A stretch of DNA of 64,000 nt, from assembly GCF_033547075.1 (NCBI RefSeq), contig NZ_CP137891.1:496001-560000 (forward strand), in the 5' to 3' direction. The notes under the pieces are model-generated. The model ran no database searches and was not told where the DNA came from. It worked only from the letters and a program-made list of their open reading frames with translations. Shown here one piece after another: positions 1 through 64,000 of this stretch (its first letter is position 1; every line of letters starts with the position of its first letter). The stretch is from Flavobacterium ardleyense (GTDB taxonomy: Bacteria; Bacteroidota; Bacteroidia; Flavobacteriales; Flavobacteriaceae). The position numbers and the translations under genes were made by a program.

Positions 1-50
1 TTGCTTCGCCAGTTCGCTTTACTCGGGTCTCCAGTTGATCGAAATGACAA
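1..50. repeat. Right end of a MITE-like repeat (partial)
   Basis: The first 50 bases match the right end of the repeat at 1569-1618: the cttcgccagttcgcttt segment, then tcgggtctcc, then a terminal cgaaatgacaa. The left part of the element lies outside the window, if it exists. Positions 51-157 hold no gene and resemble 1341-1450 weakly. Confidence 0.55.
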
Positions 51-157
51 TTCGGAGGAAGTGGTTTGCGAAAATGGTATATGGAGAAACCAGTGCTACT
101 GAACTTTAAATTTTTTACCTAATGCTTTTTGGAACTTTTGGCTCCTACAATCCAGCT

Positions 158-328
158 TTGTCATTTCGACTTAAGGAGACCCTAGCTTTTGCACATTGGC
201 AAAGCAAATTACATAAAGTAAGTCTACGAGTGCTTCGCTTAATTGTTAAATTTAAAAAATGTATTATTCTTTTAAAAGTACTTAAGTATTGAACTATGTG
301 ATTCTTTGAATCTCGTTCAAAATGATAA
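158..328. repeat. MITE-like repeat, copy 1, upstream of the toxin-antitoxin pair
   Basis: The left end is ttgtcatttcgac at 158-170. The interior (acataaagtaagtct, then cgagtgcttcgct, then cttttaaaagtacttaag) aligns with 1451-1618. The right end (gttcaaaatgataa, 315-328) is a decayed form of the inverted terminus gtcgaaatgacaa. No transposase is encoded, so any mobility would need a protein supplied in trans; that is inference. Confidence 0.6.
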
Positions 329-396
329 ATCATTAATGTTTGTTTGCAAAGTCGAAAAGCGCTTGCGCAATATTTTTTTATAGAAAAATTATTAAT

Positions 397-417
397 TGTA
401 CGCTATTTATCCGTACA
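397..417. promoter_or_regulatory. Palindromic operator candidate of the toxin-antitoxin operon
   Basis: A perfect inverted repeat, TGTACG-N9-CGTACA, lies 26 bases upstream of the antitoxin ATG at 444. Ribbon-helix-helix antitoxins commonly bind palindromes in their own promoter, so this is a natural autoregulation site. Binding is inferred from position and symmetry only. Confidence 0.45.
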
Positions 418-443
418 TTTATTGAAATTAAAATTTTTGAGTT

Positions 444-737
444 ATGCCAACTAAAGAAACTAATCAACAAGAAAAAGCACGATTCGACACTCGTTTAAGT
501 AAAGAGCAAAAATTAATGTTTGAAAAAGCTGCACTTATTGGAGGATACAGAAATTTAACCGATTTTGTAGTTTCGGCTGTTCAAGAAAAAGCCAAAGAAA
601 TTATATTGCAAAAAGAGCAGGTTATCGCTTCTCAAAGAGATGCGGAACTATTTTTTAATGCAATCACCAATGCGCCAAAACCCAATAAAGACTTGGTTGA
701 TGCTGTATCTGAGTACAATAATCAATTATCCAAATGA
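444..737 (+). CDS. DUF1778 (TacA-like) antitoxin
   Basis: This 97-residue protein has the DUF1778 pattern: a basic N-terminal ribbon-helix-helix segment (KARFDTRLSKEQKLMFEKAA, residues 11-30; GGYRNLTDFVVSAVQEKA, 33-50) followed by an acidic C-terminal tail that would wrap the toxin. In this family the antitoxin neutralises a GNAT acetyltransferase toxin and represses its own operon. The stop overlaps the start of the next gene (ATGA at 734-737), so the two are translationally coupled. A palindrome at 397-417 is a likely operator. The pair lies between two copies of a MITE-like repeat, which suggests acquisition as a cassette. The family assignment is strong; activity is inferred. Confidence 0.85.
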   Translation: MPTKETNQQEKARFDTRLSKEQKLMFEKAALIGGYRNLTDFVVSAVQEKAKEIILQKEQVIASQRDAELFFNAITNAPKPNKDLVDAVSEYNNQLSK

Positions 738-1237
738 TATACTTAACCGAAAGTTTAAATTCAAACCACAGAAAAAAAGAATTTTCTTCTGGCAATGATA
801 TGCTTGATAATTATTTTCGGAATCAGGCAAGTCAAGATATAAAGCGGAAACTATCCGCTTGTTTTGTACTCAACGACGAAGTTTCAAATTTGATTAAAGG
901 TTTTTATACTTTGGCAAATAATAGCATAACACAAGATTTGATTCCGCAAGAATTTCAAAAAAAACTTCCTTTTTCTTATAAATCTATTCCTACAACTTTA
1001 TTGGGGCGATTAGCAATTGATAAAAGATTTCAAAAGCAAGGAGTCGGAAAACTTCTCTTAGTCGATGCATTAAATCGTAGTTACGAAATTTCAAAATCCA
1101 TCGGTTCATTTGCAGTTATCGTTGATCCAATCGATAATGATGCAGAAAACTTTTACGACAAGTATGGTTTCATAAAATTACCCGACAGCGGAAAAATGTT
1201 TTTACCGATGAATACAATTAAGACTTTATTTGAATAG
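734..1237 (+). CDS. GNAT-family acetyltransferase toxin (TacT-like)
   Basis: This 167-residue GNAT-fold protein resembles TacT toxins, which acetylate the amino group of aminoacyl-tRNA and stop translation. The acetyl-CoA binding loop is visible as Q100-K-Q-G103-V-G105, preceded by the beta-strand LLGRLAID (89-96). A candidate catalytic tyrosine is Y141 in NFYDKYGF, the usual position in this toxin family. The gene overlaps the DUF1778 antitoxin by 4 bases and has no promoter of its own. No truncation or frameshift is visible, so the toxin appears intact. An ordinary GNAT enzyme is possible in principle, but the DUF1778 partner makes a toxin by far the better reading. Confidence 0.85.
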   Translation: MIYLTESLNSNHRKKEFSSGNDMLDNYFRNQASQDIKRKLSACFVLNDEVSNLIKGFYTLANNSITQDLIPQEFQKKLPFSYKSIPTTLLGRLAIDKRFQKQGVGKLLLVDALNRSYEISKSIGSFAVIVDPIDNDAENFYDKYGFIKLPDSGKMFLPMNTIKTLFE

Positions 1238-1311
1238 GCAATTTTAAAACACCTTTTGCTGACAAGGAATTTTTACCTTTTTACAACTGATATTGAGTAT
1301 CTAATTAAGAT

Positions 1312-1380
1312 GCTTCGTCAGTTCGCTTTGCTCGTACCTTCATTTGTTAGGATGACAAATTTACGAGTATGGTTTGCGGA
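1312..1380. repeat. Partial repeat fragment downstream of the toxin-antitoxin pair
   Basis: The segment tgcttcgtcagttcgctttgctcg at 1313-1336, then a diverged gatgacaaa and ggtttgcgga, parallels bases 1-70 of the window in the same order. It leads into the full element at 1451. The gap 1238-1943 contains only such repeats plus the hairpins listed separately; no gene is supported there. Confidence 0.45.
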
Positions 1381-1450
1381 AAAAGGTAATTCTCAACTTT
1401 TATTTTTATCCCCAATCTTATTGGAACTTTTCAATTCATATTCGCAAGAT

Positions 1451-1618
1451 TTGTCATTTCGACGAAGGAGAAATCACATAAAGTAAGTCTTCGAGTGCTT
1501 CACTCGATTGTTAATTTTAATAAAATGTATTGTTCTTTTAAAAGTACTTAAGCTTTGTATTATGTGATTTGCTTCGCCAATTCGCTTTGCTCGGGTCTCC
1601 CTTAGGTCGAAATGACAA
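1451..1618. repeat. MITE-like repeat, copy 2, downstream of the toxin-antitoxin pair
   Basis: A 168-base element with perfect 13-base terminal inverted repeats: ttgtcatttcgac (1451-1463) and gtcgaaatgacaa (1606-1618). Just inside, aatcacata and tatgtgatt also pair, so the element can fold into a long hairpin. It aligns in the same orientation with 158-328, so the two copies directly bracket the toxin-antitoxin genes. It has no coding capacity. Confidence 0.6.
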
Positions 1619-1786
1619 GTTTGCGAACGTACTTAGTTACTATTTCATCTGAAATAAAAAATTATTTACCGTTTTACTGCTAAAACTTAGTCCCTAATGA
1701 GATCCTTCCTTCGTCAGGATGACAAGTTTGCGCGCAAGGCTTACGATTGATCACGATCAGCCATCCAAAATAAATTCGGTGAAAGC

Positions 1787-1824
1787 CAAAAAAAATCAGC
1801 TGCAGAAAACTTCCACAGCTGATT
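1787..1824 (-). terminator. Rho-independent terminator of the TlpA-like gene
   Basis: The stem aatcagctg (1794-1802) pairs with cagctgatt (1816-1824) and is followed on the minus strand by a run of eight U. It lies 120 bases beyond the stop of the TlpA-like gene. Confidence 0.65.
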
Positions 1825-1895
1825 CTATATTTCAAACTTTCCTTAACGCAAACTCTCCCTCTCCTTTACAATAGTCTATCATCCAAGGTTCTAGC

Positions 1896-1916
1896 TCCCC
1901 CTCCTTCGGAGGGGGA
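1896..1916. repeat. Perfect GC-rich hairpin
   Basis: tccccctcc (1896-1904) and ggaggggga (1908-1916) form a perfect 9-bp stem with a 3-base loop, very GC-rich against the AT-rich surroundings. There is no U-run, so it is probably a dispersed hairpin repeat rather than a terminator. Confidence 0.5.
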
Positions 1917-1943
1917 TGGGGGGAGGATGGGCTGGGGTGAGGA

Positions 1944-2930
1944 TTATCCTTTCAATAATCCATCCAAAACCTGCACCAATCTCGGCTCTGAAGGTCTTGG
2001 CGCATTAGGATCAAGAATATTTCCTTTTGGATCAATTAAGATAAAACGTGGAATTCCAGAGATACCTAATTGTTTAACTAACTCAGAATTCCAATCGCCT
2101 TCAGCAAGAAGCTGAACGCCACCAAGTGATTTATCTTTTACCAGATTTTTCCATTTATCGTAATCTTTTTTAGCATCAATTGAGATACTTACAAATTCGA
2201 TATTTTTACCGTGGTATTTCTTTTCGATTTCTTGCAAATGCGGAATCTCTACACGACAAGGACCACACCAAGTTGCCCAAACATCAACATAAACGTATTT
2301 TCCTTTAAAATCAGAAAGTTTTGTAGTTCCACCTTTATGGTTTTCGAAAGCTGTTGCCGGTGCTGGTTTTCCAACAAGAGCTTTTACAACTTGATTTTGC
2401 TCATACATCATTAGCATCATCTGCGCTTGTTGCTTAACAGAAGCGCCAAGTTTCTGGCTAAATTCTGCATCAATTCCAGTTGCTGTTAAAGCTGCTTCGG
2501 TCGAAGCGGTAGATTTTGCAAGTTTAGAAGCAAAATCATCTTTTGTTGCTGTATCCATCATCGCATCAAGTTCAGCATTAGCACGAAGGAAATTCACTAG
2601 AATATTATTTTCTTTCGAACCATTTCCAGAGTACATAATCGACTCATCAAATTTCTTTGCATCCATTTTTAGAACCAGATCATATCCAGGCTGCAAAAAC
2701 ATTTGAGTGTATTCGGCACCGTCAGACATTTGGTAAACACCTTTAGGCGCATTAAAAGTTTTCTCGAAAACTCCTTTATTATTCACAACGATTTTCTCCA
2801 AAAGACTTTGTGACTGTATATAAATGGTGTCGCTGTTTCTGTTGGCAATCTCTGCTTTAAATTTCATTGTCGCCGTTTGCGCGAAACCTGCTGTGCAACC
2901 AACAAGTAGTAATAAAACTAATTTCTTCAT
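1944..2930 (-). CDS. TlpA-family thiol-disulfide oxidoreductase (thioredoxin fold)
   Basis: This 328-residue exported protein has an N-terminal region typical of Bacteroidetes TlpA/ResA-like proteins (a DUF4369-like beta domain, about 20-120), a helical linker, and a C-terminal thioredoxin domain (about 185-328). The active site is WATWCGPCRVEIP, and a cis-proline segment GISGIPRFILID follows. Such proteins reduce or isomerise disulfides in the periplasm, for example during cytochrome c maturation. The leader contains both a lipobox-like LVGC (Cys12) and a possible signal peptidase I site after GFAQ, so membrane anchoring is uncertain. It is a single gene with its own terminator. The electron donor and substrate are unknown. 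Confidence 0.85.
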   Translation of the reverse strand: MKKLVLLLLVGCTAGFAQTATMKFKAEIANRNSDTIYIQSQSLLEKIVVNNKGVFEKTFNAPKGVYQMSDGAEYTQMFLQPGYDLVLKMDAKKFDESIMYSGNGSKENNILVNFLRANAELDAMMDTATKDDFASKLAKSTASTEAALTATGIDAEFSQKLGASVKQQAQMMLMMYEQNQVVKALVGKPAPATAFENHKGGTTKLSDFKGKYVYVDVWATWCGPCRVEIPHLQEIEKKYHGKNIEFVSISIDAKKDYDKWKNLVKDKSLGGVQLLAEGDWNSELVKQLGISGIPRFILIDPKGNILDPNAPRPSEPRLVQVLDGLLKG

Positions 2931-3100
2931 AATAAGTATTGTATATTTTTAGTAAAATTAAAATTTATAATCTGCTATAGCACATCAACTACTTATAATT
3001 TATAGATATTTTAGTGTATTTTGAAACTGATCTAGAGCTTTCGAACTAAAATCTTTCAACTTTAAAGCTTCAAAAGTTATCCAAACATCAAACTAATCCA

Positions 3101-3108
3101 TATTTTTG
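3101..3108 (+). promoter_or_regulatory. Bacteroidetes -7 element of aspS
   Basis: TATTTTTG fits TAnnTTTG and lies 19 bases before the aspS ATG. No clear upstream TTG was found at the usual distance. Confidence 0.4.
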
Positions 3109-3127
3109 CAACTTAAAAATTTTTCCT

Positions 3128-4879
3128 ATGTACAGAAGTCATAATTGCGGAGAGCTGAACGCTACGCATATCAATACAGAAGTTACACTTGCCGGATGGG
3201 TTCAGAAATCGCGCGACAAAGGATTTATGAATTGGGTAGATTTACGTGACAGATACGGTATTACGCAACTGATTTTCGACGAAAGTCGTACAGAAAAATC
3301 GGTTTTTGAACTTGCTAAAACGCTAGGCCGTGAATTTGTAATTCAGGCAACTGGAACCGTAATTGAGCGTGAAGCCAAAAACAAAAATATTCCAACTGGA
3401 GAAATTGAAATTCTAGTTACAAAACTTACTATACTCAACGCATCAATCACGCCTCCTTTTACAATTGAGGACGAAACTGATGGTGGCGAAGACATCCGAA
3501 TGAAATTCCGTTACTTGGACATCCGACGAAATCCTGTAAAAAACAGCCTTCTTTTCCGTCATAAAGTAGCAATGGAAGTTCGCAAATACTTATCAGATTT
3601 AGATTTCTGTGAGGTTGAAACTCCTTACTTAATTAAGTCAACACCCGAAGGTGCTCGCGACTTCGTGGTGCCTTCACGTATGAATGCAGGACAATTTTAC
3701 GCGTTGCCACAATCGCCACAAACTTTCAAACAATTATTGATGGTTGGTGGAATGGACAAATATTTCCAAATCGTGAAATGTTTTCGTGACGAAGATCTTC
3801 GCGCAGACAGACAGCCTGAATTTACTCAAATTGACTGCGAAATGGCTTTTGTAGACCAAGAAGATATTCTGAATATTTTTGAAGGACTTACCAGACATTT
3901 ACTTCTTGAAATCAATGGTGTCGAAGTGGAGAAATTCCCTCGTATTACCTACGATTACGCGATGAAAACTTACGGAAACGACAAGCCAGATATTCGTTTT
4001 GATATGAAATTTGCCGAGTTAAATGAAATTGCACAACACAAAGAATTCCCAGTTTTCAATGCTGCCGAATTAGTTGTGGGAATCGCAGTTCCAAAAGCAG
4101 GAATTTATACCCGTAAGGAAATCGATGCACTTATCGAGTGGATCAAACGTCCACAAGTAGGCGCTACGGGAATGGTTTATGTGAAATGTAACGACGACGG
4201 AACCTATAAATCTTCGGTAGATAAATTCTACGATCAGGAAGATCTTGCGGCTTGGGCGAAAGCTACGGGCGCGGTTGCCGGCGATATGATTATGGTACTT
4301 TCTGGACCAGCGGACAAAACTCGTACTCAATTATCAGCGTTGCGAATGGAGCTTGCCACGAGATTAGGATTGAGAGATCCAAAGGTTTTCGCACCACTTT
4401 GGGTAGTCGATTTCCCACTATTGGAATTTGACGAAGAAAGCGGAAGATACCACGCAATGCACCACCCTTTTACCTCTCCAAAGCCAGAGGATATGCATCT
4501 TTTGGACACCGAGCCAGGAAAAGTTCGTGCAAATGCCTACGATATGGTCTTGAACGGAAACGAAATTGGCGGTGGTTCAATCAGAATTCACGACAAAGCG
4601 ACTCAGCAATTAATGTTCAAATACCTTGGATTTACTGAGGAAGAAGCCAAAAATCAGTTTGGATTCTTGATGGACGCATTTCAATATGGCGCGCCTCCTC
4701 ACGGTGGTTTGGCCTTTGGTTTGGACAGATTGGTTGCCATTTTGGGCGGCCAGGAAACCATCCGTGACTTCATTGCTTTCCCAAAAAACAATTCAGGCCG
4801 CGATGTAATGATCGATGCGCCAGCTACGATTGACGACAAGCAATTAGCCGAATTATCGATTGCGGTTACCGCAAAATAA
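3128..4879 (+). CDS. aspS: Aspartate--tRNA ligase
   Basis: A 583-residue class II aminoacyl-tRNA synthetase that charges tRNA-Asp. The N-terminal OB-fold anticodon-binding domain (about 1-105) contains [20 protein letters not shown]. The catalytic core shows class II motif 2 ([18 protein letters not shown]) and motif 3 ([15 protein letters not shown], near the C-terminus). A GAD insertion, normal in bacterial AspRS, occupies about 290-420. The length matches bacterial AspRS. The gene has its own -7 element upstream and a terminator just after the stop. Whether it is a discriminating or non-discriminating enzyme cannot be decided from what is visible. Confidence 0.97.
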
Positions 4880-4919
4880 AATGTGATATAGTCGAAGCAA
4901 TAGCGACATACTTATAAAG

Positions 4920-4958
4920 AGCAGAATCAAATTCATTTTTGGTTCTGCTTTTTCTTTT
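4920..4958 (+). terminator. Rho-independent terminator of aspS
   Basis: The stem agcagaatc (4920-4928) pairs with ggttctgct (4941-4949), allowing one G-U pair, and is followed by a U-rich tract to 4958. Confidence 0.7.
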
Positions 4959-5040
4959 TAGATCGAAATAATGATTTTTTGGGCGAGCCCTTCGCCAGAA
5001 CGACTATGCAAAATAGAAGCAGTAATCTGGCTCAGGTCGG

Positions 5041-5127
5041 GCTTTCCGTTCCCAATCTTTCTTGTAGCTTTTGCTCTGCAAAGCCACAAGAAAGGATTTG
5101 CTACGCCAGTTCGCTTTGCTCGGGTCC
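5041..5127 (-). repeat. Variable-core hairpin element, copy A (inverted)
   Basis: Read on the minus strand this has the family layout: a conserved left flank ending aaatcc, a palindromic core, then gattgggaacgga. The core arms are 5057-5074 and 5078-5094 with a 3-base loop. The adjoining cgccagttcgctttgctcgg (5105-5124) is shared with the MITE-like repeats at the window start. The gap 4880-5222 otherwise holds only the aspS terminator and diverged sequence. Confidence 0.6.
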
Positions 5128-5222
5128 ATTGTAATCCCTCTCGCGGGGATTGAGGTAAGATTGAAGTTTTTATTGAGGTTGGTGTGAGGTAAATTGGTGG
5201 AGTATTTGCAAAAACTCATTAG

Positions 5223-5969
5223 ATGAAGGAAATACTAATTAATTTTATTTATATTTCAATTTTGAATAATAAAATTTACAAATCATATAGGACTGTGATA
5301 AATCAAACAATAGTAGAACTTAATTCCGAAAGTGCAATTTTGGCGTTATCAACACTTGACTCTATCAAAACTAATTTTGACATATCTCCACAGGAATTCA
5401 TCACATATGCGGAAACTGATTTGGCGAATGACTATTCACATAATACTATAAACGCATTATCAAACGCAAAACGAGCTTTAGATTGTCAGTTGGACTCAAT
5501 ATTAATACTGCTTGGATACTATAATCTCTCTCAAAAAAAGTTTTGGAGTTTTCCTAAAAAAGTAGAGTTGATTAACGACTTAGGAATTATAGCGCCTAAC
5601 ATTCTTAGAAAAATAAACAAACAAAGAAATCTGCTTGAACACCAGTTTGTAAAACCGAGCAGGGAAGATGTTGAAGATTTTTTAGACATCACAACGCTTT
5701 TTATTTCAAGTACTAAAATATTTACATTAAATTTTCCTTCTATAATGCATATACACGACAGAAATGTTGAAAAAATCTATATTTTGGAGAACGAGTATGA
5801 ACATTCGCAGATTAATATATTTGTATACAAGTTCAAAGATTACTTGCCTATTTATCCATCGCAAATAAAAGAGACGGAAACAGATTTACTTGAAAAGCGA
5901 TCATTCTCTATTATTGATAATGACTATAATCAACTTTTAAAATATTATTTAAATCTAATAAAGAAGTAA
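5223..5969 (+). CDS. Hypothetical protein with a HEPN-like motif
   Basis: A 248-residue, mostly helical protein without signal peptide or membrane segment. I do not recognise a named family. Residues 75-100 (helix NAKRALDCQLDSILILLGYY) and 130-145 (KQRNLLEHQFVKP) look like the two core helices of a HEPN domain. R135 and H140 give the Rx4H pattern of catalytically active HEPN ribonucleases. The C-terminal third (about 165-248) looks beta-rich and has no recognisable motif. The codon use is very AT-rich. The gene stands alone between aspS and an immunity-like gene, in an islet bracketed by two hairpin repeats. HEPN proteins often act in toxin-antitoxin or antiphage systems, but no nucleotidyltransferase partner is adjacent. 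The gene is likely real; the function is inferred from the motif. Confidence 0.6.
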   Translation: MKEILINFIYISILNNKIYKSYRTVINQTIVELNSESAILALSTLDSIKTNFDISPQEFITYAETDLANDYSHNTINALSNAKRALDCQLDSILILLGYYNLSQKKFWSFPKKVELINDLGIIAPNILRKINKQRNLLEHQFVKPSREDVEDFLDITTLFISSTKIFTLNFPSIMHIHDRNVEKIYILENEYEHSQINIFVYKFKDYLPIYPSQIKETETDLLEKRSFSIIDNDYNQLLKYYLNLIKK

Positions 5970-6135
5970 TAAAAATAAAGGATTTTAAGTAGTCTTCCCT
6001 GAGAAAAGAAATCATTTAATTATATTAAAATTATAGCGTATAACATTTATATTAATAGATCATAAATTTCAGATAGACTTAATTAAATTAAAAAACCACA
6101 ATTCTGATTCGTACTAAAATCAATTTTGCAAATAG

Positions 6136-6525
6136 ATGAAAACTCTCAAATGCCTTTCCATAATTTTAATATTACTATCGACTTTTTCCATTGCAGCCCA
6201 AAGCAACAATAACAATTCTGAACAAAAATTACGAGCGACGATGGAATTAAAATATGCGTTAAGTAATCAAGTTCAGCATAATCTAATTGATGACAAAAGA
6301 TTAATCATTAAAGATAGTTTGACGGCAATAGCTGTTGCTGAAACAATGCTATTTGAACTTTACAGCAAAAAAAGCATAGAAAAACAAAAACCTTACGAAA
6401 TATTCCTAATCGACAATCATTGGATTATAAATGGAACACTTCCAACAAATAAAGATGGTGGAACCTTCTTGATAATCATTGATGCTCGGAACTCTAAAGT
6501 GATTAAAATTACTCACGGTAAATAG
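6136..6525 (+). CDS. NTF2-fold immunity-like protein (YbbC/YhhH type)
   Basis: A 129-residue protein with a clear signal peptide (cleavage probable after FSIAAQS, about residue 23). The mature part matches the pattern of NTF2-fold immunity proteins: AIAVAETMLFELYSKKSIEK, then QKPYEIFLIDNHWIINGTLP, then a glycine-rich GGTFLIIIDARNSKVIKITHG end. In polymorphic toxin systems such proteins protect against a cognate toxin. No toxin gene is adjacent, so this is an orphan or the toxin is elsewhere. The export signal suggests it works in the periplasm. The domain assignment comes from remembered family features and was not tested by a profile search. Confidence 0.65.
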   Translation: MKTLKCLSIILILLSTFSIAAQSNNNNSEQKLRATMELKYALSNQVQHNLIDDKRLIIKDSLTAIAVAETMLFELYSKKSIEKQKPYEIFLIDNHWIINGTLPTNKDGGTFLIIIDARNSKVIKITHGK

Positions 6526-6635
6526 TTTTATATCGCTTCACTTCTCGGTAAATAGACTCATTTATCTGATTCGCTTTTATACTGGATTTGATATTTCTCA
6601 TTGTTAAGATTACATTTTGCTTAATTTGATACCCA

Positions 6636-6783
6636 ATCCCACAGCCGTGATAGTAGCGGAAATCACGCAGGCAGCAAGGCTATTGTTTCCAGGACCAGAA
6701 GAGCGACCAACGGAAGCTCCTTCTGGGCTTTAGGAAAATAAGCCTTGCAACGAGGAATTGAAGTAAATAGCGCGAATAGCTCC
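6636..6783 (+). repeat. Variable-core hairpin element, copy B (diverged)
   Basis: The left flank cacagccgtgatagtagcgg and the right flank ending gcgcgaatagctcc correspond to the flanks of the copies at 14695 and 54155. The core is larger here: arms 6674-6690 and 6733-6748 (gcaaggct... and ...agccttgc) enclose about 42 bases. The copy is more degenerate than the others and opposite in orientation to copy A. Confidence 0.45.
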
Positions 6784-6863
6784 AAAAGATCACGAAATTG
6801 CGCAATGGAGTACGGGCGAAGTTTTGGGTAATAAAATGATTGCAACCACTCATTAGAATCTAG

Positions 6864-6974
6864 TCGTGTTTTTTAGATGACAAGAAAGAATATTTAAAAA
6901 AAATGAAACCTTCAGATCTGGCCACCACAAAAGAGAGAGCAATTTCTGTTTTGAAAAATATTGAAAAGCTTTAA
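6864..6974 (+). pseudogene. Possible gene remnant (about 36 codons)
   Basis: An open frame runs from just after a stop at 6861-6863 to TAA at 6972-6974. It encodes a lysine-rich segment including DDKKEYLKKMKPSDLATTKE and ends in LKNIEKL. An in-frame ATG at 6903 would give only 23 residues. The composition looks protein-like, so it may be the C-terminal relic of a lost gene. No family is recognised. The gap 6526-7293 otherwise holds copy B, a small palindrome at 7054-7071 (tagagtag-ct-ctactcta) and the csp promoter. Confidence 0.25.
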
Positions 6975-7235
6975 TAACTTCTCTGATAAAAATTCCAACT
7001 TACTTTCGATTCAAAAACTATGCGTCATACGCTTTAAATTCGATTCATAATTCTAGAGTAGCTCTACTCTAAGCTTCGAAATGTTAATTAGAAAATAGGT
7101 ATTTTCCTATCTATTGAAATAAATTTTCGCATTTTTAAAATGAAGTTTTATAAGAATATCAGTGTCAGCGCTTTAAAAATATGGGTTCTTTGACTTGAGC
7201 TGAAAATATTTTTAAATATTTTTTTAAAAAACGCG

Positions 7236-7264
7236 TTGACATATTATATTATAGTCTACATTTG
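7236..7264 (+). promoter_or_regulatory. Promoter of the cold-shock gene
   Basis: TTG at 7236-7238, 18 bases, then TACATTTG at 7257-7264 is a close match to the Bacteroidetes consensus. The ATG at 7294 leaves a leader of roughly 20-25 nt. Confidence 0.65.
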
Positions 7265-7293
7265 CTGGATTATAAATTATTATTACTATTACA

Positions 7294-7494
7294 ATGCGTA
7301 CAGGTACAGTTAAATTTTTCAATGAGTCAAAAGGTTACGGATTCATCACAGACGAAGAAACAGGAAAAGACATTTTTGTTCACGCTTCAGGAATCAGAGC
7401 TGAAGAGCTTAGAGAAGGTGACAGAGTTAGCTATGAAGAAGAAGAGGGAAGAAAAGGTAAAGTTGCTGCTCAGGTAGTTGCCTTGGAAGACTAA
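7294..7494 (+). CDS. Cold-shock domain protein
   Basis: A 66-residue single cold-shock domain (OB fold) that binds single-stranded RNA or DNA. RNP1 is visible as KGYGFI (13-18) and RNP2 as DIFVHA (26-31). The length is normal for CspA-type proteins, which melt RNA secondary structure at low temperature or act as general RNA chaperones. The gene is monocistronic, with a strong promoter 30 bases upstream and a perfect terminator. The leader is short, so the long thermosensing 5' UTR of E. coli cspA is not evident. Which paralogue it is cannot be told. Confidence 0.93.
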   Translation: MRTGTVKFFNESKGYGFITDEETGKDIFVHASGIRAEELREGDRVSYEEEEGRKGKVAAQVVALED

Positions 7495-7526
7495 AATATA
7501 TATATTTTTGTTACCTAAGATTTAGG

Positions 7527-7559
7527 AAAGCGCCTCAAGCAATTGAGGCGCTTTTTTTG
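7527..7559 (+). terminator. Rho-independent terminator of the cold-shock gene
   Basis: aaagcgcctcaa (7527-7538) and ttgaggcgcttt (7543-7554) form a perfect 12-bp stem with loop gcaa, followed by a U-run. Confidence 0.9.
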
Positions 7560-7649
7560 TACAATAGTGTTAAATATTTCCCTCCTTATTTATACTCAGT
7601 AAAAATTACCCGCAATCGTCTGTGCTACTCCATGCATTCTCTATTTGGA

Positions 7650-7680
7650 TTGTATATTAAATTATACAAATGTATATTTG
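7650..7680 (+). promoter_or_regulatory. Promoter of the nuo operon
   Basis: TTG (7650-7652), 20 bases, then TATATTTG (7673-7680), 31 bases before the nuoA ATG. This is the only consensus promoter seen ahead of nuoA; internal promoters were not evident. Confidence 0.6.
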
Positions 7681-7711
7681 TGCCTAAACAATTTTTGAAA
7701 ATTTTACGATA

Positions 7712-8077
7712 ATGCAAACAACTCAGGCGGATTATATTCCAATTTTAATGCAATTTTTACTTGCAGTTGGATTTGTAGTGACAACCATCATTATTTCTGG
7801 CTTATTAGGTCCATCACGTAAGTCCCGAAACAAGGACCGAAACTTTGAGTGTGGTATCGAATCGGTAGGAAACGCACGTGTTCCATTCTCTGTAAAATAC
7901 TTTCTAGTAGCTATCTTATTTGTGCTTTTTGATATAGAGGTGATATTTCTATACCCTTGGGCTGTGAATTTCCGCGAAATGGGAATGGAAGGTCTTATCA
8001 AAATGTCTGTTTTTATGGTACTGCTCTTAATTGGCTTCTTCTACATCTTAAAGAAGAAAGCTTTAGAATGGGAATAA
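7712..8077 (+). CDS. nuoA: NADH-quinone oxidoreductase subunit A
   Basis: A 121-residue membrane subunit of complex I with three transmembrane helices (about 10-30, 66-86, 93-113). The family signature FECGIESVGNARVPFSVKYF spans the loop after helix 1, with its conserved Cys, and FLVAILFVLFDIEVIFLYPW follows. This loop lies near the quinone cavity. First gene of the 14-gene nuoA-N operon; nuoB follows after 96 bases. Confidence 0.96.
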   Translation: MQTTQADYIPILMQFLLAVGFVVTTIIISGLLGPSRKSRNKDRNFECGIESVGNARVPFSVKYFLVAILFVLFDIEVIFLYPWAVNFREMGMEGLIKMSVFMVLLLIGFFYILKKKALEWE

Positions 8078-8173
8078 TATAATTTTCGAAAAAGTCTAAA
8101 ATAGTTTTCTGATTTATTTGAAAAAATGATCTAAACTTCCAATGGATAGTTAAGGTCTGCAAAAACAAAAATT

Positions 8174-8722
8174 ATGAGCGATCAAAAAATAAATATAGTA
8201 GATGCACCCGAAGGCTATACCGGCGAAGGGTTTTTTGCTACAAAATTAAGCGATGTAGTTGGTATGGCAAGAGCAAATTCGCTTTGGCCTTTACCTTTCG
8301 CTACTTCTTGCTGCGGAATTGAATTTATGGCAACGATGGCTTCTCACTACGATATTGCACGTTTTGGATCTGAGCGAATGAGTTTCTCTCCACGTCAAGC
8401 TGATATGTTGCTAGTAATGGGAACAATCGCTAAAAAAATGGGACCTGTTCTTCGTCAAGTTTACGAGCAAATGGCTGAGCCTAGATGGGTTATCGCGGTT
8501 GGAGCTTGTGCCACTTCAGGAGGAATTTTTGATACTTACTCGGTGCTGCAAGGTATTGACAAAGTGATTCCTGTAGATGTTTACGTTCCTGGATGTCCAC
8601 CTCGACCTGAGCAAATTTTAGATGGTGTTTTACGCCTTCAAGATTTGGTGAGAAGCGAGTCAGTACGCAGAAGAAGTTCGCCTGAATATCAGGAATTATT
8701 AGCCTCTTATAATATCAAATAA
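8174..8722 (+). CDS. nuoB: NADH-quinone oxidoreductase subunit B
   Basis: A 182-residue peripheral-arm subunit that carries the terminal Fe-S cluster N2, which passes electrons to quinone. The four cluster ligands are visible: the tandem C46-C47 (TSCCGIEFM), C112 (VGACATSGG) and C141 ([10 protein letters not shown]). The length is normal. The stop and the nuoC start share a base (TAATG), so the two are translationally coupled. Confidence 0.97.
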
Positions 8723-9276
8723 TGGCTTTAGAAAATAATATTATTCAAGAGAAACTCGTAGCTACTTTTGGCAACGATGTTTTTAACTTTGAAACAGATA
8801 AAGATATTTTTACATTCGAAATAACCGCTGAAATCAATCAGGCGGTTATTCTGTTTTTGAAAAATGACCCAATCTTGAAGTTCAATTTTTTGACCGATAT
8901 GTGTGGAATTCACTATCCAAAAAATGAAGACGAAAGGACTTATTGCGTTGTGTATCACATGCACAACTGGATTGATAACAAACGTGTTTTAATCAAAACG
9001 TACTTCAACCAAGAGAAGCCAGACTTAAAAACGATTTCGAATATTTTCGCTTGTTCAAATTGGATGGAGCGCGAAGCTTATGATTTTTACGGAATCAACT
9101 TTATTGGGCATCCACAATTGAAGCGAATTTTGAATATGGATGAGATGACTTCTTTCCCTATGCGTAAAGAATTTCCTTTGGAAGATCAAGGACGTACAGA
9201 CAAGGATGACCGTTTCTTTGGCCGTACTAGAGAAAACCGACCGTTAGACGATCAGTCTACAATCAACAAAATTTAA
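8722..9276 (+). CDS. nuoC: NADH-quinone oxidoreductase subunit C
   Basis: A 184-residue 30-kDa subunit of the complex I connecting module. The signature EREAYDFYGINFIGHPQLKR is intact and a C-terminal FPLEDQGR segment follows. It is separate from nuoD, unlike the E. coli nuoCD fusion. It starts within the nuoB stop and ends 9 bases before nuoD. Confidence 0.95.
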   Translation: MALENNIIQEKLVATFGNDVFNFETDKDIFTFEITAEINQAVILFLKNDPILKFNFLTDMCGIHYPKNEDERTYCVVYHMHNWIDNKRVLIKTYFNQEKPDLKTISNIFACSNWMEREAYDFYGINFIGHPQLKRILNMDEMTSFPMRKEFPLEDQGRTDKDDRFFGRTRENRPLDDQSTINKI

Positions 9277-9285
9277 TTTCACATT

Positions 9286-10521
9286 ATGTCAGGATTACTT
9301 TTACCACCCGAGCACAGATATGCTGAAATAATTCGTCAGAAACGTAATGAAGAAGGAAACGAACTTTCTATTCTAAATTTAGGTCCGACACACCCAGCAA
9401 CCCACGGAATTTTCCAAAATATATTATTGATGGATGGTGAGAGAATTCTCGAAGCCGAACCAACAATTGGATATATTCACCGCGCATTTGAAAAAATCGC
9501 TGAGAATAGACCGTTTTATCAAATTACCCCGCTTACAGACCGAATGAATTACTGTTCTGCTCCTATTAATAATATGGGTTGGTGGTTGACGGTTGAAAAA
9601 GCATTGGGAATTGAAGTTCCAAAAAGAGCGCAATACCTACGAGTAATTGTAATGGAGCTTGCTAGAATTGCCGATCATATTATTTGCAACTCAATTTTGG
9701 GAGTTGATACAGGAGCCTTTACAGGTTTCTTGTACGTTTTCCAATTTAGAGAGAAAATATACGAAATCTACGAAGAAATTTGTGGCGCTAGACTTACCAC
9801 GAATATGGGAAGAATGGGCGGATTTGAAAGAGAGTGGAGTGATGAAGCTTTCAGAAAACTAGAGATTTTCTTAGAAGAATTTCCAGTTGCTTGGGAAGAG
9901 TTTGAAAGTCTTTTTGTTCGAAATAGAATCTTTATTGATCGTACGGTAAACGTAGGAGCAATATCTGCTGAGCAAGCAATTGGTTACGGATTTACTGGTC
10001 CAAATTTACGTGCTTGTGGTGTTGACTACGATGTACGTGTAAATGAACCTTATAGTTCTTACGAAGATTTTGATTTTATCGTTCCGGTAGGACAATCGGG
10101 AGATACGTATGATCGTTTTTGCGTTCGTAACGCTGAAGTTTGGGAAAGTTTAAAAATTATTAGACAAGCTCTTGACAAATTACCAGAAGGACCTTACCAC
10201 GCGGATGTTCCTGATTATTATCTGCCTCCAAAAGAGGATGTATATAATGATATGGAAGCATTAATCTACCACTTCAAGATTGTAATGGGAGAAATTCCTG
10301 TTCCAGTAACCGAAGTATATCAGGCGGTAGAAGGTGGAAATGGTGAACTTGGTTTTTACCTGCACACTGATGGAAGTCGTACTCCATACAGATTGAAATT
10401 CAGAAGACCTTGCTTTATATTTTATCAAGCTTATCCTGATATGATCAAAGGATCGATGCTTTCGGATGCGATTGTAATTCTTTCGAGTCTGAACGTAATC
10501 GCTGGAGAACTGGACGCTTAA
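9286..10521 (+). CDS. nuoD: NADH-quinone oxidoreductase subunit D
   Basis: A 411-residue 49-kDa subunit that with NuoB forms the quinone-binding site. Conserved features include [18 protein letters not shown] near residue 30, [16 protein letters not shown] with its conserved His, and the C-terminal [18 protein letters not shown]. It is related to the large subunit of [NiFe] hydrogenases but lacks the nickel-binding cysteines. A gap of 76 bases before nuoE contains one copy of the gaaagcc motif (10545-10560). Confidence 0.97.
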
Positions 10522-10597
10522 ATTCAAAAATGACCTTTTTTTAATTCGGCGAAAGCCAAAACTTTTTTCGAATTCAAAAAAAACAACACAATACAAA

Positions 10598-11125
10598 ATG
10601 GAAACTGCATATAAACAGAATTTGAATATGAGTGAAACATTGATGAACCGCATCAATGAATTGCTAAGTCGTTATCCTGAAGATAAGAAAAAGTCGGCTT
10701 TGCTACCTGTGCTTCACGAAGTACAAGATGCACACGACAACTGGTTGAGCATTGAATTGATGGACAAAGTTGCCGAGATTCTGAGCATTAAACCGATTGA
10801 AGTTTATGAGGTTGTGTCGTTTTACTCAATGTACAACAGATCTCCTCAAGGAAAATATATGTTTGAATTTTGCAAAACATCGCCTTGTTGCCTTCGCGGA
10901 GTTGAAGATCTTATGGATTATACTTGCGAAAAGCTAGGAGTTGAAGTTGGCGAAACTACTGCGGATGGACTTTTTACCGTAAAAGGTGTTGAATGTCTTG
11001 GAGCTTGTGGCTATGCGCCGATGATGCAGTTGGGTGATTTCTACAAAGAGCACTTGACCAAAGAAAAAATCGATCAGCTTATTGATGATTGTAAAAATGA
11101 TAAAATAATATTGTTAGATAAATAA
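10598..11125 (+). CDS. nuoE: NADH-quinone oxidoreductase subunit E
   Basis: A 175-residue 24-kDa subunit with a thioredoxin-like [2Fe-2S] domain (cluster N1a). The ligands appear in FCKTSPCCLRG and ECLGACGYAPMMQ. The N-terminal helical region (20-80) ends with EVYEVVSFYSMY, typical of the family. The ATG at 10598 is used; an alternative ATG at 10628 would remove 10 residues. nuoF begins 1 base after the stop. Confidence 0.95.
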   Translation: METAYKQNLNMSETLMNRINELLSRYPEDKKKSALLPVLHEVQDAHDNWLSIELMDKVAEILSIKPIEVYEVVSFYSMYNRSPQGKYMFEFCKTSPCCLRGVEDLMDYTCEKLGVEVGETTADGLFTVKGVECLGACGYAPMMQLGDFYKEHLTKEKIDQLIDDCKNDKIILLDK

Positions 11126-11126
11126 G

Positions 11127-12494
11127 ATGTCAAAAAAAATATTATTAGATAAGATTAATGTACCTGGAATAAAATCGTACGAGGTTTATAGACAGAATGG
11201 TGGTTACGCCTCTGTTGAAAAAGCTATCAACGATATGGGTGCAGATAATGTTGTTGAAGAAGTAAAGAAATCAGGACTTAGAGGTCGTGGTGGTGCAGGT
11301 TTCCCGGCTGGATTAAAATGGAGTTTTATTGATAAAAAATCAGGAAAGCCTCGTCACTTAGTTTGCAACGCCGATGAATCTGAGCCTGGAACTTTCAAAG
11401 ATAGGTATTTGATGGAGTACATTCCTCACCTATTGATTGAGGGAATGATTACATCAAGTTTTGCTTTGGGAGCACACCTTTCATATATCTACATTCGTGG
11501 AGAATATATGTGGGTTTACAAAATCCTTGAGCGCGCAATTGCTGAGGCAAAAGCTGCAGGATGGTTAGGAAAAAATATTCTTGGAAGTGGTTACGATTTG
11601 GAACTTTACGTTCATTGCGGTGCAGGAGCTTATATTTGTGGAGAAGAAACAGCTTTGCTAGAATCTCTAGAAGGCAAACGTGGAAATCCTCGTATCAAGC
11701 CACCTTTCCCAGCAGTATCAGGACTTTGGCAGAATCCAACCGTGGTAAATAACGTCGAAACTATTGCATCTGTGCCTTGGATTATCAATAATTCTGGTGA
11801 TGATTATGCAAAAATTGGAATCGGACGTTCGACAGGGACAAAATTAATATCAGCTTCGGGACATATCAAAAAACCTGGAGTTTACGAAATTGAATTAGGA
11901 GTAAGCGTTTACGAATTTATGAATTCTGACGAGTACTGCGGAGGAATGATTGATGATCGTCCGTTAAAAGCATTGGTTCCTGGTGGATCTTCTGTGCCAA
12001 TTATTCCTCATAACTTGATTTACAAAACAGCAGCTGGTGAAGACCGATTGATGTCTTATGAATCTCTAAGTGATGGTGGTTTTGAAACAGGGTCTATGTT
12101 AGGATCTGGTGGATTTATCGTTTATAATGACACCGCTTGTATCGTTCGAAATACTTGGAATTTTGCACGTTTCTACCACCACGAAAGTTGTGGACAATGT
12201 TCTCCTTGCCGTGAAGGTACAGGTTGGCTAGAAAAAGTGTTGAATCGTATCGAAAATGGATACGGTCGCGAAGAAGACATTGATTTGCTTTGGGATATAC
12301 AGCGTAAAATTGAAGGAAACACAATTTGTCCTCTTGGAGATGCTGCGGCTTGGCCAGTGGCGGCTGCGATTAGACACTTTAGAGATGAATTTGAATACCA
12401 CGTGAGATTCCCGGAGAAAGTGAAAAACAGAGCACACTTCGTAGATGAGCCTTTTGAAAAAGTGCGTCATTTATTACAGAAGCAGACAGTTTAG
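11127..12494 (+). CDS. nuoF: NADH-quinone oxidoreductase subunit F
   Basis: A 455-residue 51-kDa subunit that binds NADH and FMN and carries cluster N3. The NADH/FMN glycine-rich loop is [16 protein letters not shown] (near residue 50), with [14 protein letters not shown] and [17 protein letters not shown] following. The 4Fe-4S ligands are in [12 protein letters not shown] and [10 protein letters not shown]. Presence of E, F and G shows a full NADH-oxidising enzyme rather than a reduced complex. A 112-base gap to nuoG holds another gaaagcc-type motif at 12494. Confidence 0.97.
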
Positions 12495-12606
12495 GCTTTC
12501 GCCAAATAGATACAGGATTACAAAATCTAAAATAATACTAAGAAGTTTCGGCAGATTATCCTGCGAAAAAGTTGAAACACTTTTGAAGCTTTAAAAAAAT
12601 ATAGTT

Positions 12607-13644
12607 ATGAAAGTAACAATTGACGGTCAAACAATTGAAGTAGAACCAGGAACGACGATTCTGCAGGCTGCGCGTATGATAGGAGGCGAAGTTGTCCCTC
12701 CCGCTATGTGCTATTATTCCAAGTTGGAAGGTAGTGGTGGTAAATGTCGCTGTTGTCTTGTAGAAGTTGCAAAAGGTAGTGAAGCAGATCCAAGACCGAT
12801 GCCAAAATTGATGGCTTCTTGTGTAACAGGTTGCCAAGACGGGATGGAAGTTAATAGTGCAGCATCTGAAAGAGTGACGGACGCACGTAAATCTGTAACT
12901 GAATTTTTGCTAATTAATCACCCACTAGATTGCCCAGTATGCGATCAAGCAGGAGAATGTGATTTGCAGAATTTAAGTTTCAAACACGGAAAATCGCAAT
13001 CTCGTTTCATTGAAGAGAAAAGAACTTTTGAGCCAGAAGATATTGGCGATAAAATTCAACTTCATATGAACAGATGTATTTTGTGCTACCGTTGTGTGAT
13101 GGTTGCAGATCAACTTACAGACAATCGAGTTCACGGAGTTATGGATCGGGGTGATCATTCAAATATTTCGACTTGTATTTCAAAAGCAATTGATAATGAG
13201 TTCTCTGGAAATATGATTGATGTTTGTCCAGTTGGAGCTTTGACCGACAAAACTTTTAGATTCAAATCTAGAGTTTGGTTTAACAAACCTTATAATGCTC
13301 ACAGAGATTGCCCTACTTGCAGCGGAAAAACTACGGTTTGGATGTTTGGAGAGGAAATCCAACGAGTTACAGGTAGAAAAGATGAGTTTCACGAAGTGGC
13401 AGATTTTATTTGCAACGGCTGTAGATTTGACCATAAAGAATTGAGCGATTGGACAATTGAGGGACCACGTGAATTCGAAAAATTCTCTGTTATCAATCAG
13501 AATAATTATACTCAGAAATTGGATACAGTTAATATCAATACTGAGAAGAATATTTTACTTGGTCGTGATCAGGATAGAATCAAACTGAGTATGCCGATGG
13601 TTGGATATAATGAAACTGTTGAGGGTAAAGAATTAGATAAATAA
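12607..13644 (+). CDS. nuoG: NADH-quinone oxidoreductase subunit G (short form)
   Basis: A 345-residue subunit that relays electrons from NuoF through several Fe-S clusters. An N-terminal [2Fe-2S] ferredoxin domain has ligands around MCYY, KCRCC and SCVTGC. The His-Cys segment (NHPLDCPVCDQAGECDLQ), then MNRCILCYRCV and DVCPVGALTDKTF, supply the next clusters. A final cysteine group (DCPTCSG, then FICNGCRFDH) opens the molybdopterin-like domain, but the protein stops soon after. E. coli-type NuoG is about 900 residues, so the large C-terminal domain is missing. No frameshift or leftover coding sequence is visible: nuoH starts 4 bases later, so this looks like a genuine short form, as I recall for flavobacteria. 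Confidence 0.93.
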   Translation: MKVTIDGQTIEVEPGTTILQAARMIGGEVVPPAMCYYSKLEGSGGKCRCCLVEVAKGSEADPRPMPKLMASCVTGCQDGMEVNSAASERVTDARKSVTEFLLINHPLDCPVCDQAGECDLQNLSFKHGKSQSRFIEEKRTFEPEDIGDKIQLHMNRCILCYRCVMVADQLTDNRVHGVMDRGDHSNISTCISKAIDNEFSGNMIDVCPVGALTDKTFRFKSRVWFNKPYNAHRDCPTCSGKTTVWMFGEEIQRVTGRKDEFHEVADFICNGCRFDHKELSDWTIEGPREFEKFSVINQNNYTQKLDTVNINTEKNILLGRDQDRIKLSMPMVGYNETVEGKELDK

Positions 13645-13648
13645 ATAG

Positions 13649-14680
13649 ATGGATAGTACAATTATAATTGAAAAGAGTGTTATAATCGTCGCGGTATTTG
13701 CCTTGACAATGATTATGGCGATGTACTCTACCTGGGCTGAGCGTAAAGTTGCGGCTTTCCTACAGGATAGAATTGGTCCTAACCGAGCGGGAGCTTGGGG
13801 ACTTTTGCAGCCATTGGCAGATGGATTAAAACTTTTCTCGAAAGAGGAGTTTTCTCCAAATACGCCGAATAAATTTCTATTTATTGTAGGTCCAGCAATT
13901 GCGATGAGCACCGCTTTGATGACAAGTGCTGTGATTCCGTGGGGAGATAGACTGCATCTATTTGGTCGAGATATTATCTTGCAAGCAGCGGATATTGATA
14001 ATGCGCTACTTTATATTATTGCAATATTATCTGTTGGTGTTTACGGAATTATGATTGGTGGATGGGCCTCAAACAATAAGTTTTCACTTATGGGAGCTGT
14101 TCGTGCATCGTCGCAAATGATTTCTTATGAAGTTGCAATGGGTCTTTCGATTATTGCACTATTGATGATGACAGGTACTTTGAGCTTACGCGAAATATCC
14201 TATCAGCAGTCTGGAATGAATTGGAATGTTTTTTACCAACCACTATCGTTCTTGATTTTCTTAATTTGTTCGTTTGCAGAAACCAATAGAACACCTTTTG
14301 ACCTTGCCGAATGTGAGACAGAGCTTGTAGGTGGTTATCATACTGAATATTCATCGATGAAAATGGGATTCTACCTATTTGCTGAGTATGCCAATATGTT
14401 TATCTCTGCTACAATTCTAGCCGTACTATATTTTGGAGGATACAATTATCCTGGAATGTCATGGGCGGTTGAAAATTGGGGAATTAATATCGCGAACGTT
14501 ATAGGAATGCTTGTTCTATTTGTAAAAATATGTGCGTTTATATTCTTTTATATGTGGGTTCGTTGGACGATACCACGTTTTAGATATGACCAATTGATGA
14601 ACTTAGGTTGGAAGATATTGATTCCGCTTTCGATCTTCAATATTATGATAACAGGACTTGTGATTCTATTATTTGAATAA
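13649..14680 (+). CDS. nuoH: NADH-quinone oxidoreductase subunit H
   Basis: A 343-residue membrane subunit with about eight helices that joins the peripheral arm to the proton-pumping arm and lines the quinone tunnel. The signature AERKVAAFLQDRIGPNRAG (about 28-46) and the acidic loop ETNRTPFDLAECETELVGG (about 210-230) are intact. It starts 4 bases after nuoG. The 123-base gap to nuoI contains a variable-core hairpin element. Confidence 0.97.
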   Translation: MDSTIIIEKSVIIVAVFALTMIMAMYSTWAERKVAAFLQDRIGPNRAGAWGLLQPLADGLKLFSKEEFSPNTPNKFLFIVGPAIAMSTALMTSAVIPWGDRLHLFGRDIILQAADIDNALLYIIAILSVGVYGIMIGGWASNNKFSLMGAVRASSQMISYEVAMGLSIIALLMMTGTLSLREISYQQSGMNWNVFYQPLSFLIFLICSFAETNRTPFDLAECETELVGGYHTEYSSMKMGFYLFAEYANMFISATILAVLYFGGYNYPGMSWAVENWGINIANVIGMLVLFVKICAFIFFYMWVRWTIPRFRYDQLMNLGWKILIPLSIFNIMITGLVILLFE

Positions 14681-14694
14681 TCTTAAATGACGGA

Positions 14695-14783
14695 GTGCCC
14701 TAGCCCCGATAGCAGTGAAATCCTTTTATGTTTTTTCTTTTAAAAAACATAAAAGATTGGAACGGATAGCGGGAAATAGCTCC
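14695..14783 (+). repeat. Variable-core hairpin element, copy C, inside the nuo operon
   Basis: Left flank gtgccctagccccgatag at 14695-14712, running on to aaatcc. The core is a perfect 14-bp stem: cttttatgtttttt (14723-14736) with aaaaaacataaaag (14742-14755), loop ctttt. Right flank gattggaacggatagcggg, then aaatagctcc, to 14783. It lies between nuoH and nuoI in operon sense, so it is transcribed with them. Confidence 0.65.
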
Positions 14784-14803
14784 AAAAAAAAATAAAAAAT
14801 AAA

Positions 14804-15343
14804 ATGTCAATAGAAACTATATCATTATCAGGCCGTAAAAAAGTGGTTTCCAATAAGGAGATGACTTTTTGGGAGCGTATGTATTTGATTGCGATCCTTA
14901 AAGGATTATGGACTACTTTGAAGCACCTTTTTACTAGAAAAGTGACCATAAAATATCCTGAAGAGACAAGAGAATTTAGTCCAGTTTACCGCGGTCAACA
15001 CATGCTAATGCGTGATGATGAAGGTCGCGAACGCTGTACTGCCTGCGGACTTTGTGCACTTTCATGTCCAGCAGAAGCCATAACAATGGTGGCATCTGAG
15101 CGCAAAGCAGACGAAAAACATTTGTACCGTGAGGAGAAATATGCATCGATCTATGAGATTAATATGCTTCGTTGTATTTTCTGCGGATTGTGTGAAGAAG
15201 CTTGTCCAAAAGAGGCAATTTATCTTACAAAATCTAAAAAATTAGTTGCTTCAGAATATGATCGTGAAGATTTTATTTACGGCAAAGAGAAGTTGGTAAT
15301 GCCACTTGATGAAGCAATTTCTAACACAAAGAAAAAAGCATAA
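14804..15343 (+). CDS. nuoI: NADH-quinone oxidoreductase subunit I
   Basis: A 179-residue ferredoxin-like subunit with two [4Fe-4S] clusters (N6a/N6b). The ligands are CTACGLCALSCPAEAI and CIFCGLCEEACPKEAI. The N-terminal amphipathic region (LKGLWTTLKHLF) docks on NuoH. The nuoJ start follows the stop after 3 bases. Confidence 0.96.
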   Translation: MSIETISLSGRKKVVSNKEMTFWERMYLIAILKGLWTTLKHLFTRKVTIKYPEETREFSPVYRGQHMLMRDDEGRERCTACGLCALSCPAEAITMVASERKADEKHLYREEKYASIYEINMLRCIFCGLCEEACPKEAIYLTKSKKLVASEYDREDFIYGKEKLVMPLDEAISNTKKKA

Positions 15344-15346
15344 GAT

Positions 15347-15853
15347 ATGATTTTAATTATTTTTTACATTCTATCGGCAGTTACTTTGGGTACAGCATTG
15401 CTGACTATCATTAGTAAAAATCCAATTCACAGCGCCATTTACTTGGTGATTAGTTTCTTTTCGATTGCTGGACATTACCTAATGTTTAATGCGCAGTTTC
15501 TAGCGGTAGTGCATATTATAGTGTATTCGGGGGCGATCATGATTTTGTTCCTATTTACCATTATGCTTATGAATCTCAACAAGGAAGATGAACCTCATAA
15601 GTCGTCATTATCCAAAATTGCAGCGGTAATTTCCTTCTGCCTATTATGTTTTGTAATGCTTGCCGTATTTATGAAAGCGCAACCGGTAATTACAGAATAC
15701 GATATTTCGGGACAGGATTATCAATCAATCAAAGTACTAGGACAAGTATTGCTAAACGAATATATGTTGCCTTTTGAGTTTGCTTCTGTGCTACTATTAG
15801 TATCAATGATAGGTGCAGTTTTATTGTCTAAAAAAGAAAAAGCTACAGTATAA
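15347..15853 (+). CDS. nuoJ: NADH-quinone oxidoreductase subunit J
   Basis: A 168-residue membrane subunit with five predicted helices. The conserved transmembrane segment [20 protein letters not shown] contains the pi-bulge region important for coupling quinone reduction to proton pumping. The stop overlaps the nuoK start by one base (TAATG). Confidence 0.95.
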
Positions 15854-16173
15854 TGGAAAATATTTTACAAGCAATAGGAATTCAGAACTACATTTATCTG
15901 TCTACAATTTTATTTTGTATTGGTGTTTTTGGAGTGCTTTATCGCCGCAATGCCATCATAATGTTTATGTCTATAGAAATTATGCTTAATGCGGTGAACT
16001 TGCTATTTGTAGCATTTTCAACCTATCATCAAGATGCCGAAGGACAGGTTTTTGTTTTCTTCTCGATGGCTGTTGCTGCAGCAGAAGTAGCAGTAGGACT
16101 GGCGATATTAGTATCAATATATCGAAATCTACATTCGATTGATGTTGATAAATTAAAAAATTTAAAAGGATAA
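15853..16173 (+). CDS. nuoK: NADH-quinone oxidoreductase subunit K
   Basis: A 106-residue subunit with three membrane helices. The two membrane glutamates are visible in [18 protein letters not shown] and [14 protein letters not shown]; these residues form part of the proton path. nuoL starts 6 bases later. Confidence 0.96.
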
Positions 16174-16179
16174 CGCGCG

Positions 16180-18066
16180 ATGGAAACAAGCTTACTATTA
16201 ACTTTATTACTGGCTCCACTCGCCGGATTTCTCTTCAACATATTCTTTGGAAAAGCAGCTGGAAAAACAATTTCGGGCGCTGTAGGAACGCTTGCAGTAT
16301 CGGTTTCATTTGTGGCAACCCTTATCTTGTTTTTGCAAGTTTTGGATACCAAGCAAGCAATTGAAGTTTCGTTCTTTGAATGGATTAACTTTTCAACTTT
16401 TACAATTGACTTCGGATTTCTGTTAGATCAGCTTTCATTATTATGGCTGATGTTCGTAACCGGAATAGGTGCTCTTATCCACTTATACTCTATTGGATAT
16501 ATGCACGATGACAAAAATATGTCACAATATTTTGCGTATCTAAATTTGTTCGTTCTATTTATGATCACACTTGTAGCAGGAAATAATCTTGTTGTAATGT
16601 TTATCGGATGGGAAGGCGTTGGACTTTGTTCATACTTACTTATTGGATTCTGGCATAAAAATCAAGACTTTAATGACGCGGCAAAAAAGGCGTTTATTAT
16701 GAACAGAATTGGAGATTTAGGTTTCCTTGCTGGAGTATTTATTATTCTAACCTTGTTTGGAACGGTGAATTTCCTTGAATTGAAAGAAATTATACTTGCT
16801 AGCGGATCAACTGCTTCGGCATATTGGATTGCTGCTGCTGCTCTAGCATTATTCATTGCAGCATCAGGAAAAAGTGCTCAAATTCCACTTTATACTTGGT
16901 TGCCAGACGCGATGGCGGGACCAACTCCAGTATCAGCTCTTATACACGCAGCGACGATGGTAACTGCGGGAATCTTTATGATCAGCAGAATGCATTTCCT
17001 ATTTGATCTTGCTCCACAAATTCTAAATATCATTGCAATCATTGGTGCACTTACGGCTCTTGTAGCTGCGAGTATAGCGCTTGTGCAAAATGACATTAAG
17101 AAAGTTCTTGCTTACTCAACGGTATCTCAATTGGGATTAATGTTTTTGGCACTTGGACTTGGCGCTTATGAAGTTGCTATTTTCCACGTAATTACACACG
17201 CATTCTTTAAAGCTTGTTTATTCTTGGGTTCAGGATCAGTTATTCACTCGATGGGTGGTGAACAAGATATGCGCAAGATGGGTGGACTTAAAAAATATAT
17301 GAAAACTACTTATATCACTTTCATTATTGCAGCTCTTGCAATATCTGGAATTCCGATATTCTCAGGTTTCTTTTCTAAAGATGAAATCTTACTAGTAGCT
17401 TTCCACCAGAATATTCCATTATGGGCAGTAGCTTCTATCGCTTCGGTGATGACCGCTTTCTATATGTTCAGGTTGGTTTTCCTTACTTTCTTTAACGACT
17501 TCCGCGGAACGGCAGAACAAGAAAAGCACCTTCACGAAAGTCCAGCTACAATGACGATTCCACTTATCGTACTTGCATTCTTAGCAACAGTTGGTGGACT
17601 TATTTCGCTTCCTGGTAACAGTTGGCTGAACGACTATCTTGCTCCGATTATTTCTCGTACAGGCGCAGAAGCACATGTATTAGGAACAACAGAATATATC
17701 TTAATGGGCGTTGCAATTATCGGTGGACTTATCGGTATTGGAATCGCATATTCGATGTATATGAAAAACAAACAAGTTCCTGCAGAAGATGCGCAGATTA
17801 CAGGTTTTGCCAATGTTCTTTACAACAAACTTTACGTTGACGAAATTTACAACGCTATAATAATTACACCAATCAACGCACTTTCTACTTTCTTTAGAGA
17901 TATGCTAGAGCCGGCATTGGGCGCAATTGTTTTCGGTTTCGGTAAAGTTGTAAACGGAATTTCGGCTCAGGGACGTCTTGTACAAAACGGAAATATTGGT
18001 CTGTACCTTCTTGCTTTTGTATTCGGCATCAGCGCTATTTTAATCTACTTATTCTTAGGACAATAA
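16180..18066 (+). CDS. nuoL: NADH-quinone oxidoreductase subunit L
   Basis: A 628-residue antiporter-like subunit at the end of the membrane arm, with about 16 helices and a C-terminal lateral helix. Key features are FIGWEGVGLCSYLLIGFW with its conserved Glu, GKSAQIPLYTWLPDAMAGPT with the pumping Lys, and HAATMVTAGIFMI. The length is normal. nuoM follows within 10 bases. Confidence 0.97.
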   Translation: METSLLLTLLLAPLAGFLFNIFFGKAAGKTISGAVGTLAVSVSFVATLILFLQVLDTKQAIEVSFFEWINFSTFTIDFGFLLDQLSLLWLMFVTGIGALIHLYSIGYMHDDKNMSQYFAYLNLFVLFMITLVAGNNLVVMFIGWEGVGLCSYLLIGFWHKNQDFNDAAKKAFIMNRIGDLGFLAGVFIILTLFGTVNFLELKEIILASGSTASAYWIAAAALALFIAASGKSAQIPLYTWLPDAMAGPTPVSALIHAATMVTAGIFMISRMHFLFDLAPQILNIIAIIGALTALVAASIALVQNDIKKVLAYSTVSQLGLMFLALGLGAYEVAIFHVITHAFFKACLFLGSGSVIHSMGGEQDMRKMGGLKKYMKTTYITFIIAALAISGIPIFSGFFSKDEILLVAFHQNIPLWAVASIASVMTAFYMFRLVFLTFFNDFRGTAEQEKHLHESPATMTIPLIVLAFLATVGGLISLPGNSWLNDYLAPIISRTGAEAHVLGTTEYILMGVAIIGGLIGIGIAYSMYMKNKQVPAEDAQITGFANVLYNKLYVDEIYNAIIITPINALSTFFRDMLEPALGAIVFGFGKVVNGISAQGRLVQNGNIGLYLLAFVFGISAILIYLFLGQ

Positions 18067-18076
18067 TTTTTTGATA

Positions 18077-19540
18077 ATGGATGTATCTATACTATTAATA
18101 CTCTTACTTACCGGTGCAATTGCTACTTATTTAAGCGGCGATAAATTGGCTTCAAAAGTTGCGCTGATCTTTTCGGTTGCAGCATTAGTAATCACTTTGA
18201 TGCTTGTAAATATGCACGCTCAAGGACAGTCACTAGACTTCGCGCAAGTTTGGGTAACAAACCCAAAAATATTCTTTGCTCTTTCTGGCGATGGACTGGC
18301 TCTAGCGATGTTGTTACTTACAACGGGATTATTGCCAATCATTATCTATTCGTCTTTTGGAAGTACCTACAACAATGCAAAGACTTTCTACGGATTAATT
18401 ATGTTTATGGCTTTTGCGATGGCAGGAACATTCTTGGCATCAGACGGATTCCTGTATTATATTTTCTGGGAACTTTCGCTAATACCAATCTACTTTATCG
18501 CACTTGTTTGGGGTAATGGAGATGCGGAATCTCGCAAGAAGGCGGTTTTGAAATTCTTTATTTACACGCTTGCAGGTTCTTTATTTATGCTAGTTGGATT
18601 TGTGTACTTATTCCAAAAAACAGGAAGCTTCTTGCTAACAGATTTGGTAAAAGCATCTTTATCAGAAACAGAACAAACTTGGATTTTCTTCGCATTCTTC
18701 TTGGCTTACGCTATTAAGATTCCGTTGATTCCTTTTCATACTTGGCAAGCGAAAGTTTACCAAAAAGCACCATTTGTGGGAACGATTCTCCTTTCGGGAA
18801 TTATGCTAAAAATGGGATTGTATAGCATTATCAGATGGCAATTGCCAATCGCTCCTTTTGCAGCGAGACATTATATGACGATTTTGATTTCTCTTGGAAT
18901 AGCAGGTGTTATCTACGGATCTATTGTAGCACTGCGTCAGAAAAATCTAAAACGATTACTAGCTTATTCATCTCTTGCCCACGTTGGACTAATCGCTGCG
19001 GGTGCATATACACTTACAATTGATGGTTTCCGCGGAGCAGTTTTGCAAATGCTAGCACACGGATTTGTAGTGACAGGATTATTTATTGTTGCCGAAATTA
19101 TCGAAAGACGTTACAACACACAAGAAATTGCCGAAATGGGCGGAATCCGTTCTCAAGCACCAAAACTTACATCATTCTTTTTGATATTAGTAATGGCTTC
19201 GGTAGCACTGCCGACAACCTTCAACTTTGTTGCTGAGTTTATGGTTTTGTTTAGTTTATCACAAATCAATATGTGGTTTGCCGTTTTGGGAGGATCAACA
19301 ATCATTCTTGGTGCTTACTATATGCTGAAAATGTTTCAGAATTCGATGCTTGGAGAAACGAATACCAAATTATTTGCCGATGTAACTTTTAGCGAAGGAA
19401 CGTCACTTGTGCTTATTGTCGGAGTTTTGCTTTTCTTCGGATTTTATCCAAAACCATTATTGGAACTAATTACTCCAAGTCTCGAGCAGATTTTGGCGGG
19501 TATCAATAATTTGGATCAGCTTAAACAAACAGTTCAATAA
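18077..19540 (+). CDS. nuoM: NADH-quinone oxidoreductase subunit M
   Basis: A 487-residue antiporter-like proton-pumping subunit with about 14 helices. FWELSLIPIYFIALVWG carries the membrane Glu, and AYAIKIPLIPFHTWQAKVY carries the central Lys and the conserved His. I chose the ATG at 18077 (protein starting MDVSILL) over a TTG two codons upstream, because ATG is used throughout the operon and spacing to nuoL stays short. Confidence 0.96.
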   Translation: MDVSILLILLLTGAIATYLSGDKLASKVALIFSVAALVITLMLVNMHAQGQSLDFAQVWVTNPKIFFALSGDGLALAMLLLTTGLLPIIIYSSFGSTYNNAKTFYGLIMFMAFAMAGTFLASDGFLYYIFWELSLIPIYFIALVWGNGDAESRKKAVLKFFIYTLAGSLFMLVGFVYLFQKTGSFLLTDLVKASLSETEQTWIFFAFFLAYAIKIPLIPFHTWQAKVYQKAPFVGTILLSGIMLKMGLYSIIRWQLPIAPFAARHYMTILISLGIAGVIYGSIVALRQKNLKRLLAYSSLAHVGLIAAGAYTLTIDGFRGAVLQMLAHGFVVTGLFIVAEIIERRYNTQEIAEMGGIRSQAPKLTSFFLILVMASVALPTTFNFVAEFMVLFSLSQINMWFAVLGGSTIILGAYYMLKMFQNSMLGETNTKLFADVTFSEGTSLVLIVGVLLFFGFYPKPLLELITPSLEQILAGINNLDQLKQTVQ

Positions 19541-19636
19541 TCAAATAGCTTTTAGCTTATCATAGATAAATAAAACAATAAAGATTTTAGCCATAGCGAT
19601 TGCCAAGACTAAAATTTTAAATTAGAAAATACCACA

Positions 19637-21004
19637 ATGATTACATTATTAGCGATTACAGGATTAGGTGTTTTGTGTCTTTTATTTGAAATTTTCAATC
19701 TAAGAAGATTCATAGTTCCGTTTGCAACGATCGGTTTGCTTGCCGCTTTGGGTTTAACTATTAGCACTTACGATGTGCCGTCATCATATTTTAACAATAT
19801 GGTTATTACCGACAATTTTTCGGTAGTATTCTCATCGTTGTTCATTTTGCTGACCACATTTTTAGTAGCAATGAGCCATGAATTTTATAGAGATCATCCT
19901 ACAAAAATCAGTGACTTTGTATCAATCAAAATATTCTTACTAGCAGGAGCAGTTGCAATGGTGACTTTTGGAAACCTTGCTATGTTTTTCTTGGGACTTG
20001 AAGTGTTATCAATCGCATTGTATATTTTAGCGTCAAGCGAAAGATTAAGTTTGAAAAGTAACGAAGCCGGAATGAAGTATTTTCTGATGGGAGCTTTTGC
20101 TTCGGGAATTGTTTTGTTTGGAATCTGTCTTATCTACGGCGCTACAGGCTCATTTGAAATCACCGAAATCTACGCACTTTCGACATCAGGATTAATGCCT
20201 GCTTGGTTTTTTATCGGAATGGCGTTGCTTACAATTGGAATGTTATTCAAAATTGCAGCTGTACCTTTTCACTTTTGGGCGCCCGATGTTTACGAAGGAT
20301 CGCCAAATCTTACAGCCGCTTTGATGAGTACTTTGACAAAAGTGGTGGCAATTGCAGCACTTTATAAATTGATTACAGGAATGGAATCAATTGTAGATTA
20401 TAAGTTTCAAATCTTGATTGTAGTTATATCTATAGCTTCAATGGTAGTTGGAAATATTATGGCGTTGAGACAAGATAATGTGAAGCGTATGCTTGCATTC
20501 TCTGGAGTTTCGCATGCAGGATTTATGCTAATGGTATTCTTGAGCAATTCGCCATCACACGGAACTTTATTATACTATGCAGGTGCTTATGCCCTTGCTG
20601 GTATTGCGGCGTTTGCAGTACTAATTCACGTTTGTGAAGGTAAAGACAACGAGAATATCGTAAACTTTAATGGACTAGGTAAAACGAATCCGTTCTTGGC
20701 AGCAATGCTTACCGCGGCACTTTTGTCGATGGGTGGAATTCCAATTTTTTCTGGATTCTTTGCAAAGTTCATGTTGTTTACCCAAACAATTCAGTCAGGA
20801 TATCTTTATGTAGTTATCGTTGCAGTATTGATGTCAATTGTGAGTATCGGATATTATTTCAAATTAATCCTGGCAATGTATACCAAAGATGCTGAGGAAA
20901 CCTCTAGGCCTGTGCCTATGATTTACAGCGCTGTAGCGGGAATTGCAATTTTGATTAATATATTAATGGGATTATTTCCATCAGCAATCATCGATTTATT
21001 GTAA
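19637..21004 (+). CDS. nuoN: NADH-quinone oxidoreductase subunit N
   Basis: A 455-residue antiporter-like subunit, the last of the complex I operon. Conserved features are FFLGLEVLSIALYILA with the membrane Glu, FKIAAVPFHFWAPDVYEGSP with the Lys, and a GGIPIFSGFFAKF segment near the C-terminus. A 96-base gap separates it from nuoM. No clear terminator was found after it; queD has its own promoter. Confidence 0.96.
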   Translation: MITLLAITGLGVLCLLFEIFNLRRFIVPFATIGLLAALGLTISTYDVPSSYFNNMVITDNFSVVFSSLFILLTTFLVAMSHEFYRDHPTKISDFVSIKIFLLAGAVAMVTFGNLAMFFLGLEVLSIALYILASSERLSLKSNEAGMKYFLMGAFASGIVLFGICLIYGATGSFEITEIYALSTSGLMPAWFFIGMALLTIGMLFKIAAVPFHFWAPDVYEGSPNLTAALMSTLTKVVAIAALYKLITGMESIVDYKFQILIVVISIASMVVGNIMALRQDNVKRMLAFSGVSHAGFMLMVFLSNSPSHGTLLYYAGAYALAGIAAFAVLIHVCEGKDNENIVNFNGLGKTNPFLAAMLTAALLSMGGIPIFSGFFAKFMLFTQTIQSGYLYVVIVAVLMSIVSIGYYFKLILAMYTKDAEETSRPVPMIYSAVAGIAILINILMGLFPSAIIDLL

Positions 21005-21052
21005 GCTTTATTCAATCGTTCCTATTTTCTATTTTTATAATCAGCCACCTTT

Positions 21053-21086
21053 TTGCCTCAAAAGGGTTTAAAAGTGACTAACTTTG
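21053..21086 (+). promoter_or_regulatory. Promoter of queD
   Basis: TTG at 21053-21055, 23 bases, then TAACTTTG at 21079-21086. The ATG at 21106 is 19 bases further on. Confidence 0.45.
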
Positions 21087-21105
21087 CATCTCAAATACAA
21101 TCAGA

Positions 21106-21558
21106 ATGAGCAAAATTAGAATCACAAAACAGTTTAATTTCGAAACAGGTCACGCATTATACGGCTATGATGGCAAGTGTCGGAATGTGCACGGGCATAG
21201 CTACAAATTGTCGGTAACGGTAATCGGAAGGCCTATCACAGACAGTACAAATGTGAAATTCGGAATGGTAATTGACTTTTCTGATCTTAAGAAAATTGTG
21301 CTCGAAGAAGTTGTAGATGTCTTTGACCACGCGACTGTTTTCAATAAAAATACGCCACACGTTGAGCTTGCAAAAGAACTAAGCACTAGAGGTCACCACG
21401 TAATTTTGGTGGATTATCAGCCTACAAGTGAGAATATGGTAATTGATTTTGCCGAAAAAATACAAAGTCGTTTGCCTCAAGATATCAAATTATTTTCCCT
21501 TCGCCTTCAAGAGACTGAAAGCTCATTTGCAGAGTGGTATGCATCGGATAATATTTAA
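21106..21558 (+). CDS. queD: 6-carboxytetrahydropterin synthase (QueD/PTPS family)
   Basis: A 150-residue tunnelling-fold enzyme that converts 7,8-dihydroneopterin triphosphate to 6-carboxytetrahydropterin in queuosine synthesis. The zinc histidines are visible as H16 (FETGHAL), H29 and H31 (NVHGHSY), and the catalytic Cys as C25. The C-terminal PTSENMVIDFAEKI and LQETESSFAEWY match the family. Pyruvoyltetrahydropterin synthase is the main alternative in this superfamily. No other queuosine genes are in the window, so the assignment rests on sequence pattern. Confidence 0.88.
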   Translation: MSKIRITKQFNFETGHALYGYDGKCRNVHGHSYKLSVTVIGRPITDSTNVKFGMVIDFSDLKKIVLEEVVDVFDHATVFNKNTPHVELAKELSTRGHHVILVDYQPTSENMVIDFAEKIQSRLPQDIKLFSLRLQETESSFAEWYASDNI

Positions 21559-22399
21559 GCTGTCAGCCTTTAGCTTTTAGCCTGTTTTGATGGCGGAAAT
21601 TGATCTGACTTTAAACGGTTCAGTCGCCGCGCTAGTGCGAGAGTACTCGCTCGTTTCCACAAGCCAAGTCAAACATTGTATCTTAGGTAATATTTTCAAG
21701 CGGTTTCACCGAGAAGTTATTCTGTGGTTAGTACTTCGCTAGCAAAATTTCTTACCTATAAAATTTCAAGATTCATAATTTCCTTTTGGGTGTGCCCTAT
21801 TTCCTGCTTTTAAGGAGCAGGAAATAGGTCGGCCTATCCACTATATCTTTTTTATAGCTTTTGCATTCGCAAAGCTATAAAAAAGGATGCCGTTGCTATG
21901 CCTCACACGGGGGAGAAGTCAGCTGTCAGCTTTTAGCTATTAGCGTATTTTGAGGGCGGTTCTAGTGGTGACTATTACACGCTCAGTCGCCGATAAATCA
22001 CGACGGTGGTTGCAATGTCGAAACCACAACGTCTTCGAAGGCTATGATTAAAACTCAGTCGCAATCTTTCGCTACACACTTCCGCAAGCCGCGCTGCTGC
22101 GAGCGTCTTCACTCGTTCTCGTAAGTCAAATTATGGTACTATATCAATATGAGACTTCGATAGGCTTAGTCATCTGTACTTAAAGTCGGTGGTTGCAATG
22201 TCGAAACCGAAAACTCAGCACTTTTAATATCTTAACATCGACGTGCAGGCAACACGTCTCGTTGTGCCGTAACGTACAGACAAGGCATGCTTTGTCTCTG
22301 CAGAATCAATTTTCACAAAAATCATTATCCAAATAATCACCCATTGCCTACCCGCCATCAACAAAACTCTTAACCGTAAACTGTCAACCGTAAACTATA
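21559..22399. repeat. Repeat-rich intergenic region between queD and the OmpA gene
   Basis: No gene is supported in this roughly 840-base stretch. Two diverged direct repeats occur: agctgtcagc-(t/c)tttagct, ggcgg, cagtcgccg near 21559-21630 again at 21919-21992, and gccgcgct-gtgcgag, ctcgtt, aagtcaaa near 21624-21674 again at 22090-22132. ggtggttgcaatgtcgaaac appears at 22003 and again at 22191. Small hairpins include ggcaac-N8-gttgtgcc near 22248-22268 and agacaaggcatgctttgtct at 22278-22297. A variable-core element lies at 21796-21900. Confidence 0.5.
21796..21900 (-). repeat. Variable-core hairpin element, copy D (inverted)
   Basis: On the minus strand it reads aacggcatcc, palindromic core, gatatagtgga, the same flanks as copy E (aacggcatcc and gatacagtgga). 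The core arms are 21847-21864 and 21869-21885 with a 4-base loop. The distal flank contains a second hairpin, cctatttcctgc and gcaggaaatagg, between 21796 and 21828. Confidence 0.6.
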
Positions 22400-22400
22400 A

Positions 22401-22440
22401 AAAACAGAAAAGCCGAACACTTCTCAGTATTCGGCTTTCC
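22401..22440 (-). terminator. Terminator of the OmpA-family gene
   Basis: gaaagccgaa (22407-22416) pairs with ttcggctttc (22430-22439). On the minus strand it is followed by a U-rich tract. It ends the adhesin-PorP-OmpA unit. Confidence 0.7.
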
Positions 22441-22475
22441 TTTTTTGAATCAATAATAATTAAATCCTTTTTTGC

Positions 22476-24350
22476 TTATTTCTTTACGATAATAAACTCA
22501 GAACGTCTGTTCTCTGCGTGCTCGGCTTCTGTACAACCTTCTCCACAATTAACTTTAGGCTCTGATTCTCCATATCCTTTTCCAGAGATTCTATCTTTCT
22601 TAATTCCTTTTGATAGGATGTATTGAACGCTAGATTTTGCTCTTCTATCAGATAATCTCATATTGTAAACATCACTACCTCTATTATCAGTATGTGCTTT
22701 TACCATAATCACCATCGTAGGATTGGCTTTCATTGCCTCAACTAATTTGTCTAGCTCGTAAGCACCTTCTCTTGTGATATTGCTCTTGTCAAATTCGAAG
22801 AATACATCGTTAAGTACTACTTGTGTTTCTTTGATGATTTCTGCAATTGGATTAAGCATCGCTGCTACTTTGGTAGTCGTTCCAGTTTTTACTGCCGCTA
22901 CGGCAAATGTGTTGCTCTCATATCCTGTAGCTGATGCTTGGATAGTAAAGGTTTTATTACACTCTACATTGTAGCCAACTTCTCCTTTTGAGTTGCTCAT
23001 CTCTGTTGCAATCACATTGTTCTTGTCGTCCAAGATCGATACTTTCGCATTTGAAAGAATTTTTCCTGTTTTAGAATCAGTAACTACCGTCAACACTTCT
23101 AAACCACACAATGGATTAGCACCATAAATATTGTCCATTCCCGATCTATTACTAGCAAAGAATCCAATATTTTTCTCTTGGTCATAGCTAAAGCTAAAGT
23201 CATCTTTCTCAGAGTTTACTGGTTTTCCAAGGTTTACTGCTTCTGATGAATCGTTTAGTTTTACTTTAAAAACATCATAACCTCCAAAACCTGGTTTTCC
23301 TGCCGAAGCAAAGTACAAGGTCTGATTGTCTTGTGCTATAAACGGGAAACTTTCATTTCCTTCAGTGTTCACTCTTTTGCCTAAGTTTTCTGGCGTTCCG
23401 TAGCTACCATCTGCATTTACTGCTACTTTCCAGATATCTACTCCACCTAAACTCCCCGGCATATCCGATGAGAAGTAAAGTGTTTTTCCGTCATGGCTCA
23501 AACTTGGATTGCTGGTTGAATACTCTTTGCTGTTAAAAGGAAGTGATTGTACATTCCCCCATTTATCTCCATTTTTTGTGGCTTTAAACAAGTTATTCTT
23601 TCCAAGCTTTAATTTGTTTTTGCGGTCTCTTTCAAAAGAGCTTTCGCGAAAGCTATCACTTGTAAAGTACATCGTATTTCCATCGGCACTTAGCGTCACA
23701 GGGCCGTCGTGGTACTGTGAATTTAGCTCTGTAAGGGCTGTCGCTTCGTTAATGCTTCCATCTGTATTATAGGTTGCAGTATAGATGTCCAAAAATGGCT
23801 CATCATTCCAACCATAGGTTTTTCTAGAAGTATTTCTAGCAGATGTAAAATACAATGTATTGTTGTTCAATACGGGTCCGAAATCCGACTTCTCACTGCT
23901 TACAGAAAGACTTGTGATGTCGTACATTTTCTCCTTGCCCATTAGCTTGGGAATGTAATTTGGATTTTCCATAAAGGTTTTGGCACGCTGATCGTTTGGG
24001 CTTGCGGCTGCAAACTTGCGCATCTGCTTGTTTGACTCTTCGTACTGTCCGTTTCCTTTTAGCATTTGTGCATAACGGTAGTAGGTCTCGGCATCTTGAT
24101 CGGTCTCTACTGCTTTGGCATACCATTTGGCTGCCTCGGCGGTATTGAACATATTGAAGTAGGTATCGGCAAGTTGTTTGTAGACGTATCCGTCTGCTTT
24201 GCCTTGATCTACTAGCTTGGTGTATTGCTCGGCTGCGGACACAAACTCATACCTTTCGTAGAGCTTGTCGGCCTTGGCGGTGTCTGTATTTTGAGCCTGA
24301 AGTCCCGCGGTGCTAATCACAAAACTCAATGCTATATATAGTTTTTTCAT
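22476..24350 (-). CDS. TPR, PD40 and OmpA-domain outer-membrane protein (PorE-like)
   Basis: A 624-residue exported protein (signal peptide 1-19, ending GLQAQ). Domains in order: TPR-like helices (about 22-130), PD40/WD40-type beta-propeller repeats (about 150-400, with GKTLYFSSDMPGSLGGVDIW and a similar LYFASAGKPGFGGYDVF), a carboxypeptidase-regulatory or Cna-B-like domain (about 415-500), and a C-terminal OmpA peptidoglycan-binding domain (about 510-624; AHTDNRGSDVYNMRLSDRRA). This order matches PorE-like proteins that tie T9SS components to peptidoglycan. It is 20 bases downstream of the PorP/SprF gene and probably transcribed with it. It may be a dedicated partner of the adhesin rather than core machinery. 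Confidence 0.9.
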   Translation of the reverse strand: MKKLYIALSFVISTAGLQAQNTDTAKADKLYERYEFVSAAEQYTKLVDQGKADGYVYKQLADTYFNMFNTAEAAKWYAKAVETDQDAETYYRYAQMLKGNGQYEESNKQMRKFAAASPNDQRAKTFMENPNYIPKLMGKEKMYDITSLSVSSEKSDFGPVLNNNTLYFTSARNTSRKTYGWNDEPFLDIYTATYNTDGSINEATALTELNSQYHDGPVTLSADGNTMYFTSDSFRESSFERDRKNKLKLGKNNLFKATKNGDKWGNVQSLPFNSKEYSTSNPSLSHDGKTLYFSSDMPGSLGGVDIWKVAVNADGSYGTPENLGKRVNTEGNESFPFIAQDNQTLYFASAGKPGFGGYDVFKVKLNDSSEAVNLGKPVNSEKDDFSFSYDQEKNIGFFASNRSGMDNIYGANPLCGLEVLTVVTDSKTGKILSNAKVSILDDKNNVIATEMSNSKGEVGYNVECNKTFTIQASATGYESNTFAVAAVKTGTTTKVAAMLNPIAEIIKETQVVLNDVFFEFDKSNITREGAYELDKLVEAMKANPTMVIMVKAHTDNRGSDVYNMRLSDRRAKSSVQYILSKGIKKDRISGKGYGESEPKVNCGEGCTEAEHAENRRSEFIIVKK

Positions 24351-24370
24351 GTTTTTGCTGGTTTATGTGT

Positions 24371-25306
24371 TTAGAAATACCTTGGAGATTGTGATACTTT
24401 CTTAGAGAAATTAATATCAAACAATAAGATTACCTCGTGCGAGGACGGTGTGGTAATATTTAGATCTGATACAATGTGATCGTAGGCGTATCCGATACGA
24501 AGCGATGGACTGATGGCATAGTTTACCATGGCGCCAAAAGAATCGTCGATGCGGTAAGTGGCTCCGATTTCAAATTTCTCATTGAATAAAAAGTTGGTCG
24601 ATACATCCACCGATAGTGGCGCATCAAAGGCTGACTTAAGCATCGCAAAGGGCTTAAACTTCACACTTGGGCTCAGATCAAATACGTACCCTCCCGTTAG
24701 GAAGTAGTGCAAACTTTCTGTTCCAAATTGCTTTTTACCATTCACATTATTAATGTCAAGGTGTTTTGATTTTAGCATATTTGGTACAGAGAAAGCAACA
24801 TAATACTTCTGTGTGTAGTAGAAAACTCCTGTTCCTACGTTTGGATACACATTGGATGTGTTCTCAGAAAAAGCAGGGTCGCCTAAATCGGGCACATTGC
24901 TTTGTCCAATTTCTGTAAACAAGCCTACTTTATGAAAAGTAGCTCCTGCTTTTAATCCTAATGCTAAGCGGTGTTCACCTCCTAGATTTAGGGTGTATGA
25001 GAAATCGGCATAGGCATTTTGCTCGGTTACGGGTCCTATCTCATCAGAGATAAGTGAAAGTCCTAGTCCTACATTGCGTCCTACTGGCATGCTTCCAGAT
25101 AGAGAGAAGGTAGTAGGAGCATCTTCGATATCAACCCATTGCTTTCTGTATAAAAGTCCAAAAGACAAGGCTTCTTTACTTCCTGCATAAGCTGGATTGA
25201 TGACATTCATATTATACATATACTGTGTATAATGGGGATCTTGTTGCGCATAGCTATCTGTAAAGGCTAAAAACGCTAAGAAGGCCGTGAAATATAGTTT
25301 CTTCAT
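24371..25306 (-). CDS. PorP/SprF-family type IX secretion outer-membrane protein
   Basis: A 311-residue beta-barrel protein with a signal peptide (cleavage probable after SYA, residue 20). QQDPHYTQYMYNMNVINPAY and AGSKEALSFGLLYRKQW form the family N-terminal signature. The remainder is a membrane-barrel pattern ending EVILLFDINF and an aromatic C-terminus. SprF of F. johnsoniae is needed to secrete the type B cargo SprB, and paralogues sit beside other type B cargo genes. Here it follows the adhesin, so it most likely serves that protein. The specificity is inferred from position. Confidence 0.92.
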   Translation of the reverse strand: MKKLYFTAFLAFLAFTDSYAQQDPHYTQYMYNMNVINPAYAGSKEALSFGLLYRKQWVDIEDAPTTFSLSGSMPVGRNVGLGLSLISDEIGPVTEQNAYADFSYTLNLGGEHRLALGLKAGATFHKVGLFTEIGQSNVPDLGDPAFSENTSNVYPNVGTGVFYYTQKYYVAFSVPNMLKSKHLDINNVNGKKQFGTESLHYFLTGGYVFDLSPSVKFKPFAMLKSAFDAPLSVDVSTNFLFNEKFEIGATYRIDDSFGAMVNYAISPSLRIGYAYDHIVSDLNITTPSSHEVILLFDINFSKKVSQSPRYF

Positions 25307-25336
25307 CGTAGTTATATTTTTGTGGAATAAAACTTA

Positions 25337-25368
25337 ATCAAAATCCTCCCCTTTGAGAGGATTTTGAT
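25337..25368 (-). terminator. Strong stem-loop between adhesin and PorP/SprF genes
   Basis: atcaaaatcctc (25337-25348) and gaggattttgat (25357-25368) form a perfect 12-bp stem with an 8-base loop. The minus-strand sequence after it is only weakly U-rich, so it may attenuate or stabilise rather than fully terminate the adhesin transcript. Confidence 0.45.
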
Positions 25369-25394
25369 AAGCTCTATTAACTCCATTTAGTTGG

Positions 25395-28300
25395 TTAGCG
25401 GTTTATGTATATCCATCCTGTTCTGTTCTCTCCGCTTGTGCGTTTGATCACATAGTAGTAAACGCCGTCTGGAAGTTCATCGCCTTTATTAGATTGACCA
25501 ACCCATTGGTTGCTGTAATTGTTCTGATTGTAAACCTTGGTTCCGTAACGATTGAAAATTTCCAACTCGCTTACGCCTTGGCCTTCTAAATCAAAGTAAT
25601 CATTAAGACCATCACCATTTGGTGAGATACCTCTCTGAATCATACATGATGTATTATCAGCAACAAAGTCTTGTGCTGTACTACATCCACCAACTGTTAC
25701 GGTAAGTGTGTAGGTGGCTGCGCCTTCTACGGTAACTGTTGCATCGCTTGCGCTTCCAACAATAGTACCTGCACCAGATTTAACTGTCCAACTGTATACA
25801 GCTCCGGTAAGGTCGCTATCTACTGCTGTAGAAGTCAAAATGTACTGGTTGCCTACACAATTTCCTTGAACGACAAACATTGGGCTTGTAGTTACAGTAA
25901 CTGTAAAACTTACCTCTGAATTACACGCTGGTGTAGCTCCAGGTTCAAACACATAAATAGTTTGTGTCTGCGCAATCGTAGCGCCCGCTGCAAGCATACT
26001 GCCTCCACCATTTGTCTGGGTGTAATAGTTTCCTTGTGCAAGTGCTGGCAATGTATAAACATCTGGACTACAGATTGAAACATTGTCTATCGGTGCCAAA
26101 ACAACTGCATCTACAATTGTTACAGTAAAACTAGCTGATGCTGTACAATCTGGAGTGGTTCCAGTAGTTGCAAAAACATAAACTGTTTGATCTGTAGTGA
26201 TCGCTGTTCCTGCTGGAATTTGATTTCCTAATCCATTTGCTTGATCAAAGTAGTTTCCTACTGCTAAAACTGGCAATGTATAAGGTCCACATGAAACCAC
26301 ATCTGCAATTGGAGCAATAACTGGTGTTGCATTGATCGTTACCATAAATGATTGTTCTGCATTACAACTTCCTGATACTGCATAAACAAAAATTGTTTGG
26401 GTAGTAGTGATTATATTACCTGCGAACAATGGCTCGCCTCCACCTTGCGTAGCTGTAAAGTAGCTTCCTAAAGTTAGAGCTGGCAATACGTAAGAATCAC
26501 AAACCTCAACATCTGCTGGATCATCAAGAATAATTGTATCTAAAACTGTGAGGACAAAACTTTCAGAAGAAGTACATCCTCCAAAACTTACTGTAACTTC
26601 ATAGGTTCCTGCCTCAGTAACATCGATAGAACTTGTAGTTGCAGCAATTGCTACACCATCTAAGGTCCAAGTGTAAGTTGCGTTGGCAAGATCAAAATTA
26701 ATAGGAGTGATTGCAATTGTTTGCGTTTCACCTTCACAAATCGTCGTATCTGCCGGTAAAGTAAAGTCAGCACTTAAATCCTGTACTTCTATTTGGAAAC
26801 TTGTAGTATCAAAACAACCACCAATTACCGATTCTGTACGAACATAGATAGTTTGAGGATTTGCGACATTAGTGTAAGCAGTCGCATTTAGCGGATTGGC
26901 ATCAGCAATGGCATCCTCTTCAGAGATATGATAGGTAACTACATAATCTATAGAACCATTTGTTACATTATCATCATTCAAACTAAGATTAAACGAAGCA
27001 GTTTCAGTACCACAGATAAATAAATTTTCTGGAGTACCCATAACTACATCAGGATAAAACTCCACTGTAATCGTATCTGAACCAGAACAAGTAGTACCGA
27101 TGTAAGTAGCGGTTACTGTATAAGTACCAGGTTCATCAACTGTAATGGTATTTGCAGTAGCACCTGCAATATCAGCACCATTAACACTCCACTGAATATT
27201 GAAAAGAGTAGTGTCAAGTTCTGAATTTAGCACAATGCTCTCAGTACTACATAATGCAGTCCCCTCGATAATCAGAAGGTCATCACCTAAACTTATATTT
27301 CCAAGTCCAAAGCTTCCTCCTTCAAGGAATACAGCCGAATCAAATGCAGAGTCAGAATAATCTGCAATAGCAAGTTTGATATGATATTGTTGACCAGGAA
27401 TCACTGCTGACATAGCTGTAAGAGGTATTGTAATTCCATTAAAATTTGTTGGAGAACTTAACGGATCTAAACCTTGACCTCCGTCATAAAAAGCACCAAA
27501 CATATCCGGATTCACAGAAGGACAACTATTATTATAAAGTTGATCCCTAATTGTTGTTACTGAAATTGGAGCACCATTAGGTAAAACCGCAAGATTCGTA
27601 CTTACACCTGTCGCAACATTTGTAAGAATAAAGGCAAAAACATCAGAATAACTACACTGAAAAATACCATATTCTTCTGATGCAAAAAGGAAGTTGAAAC
27701 TAATATTATCAACTAAAGGTACGAAGTCAAATTCTAATTTAGTAGCATTTTGAGTCTGACCATTCTGCCCCAGACCATTTATAATTGCTTGAAGATCTGC
27801 ATCACCACCCCAACCAAAATCTCCATCGTTTAACGAAGAATCATTTGGTCCAACTGCATTTGTAGCTAGTCCAGTCGTCAAAACAATTCCATTTTCAAAA
27901 GGGAAAGAAGAACCATTTTTCTCAAAATATCCAATTCCATTATCCGAACCAAAATTTGATCCTGTAGACCAAGTTACATTTGATACGTTTGCGCAAGTTG
28001 TGTCAAGCAAAATTTGCTCTACTAATTCTTGCGGGGTATATTGATCGTCAGTCACGGTGATTGGCGGTGGAATTGTACCTATACAAATATCAAAATTAAC
28101 AATCTGATTTGGTGCATCGGTAAAAGAGTAAACGCGAATTGTGTAAGTCTGTCCAATGGTAAGATTTGACGCAATGCTAGTGTTTCCGTTACCACAATAC
28201 AACAGTGTTAAATTTGCACAAGAATCGCCACTATATAATGCATGAGCAAGATTGGTCGTAGATCCTGTGATATTAAATACTTTAACTGAATGAGTGGTAG

Positions 28301-31300
28301 CTTCGGCCGTAAATTCAAACCATACATCGTCATCCGCACTTCCAAAACAAGTATTTGGTTGTAATGATGCAGTTGCACCAGTTAGACTACCGCTTGCAAT
28401 TTGACCACAATTTTGATCAGCATTTACTGGTATAACAGTAGCTTCTGAACATTCGTCGTTAGTAATTAAAGTAAAGAAGTTTTTAGGTCCAGCCCAGTCA
28501 CTTTTTTGAGTTGAAGAACAAAGAGCACGAACATAAAACTTGTATGCCGTTGCTGAAGTTAAGCCTTCGACAAGATATGGGTTGGTTGCTACAATACCAG
28601 GCGTTGCCGCAGTAGGAGCTGGCGCATTTACAGGTAAAATAATTACTTCCCATTCAGTTGCAGTTCCCGCTTCAAACCAGTTAAGAACCGCTGATGTTTC
28701 AGTAACTGAAGTTGCTGATAGCGCAATAGGTTTTGGACAGGCATTAGGAGCACATGTTACTGTTCCAGTAAATAATGTAGTGCCTTGAAGCGATGTTCCA
28801 GCAGTATGAGTAAAAATTGTCGCACCAGTAGAATTCTGAATAGAAATTCCAACTTCGCTAGCAAATGACCCACCAGTATTCCAGAATAAGCTAAATGGCT
28901 GATTGTTACATAAATTCACACTTACAAGGGATGGATTCTGACCATCTGCAAATGTAGGTCCCGTAAGAACTGCCACGACTAATCCATTCTGCATTACATT
29001 CATCGTATTTCCATTCCATCCGTCGCCGTACGCATCAGTCATAGAAAATGTGTAAGTACAAATATCTGATAGTGGACAAGCTAATGTTACAACAGAAAGT
29101 GGACCTCTCCAAGTACTTGAATCTGTATCCGAACAAACTGCTCTTACATAAAATACATAAGATGTACCTGCTGTTAATCCAGTATATATATGTGGAAGTG
29201 CAGTAGCCGTTTGCCAACCTGTAGTTGTGGCAGTAGGAGCTGGTGATCCAGCTGGTAGCGCTAAGACATTCCAAGTTGTTTCAGTTCCACCGGCGGTCCA
29301 ACCTAAAATGGCAGTGGTATCTGTCTTTCCAAATAATTGAAACGCTGTTGGTTTAGGACATGTTGGCAAAGTGTGAAATGGAGCAGAAACTACAGACCAA
29401 GGATTGCCTCCTGAAGTTCCGCAAACTGCTCTCACATAGTACACATAGTCAGTATCCGCCAAAAGTCCCGTTATAGTATAAGGATTGTTTGTAGTATTTA
29501 CCGTAGGAACTGTAGTAGCAGTTGGTGCTGGAGATCCATCCGGTACCGCATATATATCCCAAGATAATGGCGCAATTGTACCGTTCATCGTCCAAGACAA
29601 AGTAGCACCATCGGCTGTAATATTAGTTGATGTTAGTCCTAAAGGTGGTAGACATTGCGCATTATCGCAGTCAACAACACCATCGTAAAGTATAGAGTTT
29701 GGTGCTCCAGTACCTCCTGGTTTGCTATAAATTGTCTGACCAAAAGAATTTTTAATCGAAACAGCAACCTCATTAAAGAAATTTCCACCTGCATTCCAAA
29801 ATAATTGGAATGGTAAATTGTTGCACATTGCAACGGTAATATCTTGTGGAACGCTTCCTTGAGCATTTGTAGGACCCGTTAAAACTGCCACTATGATTCC
29901 GTTTTGAGTGACATTCATAGTATTTCCATTCCAGCTATCACCGTATGTATCTGTAACCGTAAAAACGTAGTTACATTGGTCTGCGGCTTCACACAGCATA
30001 GTATTAAAATTCAGTTTTGGGCCAATCGTACTTGAATCTGTAGGAGAACAAACTGCTTGCACGTAGAAATCATAATTTGTTGCCGTTGCAAGCGTATTTA
30101 CGACCAATGGATTGCTTGTTGTTGTAATCCATCCAGCGGCTGTTGCTGCGGGAGCAGGAAGGCCTGCTGCTTGAATAAACACCCTCCAAGTAGTTTCTGT
30201 ACCTCCTGGAGTCCAACCCAAAGTTGCAGATGTCATACCACTATTTGTTGCCGTTAAATTTGTTGGTTTAGGACAAGTAGGCAAAGTTGTAAATGGTGCT
30301 GAAGCTACAGACCATGGACTGGTAGTTCCAGGTGAACATACTGATCTTACGTAGTACACGTAAATAGTATCTGCTAGTAATCCTGAAATTATATAAGGAT
30401 TTGTAGTTGCCGTTGCAGTAGGCGTTGTAGCCGCTGTTGGCGCAGGTGAACCTTGAGGAACCGCAAATATTTCCCACGCTTGAGGAGCAGGTCCATTTAA
30501 AATCCATGACAATGTAGCTCCGTAGGTAGTAACTTGAGTTGCAGCTGCTACAGACAAAGGTCCAAGACAAGCTAAATTAGTACAATCTACTATTCCTGTA
30601 AACAATGTGGAATTATTCGTTGCAGTGGTTGGTTTAGTATAAATAATTTGACCAAATGAATTGGTGATTGTAACACCTACCTCATTTCCGAAACTTCCGC
30701 CAGCATTCCAAACAAGTTCAAATGGTCCATCACACATTGGAACAGATTGCTGAATGGGAGCTTGCCCTTGAGCAGCAGTTGGACCAGTAAGTGTAGCGAT
30801 TGTCAAACCATTTTGAACTACATTCATTGTATTTCCATTCCATCCATCACCGTAGGTATCGGTCATTGTAAAGATGTAATTACATCCTGACGCACATGAA
30901 GTAGTATTAAACACATAAGGGCCTGACCATATACTGAATGTTCCATCGCCACAATTTGCACGAACCCAATATTGGTAAGCAGTTCCTAGCTGTAGTGCTG
31001 CGCCACTTCCCGTTACCGAAGTAACTGGAAAATTTGTATTAGTACTCGCAGTTGTACCAGCTACAGTTGGAATTGGTGAACCTGCGGTTTGTACAACCAC
31101 TTCCCAAGAAGTAGCATTTCCAGGATTACCCCAAGAAAGATTCGCACTTGTTGGCCCTGTACCTACAGCTGATAGCGCTGTTGGAGAGGCACAGTTTAAT
31201 TGTTGAATAGTTAAAGTATATGGAAAAGTTTGAGTAATTGAATTTGATGAAAGAACAATGATATAAGTTGTTCCAGCAGTTACCGAAAGTGAAGGTATTG

Positions 31301-32513
31301 ATCTAATTGTACTTTGAGCATTGGCTACACCAGCTACACAATTTATTCCTACGTTAGGACAACCCTCATAAACAAAGATTCCCGAATAAGTTGCTCCGGG
31401 CGTCATTGTAATTTGAATAGCTCCAGTAAAAGTAGGTGTGTACGAATAAAACACATCGTTTCCTGCCATATAATTAGTTGTAACTCCCGCACAGTTACCG
31501 GCTTGCATAATGTCGGTGCTATCTCCATAGGCTACAGTATTATCTGTAGTGGTATATGGTAATGCCGAAGGTATTATTATGGGAGAAGTACAAGTGAGTC
31601 CTGGTGATGAAGTAGAAAAACTAAAAGGACCTACCCATGCACTCGCTATATCACCAGCACAGATTGCTCTTACATAAAACTTATATAAAGTACTAGGTGT
31701 TAGAGGAGCATTAGGATTTGTTGTTGCAGTTGCAGGATATGATGTTCCTGTAATAGGCACTCCTGTTGACCCCAATGTTCCAGTTGCTGGAAGCACTTGG
31801 ATTTCAAAATTTGTAGCATTCCCTGGATTTGCCCAAGTTAAAGTTGCTGAATTCTGAGTGATTGCTGTTGCTGCTAGATTGGTTGGATCTAAACATTTTT
31901 CAACAATTCGAACATCGTCAATTAGCCATTTGTCACCACCAATAGCAGGACTTGGTTGCGTATATTGCATCACGAAAGCGACGTATATTGGACCAGCTGC
32001 GCCTGCAAAGGCAGAAAGATTTACAGTTTTTTCTTCATAAATATTATACACTGCAGTCAGATTATCTTCACTCCACTGCTGCACTAAAGTGTATGCCGCA
32101 GGATCAGTCTGCGTAGTGGTTGATACCATTACTTTAAAGACAGTTCCTTGATTTCCATTTGCAAGTGTACGTGTCCAGAATTTCAATTCGCCATTTGCGG
32201 GAATTGTAACCAAAGGAGTGGCTAGAAAATCCTGAGAGGTGTTGCCTACTCCAATATTCTCATTGTTCATGTAGGCAGCATTTGCGCCACTATGAACAAG
32301 AGGTGGCGTAGGAGGTGTGGTCACACCGCTATTGACGCCCCAGCTTCTGGTGGTTCCGACTCCATTATCGAAAACACCCCAAATACCAGAACCCAAAGTC
32401 CATTGCTTGGTAGCAAGGTTGGGAACGGTACTGCCTTCAAATCCCTCGCTGAATTGCGAGAATCCCGCAAAGGAGATGAAAAGCATTAAAAGTAATAATG
32501 TAATTTTTTTCAT
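25395..32513 (-). CDS. Giant modular adhesin-like T9SS type B cargo protein
   Basis: A 2372-residue exported protein (signal peptide 1-19, ending SFAGFSQ). Domains: an N-terminal cleaved-adhesin/MAM-like module (about 20-205); fibronectin type III-like repeats (about 205-1370) interrupted by three copies of a ~100-residue module containing TYGDGWNGNTMNV or close variants (starting near 541, 843 and 1150); a choice-of-anchor L-like domain (about 1490-1735, with FNFLFASEEYG); Ig-like repeats, including three ~70-residue tandem units (about 1990-2205); and a C-terminal gliding-type (type B) T9SS sorting domain (about 2290-2372; RGISPNGDGLNDYFDLEG and ending GWIYINR). It is likely a surface adhesin. 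The following PorP/SprF and OmpA genes fit a dedicated export and anchoring set. The gene is intact. The ligand is unknown. Confidence 0.9.
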   Translation of the reverse strand: MKKITLLLLMLFISFAGFSQFSEGFEGSTVPNLATKQWTLGSGIWGVFDNGVGTTRSWGVNSGVTTPPTPPLVHSGANAAYMNNENIGVGNTSQDFLATPLVTIPANGELKFWTRTLANGNQGTVFKVMVSTTTQTDPAAYTLVQQWSEDNLTAVYNIYEEKTVNLSAFAGAAGPIYVAFVMQYTQPSPAIGGDKWLIDDVRIVEKCLDPTNLAATAITQNSATLTWANPGNATNFEIQVLPATGTLGSTGVPITGTSYPATATTNPNAPLTPSTLYKFYVRAICAGDIASAWVGPFSFSTSSPGLTCTSPIIIPSALPYTTTDNTVAYGDSTDIMQAGNCAGVTTNYMAGNDVFYSYTPTFTGAIQITMTPGATYSGIFVYEGCPNVGINCVAGVANAQSTIRSIPSLSVTAGTTYIIVLSSNSITQTFPYTLTIQQLNCASPTALSAVGTGPTSANLSWGNPGNATSWEVVVQTAGSPIPTVAGTTASTNTNFPVTSVTGSGAALQLGTAYQYWVRANCGDGTFSIWSGPYVFNTTSCASGCNYIFTMTDTYGDGWNGNTMNVVQNGLTIATLTGPTAAQGQAPIQQSVPMCDGPFELVWNAGGSFGNEVGVTITNSFGQIIYTKPTTATNNSTLFTGIVDCTNLACLGPLSVAAATQVTTYGATLSWILNGPAPQAWEIFAVPQGSPAPTAATTPTATATTNPYIISGLLADTIYVYYVRSVCSPGTTSPWSVASAPFTTLPTCPKPTNLTATNSGMTSATLGWTPGGTETTWRVFIQAAGLPAPAATAAGWITTTSNPLVVNTLATATNYDFYVQAVCSPTDSSTIGPKLNFNTMLCEAADQCNYVFTVTDTYGDSWNGNTMNVTQNGIIVAVLTGPTNAQGSVPQDITVAMCNNLPFQLFWNAGGNFFNEVAVSIKNSFGQTIYSKPGGTGAPNSILYDGVVDCDNAQCLPPLGLTSTNITADGATLSWTMNGTIAPLSWDIYAVPDGSPAPTATTVPTVNTTNNPYTITGLLADTDYVYYVRAVCGTSGGNPWSVVSAPFHTLPTCPKPTAFQLFGKTDTTAILGWTAGGTETTWNVLALPAGSPAPTATTTGWQTATALPHIYTGLTAGTSYVFYVRAVCSDTDSSTWRGPLSVVTLACPLSDICTYTFSMTDAYGDGWNGNTMNVMQNGLVVAVLTGPTFADGQNPSLVSVNLCNNQPFSLFWNTGGSFASEVGISIQNSTGATIFTHTAGTSLQGTTLFTGTVTCAPNACPKPIALSATSVTETSAVLNWFEAGTATEWEVIILPVNAPAPTAATPGIVATNPYLVEGLTSATAYKFYVRALCSSTQKSDWAGPKNFFTLITNDECSEATVIPVNADQNCGQIASGSLTGATASLQPNTCFGSADDDVWFEFTAEATTHSVKVFNITGSTTNLAHALYSGDSCANLTLLYCGNGNTSIASNLTIGQTYTIRVYSFTDAPNQIVNFDICIGTIPPPITVTDDQYTPQELVEQILLDTTCANVSNVTWSTGSNFGSDNGIGYFEKNGSSFPFENGIVLTTGLATNAVGPNDSSLNDGDFGWGGDADLQAIINGLGQNGQTQNATKLEFDFVPLVDNISFNFLFASEEYGIFQCSYSDVFAFILTNVATGVSTNLAVLPNGAPISVTTIRDQLYNNSCPSVNPDMFGAFYDGGQGLDPLSSPTNFNGITIPLTAMSAVIPGQQYHIKLAIADYSDSAFDSAVFLEGGSFGLGNISLGDDLLIIEGTALCSTESIVLNSELDTTLFNIQWSVNGADIAGATANTITVDEPGTYTVTATYIGTTCSGSDTITVEFYPDVVMGTPENLFICGTETASFNLSLNDDNVTNGSIDYVVTYHISEEDAIADANPLNATAYTNVANPQTIYVRTESVIGGCFDTTSFQIEVQDLSADFTLPADTTICEGETQTIAITPINFDLANATYTWTLDGVAIAATTSSIDVTEAGTYEVTVSFGGCTSSESFVLTVLDTIILDDPADVEVCDSYVLPALTLGSYFTATQGGGEPLFAGNIITTTQTIFVYAVSGSCNAEQSFMVTINATPVIAPIADVVSCGPYTLPVLAVGNYFDQANGLGNQIPAGTAITTDQTVYVFATTGTTPDCTASASFTVTIVDAVVLAPIDNVSICSPDVYTLPALAQGNYYTQTNGGGSMLAAGATIAQTQTIYVFEPGATPACNSEVSFTVTVTTSPMFVVQGNCVGNQYILTSTAVDSDLTGAVYSWTVKSGAGTIVGSASDATVTVEGAATYTLTVTVGGCSTAQDFVADNTSCMIQRGISPNGDGLNDYFDLEGQGVSELEIFNRYGTKVYNQNNYSNQWVGQSNKGDELPDGVYYYVIKRTSGENRTGWIYINR

Positions 32514-32617
32514 AAATTATTATCTTAATGAATAAATAGTTAAAAAAAGGTTAATGCGTAAATTTATGATTTTATTTGGAAGTTAAAAACTTTGAACCAC
32601 TTTATTTAATTCCATAA

Positions 32618-32645
32618 TTGATTTAAAGCTTAATTACTATATTTG
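32618..32645 (+). promoter_or_regulatory. Promoter of lpxH
   Basis: TTG at 32618-32620, 17 bases, then TATATTTG at 32638-32645, 17 bases before the ATG. Confidence 0.55.
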
Positions 32646-32662
32646 CCAACAAATCCACCAAA

Positions 32663-33427
32663 ATGCCAAGTCAGTCCTTCAAAAAAATTTATTTCGCCTC
32701 AGATCAGCATTTTGGAGCTCCCACAACTGAACTTAGTAGACCGAGAGAAAAATTATTTGTAGACTGGCTGAACACAATTAAAGATGACGCCCAAGCTATT
32801 TTTCTTCTAGGTGATCTCTTTGATTTTTGGTTTGAATATAAAAAAGTAGTTCCAAAAGGTTTTATAAGGGTACTTGGAAAATTAGCCGAACTTAGAGACA
32901 GTGGAATTCCAATCTATTTTTTTGTAGGCAATCACGATTTATGGATGAACGATTATTTTCAAACTGAATTAGACATTCCTGTCTATCACGACAATAAAGA
33001 ATTTCAATTCTTCGGAAAAACTTTTCTTATCGGACATGGTGACGGCAAAGGACCTGGGGATATGGGATACAAAAGAATGAAGAAAGTTTTTACCAATCCT
33101 TTTTCAAAATGGCTTTTTCGATGGCTTCATCCCGATATTGGTGTTTCTTTGGCGCAGCATTTATCTGTGAAAAATAAGCTAATTTCTGGAAGTGAAGATG
33201 TGAAGTTTTTAGGAGAAGAAAATGAATGGCTGGTGCAATATGCCAAGCGTAAATTGGAAACTAAACATTACAATTATTTTATTTTTGGACACCGCCATTT
33301 GCCAATGATTATTAAAGTTGGAGATGAATCGCAGTATGTAAATCTTGGAGATTGGATTGGGTATTTTACCTACGGAGTTTTTGACGGCAAGACCTTTGAA
33401 TTGAAAAAATTTGAATCATCTATCTAA
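32663..33427 (+). CDS. lpxH: UDP-2,3-diacylglucosamine hydrolase
   Basis: A 254-residue calcineurin-like metallophosphoesterase that releases lipid X from UDP-diacylglucosamine in lipid A synthesis. The metal-binding motifs appear in order: SDQHFGAP (Asp-x-His), LLGDLFDFWFEY (Gly-Asp), FVGNHDLWM (Gly-Asn-His-Asp), LIGHGDGKGPGD and FGHRHLP (Gly-His-x-His). The first motif has DQH where DLH is common. It is cytoplasmic and peripheral to the membrane. Its 3' end overlaps the recJ 3' end by 8 bases, convergently. Confidence 0.88.
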   Translation: MPSQSFKKIYFASDQHFGAPTTELSRPREKLFVDWLNTIKDDAQAIFLLGDLFDFWFEYKKVVPKGFIRVLGKLAELRDSGIPIYFFVGNHDLWMNDYFQTELDIPVYHDNKEFQFFGKTFLIGHGDGKGPGDMGYKRMKKVFTNPFSKWLFRWLHPDIGVSLAQHLSVKNKLISGSEDVKFLGEENEWLVQYAKRKLETKHYNYFIFGHRHLPMIIKVGDESQYVNLGDWIGYFTYGVFDGKTFELKKFESSI

Positions 33428-35114
33428 TATCCGACAACCTCAACTGCACTGTTACTTCACCCTTAAACTCGTTTTCATCAATACAAAAAGCGGCTTCAAA
33501 ATGTTTTCTGTTTTGAATAGCAGAAAGTTTAGAACCCAAATTAAAACCTATTACACCAATTCCCTCCGACCCATTTTGCCTAACAAATGCTCTTAAATGT
33601 TCTGAGTCTGCACCTATTGTTTTGGCATAACCAGTATCAAATAAATTTGAAGCACAGAATATTGGATTCATATTATCTGGACCAAAAGGTTCAAACTGCT
33701 TTAAGATTCTCAAAAACTTTGGAGTGATGTCTCTTAAATCTATTTCACAGTCAATAGCTATTTCCTGAATAAGTAAATCTGGGTGTATGGTGTTTTTGAC
33801 TTCGGCTTCGAAAGCATTTTTAAAATCATCAAATTTATGTTCTTGCATTGTCATTCCCGCCGCATACATATGACCTCCAAATTGTTCCAAATGTTCAGAG
33901 CACGCTTCTAATGCATTATAAACATCAAAATGTTTGACCGAACGAGCTGATGCAGCCAATTTATCACCACTTTTTGTAAAAACGATGGTTGGTCGATAAT
34001 ACTTTTCTGTTAGTCTCGAAGCAACAATTCCGATAACACCTTTGTGCCAATTTTCTTGATAGACCACAGTTGAAAATCTATTTTCTTCTTTATTATTCTT
34101 TATTTGATCCAGCGCTTCAATCGTAATTTCTTTATCCAAGGTTTTCCGTTCGGAATTGTATTTTTCGATTTCTGCTGCAAAAATTTGTGCTTGGTCAAAA
34201 TCATATTCACTCAAAAGTTCTACCGCGTGGATGCCGTGTTTTATTCTTCCAGCAGCATTTATTCGGGGAGCAATTACAAAAACAACATCAGTAATGGTGA
34301 GAATATTTTTCTTGATACTTCCCATCAAAGCTTTAACACCAGGTCGTGGATTTGAATTAATTACTTCCAAACCAAATTTGGCCAAAACTCTATTTTCTCC
34401 GGTCATCGGAACGATATCGGCGGCAATAGCAGTGGCGACAAGGTCGAGATAAGGTATCAAATCTTCGATAGTCTGCCCTTTATTTCGCGCAAGCGCCTGA
34501 ACTAATTTGAACCCTACTCCACAACCGCAAAGCTCATCATACGGATAATCACAATCTTCTCTTTTTGGATCTAAAACTGCAATCGCCTTCGGAAGAATTG
34601 GTCCTGGGCGGTGATGGTCGCAAATTATAAAATCGATATTTTTGCTGGTAGCGTAATCGATGTGATCGCAGGATTTGATACCGCAATCCAGCGCAATGAT
34701 CAGACTGATATTATTATCATCAGCAAAATCAATTCCTTTATAAGAAATGCCGTAACCTTCGTCATATCTATCAGGAATATAAGTAGCAACATTTGGGTAA
34801 TAACTTTTGAGATAAGATGCAAGCAGTGCAACCGAGGTTGTTCCATCAACATCATAATCACCAAAAACCATTATATTTTCGTTTTTTGCAATTGCTTTTT
34901 GAATTCGAATAACTGCTTGATGCATATCTTTCATCAAGTACGGATCATGAAGATCTGAAAGGCTAGGTCTGAAAAAAGTACGCGCTTGCTCCAAAGTAGT
35001 GATTCCGCGTTGTACCAACAGCTTAGCAACAATGGTTTCTACTCCGAGATCCTTTGCAAGATTCTGAACAATTTGATTATTTGATTCGGACGATTTTTTC
35101 CAGCGCATCTGCAT
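33420..35114 (-). CDS. recJ: Single-stranded-DNA-specific exonuclease RecJ
   Basis: A 564-residue 5'-3' exonuclease used in recombination and repair. The DHH-family motifs are present: FGDYDVDGTTSVALL (about 80-95), LIIALDCGIKS, and FIICDHHRPGPI with the DHH. The DHHA1-type region contains GVIGIVASRLTEKYYRPTIV and SARSVKHFDVYNAL, followed by an OB-fold C-terminus. The length is normal. The ATG at 35114 is used; another ATG two codons in is possible. Convergent overlap with lpxH suggests tight packing rather than shared function. Confidence 0.95.
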   Translation of the reverse strand: MQMRWKKSSESNNQIVQNLAKDLGVETIVAKLLVQRGITTLEQARTFFRPSLSDLHDPYLMKDMHQAVIRIQKAIAKNENIMVFGDYDVDGTTSVALLASYLKSYYPNVATYIPDRYDEGYGISYKGIDFADDNNISLIIALDCGIKSCDHIDYATSKNIDFIICDHHRPGPILPKAIAVLDPKREDCDYPYDELCGCGVGFKLVQALARNKGQTIEDLIPYLDLVATAIAADIVPMTGENRVLAKFGLEVINSNPRPGVKALMGSIKKNILTITDVVFVIAPRINAAGRIKHGIHAVELLSEYDFDQAQIFAAEIEKYNSERKTLDKEITIEALDQIKNNKEENRFSTVVYQENWHKGVIGIVASRLTEKYYRPTIVFTKSGDKLAASARSVKHFDVYNALEACSEHLEQFGGHMYAAGMTMQEHKFDDFKNAFEAEVKNTIHPDLLIQEIAIDCEIDLRDITPKFLRILKQFEPFGPDNMNPIFCASNLFDTGYAKTIGADSEHLRAFVRQNGSEGIGVIGFNLGSKLSAIQNRKHFEAAFCIDENEFKGEVTVQLRLSDIR

Positions 35115-35253
35115 AATTAAAACAATAATTTAAAAAGATTATGATCTTAGTTAATTACTGCAAGGTACAGAAAAAGCTGAAGTGAATTTAGTATATGTTT
35201 GTAAGGCAAATAAAAAACCGTTCTATGATAATTATGTAAAGAGAGCTGTGTTA

Positions 35254-35970
35254 TTAGACTTCTGACTCTTTCTCTTCAGATTTGGATAGTTCTTTTTTAG
35301 ATGGTTTCCCCCCGACAGTTACCACAATTTCTCCTTTGGCAGGTTTTGCTTCATAGTGTGCAATCACCTCATCAACAGTACCTCGAAAGTTTTCTTCGTG
35401 TAATTTTGATAATTCTCTAGAAACACAAATTTGTCTTTCCGCCCCAAAATAAGTTTTAAATTCGGCTAGCGTTTTCATCAATTTATGTGGAGAAACGTAG
35501 ATAATCATCGTGCGAGATTCTTCGGCAAGAGCCAAAAATCTAGTTTGTCTGCCCTTTTTTTCTGGTAAGAAACCTTCAAAAATAAATCGGTCATTTGGCA
35601 AACCGCTATTTACTAAAGCAGGCACAAAGGCGGTTGCTCCGGGAAGACATTCGATGGGAATATCATTTTCGATACAAGCGCGGCTGATCAGAAATCCGGG
35701 ATCAGAAATCGCGGGAGTTCCAGCATCAGAAATCAAGGCGATAGTTTCGCCCGCCTTTAGTCTGGCAATAATGTTTTCGATTGTCTTGTGCTCATTATGC
35801 ATGTGATGGCTGTGCATATGAGTTCCAATCTGATAATGCTTGAGCAGTTTCCCACTGGTACGCGTATCTTCTGCCAAAATTAAATCTGCCTCTTGAAGAA
35901 TTCTAATCGCTCGGAAGGTCATATCTTCAAGGTTGCCAATAGGTGTAGGAACAATATATAATTTCGACAT
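35254..35970 (-). CDS. rsmI: 16S rRNA (cytidine(1402)-2'-O)-methyltransferase
   Basis: A 238-residue SAM-dependent methyltransferase that 2'-O-methylates C1402 in the ribosomal P site. Typical features are LYIVPTPIGNLEDMTFRAI at the start, LILAEDTRTSGKLLKHY, IALISDAGTPAISDPGF and CLPGATAFVPALVNSGLP. The C-terminus is a charged Lys/Glu/Ser tail. It lies 49 bases downstream of the acidic protein gene on the same strand, so co-transcription is possible. Confidence 0.95.
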   Translation of the reverse strand: MSKLYIVPTPIGNLEDMTFRAIRILQEADLILAEDTRTSGKLLKHYQIGTHMHSHHMHNEHKTIENIIARLKAGETIALISDAGTPAISDPGFLISRACIENDIPIECLPGATAFVPALVNSGLPNDRFIFEGFLPEKKGRQTRFLALAEESRTMIIYVSPHKLMKTLAEFKTYFGAERQICVSRELSKLHEENFRGTVDEVIAHYEAKPAKGEIVVTVGGKPSKKELSKSEEKESEV

Positions 35971-36019
35971 AAAAATAAGAATATTTAAAAAAACTGCTCA
36001 GGCAATTCAGTTGTATTAT

Positions 36020-37531
36020 TTAAGAGAATTTCTTTGAGATTACTTCTAGAAAGCGCTCTTCGTACTCTTCTTTTCCTTCCCAATTTCGGTAGTCAGGTTT
36101 TACCATTTGCTCGATAAATTCCTGTGCTTCTTCCATTGAATTGAAAGTCATCATTTGCGATAAAACTCGGTTGTAATCCTCGTTGCTGTTGGCAAAAAGA
36201 TGTTTTACAAAAGCGATTCTATCGTTAAGACCAACAATAATTCCTTTTGAAAGTTTATCGTTTATAGAAAGTGGTCTCGAAGTTTCGTAAGCTCTTGGCG
36301 TTGGAATAATGATTGGCTCTTTTTTGCTAACTTCTTCTTGTTTGAAAGCTGGAGTTTCAGAGATTTGTTTTTCTTCAGCTTGAAGTCGTTCGCGCTCCAA
36401 ATCGGCAGGAGTTACAAAAACTGGATCTTTATAACTTGAGCCTAAAAGATCGTCAAAAGTAAATTGTCTCGTTGCAGGAGCGACTGGTTTTTCAACTTCT
36501 TCTACTTTATCTTCTTCAACTGCTACTTTGTTTTCTTCTTTTTCAACAAAATCCCAATCAAACGATGGTTTGAATAATTTTTCTGAATCGTCAGACTTTC
36601 CATCTTCAGTTTTATCTTGCAAAACTTCATCATTGGCGATTGCTTCTGCAGTTCCAATTTCCAAAGTTTTTACTTGAGATTCTTGTTCAGAACTGAATGC
36701 TTCTGGCATTGCCAATTTTTCTTCTTGCTCAGGAGTATCTTCGGCAGCAGGAGATTCTAAAACTTCAACTTCGTCATCTTCTTGAGATTCGTCTTCATCA
36801 TCATCTTCTGACTCGTATTCGTTAGTATCATCAGACTCTTCTTCGTCAGTATCTTCCAAATCATCATCATCATCAGAATGGTGTTTATCAGATTCATCGT
36901 CATCTTCCGAATCATCATCGTCATCGTCCGACTCTTCTTCTTCTTCTTCTTCTTCTTCTTCTTCTTCTTCTTCTTCTTCAGATTCCTCTTCTTCTTCTTC
37001 TTCTTCAGATTCCTCTTCTTCTTCTTCAGATTCCTCTTCCTCTACTTCCTCTACTTCCTCTACTTCTAATTCCTCTTTATCAGTATCGTCAGATTCAGAT
37101 TCTTCATCAGATTCTAGTCCTACTTGTTGTTCTTCAATTTCTTCAATGGCTTCCTCTTTTTCAAATGATTCGTCAATTTCAGATAATTCTTCTTTTTCGG
37201 CGGCGGAGTCTGCTGTAGTAGCTTCGGAGTCGTCGTCTACTCTTATGGTACGGTCATCTTCCTGAGTTCTTTCGGCGAAAGCCTGCTCATTTTCATCATT
37301 TTGGCTACCATTATTTTTGGTTTCAAAAGCGGTTTCCATCTCCTTTTCCACCTCAATCTTCCCGATTGACGGCTGCAAGTGTGAGAAATTTTCCTCCACA
37401 AATTGCAAAACCGAAAGCTTTTGATATAAATTTTGAGTTTCCTGAAGCAATACTGCTATATCAGATCTATCCTTAATTCTTAATATTTTGTGAGCAATGC
37501 TCATAAGTTCGGCTTCGAGCTTTTTTTTCAT
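36020..37531 (-). CDS. Highly acidic protein of unknown function
   Basis: A 503-residue cytoplasmic protein with no signal or membrane segment. The N-terminal ~70 residues form a helical domain (LMSIAHKILRIKDRSDIAVL). Residues about 75-260 are an extremely acidic, low-complexity tract of Glu, Asp and Ser with runs of Glu encoded by a GAA/GAG microsatellite. Residues about 410-503 form a second ordered domain (LNDRIAFVKHLFANSNEDYN, then FNSMEEAQEFIEQMVKPDYR). I recall similar proteins at this position in flavobacteria but know no function. Length of the acidic tract is probably variable. It is divergent from tdk and upstream of rsmI. Confidence 0.75.
   Translation of the reverse strand: MKKKLEAELMSIAHKILRIKDRSDIAVLLQETQNLYQKLSVLQFVEENFSHLQPSIGKIEVEKEMETAFETKNNGSQNDENEQAFAERTQEDDRTIRVDDDSEATTADSAAEKEELSEIDESFEKEEAIEEIEEQQVGLESDEESESDDTDKEELEVEEVEEVEEEESEEEEEESEEEEEEEESEEEEEEEEEEEEEEEESDDDDDDSEDDDESDKHHSDDDDDLEDTDEEESDDTNEYESEDDDEDESQEDDEVEVLESPAAEDTPEQEEKLAMPEAFSSEQESQVKTLEIGTAEAIANDEVLQDKTEDGKSDDSEKLFKPSFDWDFVEKEENKVAVEEDKVEEVEKPVAPATRQFTFDDLLGSSYKDPVFVTPADLERERLQAEEKQISETPAFKQEEVSKKEPIIIPTPRAYETSRPLSINDKLSKGIIVGLNDRIAFVKHLFANSNEDYNRVLSQMMTFNSMEEAQEFIEQMVKPDYRNWEGKEEYEERFLEVISKKFS
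36932..36979. repeat. CTT/GAA trinucleotide microsatellite inside the acidic gene
   Basis: About 16 uninterrupted CTT units (GAA on the coding strand), flanked by shorter interrupted CTT/CCT runs to about 37060. Replication slippage would change the length in whole codons, so the reading frame would survive. Confidence 0.8.
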
Positions 37532-37571
37532 AACTTTTGCAATTATAATGGGTAAGGCGTATCTTTTTTGA

Positions 37572-37579
37572 TAAATTTG
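37572..37579 (+). promoter_or_regulatory. -7 element of tdk
   Basis: TAAATTTG fits TAnnTTTG. It lies downstream of the most upstream in-frame start (37568), which therefore cannot be used from this promoter, and supports the ATG at 37634. Confidence 0.5.
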
Positions 37580-37633
37580 TTTACGTTACAAAGTAATAAA
37601 AACTATTCATTTTTAAAGGCTGAAAATTACAAA

Positions 37634-38248
37634 ATGTTTCTCGAAAATACCGTAAATCATAAAGAACAATTTGGCTGGATTGAAGTAATCAGTGGATCTA
37701 TGTTTTCAGGTAAAACTGAAGAACTGATTCGTCGTTTGCGCCGTGCTCAATTTGCAAAACAGAAAGTAGAAATTTTCAAACCATCAGTGGATACTCGTTA
37801 TGATGATGAGAAAGTAATTTCTCACAATTCTACCGAAATTCGCTCTACGCCGGTTCCTGCTGCGGCAAATATTAGAATTCTCGCCCAAGGTTGTGACGTT
37901 GTGGGAATTGACGAAGCGCAATTTTTTGACGACGAAATCATTTCTGTCTGCAACGATCTTGCAAATTCGGGAATTCGGGTAATTGTTGCGGGTCTTGATA
38001 TGGACTTTAAGGGGAATCCTTTTGGGCCGATGCCTGCACTGATGGCAACTGCGGAATATGTGACAAAGGTGCACGCGGTATGCACTCGCACGGGTAATCT
38101 CGCGAATTACAGTTTCAGAAAAGCAGCAAATGATAATCTGGTGATGCTTGGCGAGACTGAAGAATATGAACCTTTGAGCCGTGCCGCATATTATTATGCG
38201 CTTAAAGAGCAGGAGGCTTCCGCCGAAAGAATCCTAAAAAAGGAATGA
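37634..38248 (+). CDS. tdk: Thymidine kinase
   Basis: A 204-residue type II thymidine kinase that phosphorylates thymidine in the pyrimidine salvage pathway. The P-loop is SGSMFSGKTEELIRRLRRAQ, the catalytic Asp-Glu is in VVGIDEAQFFDD, and GLDMDFKGNPFGPMP follows. The ATG at 37634 was chosen over 37568 because a -7 promoter element lies between them and because the family begins close to this point. Of the four zinc-lasso cysteines usual in this family, only the one in VHAVCTRTGN is visible. The zinc site is therefore probably absent, which may be normal for flavobacterial enzymes. Confidence 0.93.
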   Translation: MFLENTVNHKEQFGWIEVISGSMFSGKTEELIRRLRRAQFAKQKVEIFKPSVDTRYDDEKVISHNSTEIRSTPVPAAANIRILAQGCDVVGIDEAQFFDDEIISVCNDLANSGIRVIVAGLDMDFKGNPFGPMPALMATAEYVTKVHAVCTRTGNLANYSFRKAANDNLVMLGETEEYEPLSRAAYYYALKEQEASAERILKKE

Positions 38249-38294
38249 TATTTTCGAGCAGAAACTTTCAGAAGAAAATTATTAAAACTACACT

Positions 38295-40742
38295 ATGAAT
38301 TTATCTGTTCAAGAAATAAAAAATATATTAAAAGCCGAGGTTACACTCAATTCGAATCAATTTATTGATACTATTTCTGTAGATAGTAGATCGCTACAAA
38401 ATAAAGAAAACACCTTATTTTTTGCACTCTCGGGACCCAATTACAATGCTCATCAGTTTATTCCTGACCTAATTTCTCGCGGCGTTCACAGTTTTGTGGT
38501 TTCACAAGCTCCACAAGAATTTGTTGCAGATGCCAATTTTCTCGTAGTTGATAATGTTCTAATCGCTTTGCAACAACTTGCAGTATACTATAGATCATTG
38601 TTTGAGTTTCCAGTAGTGGGAATTACGGGAAGCAATGGAAAAACGATTGTGAAAGAGTGGCTAAATTTTCTTTTAAGTCCAGATTATAATGTTATCCGAA
38701 GTCCAAAAAGCTACAATTCGCAAGTTGGAGTACCACTTTCGGTCTTATCGACCAATGAACGACACAACTTTGGAATTTTTGAGGCAGGAATTTCGACCGT
38801 AAACGAAATGAAATTTCTGGCACCCATAATTAAACCGACTATTGGAATTTTTACCAATATCGGAAGTTCGCACAATGAAGGTTTCGAAAATATTCAGCAG
38901 AAAATATCTGAAAAGCTTGAACTTTTTGAAAATTCTGACATTCTAATTTTGGAAGAGTCGGCAGCAGTTAGACAGCTTATTGCAAAAGATCAAAAGATTT
39001 TTAGTTGGAGCAGAAATAATGCTGCCGCAGATGTTTTGATTAATGCTTCAAAAGTAGAAAACAGCGACACTACTAATCTTTCAGTTAAATTCGACAATCA
39101 AAATTTTGAAGTAAAAATTCCTTTTCAAGACGACGCTTCTATTCAAAATGCTACTTCGTGTTTGATGGTTTTGCTATACCTAAAATATGATGTCGCTACA
39201 ATTCAATCCAGACTTTCCTCCTTATATAAGGTAGAAATGCGCTTGCAATTGAAAAACGGAATAAATCGATGTGTGATTGTTGACGATAGCTATAGTTCGG
39301 ACTTTCAATCTCTCAAAATTGCTTTGGATTTTCTAGAAAGTCAGAAAAAGCATTTGAAGAAAACGGTGATTATTTCGGATATTTATCAAAGTGGATTGCC
39401 ACTTGAAGAGGTTTATAGAAAAGTCGCTTCTTTGATGCAGTCGAATCAAATAAGCAGAGTTATCGGAATTGGCGAAGTAATTTCATGTTACGAGCATCTT
39501 TTCGTAAATATTGAAACCTTTGCTTCCACCGCTGATTTTTTAGAGAAATTTGAAGAAATGACGTTTGCCGATGAAAGTATCCTGGTGAAAGGTGCGAGAT
39601 CTTTCAAGTTTGAAAAAGTCGTTCTTCTATTAGCGGAGAAAAACCACGAAACGGTTTTGGAAATAAATCTGAATGCGATTGCGCACAATGTTGGTTTCTT
39701 TAAAAGCAAAATAGCTACTACTACCAAATTGATGGTGATGGTAAAAGCCTTTGCTTATGGAAGTGGTGGTTTTGAAATTGCCAAACTTCTAGAATATCTC
39801 AAAGTGGATTATCTAGGTGTGGCTTTCGCCGATGAAGGAATAAGCCTCCGAAATGCTGGCTTGAAAATTCCAATAATGGTTTTGAATCCAGAAAATTCTA
39901 GCTTTCCTTCTATCATCACGTTTAAATTAGAAGCTGAAATTTATAGTATCAAAGGTCTAAAAGCTTTTATAAAAGTTTGCGAAGAAAAAAAAGTCGAGAA
40001 CTATCCTATTCATATTAAAATTGATACAGGAATGCACCGTTTAGGATTTGAAGAAAATACTATCGACGAATTAATCGAGGTTCTAAAACACACAACTTCG
40101 GTCAAGGTGCAAAGCATCCTTTCTCATTTGGCGACAAGCGACAACTTAGAAGATCAATCTTTTGCACATCATCAACTTAATTTATTCGAAAAATTATCTT
40201 CCAGAATAATTTCTGATTTAGGAATTTCACCCTTACGACACATCTTGAATACTTCGGGGATTTCGAATTTCCCAGAGCATCAATACGATATGGTACGATT
40301 GGGAATTGGCACTTACGGAATTTCCAATGATCCAGCAGAGCAAAAGTATCTGCAAAACGTCAGCACTTTAAAATCGATCATTTCGCAAATCAGAACAATT
40401 TCGCAAGGAGAAAGTGTTGGCTACAGCCAAAAATTTATTGCTGAAAAAATTACTAGAATAGCTACAATTCCGATTGGGTATGCTGATGGAATTGATCGTG
40501 GATGGGGAAATAAAGTGGGTTATGTAATGATTAATAATCAAAAAGCCGAGATTGTAGGAAATGTCTGCATGGATATGTTGATGGCAGATTGTTCTGATAT
40601 TCAGTGCAAGGAAGGTGATGAGGTAGAGGTGTTTGGCAAAAATCCTACGGTAATCGAGATGGCCGAGGCATTAAATACAATTCCGTATGAGGTTTTGACT
40701 GGTGTATCTCAACGGGTAAAAAGAGTTTTTTATCGAGAATAA
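38295..40742 (+). CDS. murF-alr: Bifunctional MurF ligase and alanine racemase
   Basis: An 815-residue fusion. The N-terminal half (about 1-445) is MurF, which adds D-Ala-D-Ala to UDP-MurNAc-tripeptide; its ATP loop is VVGITGSNGKTIVKEWLNFL and DDSYSSDFQSL follows. The C-terminal half (about 455-815) is a PLP-dependent alanine racemase starting VLEINLNAIAHN. The PLP lysine is in VMVKAFAYGSGG, and HIKIDTGMHRLGF, MVRLGIGTYGIS and IPIGYADGIDRGW follow. There is no frameshift at the joint. The fusion makes D-alanine and uses it in one polypeptide; this arrangement is common in Bacteroidetes. Confidence 0.95.
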   Translation: MNLSVQEIKNILKAEVTLNSNQFIDTISVDSRSLQNKENTLFFALSGPNYNAHQFIPDLISRGVHSFVVSQAPQEFVADANFLVVDNVLIALQQLAVYYRSLFEFPVVGITGSNGKTIVKEWLNFLLSPDYNVIRSPKSYNSQVGVPLSVLSTNERHNFGIFEAGISTVNEMKFLAPIIKPTIGIFTNIGSSHNEGFENIQQKISEKLELFENSDILILEESAAVRQLIAKDQKIFSWSRNNAAADVLINASKVENSDTTNLSVKFDNQNFEVKIPFQDDASIQNATSCLMVLLYLKYDVATIQSRLSSLYKVEMRLQLKNGINRCVIVDDSYSSDFQSLKIALDFLESQKKHLKKTVIISDIYQSGLPLEEVYRKVASLMQSNQISRVIGIGEVISCYEHLFVNIETFASTADFLEKFEEMTFADESILVKGARSFKFEKVVLLLAEKNHETVLEINLNAIAHNVGFFKSKIATTTKLMVMVKAFAYGSGGFEIAKLLEYLKVDYLGVAFADEGISLRNAGLKIPIMVLNPENSSFPSIITFKLEAEIYSIKGLKAFIKVCEEKKVENYPIHIKIDTGMHRLGFEENTIDELIEVLKHTTSVKVQSILSHLATSDNLEDQSFAHHQLNLFEKLSSRIISDLGISPLRHILNTSGISNFPEHQYDMVRLGIGTYGISNDPAEQKYLQNVSTLKSIISQIRTISQGESVGYSQKFIAEKITRIATIPIGYADGIDRGWGNKVGYVMINNQKAEIVGNVCMDMLMADCSDIQCKEGDEVEVFGKNPTVIEMAEALNTIPYEVLTGVSQRVKRVFYRE

Positions 40743-40785
40743 GAAGATTTGCTTTCTTTTTTCACAAAAAGTTAAAAGAAATATT

Positions 40786-40793
40786 TATTTTTG
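40786..40793 (+). promoter_or_regulatory. -7 element of mscL
   Basis: TATTTTTG, 24 bases before the chosen ATG at 40818. A start further upstream at 40791 would overlap this element. Confidence 0.45.
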
Positions 40794-40817
40794 TTAATTA
40801 ACTTAAAAAACAAAACT

Positions 40818-41243
40818 ATGGGATTTTTTAGCGATTTTAAAGCATCATTAATGAAAGGCGATGTGCTTAGCCTAGCAACTGCGGTTGTAATTGGAGCAGC
40901 ATTCGGAAAAATTGTCACTTCTGTAGTAGAAGATGTGATTATGCCGATTATTGGTTTGATTACTGGAGGAATTGATTTCTCTCAGAAATTTATCTCTTTA
41001 AATGGAGTTAGTTATCCAACTTTAGACGCTGCAAAAGAAGCGAATGCTGCAGTTATAACCTACGGTAACCTTATCCAAGCAATTATTAACTTTGTGATTA
41101 TTGCCTTCTTTGTTTTTGTAGTATTAAGAGCAGCAGAAAAAGCACGTAAAAAAGAGGCCGCAGCTCCAGCAGAAGTTCCAGGTCCAACTACCGAGGAGAA
41201 GTTGCTTATGGAAATTCGTGACGCTATCAAAATGAAAATGTAA
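40818..41243 (+). CDS. mscL: Large-conductance mechanosensitive channel
   Basis: A 141-residue inner-membrane channel that opens under hypo-osmotic shock. The amphipathic N-terminal helix ([20 protein letters not shown]) leads into TM1 ([20 protein letters not shown]) with the glycine-rich pore constriction. A periplasmic loop follows, then TM2 ([20 protein letters not shown]) and a charged C-terminal helix ending [17 protein letters not shown] chose the ATG at 40818 because it matches the family N-terminus and lies downstream of the promoter element. Confidence 0.96.
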
Positions 41244-41267
41244 AATCTCAACAAAAATGAATACTCT

Positions 41268-41296
41268 AAACCACCTCCCGCAGGTGGTTTATTTAT
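41268..41296 (+). terminator. Rho-independent terminator of mscL
   Basis: aaaccacct (41268-41276) pairs with aggtggttt (41282-41290), followed by a U-rich stretch. Confidence 0.8.
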
Positions 41297-41370
41297 TTTA
41301 GGCAATTACTTTCCTTAGAGTTATTTTCTAAATACTTTTACAAAAGCAAAAATTCTAAAAATATATCTAT

Positions 41371-42360
41371 ATGAAAGTTGCAGTAGTTGGTGCCACCGGG
41401 ATGGTTGGCGAAATAATGCTGAAAGTACTCACTGAAAGAAAATTTCCGTTTACCGAAATAATTCTAGTTGCGTCTGAAAAATCTGTAGGAAATCAAATTG
41501 AATTTCAAGGAAAAATGCATACGATCATTTCGAAGTCAGATGCAGTTGCTATGAAACCTGAAATTGCTTTATTTTCGGCTGGGGGTGAAACTTCCCAGAA
41601 ATGGGCTCCTATATTTGCCGCCGCTGGCACAACTGTCATCGACAATTCTTCGGCTTGGCGAATGGATCACAGCAAAAAATTGATTGTTCCAGAAATAAAT
41701 GCAGCTTCACTTACCAAAGAAGATAAAATTATTGCGAATCCAAATTGCTCGACAATACAAATGGTTTTGGCTTTAGCGCCATTACATAAAAAATATAAAA
41801 TCAAACGAATTGTCGTTTCTACGTATCAGTCTATAACAGGTACAGGCGTTAAAGCGGTGAAACAACTCGATAATGAATATGCGGGAATCAAAAGTGAGAT
41901 GGCATACAAATACCCTATTCACCGCAACGTAATTCCGCAATGTGATGTTTTTGAAGAAAATGGCTACACCAAAGAAGAAATGAAATTGGTCCGCGAGACT
42001 CAAAAAATTCTTGACGACCGCACCATTGCAGTTACCGCAACTGCAGTACGAGTTCCAGTTGTAGGAGGACACAGCGAAGCAATCAACGTAGAGTTTGAAA
42101 ATGATTTTGATCTTTCGGAAGTTCGCAGAGTACTGCACAACACCGATGGAATAACTCTTCAAGATAATCCCGATACTTTTACCTATCCGATGCCGATGTA
42201 TGCCGAAGGTAAAGATGCGGTTTTTGTGGGACGTTTGAGACGAGATGAAAGTCAGCCAAATACTTTAAATATGTGGGTTGTTGCAGATAATCTCCGAAAA
42301 GGTGCTGCCACCAATACCATTCAGATTGCAGAATATCTGATTCAGAATAATCTAGTTTAA
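41371..42360 (+). CDS. asd: Aspartate-semialdehyde dehydrogenase
   Basis: A 329-residue NADP-dependent enzyme that makes aspartate semialdehyde for lysine/diaminopimelate, threonine and methionine. The N-terminal Rossmann loop is VVGATGMVGEIMLKVL. The catalytic Cys is in IIANPNCSTIQMVLAL, and VPVVGGHSEAINVEF holds the catalytic His. GRLRRDESQPNTLNMWVVAD is typical of the C-terminus. The length is normal. It is a single gene with a clear terminator. Confidence 0.96.
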   Translation: MKVAVVGATGMVGEIMLKVLTERKFPFTEIILVASEKSVGNQIEFQGKMHTIISKSDAVAMKPEIALFSAGGETSQKWAPIFAAAGTTVIDNSSAWRMDHSKKLIVPEINAASLTKEDKIIANPNCSTIQMVLALAPLHKKYKIKRIVVSTYQSITGTGVKAVKQLDNEYAGIKSEMAYKYPIHRNVIPQCDVFEENGYTKEEMKLVRETQKILDDRTIAVTATAVRVPVVGGHSEAINVEFENDFDLSEVRRVLHNTDGITLQDNPDTFTYPMPMYAEGKDAVFVGRLRRDESQPNTLNMWVVADNLRKGAATNTIQIAEYLIQNNLV

Positions 42361-42366
42361 CACTTC

Positions 42367-42392
42367 AAGCCTCTTTTTTAAGAGGCTTTTTT
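42367..42392 (+). terminator. Rho-independent terminator of asd
   Basis: aagcctctt and aagaggctt (42380-42388) form a 9-bp stem, followed by a U-run. Confidence 0.85.
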
Positions 42393-42456
42393 ATTTCAAG
42401 AAATAAGAATTAACTCTCAATTAGTTAAAGAATCTTAAAATTTATCCTAATAAATC

Positions 42457-42484
42457 TTGCTTGCAAATACTTTGGCTAATTTTG
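42457..42484 (+). promoter_or_regulatory. Promoter of the His-rich protein / TonB receptor pair
   Basis: TTG (42457-42459), 17 bases, then TAATTTTG (42477-42484). The expected transcription start is about 42488-42492, almost on the GTG at 42490, so the mRNA may be leaderless. Confidence 0.5.
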
Positions 42485-42489
42485 CAACC

Positions 42490-42855
42490 GTGAAAAAGTA
42501 TCTCAATCACATAAGTATTTCGATTCTTGTTGCAGTATTGTCCTCAATACTGTTTCAGTCTGTGCATACTTTTGAGCATATTCTTGCCGAGTTTTCAGAT
42601 GATAAGTGTGAACACCTTTACGATACTGGAACCGAGCAAATCACGCACGAGCATCACGATTTTGATCATTGTTTTTCGTGCGATTTTCACTTTAGTAATT
42701 ACGTAAAAACAGATATTTTTTCTGTTCCACGTTACTTTGCACCAATTCATAGTAGTTATTTTGACCTTGTAGTTGACCAGGTTTCTTATTATTTTGGTCT
42801 TCACTACCTAGTTCGGGGGCCACCCACTTTATTGTTTTTTACAGATTTAGCGTAA
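42490..42855 (+). CDS. His/Cys-rich small envelope protein, probable metal-related
   Basis: A 121-residue protein, if started at GTG 42490. The N-terminus has a hydrophobic segment (HISISILVAVLSSILFQ) that is a signal peptide or membrane anchor. The middle is rich in His, Cys and acidic residues: HTFEHILAEF, DDKCEHLYD, THEHHDFDHCFSCDFHF. The end contains LVRGPPTLL. This composition suggests metal binding (zinc or copper). A TTG start at 42457 is possible but lies on the promoter. The gene is 32 bases upstream of a TonB-dependent receptor and probably in one operon with it. I recall similar small proteins before metal-type receptors in flavobacteria, but no function is assigned. Confidence 0.65.
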   Translation: MKKYLNHISISILVAVLSSILFQSVHTFEHILAEFSDDKCEHLYDTGTEQITHEHHDFDHCFSCDFHFSNYVKTDIFSVPRYFAPIHSSYFDLVVDQVSYYFGLHYLVRGPPTLLFFTDLA

Positions 42856-42887
42856 GCTGATTATTTAAACAATAAAACAAATTCTCA

Positions 42888-45095
42888 ATGAAATATTTTT
42901 TCTTAGCCTTATTTTTGGGCTTTTCTGTTATGGCTTTAAGCCAAAATAAAATTAGTGGTATTATCACCGATTCGGATAAATTACCCCTTGCAGGCGTTTC
43001 GATTTACGCACCAGCAATTCAAGCAAGTACCACTTCTGATGCTAATGGCTTTTATAGCTTTAGTCGAATTCCATCAGGTAAAATCTCATTTATTTTCTCT
43101 TATGTAGGTTTCACAACACTTCAAAGAGATTTTCAAGTTTCCGAAGATGGAATTCAAGCAGATATTATTTTGCAAGAAGACGTGCATCTTATGGATGAAG
43201 TAATTATCTCGACTGCTTTCAACAAATTGCAATCTCAAAATGTCATGAAGGTTGAGCACGAGTCAATCAAATCCTTGCAGCAAAAAGGAATCACAACTCT
43301 TATCGAAGGATTGACTACGATTCCTGGAGTATCTCAGATTTCGACTGGCGCTTCGATTGGAAAGCCCGTTATTCGCGGATTAAGTTCAAATAGAGTTTTG
43401 GTTTACTCACAAGGTGTTCGATTAGAGAATCAGCAGTTTGGAGACGAGCATGGATTGGGTCTGAATGATTCGGGAATAGAAAGTGTAGAAGTTATCAAAG
43501 GTCCAGCTTCTTTACTTTATGGGTCTGACGCACTGGGCGGTGTTTTATACTTTATTCCTGAGAAATTCGCTAATGCAAATACTATAAAAGCAGATGTTGA
43601 TCAGAAATACTACAGCAATACCGAAGGTACATCCACTTCTGTTGGAGTAAAAGGCTCTACGGATAAATGGAAATTTCTAGGGCGTGGTAGCTATTCAGCA
43701 CATTCTGATTACGAAATTCCTGGCGGTGATAAAGTTACCAATACACGTTACAACGAACTTGATTTGAAAGGTGGAATTGGATATAATACGCAGAGCGTAT
43801 CAAGTATTTTTAGATACAATTTCAACCGTCTTGATTTAGGAATGACCGAGGATGGCATTGCCGAGCAAAGCAATAGTAAGAAAACCGAATTTCCAAGACA
43901 AGCTGTGGACAATCATATCATGAGTTTGCACAATAAGATATTTTTCAAGAATTCATCATTAGATGCTGACTTTGGTTATATTATGAATTTCCGTCAGGAG
44001 TTTGAAGATTCGCCCGAAGCTGCTTTGGATATGCATTTACGAACTTTTAATTATGACTTAAAATACAATTTCCCAAAAACTACCAAAATTGAACTGATTG
44101 CCGGAATTCAAGGAATGCATCAACAGAATGAGAATTTTGGAGAAGAATCACTTATCCCGAATGCAACTATAAACGATTTTGGAGTGTTTGGAACTGCCAA
44201 TTACGAATGGGGAAAAAGTGCTGTGCAAGCAGGCTTGCGTTATGATCACAGAAACTTAAGTTCTGAAGCAAATGGAATTTCTGGGGAAGAAGGTTCTTTT
44301 GAAGCGCTAGATTTAGATTTCGATAGTTTCAATGCTTCTTTGGGATACAAAACAGATTTGACTAAAGAACTTTTACTTCGATTGAATCTTGCTTCAGGTT
44401 TTAGAGCGCCCAATCTTGCTGAATTAACTAGTAACGGAGTTCACGAAGGAACAAATCGCTACGAAATTGGCGATAGCAATTTAGATAAAGAACAAAATTT
44501 TCAAGTTGATTTAAATTTGGAATACACTAGCGAACATTTCGAATTTTTTGCAAATGCATTTTATAATTATATCGACAATTATATTTACGCGGCACCTTCG
44601 GCAGCAATGATTGAAGACTATGTTATATTTAATTATACCCAAGACAATGCTCGACTTTATGGTGGAGAAGTAGGTTTCCATTTTCATCCGCATCCTTTAG
44701 ATTGGTTGCATATCGAAACAAGTTTTGAAACTGTAACTGCGAAAAAAGAAGGTGGCGATTATCTTCCATTAATTCCTGCGAATACTTGGAGTAACACGAT
44801 TAGAACTGAATTTGGAATTAAAGAATGGCTAAGCAGCGGATACGCGAGAGTAAATTCGACCAGTACATTTGCACAGACTAATACAGATTTAAATGAGACT
44901 ACCTCTACCGCTTACACCCTGATAAATGCAGGTTTTGGTGGTAAAATAAAAATGGCGAATAACAGCTTTGATTTTAGCGTAAGCGCCAATAACATTTTTG
45001 ATAAGGAATATATTTCACATCTATCACGATTGAAGGTTGATGAGATTCCAAACATTGGAAGAAGTATCATTGTAGGATTAAAGTTTGCAATCTAA
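42888..45095 (+). CDS. TonB-dependent receptor
   Basis: A 735-residue outer-membrane receptor with a signal peptide (to about residue 18, ending MALSQ). An N-terminal carboxypeptidase-regulatory-like beta domain (about 20-105) contains ITDSDKLPLAGVSIYAP. The plug domain (about 115-220) includes LSSNRVLVYSQGVRLENQQF and GSDALGGVLYFIPE. A 22-strand-type barrel follows, ending GRSIIVGLKFAI. It imports a substrate using TonB energy. The substrate is not determined by sequence. The upstream His-rich protein suggests a metal or metal complex, and the layout resembles metal-type receptors such as ZnuD. No SusD partner follows, so it is not a polysaccharide-utilisation pair. Confidence 0.9.
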   Translation: MKYFFLALFLGFSVMALSQNKISGIITDSDKLPLAGVSIYAPAIQASTTSDANGFYSFSRIPSGKISFIFSYVGFTTLQRDFQVSEDGIQADIILQEDVHLMDEVIISTAFNKLQSQNVMKVEHESIKSLQQKGITTLIEGLTTIPGVSQISTGASIGKPVIRGLSSNRVLVYSQGVRLENQQFGDEHGLGLNDSGIESVEVIKGPASLLYGSDALGGVLYFIPEKFANANTIKADVDQKYYSNTEGTSTSVGVKGSTDKWKFLGRGSYSAHSDYEIPGGDKVTNTRYNELDLKGGIGYNTQSVSSIFRYNFNRLDLGMTEDGIAEQSNSKKTEFPRQAVDNHIMSLHNKIFFKNSSLDADFGYIMNFRQEFEDSPEAALDMHLRTFNYDLKYNFPKTTKIELIAGIQGMHQQNENFGEESLIPNATINDFGVFGTANYEWGKSAVQAGLRYDHRNLSSEANGISGEEGSFEALDLDFDSFNASLGYKTDLTKELLLRLNLASGFRAPNLAELTSNGVHEGTNRYEIGDSNLDKEQNFQVDLNLEYTSEHFEFFANAFYNYIDNYIYAAPSAAMIEDYVIFNYTQDNARLYGGEVGFHFHPHPLDWLHIETSFETVTAKKEGGDYLPLIPANTWSNTIRTEFGIKEWLSSGYARVNSTSTFAQTNTDLNETTSTAYTLINAGFGGKIKMANNSFDFSVSANNIFDKEYISHLSRLKVDEIPNIGRSIIVGLKFAI

Positions 45096-45109
45096 ATTGC
45101 TTAAAAATG

Positions 45110-45140
45110 AAAAATGCGTCTCAATCGAGACGCATTTTTT
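45110..45140. terminator. Bidirectional terminator between TonB receptor and AIM24 gene
   Basis: aaaaatgcgtctc (45110-45122) and gagacgcattttt (45127-45139) form a perfect 13-bp stem with A-rich and U-rich sides, so it works for both converging genes. Confidence 0.9.
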
Positions 45141-45146
45141 ATATTA

Positions 45147-45947
45147 TTAAAATCGGTTATCACCATCAAGAAGATTTCCGAGGCCGCCGAGAATACTGCC
45201 TTCTCCTCTATCACTTCCTCCAGATCTTGGTGCCGAAGCTATAATTCTGTCTGCTAATCTGCTAAAGGGTAATGATTGTATATAAACTGTTCCAGGACCG
45301 CGAAGTGTGGCGTAAAAAAGTCCTTCGCCTCCAAAGACAGAGTTACGAATTCCGCCCACAAATTCGATGTCATAATCTACATCTCTGGTAAAACCTACAA
45401 TACATCCAGTATCAACTTTCAAAATCTGACCTGCTGCCAATTCCTTTTTAGCCAAGGTTCCACCAGCGTGAATAAAGGCCATTCCGTCGCCTTCCAATTT
45501 CTGCATTATAAAACCTTCACCTCCAAAAAGTCCAGTTCCGAGTTTCTTGGAAAATTCTATTCCTACTGAAACACCTTTGGCAGCACACAAAAAAGCATTC
45601 TTCTGGCAGATAAATTTTCCTTGTAAATTTTGAAGATCAAGAGCGACAATTTTTCCAGGATAAGGAGAAGCAAAAGAAGCTTTGGCCTTTCCGCTATTCT
45701 GATTGAGATAGGCAGTCATAAATAAACTTTCGCCAGTGAGAACACGCTTTCCAGCAGAAAGTAATTTACCGAAAATACCAGTGTCTTGAGCTGATCCGTC
45801 GCCGAAAATGGTTTGCATTGCAATACCGTTGTCCATCATCATGAAGCTTCCTGCTTCGGCAACGACCACTTCCTGCGGATCCAATTCAATTTCTACATAC
45901 TGCATTTCTTCGCCAAAAATCTCGTAATCTATCTCGTGTGCTCTCAT
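45147..45947 (-). CDS. AIM24 / TIGR00266 family protein
   Basis: A 266-residue protein built of repeated beta-strands (double-psi-like AIM24 fold). Typical segments include [20 protein letters not shown] near the start, [33 protein letters not shown], and [20 protein letters not shown]. The C-terminal tail is glycine- and serine-rich ([19 protein letters not shown]). The biochemical function of the bacterial family is unknown; the yeast homologue is a mitochondrial inner-membrane organiser. Single gene, convergent with the TonB receptor. Confidence 0.88.
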
Positions 45948-46024
45948 AATCAGAATTATTTAGAATCAAATTTATTAAAAGTTTCAAGATGAACTACAGT
46001 GGGGAAAAGAAAATATTGAGAATT

Positions 46025-46702
46025 CTAATAATCTAACTTAATGTATCTCATTATTTTGACAATTCGCCCCTTTCTTCTTTCTATATAGGACGACGAATTT
46101 TTTGCTTTAAATTTACGAGGATTAGGTAATATTGCGGAGATTCCTGCAGCTTCACGAACATTAAGATTTGCTGCGGTTTTTCCGTACCAATGTTGAGCGG
46201 CAGCTTCCGCTCCGTAAACATCATTTCCCATTTCGATACTATTCAAGTACACTTCCATAATGCGCTCCTTGCTCCAAATAGCTTCAATTAATACCGTGAA
46301 ATAGGCTTCAATTGCTTTACGAATATAGCTTCGGCCTTGCCACAAAAAGACGTTTTTGGCAACTTGCTGAGAAATTGTACTTCCACCTTTGAGCTTTTTC
46401 CCTTTCTGATTATTTTCAAATGCTTTCTGAATCGCTTCAAAATCAAAACCATTGTGCTCCAAGAAATTTCCGTCTTCACTAGCAATTACGGCCTTTTGTA
46501 GGTTTTTCGAAATATTTTCTATCGGTTCCCAGTCGTGACTTAGTTTTATTGGTTCGCCCGCAACCACGTGATCAATTGTACGTGACAACATCAATGGCGT
46601 AAAAGGAACAGGCACGAATTTGAAAATTACCACAGATAAAATCGACAATCCTAAAAACCATAGAATAAGTTTTCCGATAAATCTAAAAACGGACTTGAGC
46701 AT
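46025..46702 (-). CDS. mtgA: Monofunctional peptidoglycan glycosyltransferase
   Basis: A 225-residue family GT51 enzyme that polymerises lipid II glycan strands at the inner membrane. One N-terminal membrane helix (about 10-30) anchors it. The catalytic motifs are ASEDGNFLEHNGFD with the active Glu, LKGGSTISQQVAKN, and EVYLNSIEMGNDVYGAEAAA. There is no transpeptidase domain, which separates it from class A PBPs. Single gene. Confidence 0.93.
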   Translation of the reverse strand: MLKSVFRFIGKLILWFLGLSILSVVIFKFVPVPFTPLMLSRTIDHVVAGEPIKLSHDWEPIENISKNLQKAVIASEDGNFLEHNGFDFEAIQKAFENNQKGKKLKGGSTISQQVAKNVFLWQGRSYIRKAIEAYFTVLIEAIWSKERIMEVYLNSIEMGNDVYGAEAAAQHWYGKTAANLNVREAAGISAILPNPRKFKAKNSSSYIERRKGRIVKIMRYIKLDY

Positions 46703-46837
46703 AGAAATTCACTTTTATTAAGGCTGCAAGATACTTGTATCTATTATAATTCAGCAATTTTATTTTAAAGATGTTTTAAATAAACCATCATGCTTTTAAA
46801 AAAAAATCTTTTAATAGATTCTATAACACTCCAAATT

Positions 46838-47250
46838 AATTTAGATTTTTTAGATTATTCCTTTTTTTAGATCTTGAACTTTTTGGCTTTCGCCGAAGGC
46901 TGAGCGTCACTATTCAAGATAATTGCCAACAGAGAGATTTTACGAACTACTTAAAGCAAGAATTTCAGTTGAAAATATATCGCCATCGTAATTCATTTAG
47001 ATTATTTAGATTATTCCTTTATTTAGATTTCTCGTTTATTTAGATTTTTAGATTATTCAATTTTTTAGATTTTGATCTTTTTGGCTTTCGTCGAAGGCTG
47101 AGCGTCACTATTCACAATAAGTGAAAAAGAGAGATTTTGGGAAGCAAATCAAACAAGAATTTCAGTTGAAAATGTATCGGCATAGTTATTAATTTAGATT
47201 TTTTAGATTATTCCATTATTTAGATTCCTCATTCATTTTGATTTTTTAGA
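46838..47250. repeat. Tandem duplication with ttagatt arrays upstream of the S9 peptidase
   Basis: Two diverged units share a core: ttggctttcgccgaaggctg agcgtcactattca, then gagagatttt, then caagaatttcagttgaaaat (46882-46977 and 47089-47173). The cores are separated and followed by imperfect arrays of ttagatt and ttagattattcc (46838-46866, 46994-47050, 47190-47228). There is no gene in 46703-47310 apart from the end of mtgA's leader. The peptidase promoter was not recognised. Confidence 0.65.
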
Positions 47251-47310
47251 TCATTTCGCTCTTTTCGATTTTTACCTTACCTTTAGATCTTTAAAAAATT
47301 CACCCTAATT

Positions 47311-49215
47311 ATGAGAAAAGTTCTTTTATTAATTCTTTTACAAATGCCGTTTTCTACGCTTGTTGCACAAAAAGTAATGACCCCCGAGTTGCTGATGCAA
47401 ACCGCAAGAGTATCGCCTTTAGGAATCTCTAAAGATGGAAATAATGTAGTTTATAAAATATCGACTCCCGCAATTGAAGGCAATCGTCTTGATACACGGT
47501 TCTATTCTCAGCCAATTCTTTCAGGCGCAGCGGTAGAAATTTCAGATTACCAGCCACTTTTACATGATAAAAGCATCTCGCCAGACGGCAAATACACGGT
47601 TTATTTTCAGCAAGTAAAAACCGAGCAAATCACCGGTAATGATTATTATCCCGCGCTTAAACTTTCGAAAGTTCAAATATATGATGGCTTGAATTACCGT
47701 CATTGGGATAAGTGGAATATGGGCTTTAGAAACCACGTGTTTTACAAAAAAAACGAAAAAAGATCCAATCCAATTGATATTATGGAGGGTGAAAACTTCG
47801 ATTCGCCACAAATGCCTTTTGGTGGAGACGAAGATTTTTTATGGTCGCCAAATGGTAAAAGCATTTTATATGTTTCTAAAAAGAAAGCAGGTACAGACTA
47901 TGCAACTTCTACCAATACCGATATTTACGAATATAATTTAGAAACTAAAGAAACAATAAATCGTACTGAAGGAAATATGGGTTACGACACGCAACCAGCA
48001 TTTTCTCCACAAGGACATCTCACCTATCTTCAGATGAAGAGAGATGGTTATGAAGCAGACAAAAATGACATCATTGTCGATTTTATGGGTGTCAAAATGA
48101 ACCTTACCGCTCAGTGGGACGGAACAGTTGACAGTTTTAAATGGAGCGAAGATGGAAAGAAGATTTACTTTCTAGCTGCTGTTGATGGAACAAAACAACT
48201 TTTTGAAGTGAACTTCCCAGGAAAATCAAGAATTGCAGTTCACGTGAACCAACTTACAGATGGCTATTTTGATGTAAATGCAATCGTCGGATTTGCAAAA
48301 GGGAAGGTGATTGTATCAAGAACAGATATGAATCATGCTTCGGAAATTTATTCATATGATTTGAAGAAAAAATCTTGGAACCAGATTTCGAATGCAAATA
48401 AAGATATGTATGACGGAATGGCGATGAGCAAAACCGAAAAACGTTATGTTACTACCACAGATGGTAAAAAAATGCTGGTTTGGGTAATTCTTCCTCCAAA
48501 TTTTGACGCTAACAAAAAGTATCCAACTTTATTATATTGCCAAGGTGGACCACAATCTGCGCTAACTCAATTTTACTCTTTCCGTTGGAATTTTCAAGTA
48601 ATGGCTGCACAAGGTTATATCATTGTTGCACCAAATAGAAGAGGAATGCCAGGTCACGGAGTGGAATGGAATGAAGCGATTAGTAAAGATTGGGGTGGAC
48701 AAGTAATGGACGATTACTTATCTGCGATTGATGATGTATCAAAAGAAAAATACGTAGACAAAGACAGGCTTGGCGCAGTTGGAGCAAGTTATGGCGGCTA
48801 TTCTGTATTTTACCTTGCGGGAATTCATAACAACCGATTTAAAACATTTATCGCTCACGATGGAGTTTTTAACCTAAAGAGTATGTACGGAACAACTGAA
48901 GAAGTTTTCTTTAGCAACTGGGATTCGGGTGGAAACTACTGGGATAAAAATAATGCTATAGCTCAGAAAACATTTATGAAATTTGACCCAAGTAATTTGG
49001 TTGACAAATGGAATACTCCAATTTTGATTTATCAAGGAGGAACAGATTTTAGAGTGCCAATCGGACAAGGTCAAGAAGCTTTTCAAGCAGCCCAGCTGAT
49101 GGGAATTAAAAGTAGATTTGTTTACTTTCCAGAAGAAAATCATTGGGTTTTAAAACCACAAAATGCACTTGTATGGCAAGCAGAATATTTTAGATGGCTT
49201 AAAGAAACTTTGTAA
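47311..49215 (+). CDS. S9-family prolyl oligopeptidase, secreted
   Basis: A 634-residue exported serine peptidase with a signal peptide (to about residue 19, ending TLVAQ). The N-terminal part is a beta-propeller (about 40-380) with WSPNGKSILYVSKKK-type blades. The C-terminal alpha/beta-hydrolase domain has the nucleophile in VGASYGGYSVFYLAG (Gly-x-Ser-x-Gly-Gly), the Asp in YQGGTDFRVPIGQG and the His in FPEENHWVLK. The family cleaves short peptides, often after proline or as acyl- or dipeptidyl-aminopeptidases. The exact specificity is not set by these motifs. It acts in the periplasm or is surface-exposed. It is a monocistronic gene with a terminator. Confidence 0.9.
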   Translation: MRKVLLLILLQMPFSTLVAQKVMTPELLMQTARVSPLGISKDGNNVVYKISTPAIEGNRLDTRFYSQPILSGAAVEISDYQPLLHDKSISPDGKYTVYFQQVKTEQITGNDYYPALKLSKVQIYDGLNYRHWDKWNMGFRNHVFYKKNEKRSNPIDIMEGENFDSPQMPFGGDEDFLWSPNGKSILYVSKKKAGTDYATSTNTDIYEYNLETKETINRTEGNMGYDTQPAFSPQGHLTYLQMKRDGYEADKNDIIVDFMGVKMNLTAQWDGTVDSFKWSEDGKKIYFLAAVDGTKQLFEVNFPGKSRIAVHVNQLTDGYFDVNAIVGFAKGKVIVSRTDMNHASEIYSYDLKKKSWNQISNANKDMYDGMAMSKTEKRYVTTTDGKKMLVWVILPPNFDANKKYPTLLYCQGGPQSALTQFYSFRWNFQVMAAQGYIIVAPNRRGMPGHGVEWNEAISKDWGGQVMDDYLSAIDDVSKEKYVDKDRLGAVGASYGGYSVFYLAGIHNNRFKTFIAHDGVFNLKSMYGTTEEVFFSNWDSGGNYWDKNNAIAQKTFMKFDPSNLVDKWNTPILIYQGGTDFRVPIGQGQEAFQAAQLMGIKSRFVYFPEENHWVLKPQNALVWQAEYFRWLKETL

Positions 49216-49222
49216 TTTTATT

Positions 49223-49254
49223 AAAACCTCACTTTCAACAGTGAGGTTTTTTTT
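49223..49254 (+). terminator. Rho-independent terminator of the S9 peptidase
   Basis: aaaacctcact (49223-49233) pairs with agtgaggtttt (49240-49250), followed by a U-run. Confidence 0.9.
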
Positions 49255-49295
49255 GCTTTTAACAAATATTAAACGATGGCATTTTTGAAATCTTC

Positions 49296-49303
49296 TATCT
49301 TTG
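49296..49303 (+). promoter_or_regulatory. -7 element of the hybrid histidine kinase gene
   Basis: TATCTTTG ends 4 bases before the ATG at 49308. A TTG at the usual distance is missing. If used, the transcript would have almost no leader. Confidence 0.4.
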
Positions 49304-49307
49304 AAAA

Positions 49308-51749
49308 ATGAGTGCTAAAAAAAGTTACATTCCGCTAAAACTGCTATTGAGTTATATAGCGCTTGCGGCCCTAGTAGGTGTGGTAGCCTGGTTTTTGTAC
49401 TCAGAAAATACGCTTTTTACAAAAAATGAAAATAAGATAACTGTCGAAAATCAGAAGATTTTAAAAGTTAGCCAGCTGCTATCCAATATGTACAAAGCAG
49501 AGAGTTTTGTGCGAAGTACACTTCAATCTGATTCGAATGCAGAATTTAATAATTATACACAGCAGATTGATACGTTAAAAAACGAAATTGATTCGCTAAA
49601 AACTTTGACCAATAGCGATTACCAAAAGGTGTTACTTGATAGTGTCAAAATACTTCTTTCTCAGAAAACCGAGAATATCCGCCAATTGAAAATTATAAAA
49701 TCAAAAGGTACTGATGATCTCGCTATAAAAACAGCCCTGCAAAAGATTGACAAGATGGAAGGTCGATTGCGTAAACTAGAGATTGAAGATCTCTTTAAAA
49801 ATCCATCCAAACTACAAAGCAATCAACGACGCGTTTGGGAAAAATACGTCGAATACATCAATAGCAACGTTCCTAACGATAGCACGAATACTCTGAGTCA
49901 GAAGGCATTGGATTCTATGCTTACAGTATCAAAAAAGGCGCTGAAAGATGTTGTCCTTGCCACCGCAAGCAAAAAGGAATCTCTCGCCGTACAAGAACAA
50001 AAACTTCTAGATAACGAAATTCTTATCTCTGAGAAGCTCCGTCGAATTGTAAACATTCTAGAAAAAGAGCTGGTACAAAACATCACTATCAACACTGAAA
50101 ACCGCGAAAAAAGTCTTCAAAAAACCAATAAGATTGTTGCCTACGCCGCTTTGGTGGGTTTTGTCTTAACCATTTCGTTTTTAGTACTAATTTTAAATGA
50201 CTTTTCGAAATCACAATCGTACAAGAAACAATTAGAATCCGCGAATAGAGCTACTGAGAAACTACTTAAAAATCGCGAACAACTGATTGCCACGGTTAGT
50301 CACGATTTAAAAACACCTTTAAATACGATTCTTGGTTATACTGAATTGCTCAGCACTTCTGAATTATCTAAAAAACAACTCAACTACACTTCGAATATAA
50401 AAGGATCATCTGAATATATTTCCAAACTAGTTCAGGATTTACTAGATCTTACCCAAATTGAAGCAGGTAAAATTTCGATCGAAGCTTTGCCATTTTCACT
50501 TCGAAAATATATCGAAGAAGTGGCTACTAACATTCAAGCAATTTATCATACAAAACCCATCGAACTTGAGATTTATATTGACGAAAGTCTTGATGGATTA
50601 ATTGTTGGAGATTCATTTAGACTTCGACAAATATTAACCAATTTGATCGGAAATGCGTACAAATTCACCAACGAAGGAAGCATCAGAATCGAAGCTGCTG
50701 CAAATGAATTTCTGAAGACATTTACCATAAAAGTAATTGATACTGGAATCGGAATCGATCTCAGTAAACAGCAAATTATTTTTGAAGAATTCCGTCAAGC
50801 GGATGACAGCGTCGTGAAAAAATATGGCGGTAGCGGACTTGGTTTAACTATCTCCAAAAAGATGGCGGAACTTTTGGGTGGAAATCTACAACTTGAAAGT
50901 GAAGTTGGTGTTGGAAGTACGTTCGTTCTGATTTTTCCACTAATCAAATCTACAAAGATAGAAAAAGTCGAGGATTTAGTTCCGCTTTCTAGTCTAAACT
51001 TGACCGCGATTGTCGTTGATGATGACGAAGGATTACTCTCCTTAACTACGGAAGTTTTGCAAAACGCCAAAATAAAAGTCCTGAGTTTCAGCAATCCTCT
51101 ATTAGCATTGCAAGCAGCAAAAAACAACGATTTCGATTTTATAATTTCGGATATTCAGATGCCGATTATTGACGGTTTCAAACTTTTGAAATTGATTCAA
51201 ACTGACTCTGACAACAACTTTTCCGAACAGCCGACAATCGCCTTGACTGGAAGAACAGATTTGGCAGATTCAGAATACTACGATGCAGGTTTTACAAAAG
51301 TCGTAAAGAAACCGTATACCCCAAATGCGCTGCTAAATTGCATTTCCAAATTGTTCCAAGCACAGCAAAATGATTTAGAATTAACTTCGGAAACGATTGA
51401 TAACAAATCTTTTTATTTGGATGATCTCCGAGCTTTTACAGCTTCTGATGAGAATAAGTTGGTGGAGATTTTGAAGATATTTATCAATAAAAGCAGATTA
51501 AATTTAGAAGCACTTCAAACAGCTTATGAAGGTCGAGATGAAAATACAATATCGAACATTTGCCATCAAATGCAGCCAATGCTCAGACAACTGAGAGCAA
51601 CAAAAATTGCTAATCAATTATCGGAATACGAGAGAGAGCCAGCAAATATTTTTATAAATGCTGAAGGTTTTCCAAATATAAAAAATGAGATTTCGGACTT
51701 ATTAAATGAAATAGAAGACAGTGTTAATAATCCAGATCGTATTTCTTGA
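49308..51749 (+). CDS. Hybrid sensor histidine kinase with receiver and Hpt-like domains
   Basis: An 813-residue inner-membrane sensor. Two membrane helices (about 10-30 and 279-300) frame a helical, coiled-coil periplasmic sensor of about 245 residues with no recognised fold. The cytoplasmic part has a HisKA domain with H332 (ATVSHDLKTPLNT), an HATPase domain (N box LIGNAYKFTNEG, then DTGIGID and GGSGLGLTISKKMAELLGG), a receiver domain with D615 (FIISDIQMPIIDGF), and a C-terminal helical domain with H753 (NICHQMQPMLRQL) that resembles Hpt. All phosphorelay residues are present. It converges with the NtrC-type regulator gene with a 26-base 3' overlap. The two may form one pathway; this is inference from position. 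Confidence 0.88.
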   Translation: MSAKKSYIPLKLLLSYIALAALVGVVAWFLYSENTLFTKNENKITVENQKILKVSQLLSNMYKAESFVRSTLQSDSNAEFNNYTQQIDTLKNEIDSLKTLTNSDYQKVLLDSVKILLSQKTENIRQLKIIKSKGTDDLAIKTALQKIDKMEGRLRKLEIEDLFKNPSKLQSNQRRVWEKYVEYINSNVPNDSTNTLSQKALDSMLTVSKKALKDVVLATASKKESLAVQEQKLLDNEILISEKLRRIVNILEKELVQNITINTENREKSLQKTNKIVAYAALVGFVLTISFLVLILNDFSKSQSYKKQLESANRATEKLLKNREQLIATVSHDLKTPLNTILGYTELLSTSELSKKQLNYTSNIKGSSEYISKLVQDLLDLTQIEAGKISIEALPFSLRKYIEEVATNIQAIYHTKPIELEIYIDESLDGLIVGDSFRLRQILTNLIGNAYKFTNEGSIRIEAAANEFLKTFTIKVIDTGIGIDLSKQQIIFEEFRQADDSVVKKYGGSGLGLTISKKMAELLGGNLQLESEVGVGSTFVLIFPLIKSTKIEKVEDLVPLSSLNLTAIVVDDDEGLLSLTTEVLQNAKIKVLSFSNPLLALQAAKNNDFDFIISDIQMPIIDGFKLLKLIQTDSDNNFSEQPTIALTGRTDLADSEYYDAGFTKVVKKPYTPNALLNCISKLFQAQQNDLELTSETIDNKSFYLDDLRAFTASDENKLVEILKIFINKSRLNLEALQTAYEGRDENTISNICHQMQPMLRQLRATKIANQLSEYEREPANIFINAEGFPNIKNEISDLLNEIEDSVNNPDRIS

Positions 51750-53061
51750 TCTTATTATAAAGAGTCTTACGATTAATCTGCAGGAGTTTTGCTGCTTCAG
51801 ATTTGTTGTTGTTAGTCATTTCTAGCGCATTGATAAGCGCTGCTTTTTCGTTGTCGCTGATTGATATCAAATCATCCGAATCTGAAATTTCTATATCAAA
51901 TAGCTCTTGTGGTAAAACGGATGTTTCGATAAAATCACCTTTGCTCAATAAAGTCGCACGTTTAATCACGTTTTGCATTTCGCGTAGATTTCCAGGCCAT
52001 TTGTATCTCTGAAAAATCGCAATCGTTTCAGAAGAAAACCCTACGAGTTCTCTATTTAATTGCTCGTTTGATTTGTGCAGAAAGAATTCCGCAAAGACCA
52101 TTAAATCCGCCCCTCGATCACGTAAAGCGGGAGAAGAGATGGAAAATTCATTAATACGATGGTACAAATCTTCTCGAAAAGTTCCGTTCTTAACAGCTGT
52201 CCTTAAATCTTCGTTGGTAGCACAAATAACTCGAATATCTACCGCGATTTCTTTGTTACTTCCCACCGGTTTAATTTTCCGCTCTTGCAAAGCACGCAAA
52301 AGTTGTACTTGGTTTTCATACGATAAATTCCCTATTTCGTCCAGGAAAATTGTTCCACCATTCGCAGCTTCAAAATAGCCAATTTTGTCATTGACCGCTC
52401 CGGTGAAAGATCCTTTTTGATGTCCAAAGAATTCACTCGCCGCTAGATCTTTCGGAATTGTTCCGCAATCTACCGCTACAAATGCTTTGTTACTCCTAGA
52501 GCTTTTTTTGTGGATATTGGCAGCTATAACTTCCTTTCCAGTCCCACTTTCTCCAATTATTAATACCGAAATATCGGTAGGACCAACCAGATCAATATGT
52601 TCAGCTAGTTGTCTTGAAGTTTCAGAAACTCCTAAAACATATTCGGAATTAGATTTTTTATCGGTAGGTTTTGGTTGTTCATTTTTTGTTTCGGGAACTG
52701 TTTTGTCATTCAAGATCTTTGCAACGACAAGTAAAACTTCTTCAGGGTTAAGAGGTTTTGTAATATAATCTGAAGCGCCATTTTTAAGGGCTTTTACAGC
52801 CGTCGCGACATCAGAATAACCGGTCATAAGTATGACTGGAGTTGTTGGAAACTGCGTTAATAAATTTACCATCAAATCGATTCCGTCATCATCGGGCAAT
52901 CTCAAATCTGTTATAAATAAATCGAATGAGTGCTCCGCTGCTAACTCCTTCGCTGATTGAGCAGAATACGCTGTTTGCACGTCATAATGATTTCGCGTCA
53001 AAAAGGAAGATAACATTTTGCAAAAAGCAACATCGTCATCAATAACCAAAATTCTGTTCAT
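51724..53061 (-). CDS. Sigma-54-dependent response regulator (NtrC family)
   Basis: A 445-residue activator. A receiver domain (1-120) has the phospho-acceptor D52 (FITDLRLPDDDG). The AAA+ domain (about 145-370) has Walker A GESGTGK (170-176), the sigma-54 contact loop GSFTGA (217-222) in place of GAFTGA, and Walker B GGTIFLDEIG. The C-terminal Fis-type HTH (about 405-445) contains NNNKSEAAKLLQINRKTLYN. The Ala-to-Ser change in the contact loop is conservative. The target promoters are unknown; a sigma-54-like site precedes the next gene on this strand. It overlaps the kinase gene by 26 bases. Confidence 0.93.
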   Translation of the reverse strand: MNRILVIDDDVAFCKMLSSFLTRNHYDVQTAYSAQSAKELAAEHSFDLFITDLRLPDDDGIDLMVNLLTQFPTTPVILMTGYSDVATAVKALKNGASDYITKPLNPEEVLLVVAKILNDKTVPETKNEQPKPTDKKSNSEYVLGVSETSRQLAEHIDLVGPTDISVLIIGESGTGKEVIAANIHKKSSRSNKAFVAVDCGTIPKDLAASEFFGHQKGSFTGAVNDKIGYFEAANGGTIFLDEIGNLSYENQVQLLRALQERKIKPVGSNKEIAVDIRVICATNEDLRTAVKNGTFREDLYHRINEFSISSPALRDRGADLMVFAEFFLHKSNEQLNRELVGFSSETIAIFQRYKWPGNLREMQNVIKRATLLSKGDFIETSVLPQELFDIEISDSDDLISISDNEKAALINALEMTNNNKSEAAKLLQINRKTLYNKIKKYDLDY

Positions 53062-53202
53062 ATCTGCAATTAGAGTTTTTGCTAAATTAGAAATATTTAT
53101 AATCAGCTGCTCACAAAATATCGCTAAAAAAAAGGAGGAACTGCCATAGACAGTTCCCCCAATCCTAAAATAACTTACCCAAATTATTTAGTTTTCTACT
53201 TT

Positions 53203-53505
53203 TTATTTGTTAAGCCAAGTACCATTCGCATCTGCAAACAGTAATCCTCTTTGACCTTCAACTTCCACTTCTAGTTGATAATCTTTTTCCGTACCCACTG
53301 ATGCTTTATGCAAAATTGCAGTTGGATAAGCTTTTTTAAGAGCGTCAGTAATTACTGTTGGCACTTCACTAACTTGAATTTCTTTGTATTGTGCTTCTTG
53401 CTCCTGAGTTGTTTTTGCTTCACTACTTTTTGTCTGTGCATTCGCCGTTGGTGCAAAAGTTAATGATGCTATTAAAATGGTAACTGGTAGGATGAACTTT
53501 TTCAT
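53203..53505 (-). CDS. Small exported PepSY-like protein
   Basis: A 100-residue protein with a signal peptide (residues 1-23, ending TANAQ). The mature 75 residues contain one PepSY-like (beta-lactamase-inhibitor-like) unit: VSEVPTVITDALKKAYPTAI, then HKASVGTEKDYQLEVEVEG and a final GLLFADANGTWLNK. Such domains occur in periplasmic proteins of unclear function, sometimes linked to envelope sensing. It lies upstream of the NtrC-type regulator on the same strand, 141 bases before it, and has a possible sigma-54 site in its leader. Confidence 0.7.
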   Translation of the reverse strand: MKKFILPVTILIASLTFAPTANAQTKSSEAKTTQEQEAQYKEIQVSEVPTVITDALKKAYPTAILHKASVGTEKDYQLEVEVEGQRGLLFADANGTWLNK

Positions 53506-53558
53506 AATATTAAATTTTATAAATTATAATTGATTTTTTTGGTTGTTATATATCCTAT

Positions 53559-53574
53559 TGGGAAAATTGTGCCA
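53559..53574 (-). promoter_or_regulatory. Sigma-54-like -24/-12 site before the PepSY-like gene
   Basis: On the minus strand the sequence TGGCAC-AATTT-TCCCA has a perfect -24 element at the right spacing, but the -12 GC is replaced by CC. It would start transcription about 45 bases before the ATG. This is a partial match. Confidence 0.35.
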
Positions 53575-53718
53575 AACCACGACTGGCGGTCTATTCCTAT
53601 ATAATCTCTTTACCTATAGACTTTTGAGAACATTATTGCAAATGTCTACGTTTTCTAGAATGGGTAAATAGCGACTATAACTGTGTAAATTGTACACAAA
53701 TTAGATGGTCTGCTGAAA

Positions 53719-54017
53719 TAAATCCGCGCTATCGGGAATAGAAAAGTCGAAATAAGTGAAAATTGAAATAATAGAATAATAGAAATAAGCTAAATAAACT
53801 AAAACGCGAAAAGCCGAAATGTAATTCAATGAGAAATGTGATGCAGTTGGCGGGCACGGATTATAAATCTGCGCTATCGGATATCGGGCGATAGAAAAAT
53901 CGAAATAAGAGAATAATCGAAATAAGGTAAATAAACTAAAACGCGAAAAGCCGAAATTTTATTCAATGAGAAATGTGATGCAGTTGACGGGCACGGATTA
54001 TAAATCCGCGCTATCGG
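53719..54017. repeat. Tandem duplication of a ~140-base intergenic unit
   Basis: Unit 1 (53719-53864) and unit 2 (53865-54001) share aaatccgcgctatcgg at the start, then gaaataag, taaataaactaaaacgcgaa, aagccgaaat, attcaatgagaaatgtgatg cagttg and gcacggattataaat at the end. A third unit begins at 54002 and decays by 54017. The ends contain the palindrome ggattataaatcc. No gene is seen in 53506-54310. Confidence 0.7.
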
Positions 54018-54154
54018 AGTTGTATCTACCGCTGTATCCGGACTGAGTAAGTAAAGTCACGTTTTGGAAAGGAAGTTGAAAAAAATAGAATAATCGAAGG
54101 GATTAATATAAATAGGATAACTATTGGAGAAAAATTATTTCAAATTAGCAGAAG

Positions 54155-54238
54155 TGCCCTAGCCCTGATGGGAACGGCATCCTTTCTCGCCCTTTTTCTG
54201 GGCGAGAAAGATACAGTGGACAGCAGGAAATAGCTCCA
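54155..54238 (+). repeat. Variable-core hairpin element, copy E
   Basis: Left flank gtgccctagccctgatggga, then acggcatcc, to 54183. The core is a perfect 11-bp stem: ctttctcgccc (54183-54193) and gggcgagaaag (54201-54211). Right flank gatacagtggacagcaggaa, then atagctcc, to 54238. The flanks match copies C and D while the stem sequence does not. Confidence 0.65.
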
Positions 54239-54276
54239 AAAAAAGATTATAAATATAGTTGTGGAAATATACCTAT

Positions 54277-54304
54277 AAAAAAAGCCCCACTAAAAAGTGA
54301 GGCT
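54277..54304 (-). terminator. Terminator of accC and the fab cluster
   Basis: agccccact (54283-54291) pairs with agtgaggct (54296-54304) with one mismatch. On the minus strand a U-run follows. Confidence 0.7.
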
Positions 54305-54310
54305 AAAATT

Positions 54311-55657
54311 TTATTCTGGATCGTTCATTACAAAAGTATCCATAAATGCGGTGGTGTAATTTCCAGCCACATAAGCGGGATCGTCCATCAACTGTCTGTG
54401 AAATGGAATTGTTGTTTTAATACCTTCGATAACAAATTCGTCCAAAGCTCTTTTCATCTTATTAATCGCTTCTTCACGGGTTTGTGCAGAGGTAATTAAT
54501 TTTGCAATCATTGAGTCGTAATTTGGCGGAATTGTATAACCGGCGTAAACGTGCGTGTCCAAACGTACTCCGTGCCCACCTGGAGCATGAAGTGTGGTGA
54601 TTTTGCCCGGTGATGGTCTAAAATCGTGGTAAGGATCTTCGGCGTTGATACGACACTCAATCGCGTGTAGTTTTGGCGTGTAGTTTTTTCCAGAAATCGG
54701 AATACCTGCTGCGACCATAATTTGCTCGCGAATAAGATCATAATCAATTACCTGCTCTGTAATAGGGTGCTCTACTTGGATACGAGTATTCATTTCCATA
54801 AAGTAGAAATTTCTGTGCTTATCAACAAGAAATTCAATAGTACCGGCGCCTTCATACTTAATATATTCGGCTGCTTTTACAGCTGCTTCTCCCATTGCAT
54901 GACGCAATTCGTCAGTCATAAAAGGGGAAGGAGTTTCTTCGGTTAATTTTTGGTGGCGTCTTTGGATAGAGCAGTCACGTTCTGATAAGTGACACGCTTT
55001 ACCGTAAGAATCTCCAACAATTTGAATCTCGATATGACGAGGTTCTTCAATCAGCTTTTCAAGGTACATTCCGTCGTTTCCAAAAGCAGCTTTTGCTTCT
55101 TGACGTGCAGAGTCCCAAGCTTTTTGAATTTCTTCTTCTTTCCAAATTGCTCTCATTCCTTTACCTCCACCCCCTGCGGTTGCTTTGATAATTACTGGAA
55201 ATCCGAATTCTTTGGCTTGTTTTGTTAATTGTTCAACTGATTCTAACAGACCTTCAGATCCTGGGATAGTAGGAACACCGGCAGCCTTCATAGTTGCTTT
55301 GGCCGAAGCCTTATCACCCATTCTGTCAATCATCTCTGGAGAAGCACCGATAAATTTGATTCCGTGCTCACCACATATTTTCGAAAATTTTGCATTTTCT
55401 GAAAGAAATCCGTAACCTGGATGTATGGCGTCTGCGTTAGTAATTTCGGCAGCAGCAATAATATTTGACATCTTCAAGTAGGATAAATTACTTGGCGGAG
55501 GCCCGATACAAACCGCTTCGTCTGCAAAGCGAACGTGCAAACTTTCGGCATCTGCTGTAGAGTAAACCGCTACAGTTTTGATACCCATCTCGCGACAGGT
55601 TCTAATAATACGAAGTGCAATTTCACCCCGATTTGCAATAAGAATTTTTTTAAACAT
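54311..55657 (-). CDS. accC: Biotin carboxylase subunit of acetyl-CoA carboxylase
   Basis: A 448-residue ATP-grasp enzyme that carboxylates the biotin on AccB, the first step of malonyl-CoA synthesis. The N-terminal domain starts [19 protein letters not shown]. The ATP loop is [14 protein letters not shown], and [16 protein letters not shown] and [17 protein letters not shown] carry catalytic and metal residues. The length is that of AccC. Propionyl- or other acyl-CoA carboxylase subunits are usually longer. It follows accB after 74 bases and ends the cluster. Confidence 0.96.
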
Positions 55658-55731
55658 CCTTTATAATTTGAAAAATTAGACAAATTGAAATTTAAAAGGG
55701 CAGTTAATAACTACCATTTTTCTACTTCAAA

Positions 55732-56217
55732 TTAAGACGGATCTACTAAAAATAAAGGCTGATCAAATTCAACTGGAGATGAATCATCTACAAGAACTTT
55801 AACGATTTTGCCTGAAATTTCAGATTCTATTTCGTTAAACAATTTCATAGCTTCAATTACACAAAGAACATCGCCTTTTGCAATTGTAGTTCCAACTTCA
55901 ACGAATACAGGCTTGTCTGGAGATGGTTTTCTGTACAAAGTTCCAATAATAGGTGACTTGATGGTCACGTATTTTGAATCAACATCGCTAACTGCTGCAT
56001 CGGCTACTGGTGCAACTGGCGTTGGCATAACTGGTTGCGGAGTTCCTGCAGTAGGAAATGCCGGGTTCATAGGAGCTTGAAGATAAGTGTACTCAGGAGC
56101 ACTTGCTTCGTTTGTAGTCTTGATTGTAATTTTAAAATCATCTGTTTCAAGCTTCACTTCTGTAGCGCCAGACTTAGCAACAAATTTTATTAAATTTTGT
56201 ATTTCTCTGATATCCAT
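55732..56217 (-). CDS. accB: Biotin carboxyl carrier protein of acetyl-CoA carboxylase
   Basis: A 161-residue protein with an N-terminal helical region (MDIREIQNLIKFVAKSGATE), a Pro/Ala-rich linker (about 45-85), and a C-terminal biotinyl domain (about 85-161). The biotinylated lysine is in CVIEAMKLFNEIESEISGKI. It carries CO2 from AccC to the carboxyltransferase. It lies between fabH and accC in the same orientation. Confidence 0.96.
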   Translation of the reverse strand: MDIREIQNLIKFVAKSGATEVKLETDDFKITIKTTNEASAPEYTYLQAPMNPAFPTAGTPQPVMPTPVAPVADAAVSDVDSKYVTIKSPIIGTLYRKPSPDKPVFVEVGTTIAKGDVLCVIEAMKLFNEIESEISGKIVKVLVDDSSPVEFDQPLFLVDPS

Positions 56218-56239
56218 GATCTATTTTTTTTATTTTAAA

Positions 56240-57238
56240 CTATTTTGAATCGTATGCCCACTTAAGGTAAATTGAGCCCCAGGTAAATCCACCTCCAAAG
56301 GCAGCAAATATTAACGTATCGCCTTTTTTAAATTTCTTTTCGAAATCAAATAGAAGAAGCGGCAAAGTTGCAGCGGTTGTGTTTCCGTAATTTTGAATAT
56401 TAATCAACACTTTGTCTGGATCAAGATTCATTCTTGAGGCAGTAGCATCGATAATTCTTTTGTTGGCTTGATGCGCGATGAGCCAGTCGACATCATCATT
56501 GGTTAAATTATTTTTTTGCATAATTTTTTCACTCACATCAGCCATTCCTACTACTGCATACTTGAAAACAGTTTTTCCATCTTGATATACAAAATGTTGT
56601 CTATTTTCTACAGTTTCAATCGATGCAGGAAGTAATGATCCGCCGGCGTCAATCTTAAGATAGTCGCGACCAATACCGTCACTTTTAAGAATTTCGTCTT
56701 GAATACCCAAACCTTCTTCGTTGGCTTCAAAAAGAACTGCTCCAGCTCCATCACCAAAGATAATGCAGGTTGCTCTATCAGTATAATCTATAATGGAAGA
56801 CATTTTATCGGCTCCGATAACGAGAATTTTTTTGTATTTTCCACTTTTAATGTATGCATCGGCAGTAGACATTGCAAATAGGAAACCTGAGCAGGCTGCT
56901 TGCAAGTCGTACGCGAAAGCATTGACAGCACCAATTTGAGTTGCCACAAATACGGCAGTTGCTGCTACTGGCATATCAAAAGAAACTGATGTGACAATGA
57001 CAAGATCTATTTCTGCTGGATCGAGATTGCTTTTTTCAATTAGATCTTTGGCAGCCATAATAGCTAGGTAAGAAGTACCCTTTGTCTTGTCTTTTAAAAC
57101 ACGTCTTTCTTTTATTCCAGTTCGGCTAGTAATCCACTCGTCATTGGTATCAACCATTGTTTCGAGGATTTTATTTGTAAGTACAAATTCTGGAACATAA
57201 CCGCCAACAGCGGTAATTGCAGCTGTAATTCTATTCAT
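56240..57238 (-). CDS. fabH: 3-oxoacyl-ACP synthase III
   Basis: A 332-residue thiolase-fold enzyme that condenses acetyl-CoA (or a branched acyl-CoA) with malonyl-ACP to start fatty-acid synthesis. The catalytic triad is C116 (LQAACSGFLFAM), the His in DWLIAHQANKRI and the Asn in NYGNTTAATLPLLL. The flavobacterial enzyme may favour branched primers, given iso-fatty acids in the group; that is not readable here. It is followed by accB after 22 bases. Confidence 0.94.
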   Translation of the reverse strand: MNRITAAITAVGGYVPEFVLTNKILETMVDTNDEWITSRTGIKERRVLKDKTKGTSYLAIMAAKDLIEKSNLDPAEIDLVIVTSVSFDMPVAATAVFVATQIGAVNAFAYDLQAACSGFLFAMSTADAYIKSGKYKKILVIGADKMSSIIDYTDRATCIIFGDGAGAVLFEANEEGLGIQDEILKSDGIGRDYLKIDAGGSLLPASIETVENRQHFVYQDGKTVFKYAVVGMADVSEKIMQKNNLTNDDVDWLIAHQANKRIIDATASRMNLDPDKVLINIQNYGNTTAATLPLLLFDFEKKFKKGDTLIFAAFGGGFTWGSIYLKWAYDSK

Positions 57239-57361
57239 AAAAATTCAATTATTTTCTTATAAACACACAGGTATCCATAAGGACGTGGAATTTACAAAAA
57301 AAAATCCGAACCTAGGTTTTTTTTGCATATTCTTAAATATATAGCGCCTGAAAGTTTTAAA

Positions 57362-57394
57362 TAATAAAAAAAAACTCCCACAACGTAGGAGTTT
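57362..57394 (-). terminator. Terminator between rpmF and fabH
   Basis: aaactcc (57372-57378) pairs with ggagttt (57388-57394), and on the minus strand a long U-run follows. It would separate part of the rpmF transcript from fabH-accB-accC. Confidence 0.75.
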
Positions 57395-57415
57395 AAGTTT
57401 TTATGCTATAAGTAA

Positions 57416-57610
57416 TTATATAGCAGCAACAGATTTATCAATAACTACTTGACCTCTGTAGTACATTTTTCCTTCATGCCAGTAAGCTCTATGGTACAAA
57501 TGTGCCTCTCCAGTGATAGGACAAGTTGCAATTTGTGCAGGAGTTGCTTTGTAATGTGTTCTTCTCTTATCTCTTCTAGTTTTGGAGATTTTTCTCTTTG
57601 GATGTGCCAT
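57416..57610 (-). CDS. rpmF: 50S ribosomal protein L32
   Basis: A 64-residue basic ribosomal protein starting [20 protein letters not shown]. Residues 28-40 contain a single Cys (IATCPITGE), so it is the form without the four-cysteine zinc motif (C-minus type). It lies 13 bases after the DUF177 gene, the conserved pair in bacteria, and upstream of fabH. Confidence 0.96.
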
Positions 57611-57623
57611 TTTACTGTATTAT

Positions 57624-58166
57624 TTAATCTTTTAATAATTGTTTTAACTTGTCCCAGCGGGGATCTATTTCTTGTGCCTCTGGTTCAGAATCTGTATTGA
57701 TTTCTGTAACCGAAATTTCATTCAACTTATCGAGCGCAGCGCTTTTCAAACTACCATCTAACACTCCTCTATGCACGCGTCTTAGCGGAACAGAGAGTAC
57801 AATCATCTCGTAGATATACTGTGACACATCAATCTGATGTTCTCCGTGAGGCAAAATTAACATTTCTTCATTGTCATTGTTAAATTCGTCTCCAAAATTA
57901 ACAACAAGCTTTAGATTGCCATCTACCGGCATGTCAAAATCTTCTCCGGTAACATCGCAAGCGACATTAACAGTACCACTATGCTTAAACAAAAGCTCTA
58001 GCATAGTAGATTTTTTTTCAAAACTTACTTCTACATTAATATCAGAACTATTAAAGTCCTCATATTCAAAAGTATTAAAGAACGTATTACCTACTTGGTA
58101 TTCAAACTGGTGCTTACCTAATTTCAATCCGATAAAGGGAATCAAAAAATCATTCATCTTTTTCAT
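57624..58166 (-). CDS. DUF177 (YceD-family) protein
   Basis: A 180-residue cytoplasmic protein starting MKKMNDFLIPFIGLKLGKHQ. DUF177 features include VACDVTGEDFDMPVDGNLKL and a C-terminal PRWDKLKQLL motif. YceD is linked to 23S rRNA or ribosome metabolism and is coupled to rpmF. I chose the ATG at 58166 over a TTG eight codons upstream (58190) because ATG fits the homologous start; 58157 is another option. Mechanism unknown. Confidence 0.88.
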   Translation of the reverse strand: MKKMNDFLIPFIGLKLGKHQFEYQVGNTFFNTFEYEDFNSSDINVEVSFEKKSTMLELLFKHSGTVNVACDVTGEDFDMPVDGNLKLVVNFGDEFNNDNEEMLILPHGEHQIDVSQYIYEMIVLSVPLRRVHRGVLDGSLKSAALDKLNEISVTEINTDSEPEAQEIDPRWDKLKQLLKD

Positions 58167-58237
58167 TTCACCATCAATTTGAGCGTGCAAAGATATAAAA
58201 TAATTAGAATTTCAAACGAAAATCTAGGAATTTTTTA

Positions 58238-59284
58238 TTAATGTCTATCTTTAACCTTTAAAGGTCTTTGACTAATCTCTGCATAATTATTTCTAGCCTC
58301 ATAAATATCCAACGCTAAATAGACTGCTTCTTTAAAAGAATTGGCATCAGCCAAGCCTTTTCCTGCAACATCAAAGGCGGTACCGTGATCTGGTGAAGTT
58401 CGAATTTTAGCCAAACCAGCAGTGTAATTAACTCCTTGTCCAAAAGATAAAGTTTTGAAAGGAATAAGTCCTTGGTCGTGATAGGTCGCTATAACAGCAT
58501 CAAATTTTTCATATTGATTGCTGCCAAAAAATCCATCGGCAGGATAAGGTCCAAAAACCAAAGTACCTTTTTCGAACATCTTAGCAATTACCGGCCTTAA
58601 AACTTCCTCGTCTTCATGACCGATTACACCACCATCTCCAGCATGCGGATTTAATCCCAAAACTGCAATCCGAGGTCTATTGATATTAAAATCTTGAATT
58701 AAGGTTTGCTTAATTGTTTCGATTTTTCTTTTAATTAATTCGGGGGTTAAATGAGCAGCAACTTCACTCACCGGTATATGATCGGTAAGTAGACCTACGC
58801 GAAGATTCCCGTTTACCATTAGCATCAGCGCATTTCCATCAAATTGCTGATCGAGATAATCTGTATGACCAGGAAATTTAAACGCTTCAGATTGAATATT
58901 ATATTTATTAATAGGCGCGGTTACTAGTACATCAATACTTCCCGCTTTTAGAGCTTCGGTTGCTGCAACGAATGACTGAATAGCATATTTTCCTGCTTCC
59001 TGATCATTCTGACCAAGCTTCACGTCAAAAACATCTTTCCATACATTCAGCACATTAATCTTCGAAGTTAGCACTTGATCCAGCGAATCAATGCCATGAA
59101 AAGCGATGTTCGAATTTAGATTTCGCTTTACAAACGACATCAACTTGACATTTGCAAAAATAACAGGCGTGCAAAATTCTAGCATTCTAAGATCTTCAAA
59201 TGTCTTTAGAATAACTTCGCTGCCAATTCCGTTTAAATCTCCAACTGAAATCCCTACGATGATGTTTTCTGCTTTTTTAGTCAT
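58238..59284 (-). CDS. pdxA: 4-hydroxythreonine-4-phosphate dehydrogenase
   Basis: A 348-residue NAD-dependent enzyme of the DXP-dependent vitamin B6 pathway. Characteristic segments are VGISVGDLNGIGSEVILK, VTAPINKYNIQSEAFKFPGH (metal His), VLGLNPHAGDGGVIGHEDEE and ATYHDQGLIPFKTLSFGQGV. I chose the ATG at 59284 over a GTG two codons upstream. It begins the pdxA-DUF177-rpmF-fabH-accB-accC series and is divergent from ribE. Confidence 0.95.
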   Translation of the reverse strand: MTKKAENIIVGISVGDLNGIGSEVILKTFEDLRMLEFCTPVIFANVKLMSFVKRNLNSNIAFHGIDSLDQVLTSKINVLNVWKDVFDVKLGQNDQEAGKYAIQSFVAATEALKAGSIDVLVTAPINKYNIQSEAFKFPGHTDYLDQQFDGNALMLMVNGNLRVGLLTDHIPVSEVAAHLTPELIKRKIETIKQTLIQDFNINRPRIAVLGLNPHAGDGGVIGHEDEEVLRPVIAKMFEKGTLVFGPYPADGFFGSNQYEKFDAVIATYHDQGLIPFKTLSFGQGVNYTAGLAKIRTSPDHGTAFDVAGKGLADANSFKEAVYLALDIYEARNNYAEISQRPLKVKDRH

Positions 59285-59303
59285 GGACACAAGATTTTAT
59301 TGC

Positions 59304-59311
59304 TAATTTTG
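59304..59311 (+). promoter_or_regulatory. -7 element of ribE
   Basis: TAATTTTG, 26 bases before the ATG at 59338. The longer in-frame start at 59314 sits directly after the element, which supports the shorter protein. Confidence 0.45.
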
Positions 59312-59337
59312 AAGTGCGAATTTACAAAAATAAAATC

Positions 59338-59928
59338 ATGTTTACCGGAATTATCGAAACCCTTGGCAGCGTTGCTTCAATTGAAAAAGAAAGCAACAAT
59401 CTAAATATCACAATCGAGAGCACTTTTACAAATGAATTAAAGATTGATCAGAGCGTTGCCCATAACGGAATCTGCCTGACTGTTGTAGGAATTTTCGACT
59501 CACAATATTTAGTAACAGCGGTGCAAGAAACTGCAGATAAAACCACAATAAGTGATTGGAAAGTAGGTGATATCGTAAATTTGGAACGCGGAATGAAACT
59601 TGGCGATAGACTTGACGGTCATATTGTGCAAGGTCACGTAGACCAAACCGCCATTTGCAGCAAGATTGAAGATGCTGGTGGAAGCACATATTTTACTTTT
59701 AGCTATGACAGCAGCATTGGTAACCTTACTATCGAAAAAGGGTCGATAACAGTCAATGGCGTCAGTTTGACCGTAGTAAATTCTAAAAAGGATGAATTTA
59801 GCGTTGCAATTATACCTTATACAATTGAGCACACTAATTTCAAAAAAATAGAAATTGGAACTAAAGTGAATTTAGAATTTGATGTTATTGGAAAATATGT
59901 ATCGAGGTTGCAGGAGTATAGGAAGTAA
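59338..59928 (+). CDS. ribE: Riboflavin synthase, alpha subunit
   Basis: A 196-residue enzyme that converts two lumazine molecules to riboflavin. It has two tandem lumazine-binding domains (1-95 and 96-190), each with a Val-x-Asn-Gly or His-Asn-Gly-type motif: SVAHNGICLTVVG in the first and ITVNGVSLTVVN in the second, and RLDGHIVQGHVDQTA at the junction. The start MFTGIIETLG at 59338 is the family start; the extra upstream codons are rejected. No FMN riboswitch was recognised. Confidence 0.95.
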   Translation: MFTGIIETLGSVASIEKESNNLNITIESTFTNELKIDQSVAHNGICLTVVGIFDSQYLVTAVQETADKTTISDWKVGDIVNLERGMKLGDRLDGHIVQGHVDQTAICSKIEDAGGSTYFTFSYDSSIGNLTIEKGSITVNGVSLTVVNSKKDEFSVAIIPYTIEHTNFKKIEIGTKVNLEFDVIGKYVSRLQEYRK

Positions 59929-60123
59929 TTAGACAGGCGACTGCCTTGTTCTACAGTAGATCATATATAGGCCGAAAATAGCCGCCACAAGCAAAAGAAA
60001 ATCTATATTAGCATCAATAGGTACAATTGGCGGACCTGGAGGTCCTGGCGCAGCAGGCGCAGGCGGATTTGGTATCGCGAAGACATTAGTTATAAATAAT
60101 AGAAGTAGGATTAAAATCTTCAT
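59929..60123 (-). CDS. Small Pro-rich membrane protein (possible PID-type C-terminal sorting tail)
   Basis: A 64-residue protein: signal peptide (1-16, ending VFA), a Pro/Gly/Ala-rich stretch (18-34, PNPPAPAAPGPPGPP), then IPVDA-like PIDANIDFL leading into one membrane helix (about 42-58) and an Arg-containing tail (CRTRQSPV). I recall small Bacteroidetes proteins of this layout being described as having a PID-type C-terminal sorting signal, but I cannot verify this. It converges on ribE with no gap. It has a -7 element upstream. Function unknown. Confidence 0.6.
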   Translation of the reverse strand: MKILILLLLFITNVFAIPNPPAPAAPGPPGPPIVPIDANIDFLLLVAAIFGLYMIYCRTRQSPV

Positions 60124-60458
60124 GAAAAGTCTATTTCAAATGTAAATGTAAATAAAATTCAAATAGTTCAGCATACTTTACATTTTTTTATCAATTATTC
60201 CGCAAATAAACGGCAATATGTGCTGAAAAGCAGACCAAAAGCACAACTCTATAAGAAATTTCCCCAATGCTACTATCTGCTGTTATTTGTAAATTAAAAT
60301 AAAGTATTGATAACTAACATGCCAACTATCAATAGCGAAACCTATAGACTTAATAAATTTCTCCAGGATTGAAAATGCATAAATAACAATATTCAAATTT
60401 GATACTTACTCGGCAGACTCTTAATTTCTAAAATTAAAAATCACTCAAAAGTCCCCAC
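60124..60458. other. Gene-free AT-rich stretch
   Basis: Between the small Pro-rich membrane protein and the tRNA terminator I see no coding sequence, no long repeat and no clear RNA structure. The only feature is a minus-strand -7 element, TACATTTG (60137-60144), for the Pro-rich protein. Confidence 0.6.
60137..60144 (-). promoter_or_regulatory. -7 element of the Pro-rich membrane protein gene
   Basis: On the minus strand TACATTTG fits TAnnTTTG, 13 bases before the ATG. A TTG lies 15 bases further upstream, slightly closer than usual. Confidence 0.4.
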
Positions 60459-60486
60459 AAAAAAAGCCTTCCATTTCTGAAAGGCT
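60459..60486 (-). terminator. Terminator of the tRNA gene
   Basis: agcctt (60465-60470) pairs with aaggct (60481-60486). On the minus strand a U-run follows directly. Confidence 0.65.
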
Positions 60487-60498
60487 AGTGTTTACTAG

Positions 60499-60572
60499 TG
60501 GTCCCACCTGGGCTCGAACCAGGGACCACCTGATTATGAGTCAGGTGCTCTAACCAGCTGAGCTATAGGACC
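60499..60572 (-). tRNA. tRNA with CAT anticodon (Met, or Ile2 if lysidine-modified)
   Basis: A 74-nt cloverleaf: acceptor GGTCCTA with TGGGACC, D arm GCTC-GAGC, anticodon stem CCTGA/TCAGG with loop CTCATAA, and T arm CCTGG/CCAGG with loop TTCGAGC. The anticodon is CAT. It is not an initiator tRNA, because the first pair G1-C72 is intact. The CTCATAA loop occurs in both elongator tRNA-Met and tRNA-Ile2, and the C4-G69 and C5-G68 pairs present here are reported TilS recognition features in E. coli Ile2. CCA is not encoded. Confidence 0.9.
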
Positions 60573-60649
60573 GGTTATTTTGAGGTTGCAATATTATGAC
60601 TTTTTTTGATTGCCACAAAGCTTTTGCAACGATATTTTTGAGCGGAATG

Positions 60650-61051
60650 CTATTTTATTTCTTGACATAATTCAATCAAAACCCCATTTGTAGATTTTGG
60701 ATGTAGGAAAGCCACAAGTTTATTATCCGCTCCCTTTTTTGGAACTTCGTTCAGCACAATAAAACCTTCGCCTTTAAGTCGCTCAATTTCAGAAACTATA
60801 TCTTCTACATCAAAGGCAATATGGTGAATTCCCTCACCTTTATTGGCGATAAATTTTGCAATCGGACTGTCTTCGTTGGTGGCTTCTAGAAGTTCAATCT
60901 TGTTTGGACCATTCATAAAGAAAGAAGTATTTACACCTTCACTCGCAACTTTTTCCATTTTATAAGGCGCTGCACCAAATAGTTTAGTGAATAAATCATT
61001 TGATTCTTCGAGGTTTTTCACCGCAATTCCTATATGTTCAATTTTTCTCAT
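60650..61051 (-). CDS. mce: Methylmalonyl-CoA epimerase
   Basis: A 133-residue glyoxalase-fold enzyme that interconverts the (R) and (S) forms of methylmalonyl-CoA between mutase and carboxylase steps. Metal-ligand segments are IEHIGIAVKNLEES (His), NKIELLEATNEDSPI (Glu), EGIHHIAFDVEDI (His) and VLIELCQEI (Glu). Single gene. A -7 element (TATATTTG) is about 20 bases upstream on the minus strand. Confidence 0.93.
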   Translation of the reverse strand: MRKIEHIGIAVKNLEESNDLFTKLFGAAPYKMEKVASEGVNTSFFMNGPNKIELLEATNEDSPIAKFIANKGEGIHHIAFDVEDIVSEIERLKGEGFIVLNEVPKKGADNKLVAFLHPKSTNGVLIELCQEIK

Positions 61052-61069
61052 AGTTCAATATATAAAGAA

Positions 61070-61077
61070 CAAATATA
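61070..61077 (-). promoter_or_regulatory. -7 element of mce
   Basis: On the minus strand TATATTTG fits the consensus, 18 bases before the ATG. No well-spaced TTG was found. Confidence 0.4.
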
Positions 61078-61174
61078 CAAATTGACTTTATGAACGACTC
61101 TAACTTCTTAGGTGTTTAGTTTAAATAATTCTATAGTGTAATTAAGATTCTAACAGACTATCTACAAAAAGTCG

Positions 61175-61182
61175 TATTTTTG
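61175..61182 (+). promoter_or_regulatory. -7 element of rbfA
   Basis: TATTTTTG ends 4 bases before the ATG at 61187. If active, the mRNA starts at or very near the start codon. Confidence 0.45.
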
Positions 61183-61186
61183 CGCT

Positions 61187-61579
61187 ATGGAAACGAATAG
61201 ACAGAAAAAAATTGCCGGAGTAATCCAAAAGGATCTTGTTGATATTTTGCAAGGAGAAGTGCGCAAAAACGGCGTATCAAATCTTGTAATCTCAGTATCA
61301 AAAGTATATGTGACGAGCGATCTTGCTTTTGCTACTGTACACTTAAGCATTTTTCCTCCAGAGAAATCAGCAGAAACGTTGGCGGCAATAAAAACAAATA
61401 CTCCACTTATCAAACACGATTTATCGCAACGTGTAAAATTGCAGTTGAGACGTGTGCCAAACCTAACTTTCAAGATTGACGATTCACTAGATTATATCGA
61501 GAAGATTGACAATGCCCTAAACAGCAGAGAAAATCCTATCGATAACCGTGATCTTTTGGAAAAACGCAAAAAATCATAA
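61187..61579 (+). CDS. rbfA: 30S ribosome-binding factor A
   Basis: A 130-residue KH-like maturation factor for the 16S rRNA 5' end and cold adaptation. The family pattern is RQKKIAGVIQKDLVDILQGE at the start, ISVSKVYVTSDLAFATVHLS in the middle, and RRVPNLTFKIDDSLDYIEKI near the end. The stop at 61577 lies next to the following gene's start. Confidence 0.94.
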   Translation: METNRQKKIAGVIQKDLVDILQGEVRKNGVSNLVISVSKVYVTSDLAFATVHLSIFPPEKSAETLAAIKTNTPLIKHDLSQRVKLQLRRVPNLTFKIDDSLDYIEKIDNALNSRENPIDNRDLLEKRKKS

Positions 61580-61580
61580 A

Positions 61581-62783
61581 TTGAATTTTCCGTTCTACAT
61601 AGCACGTCGGTATTTATTGAGCAGCAGTAAAAATAATGCGATCAATATTATTACAGGCATCGCTTCTGTGGGAATTATCGTAGGAACACTCTCTCTTTTT
61701 GTAGTTCTTTCGGTTTTTAGCGGACTTAAAGACTTCAGTCTTTCTTTTAGTAATGATTTCGATCCAGATCTAAAAGTCAGCACTTCAGTTGGGAAGTCTT
61801 TCAAAATTGATGCTTCTCAAACAGAAAAAATCAAGAAAATTACGGGTATTGCTGCGACTTCTCAGGTTGTAGAAGAGCGCGTTCTTTTTATGTATGACAA
61901 TAAGGAGCACGTCGCGTATCTCAAAGGTATCGATTCCACTTTCCAAAATGTTAACGACGTCAATAAGTCACTTTTTACTGGACAATGGCTTGAACCTGAT
62001 ACTTATCAGGCGGTTATTGGCTACACTATTTCGCAAAAATTATCTCTAGGAATCTTTGATAATTACAATCCGCTAGAAGTTTTTGTGCCAAAGGCTGGAA
62101 AGGGAACTATCGAAAATCCTGACGATGCGTTTGTCAAAGAAAACCTTTTGCCTGCTGGTATTTACGATATTAATGATGATATAAATGGCAAATATGTTTT
62201 TGCAGATTTAGGTCTCGTTCAGGAATTATTGCAGTACAAAAAGAATGAATTTACAGGGCTTGAAGTCAAATTAAAATCGGCAAAAGACGAAGAAATTGTC
62301 ACTTCTCAACTATCAGAAATTCTAGGATCGGGAATAATTATCAAGAATAGAGCGGCTCAAAATGATGCGTTGTACAAAATGCTGAATACTGAAAATCTTG
62401 CCGTTTACCTCATCTTTACGCTCGTCTTAATCGTCGCACTTTTCAACCTAATTGGCGCTTTGATTATGATGATTTTGGATAAAAAGCAAAATCTCCATAC
62501 ACTATTAAATCTAGGTGCCGAAATAAAAAATCTCCGAATGATTTTCTTATTTCAAGGCTCGCTTTTGTGCGTTGCAGGCGGATTAATCGGACTTGCTTTG
62601 GGTGCAATAATTGTGCTTTTACAGCAAAAATTCGAATTAATTATGATCACTTCCACCCTCGCCTATCCCGTAGTTTTTTCGCTGGAAAATATGCTAATAG
62701 TTTTCGCAACCATCATAGTTCTGGGGTTTGTGGCGTCACTTATCGCTTCTTCGAGAGTTAGCAAACGTCTGTTGGAGCAGTAA
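61581..62783 (+). CDS. LolC/FtsX-type ABC transporter permease
   Basis: A membrane protein of 400 residues from TTG 61581 (411 from GTG 61548). TM helix 1 (about 23-50) follows NFPFYIARRYL, a large periplasmic domain (about 55-255) follows, and three helices (about 270-395) end the protein, as in LolC/E and MacB-like permeases. I prefer TTG at 61581 because the protein then starts LNFPFYIARR, close to homologues, and overlap with rbfA disappears. The GTG at 61548 is the alternative. No ATPase gene is adjacent in the window, so its partner is elsewhere. Lipoprotein release to the outer membrane is the likely role. Confidence 0.85.
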   Translation: MNFPFYIARRYLLSSSKNNAINIITGIASVGIIVGTLSLFVVLSVFSGLKDFSLSFSNDFDPDLKVSTSVGKSFKIDASQTEKIKKITGIAATSQVVEERVLFMYDNKEHVAYLKGIDSTFQNVNDVNKSLFTGQWLEPDTYQAVIGYTISQKLSLGIFDNYNPLEVFVPKAGKGTIENPDDAFVKENLLPAGIYDINDDINGKYVFADLGLVQELLQYKKNEFTGLEVKLKSAKDEEIVTSQLSEILGSGIIIKNRAAQNDALYKMLNTENLAVYLIFTLVLIVALFNLIGALIMMILDKKQNLHTLLNLGAEIKNLRMIFLFQGSLLCVAGGLIGLALGAIIVLLQQKFELIMITSTLAYPVVFSLENMLIVFATIIVLGFVASLIASSRVSKRLLEQ

Positions 62784-62790
62784 AATAAGG

Positions 62791-63119
62791 ATTTTTTGGC
62801 TTACGCCGAAAGAAGAAAGGTCGACATCTTTCATGAACAATTCCTGAAAAATTTCGTCTCTTCCACTTCTGAAATTTTGAAGAATACTACGATTTGGATT
62901 CTTCCGAAGTTATCATTTTTAAGTCGCTTCCAAAACAAATTATCTAATTGATCGCTATGTACTTCTCGGAAATTTTTTGGCTTTCGCCGAAAGAAAAAAA
63001 ATCGACATCTTTCAAGAACAATTCCTCAAAAAAATTCGCCTCAGCCAGTTCTGAAATTTTATAGAATACTACGATTTGGACTCTTCCGAAGTTATCATTT
63101 AAGTCGATTCCAAAACTAA
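62791..63119. repeat. Tandem duplication of a ~150-base unit between permease and dusB
   Basis: Unit 1 (62791-62939) and unit 2 (62972-63119) both run from attttttggctt(t/a)cgccgaaag through tcgacatctttca, gaacaattcct, ttctgaaattttga or ttctgaaattttat, agaatactacgatttgga, cttccgaagttatcattt and aagtcg-ttccaaaac. They are about 80 percent alike by eye. No gene in 62784-63175. Confidence 0.7.
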
Positions 63120-63175
63120 ATATACTAGATCAAAAAAGTTTTATTTCTAGAAAAAAAAATTACCCTTCCTCAAAA

Positions 63176-64000
63176 CTAAGAAAATTGAAATTCTTCGTAA
63201 ACCTCAGTAATCACATTAAATGTTTCGTATAATTCGTCGGCACTATCGCTAGTCACCAAAACTTGTCTATATGGTTTGAAACCTGGAATTCCTTTGAAGT
63301 AATTGGTATAATGACGGCGCATCTCGACAATTCCCACGTGAAGTCCTTTCCATTCTATTGCCCATTCTAAATGAGATTTAGCGGCAAGCACACGATCGGC
63401 AATTGTAGGCTGAGGAAGATTTTCGCCAGTTTTGAAATAGTGTTTAATTTCATTAAAAATCCAAGGATATCCAATGGCGGCGCGACCAACCATAATTCCG
63501 TCAATGCCATAGCGATTTTTGTATTCTAAAGCTTTTTCGGGTGAATTGATATCGCCATTTCCGAAGATTGGCATTGTAATTCTAGGATTGTTTTTTACTT
63601 CGGCAATAGGTCCCCAATTTGCTTCTCCTTTATAAAGTTGCGCGCGAGTTCGTCCGTGAATGGACAATGCTTGAACACCGATATCCTGCAATCTTTCGGC
63701 AACTTCGTGAATATTAATTGAGTTATCATCCCAACCAAGACGCGTCTTTACAGTAACTGGCAACTTTGTACTTTTGATCACCGCTTTTGTAAGTCGCACC
63801 ATCAGATCTACGTCTTTCAAAACAGCCGCACCTGCACCTTTGCACACAACTTTCTTTACAGGACAACCAAAGTTGATGTCGATTAAATCTGGATTTACCG
63901 TTTCGACAATTCGCGCGGACATTGCCATTGCTTCCTCATCTCCACCAAAAATCTGAATTCCCACAGGTCGCTCGTAATCAAAAATATCCAGCTTCTGTCT
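63176..64000 (-). CDS. dusB: tRNA-dihydrouridine synthase B (5' end outside the window)
   Basis: The window holds 274 C-terminal codons of an FMN-dependent tRNA-dihydrouridine synthase; the frame stays open to the right edge, so the N-terminal FMN-barrel start is missing. Visible features are RPVGIQIFGGDEEAM, DINFGCPVKKVVCKGAGAA with the catalytic Cys, VKTRLGWDDNS, SIHGRTRAQLYKGEANWGPI and FGNGDINSPEKAL, then IMVGRAAIGYPWIFNEI. The GTG at 63964 is an internal Val and not the start. Confidence 0.93.
   Translation of the reverse strand, partial: RQKLDIFDYERPVGIQIFGGDEEAMAMSARIVETVNPDLIDINFGCPVKKVVCKGAGAAVLKDVDLMVRLTKAVIKSTKLPVTVKTRLGWDDNSINIHEVAERLQDIGVQALSIHGRTRAQLYKGEANWGPIAEVKNNPRITMPIFGNGDINSPEKALEYKNRYGIDGIMVGRAAIGYPWIFNEIKHYFKTGENLPQPTIADRVLAAKSHLEWAIEWKGLHVGIVEMRRHYTNYFKGIPGFKPYRQVLVTSDSADELYETFNVITEVYEEFQFS

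Follow-up and report, generated by a model that had tools for sequence, protein, structure and literature searches.

What keeps a hairpin paired while its sequence changes from one copy to the next? The question is raised by five short palindromic elements dispersed over a 64,000-nucleotide stretch of Flavobacterium ardleyense DNA, the whole of which is called the window below. A sequence-only reading had described them as one element with fixed flanks around a stem that differs in every copy, and had mentioned similar elements without described function in other Flavobacterium genomes. These are Flavo-1 (Rfam RF01705; Weinberg et al. 2010, PMC2864571), a motif listed in 2010 and unexplained since. 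The window copies belong to this family. Flavo-1 itself is known; the larger three-armed structure, the exchange of stems at a fixed site and the occurrence in viral contigs and on a plasmid are newly described here. The gains are a searchable model, a natural experiment on palindrome evolution and, in phage genomes, a defined place for testing function.

Flavo-1 elements in the window and in the source genome

Related elements were indeed found at all five places (Table 1). Copies C, D and E scored above the curated RF01705 cut-off of 42 bits, copy B was weaker, and copy A was recovered with R1, a model built here. Copy A, whose 5′ arm is broken up by additional bases, is absent from the RF01705 matches even at E ≤ 1. 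The perfect stems described in copies C (14 bp) and E (11 bp) were confirmed by eye. The common flanks held in part: they are shared within C and E (TAGCCC...GGAAATAGCTCC) and within A and D (GYGNGAGG...CCCAAA), but there is no single flank set, and B forms a separate subtype with a long core. Similar long cores are found at L045, L057 and L067 and in one copy at L224. Copy D consists of a closing stem P0 (GTGTG/CACAC), the Flavo-1 hairpin P1, a 13-bp P3 and a CCAAA tail, and all three helices are present in its minimum-energy RNA fold. Overall, the element first described is real; it is larger than described, forming a three-way junction, occurs in two or more architectures, and lies on the minus strand in A and D.

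Table 1. Flavo-1 copies and adjoining genes, in window positions
Feature	Position	Strand	Description
Copy A	4978..5144	-	Three-way-junction type; GCGAG/CTCGC closing stem, CCCAAA tail; R1 33.2 bits, E 1.6e-5
Copy B	6639..6781	+	Long-core Flavo-1 subtype; RF01705 28.7 bits, E 0.058, under the 42-bit cut-off
Copy C	14698..14786	+	Type I, 14-bp tip stem, between nuoH and nuoI, sense to both; RF01705 73.1 bits (14698-14780, +), R1 36.6 bits (14702-14786)
Copy D	21785..21917	-	Full three-way junction; RF01705 53.4 bits (21823-21917), R1 73.8 bits (21785-21908)
Copy E	54157..54240	+	Type I, 11-bp tip stem; RF01705 73.5 bits (54157-54234, +), R1 41.7 bits (54161-54240)
nuoH	13649..14680	+	Upstream of copy C; Pfam NADHdh, E 5.9e-119; gene name from operon reading
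nuoI-like 4Fe-4S gene	14804..15343	+	Downstream of copy C; Pfam Fer4 and related; name by operon position, by eye

In the source genome, 150 of 952 candidates were scored against RF01705, and at least 100 match at E ≤ 1e-3; 94 exceed the cut-off. With the three-way-junction model, at least 120 matches were obtained among 150 scored of 1348 candidates, the two lists overlapping. The analysis below used 91 of the 100 RF01705 matches; the nine weakest, including three over the cut-off, were left aside.

Flavo-1 as one arm of a three-way junction

Covariation places the Flavo-1 hairpin within a larger element, of which it forms one arm. The layout, found in 45 of the 92 source-genome copies examined (the 91 matches and copy A), comprises the closing stem P0, the hairpin P1, which is Flavo-1, a stem P3 and a CCAAA-like tail. 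Eighty copies could be parsed, 46 of them with a P0 of at least 4 pairs; omission of L063, which fitted poorly, and of one duplicate gave the 44 rows of alignment A1. In A1, P0 strands start with GCG, GTG or GCA, where type I copies have CTAGCC or TTAGCC.

In these 44 rows, 23 of the 31 pairs changed on both sides, with a covariation score of 0.450 as compared to 0.141 after shuffling. Because the segment that paired best ahead of a CC[AT]AA tail was taken as the P0 partner in A1, P0 pairing is favoured in that alignment, a bias not shared in the same way by the model matches from other genomes and viral loci. There, in alignments that were fitted to the model, changes on both sides were seen at 25 of the 31 pairs (28 matches in 26 genomes) and at 22 of the 31 (16 viral matches). 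Shuffle and slide controls accompanied all three sets. The decay or loss of some copies between nuoH and nuoI would suit decayed palindromes that came together by chance, with neither structure nor constraint, but the covariation lies far above the controls and leaves this explanation a negligible probability. The building of a covariance model and the collection of genome copies, as the earlier reading had proposed, thus exclude random remnants, pairing being well above shuffles.

Stems change at a fixed site

The site of copy C allowed the same position to be compared across genomes. The element recurs with similar arms in 42 of 79 other nuoH-nuoI loci; the arms were located by pattern, a single mismatch being allowed in each, and this selection inflates their identity. 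Counting the source, 43 of 80 loci were parsed and carried 32 distinct tips in all, most of them still paired (pairing is imperfect in L187, L196, L199 and L211). Some of the 37 unparsed loci contain visible decayed elements. Between L161 and L162, the difference is almost confined to the top of the hairpin. Similarly, the paralogues L380a and L380b are about 90% alike over 517 bases, yet their tips differ. Pairing rather than sequence is therefore kept, as had been suggested, both among paralogues, by covariation, and at one fixed site, where tips have changed.

It had also been proposed that selection or a copying mechanism keeps the pairing. Selection alone is perhaps insufficient, and mutational template switching may contribute. 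One template switch can create or repair a perfect stem (Monttinen and Loytynoja 2022, PMC8794818). The simplest ways for stems to be replaced and stay paired would be switches of the replication template at the hairpin, exchange among copies and the swapping in of short palindromes; template switching would then be what rewrites them. Wobbles are rare in the tips of other genomes (3 G-T and 2 A-C in 644 pairs), which fits rewriting of stems at the DNA level without proving template switching.

Signs that the element is copied as a unit

Homology between several copies is limited to the element. L380b and L380c share an identical 119-base element within diverged flanks, and the pairs L380d/L393 and L382/L387 are alike only within the element. 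Copy number within one genus ranges from 0, as in G018 and G020, to at least 65 per genome, the source genome having at least 100. One Sphingobacterium plasmid carries an element, which ends 6 bases from the stop codon of a recombinase gene. In the source genome, no leading or lagging strand bias was found (39 vs 52, with the origin assumed at dnaA). Among 29 relatives fetched, the copy between sufD and sufS is missing in all four that have the two genes side by side, two of them with 35-base spacers; this fits a gain in the source lineage. When copy C was compared by blastn with plasmids and phages, all matches were partial and weak and lay in unrelated bacteria or phages.

Unit copies in unrelated flanks, variable copy number and presence in viral contigs and on a plasmid together point to the lifestyle of a mobile repeat. 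The explanation that we prefer, at somewhat less than an even chance, is a REP-like, putatively mobile element that folds as a single strand, is recognised through its arms and junction, and has its stems rewritten by template switching or palindrome exchange. In this view, non-coding palindromic elements, each about 75-180 bases long, are dispersed over the genome, and one strand of each would fold as a three-way junction made up of the closing stem P0, P1 (the Flavo-1 hairpin with its conserved internal loops), P3 and a tail, usually CCAAA. The conserved arms, internal loops, junction GA and tail would presumably be the part recognised by a protein, while the stems would need only to pair. 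The folded form would be single-stranded DNA rather than RNA, and an enzyme acting in trans would move the element.

Two larger structures were considered and rejected. More than 1.5 kb shared upstream of the copies in L047, L048, L061 and L065 was, by eye, the end of rRNA operons and not an autonomous partner element; each of these loci has a copy behind a 5S-like stretch. An integron-like array in G016 proved to consist of small ORFs repeated locally and is not a general feature. RHS-like ORFs were seen by eye near other copies.

Many elements in viral contigs lie behind terminase-like genes

About 14 distinct viral contigs carry elements. In nine of them, the element lies directly behind a terminase-like gene, at -4 to 71 bases and in antisense orientation, and the nine proteins are only 20-51% identical, apart from one pair at 90%. 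On a microvirus-like contig, another element comes after the replication gene. Such a constant place behind divergent genes could indicate a site of Bacteroidota phages for transcription end, packaging or replication, from which the chromosomal copies would descend. We judge this origin quite unlikely. Copies are far more numerous on chromosomes than on viral contigs; in eight phage records (seven named), no model match at E ≤ 10 was found in the 4.1-6.7 kb around a related terminase, although MT732435 stops about 150 bases beyond the match; and blastn of two elements against 50,697 phage records gave nothing at E ≤ 0.01. Moreover, only two of the nine proteins reach the PHROG terminase family, and none of six scanned has a Pfam match. 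At the Rfam gathering score, 13 sources, among them five viral loci with the element, yielded Flavo-1 only and no phage packaging RNA family. Still, the persistence of the arms at nuoH-nuoI and sucA-sucB and the place behind divergent terminase-like genes suggest a function beyond selfish spread.

RNA or DNA

The main rival to the mobile element is a gene-end RNA, in which a structure just behind the stop codon would protect or form the 3′ end or bind a protein, its spread being a side effect. The viral contigs just described would suit such a role, as would the plasmid copy next to the recombinase stop. At the CCCAAA end, a stop codon faced the element in 21 of 25 copies from other genomes (start 3, none 1) and in 12 of 15 viral copies (start 1, none 2), counting mechanical ORFs of at least 100 aa and leaving out L359 (26 to 25). 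Those 25 are the best-scoring copies of each genome and no random draw, which weakens the count, and the bias was absent from the source genome (24 vs 20 among the 45 copies with a three-way junction, 18 vs 15 among the 34 of type I). Furthermore, the copy at nuoH-nuoI is sense and that at sucA-sucB antisense to the genes, yet arms are kept at both. Guerin (2021, PMC9723704) likewise found hits in sense and antisense, many of them outside transcribed regions.

Folding energies were computed for four copies on both strands. Copy D folds equally well on either strand, a point in favour of a gene-end RNA. As RNA, phage element L407 folded no better than its shuffles, 57 of 200 being as good, and the L418 element only slightly better (28 of 200 as good). 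G-U pairs are few, which argues against RNA. G-T exceeds A-C in the source genome (15 vs 0 in the arms), partly through related copies, and only a little in other genomes (10 vs 4 of 788). Among 232 hairpins, in sets that may overlap, loops of the GNRA and CUUCGG types were absent and CGNAG occurred 18 times, mostly in one subfamily. An intrinsic terminator has a U run behind its stem; by eye, A-rich sequence comes after the structure on the plus strand, and in type I the T run of the reverse strand lies ahead of the stem. Overall, we regard the gene-end RNA as rather unlikely.

Candidate mobilising enzymes

If the element is mobile, a Y1 transposase of the RAYT or IS200 type would be a candidate, given the element's REP-like lifestyle. 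The source genome has six Y1_Tnp matches, and a 2018 BMC Genomics study (PMC6006769) reports that Bacteroidetes TnpA genes of subclass 2.6 lie between atypical structures, further copies of which occur elsewhere. Nevertheless, no Flavo-1 match over the cut-off lies at any of the six Y1 loci, two having one just below it, and two RAYT-like loci seem, by eye, to be flanked by other repeats. Y1_Tnp matches are absent from the near-complete genomes G004, G029 and G030, each with at least 64 copies; accordingly, no cognate Y1 transposase flanked by copies, as in REP/RAYT systems, was found in these three or in the source. The GT[AG]G of REP/RAYT systems is missing from the 5′ hairpin foot in A1 and in type I. 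A REP moved by such an enzyme is thus very unlikely, and Pfam-detectable Y1 enzymes are largely refuted as movers. Reverse transcriptases fare no better: neither enzyme class tracks copy number, and RVT_1 was not found in the source genome, so that a SINE-like retroelement was also rejected.

Comparison with known systems

A broader claim, which we hold to be rather unlikely, would make these three-way junctions a separate class of mobile gene-end elements, different from attC sites, REPs and insertion sequences. Chromosomes and plasmids of Bacteroidota would share it with tailed phages and with microviruses of single-stranded DNA; it would be kept behind the terminase gene of divergent phages for a function there, and its stems would be swapped continually around fixed arms and junction. 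With Flavo-1 RF01705 the elements share the arms, the internal loops and a distal stem that varies, and three of the window's five copies pass its cut-off; the Rfam model is a 76-position hairpin, extended here by P0, P3, the tail and the viral and plasmid occurrences.

The phi29 packaging RNA is a three-way junction, and the viral copies likewise adjoin terminase-like genes. In contrast, the only Rfam matches in the 13 sources are to Flavo-1, and many copies are chromosomal. The integron attC is a folded single-strand site with a conserved base, where the cores GTTRRRY and RYYYAAC pair, and a variable terminal structure. Unlike attC, the present elements are single and scattered, apart from the small G016 array, and have no AAC core at the 3′ end (0 of 28 matches from other genomes and 0 of 16 viral matches; A1, whose CC[AT]AA tail was imposed by pattern, was not counted).

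The closest likeness in lifestyle is to REPs and REPINs, which are likewise short, non-coding, dispersed palindromes, mostly intergenic, in about 100 copies and with subfamilies (PMC2817692, PMC6006769). Our elements differ from them by the lack of a GT[AG]G foot, by a three-way junction in place of a simple hairpin, by having no tie to Y1 enzymes and by wholesale replacement of stems. In this last respect they resemble template-switch hairpins, in which pairing persists while sequence changes; template switching was described for rRNA and microRNA genes (PMC8794818), and we propose that it acts here on a repeat of bacteria, at one fixed site, alongside the exchange of whole palindromic tips.

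The Flavo-1 family in the window and its genome

The sequence-only reading had drawn five copies (A–E) into one element, and this grouping held: the Rfam Flavo-1 hairpin (RF01705, cut-off 42 bits) and R1, a three-way-junction covariance model built from a 44-row alignment (A1) of copies from the genome holding the window, together cover all five. In the Rfam search, copies C, D and E passed the cut-off and copy B matched below it; copy A was picked up by R1. The minus strand carries copies A and D, and the perfect stems reported for copies C (14 bp) and E (11 bp) are indeed present. The element is a real, known family, filed under Flavo-1. Across the single 3.19 Mb contig of the own genome there are at least 100 RF01705 matches at E ≤ 1e-3, of which at least 94 exceed the cut-off (scores were computed for 150 of 952 candidates), and at least 120 R1 matches. 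Copy B represents a long-core subtype.

Weinberg et al. 2010 list Flavo-1 as a probable RNA with an improbable cis-regulatory role (PMC2864571). In F. psychrophilum, matches were reported sense and antisense to transcribed regions, many lying outside them, and the passages concerned draw no function for Flavo-1 (Guerin et al. 2021, PMC9723704). The open-access literature searched (family name, accession, repeats) yielded no function for Flavo-1 or such repeats, and we did not find its larger structure and mode of change described there.

Loci with coordinates
Locus	Positions	Observation
Window, copy B	6639-6781	Long-core subtype, also at L045, L057, L067 and L224, with a similar inner GCGACCAACGGAAGCTC-like stretch; another species has it too
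L380 (genome G016)	4800-8900	Small-ORF array (by eye); a conserved stretch of 240 bases has the element at its end
L034	1429-2288	RAYT-like gene with other short repeats following or flanking it (by eye)

In many copies the hairpin belongs to a three-way junction

When 91 copies from the own genome were read together with flanking sequence, many showed extra pairing beyond the Flavo-1 hairpin. With copy A, 92 copies were examined. Parsing succeeded for 80; a closing stem P0 of four to six pairs was seen in 46, and 45 of these, 87 to 181 bases long, were retained. The order is P0, P1 (the Flavo-1 hairpin), usually GA, P3 (the second stem), P0′ and CC(A/T)AA. P0 occurs as GCGAGA/TCTCGC, GCGTG/CACGC, GCGCAA/TTGCGC, GTGTG/CACAC, GCGTT/AACGC and GCATT/AATGC. 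Folded as RNA, copy D took the three-way-junction form; the element of the viral locus L407 folded no better than shuffles.

The covariance-model check proposed at the outset gave pairing and covariation above shuffles. In A1, 90.6% of cells were paired as compared to 73.7% after shuffling, the covariation score was 0.450 as compared to 0.141, and double-sided changes occurred in 23 of 31 pairs; none of 500 shuffles reached any of these three measures, and 13 reached the number of pair types, in controls that leave relatedness among copies in place and with P0 pairing favoured by choice of the best P0 partner. R1 matches were present in 37 of 40 other Flavobacterium genomes. Double changes were found in 25 of 31 pairs (28 R1 matches, 26 other genomes) and in 22 of 31 (16 R1 matches, viral loci), using sequences absent from R1 building and alignments to R1 that lean towards the model. 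In all three sets, the sixth position of P0 is unpaired in most rows.

A pattern search retrieved 34 own-genome copies of another type (type I), including C and E. R1 scores them more weakly; their closing stem is AGC/GCT alone and P3 is absent. Type I may be a reduced form of the three-way junction.

Stems are exchanged with pairing retained

Copy C occupies the nuoH-nuoI spacer. Among 80 nuoH-nuoI loci (own plus 79 others, mostly titled Flavobacterium), 43 carry a parsable element, with 32 distinct tips (hairpin-top stems), mostly paired up to the loop and imperfect in L187, L196, L199 and L211. Mean pairwise identity was 0.83 for the arms, a value inflated because arms were located by pattern, 0.49 for the upstream flank and 0.59 for the tips, many of which have a common T-run/A-run composition; tip identity dropped to 0.43 with one partner shuffled. 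F. frigoris (L161) and F. gillisiae (L162) have near-identical surroundings with hairpin tops TGAACCTTTTCA and GCCGCGGC, respectively. In genome G016, paralogues L380a and L380b are about 90% alike with different tips, and L380b and L380c have an identical 119-base element in more diverged surroundings. Therefore, stems have been exchanged with pairing retained, in agreement with the earlier proposal that pairing, not sequence, is kept. Several nuoH-nuoI loci retain, in place of the lost hairpin, a short remnant resembling AGCTTC; at others there is none.

A palindrome, CCGATAGCTATCGG, occurs at nine places in eight loci (L166, L181, L182, L198, L207, L211, L234, L237), and three of these nine places are the nuoH-nuoI position where Flavo-1 otherwise sits. 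In L172, L178, L184, L193, L203, L226, L233 and L236, the spacer measures 644-820 bases and apparently contains an extra ORF, ORF6N-like by eye.

Tip stems are almost all Watson-Crick, with 3 G-T and 2 A-C in 644 pairs in other genomes and 19 G-T and 1 A-C in 831 in the own genome, one subfamily supplying many of the 19. Arms showed 15 G-T and 0 A-C (own) and 4 and 1 (other genomes); whole structures showed 32 and 7 in 1335 pairs (own) and 10 and 4 in 788 (other genomes). The G-T excess, driven by related copies and weak in the independent set, hints that the folded strand is the Rfam strand. For RNA genes, replication-time repair in which one arm serves as template for the other has been proposed (Monttinen and Loytynoja 2022, PMC8794818). 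Such repair during replication would leave few wobbles. The simplest account of persistent pairing is selection on pairing together with template-type mutation.

Distribution, mobility and placement

In a sample of 148 genomes of the phylum, 22 (own included) had R1 matches, and copy number across the genus ranged from 0 (G018, G020) to at least 65. A Sphingobacterium faecium plasmid carries one element, 6 bases from a recombinase gene stop. Several G016 pairs are alike over the element alone, the similarity running from the first base of P0 to CCCAAA; further pairs also have about 240 upstream bases in common. The own-genome sufD-sufS copy is missing in all four relatives with adjacent sufD and sufS (29 relatives fetched), two of which have 35-base spacers; this reflects either own-lineage gain or loss in the four. 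The copy at sucA-sucB runs antisense to both genes (assigned by Pfam) and is common to the own genome and seven others among 30 loci, with an altered arm in L347; one further locus has a decayed copy. Since this copy is shared between genomes, some sites are old. Three near-complete genomes carrying 64 or more copies gave no Y1 transposase match, and no RVT_1 was found in the own genome; therefore neither is needed today. No replication-strand bias was found (39 versus 52 own-genome copies).

At own rRNA-operon ends L047, L048, L061 and L065, a three-way-junction copy stands behind 5S (by eye), and homology among the four ends within a few bases of CGCCCAAA. RHS-core-like ORFs adjoin other element copies in G016 (by eye). 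Two own IS200-like Y1_Tnp loci (L032, L033) contain Acido-Lenti-1 (RF01687) matches beside the Y1 transposase genes, five sub-threshold and one over-threshold, which are possibly hairpins that this transposase uses. At L035 (by eye), as at L034, a RAYT-like gene is accompanied by other short repeats, possibly its own REP family.

IMG/VR pattern scans returned 1, 45, 25 and 5 stretches. Among loci other than the two new in the last scan, R1 found full-length elements in 16 contigs, about 14 of them distinct once identical stretches are merged; L424 looks chromosomal from its neighbours. In nine contigs (L425, L407, L406, L419, L418, L426, L411, L422, L267), the element follows a 531-579-residue gene, antisense to it and starting -4 to 71 bases past its stop. 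Two of the nine proteins matched PHROG terminase large subunit, the L418 and L407 proteins resemble phage proteins that carry a terminase annotation, and the others are tied to the L418 and L407 proteins by 35-51% identity (L426 by 90%). Identities among the nine are 20-51%, the 90% pair left out; six scanned against Pfam gave no match. In the microvirus-like L245 (PHROG gives a replication initiation protein, and a capsid was recognised by eye), the element is behind the replication gene and antisense to it. Eight phage records with related terminases had no element match in 4.1-6.7 kb around the terminase.

The main rival reading, an RNA role at gene ends, is favoured by stop-codon placement. 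Using mechanical ORFs, the ORF at the CCCAAA end had its stop towards the element in 21 cases and its start in 3 among 25 other genomes (best-scoring copy per genome), and in 12 and 1 of 15 viral copies (two-sided binomial, about 3e-4 for 21/24 and 3e-3 for 12/13). This bias was not seen in the own genome, with 24 stops and 20 starts for 45 three-way-junction copies and 18 and 15 for 34 type I copies; 30 of the latter 34 lie between co-directional ORFs, 13 sense and 17 antisense.

Tests for membership of the REP/RAYT, attC, retroelement and phage packaging RNA groups placed the element in none of them. Overall, the best-supported reading is that the element is mobile and REP-like, its conserved arms and junction being what is recognised.
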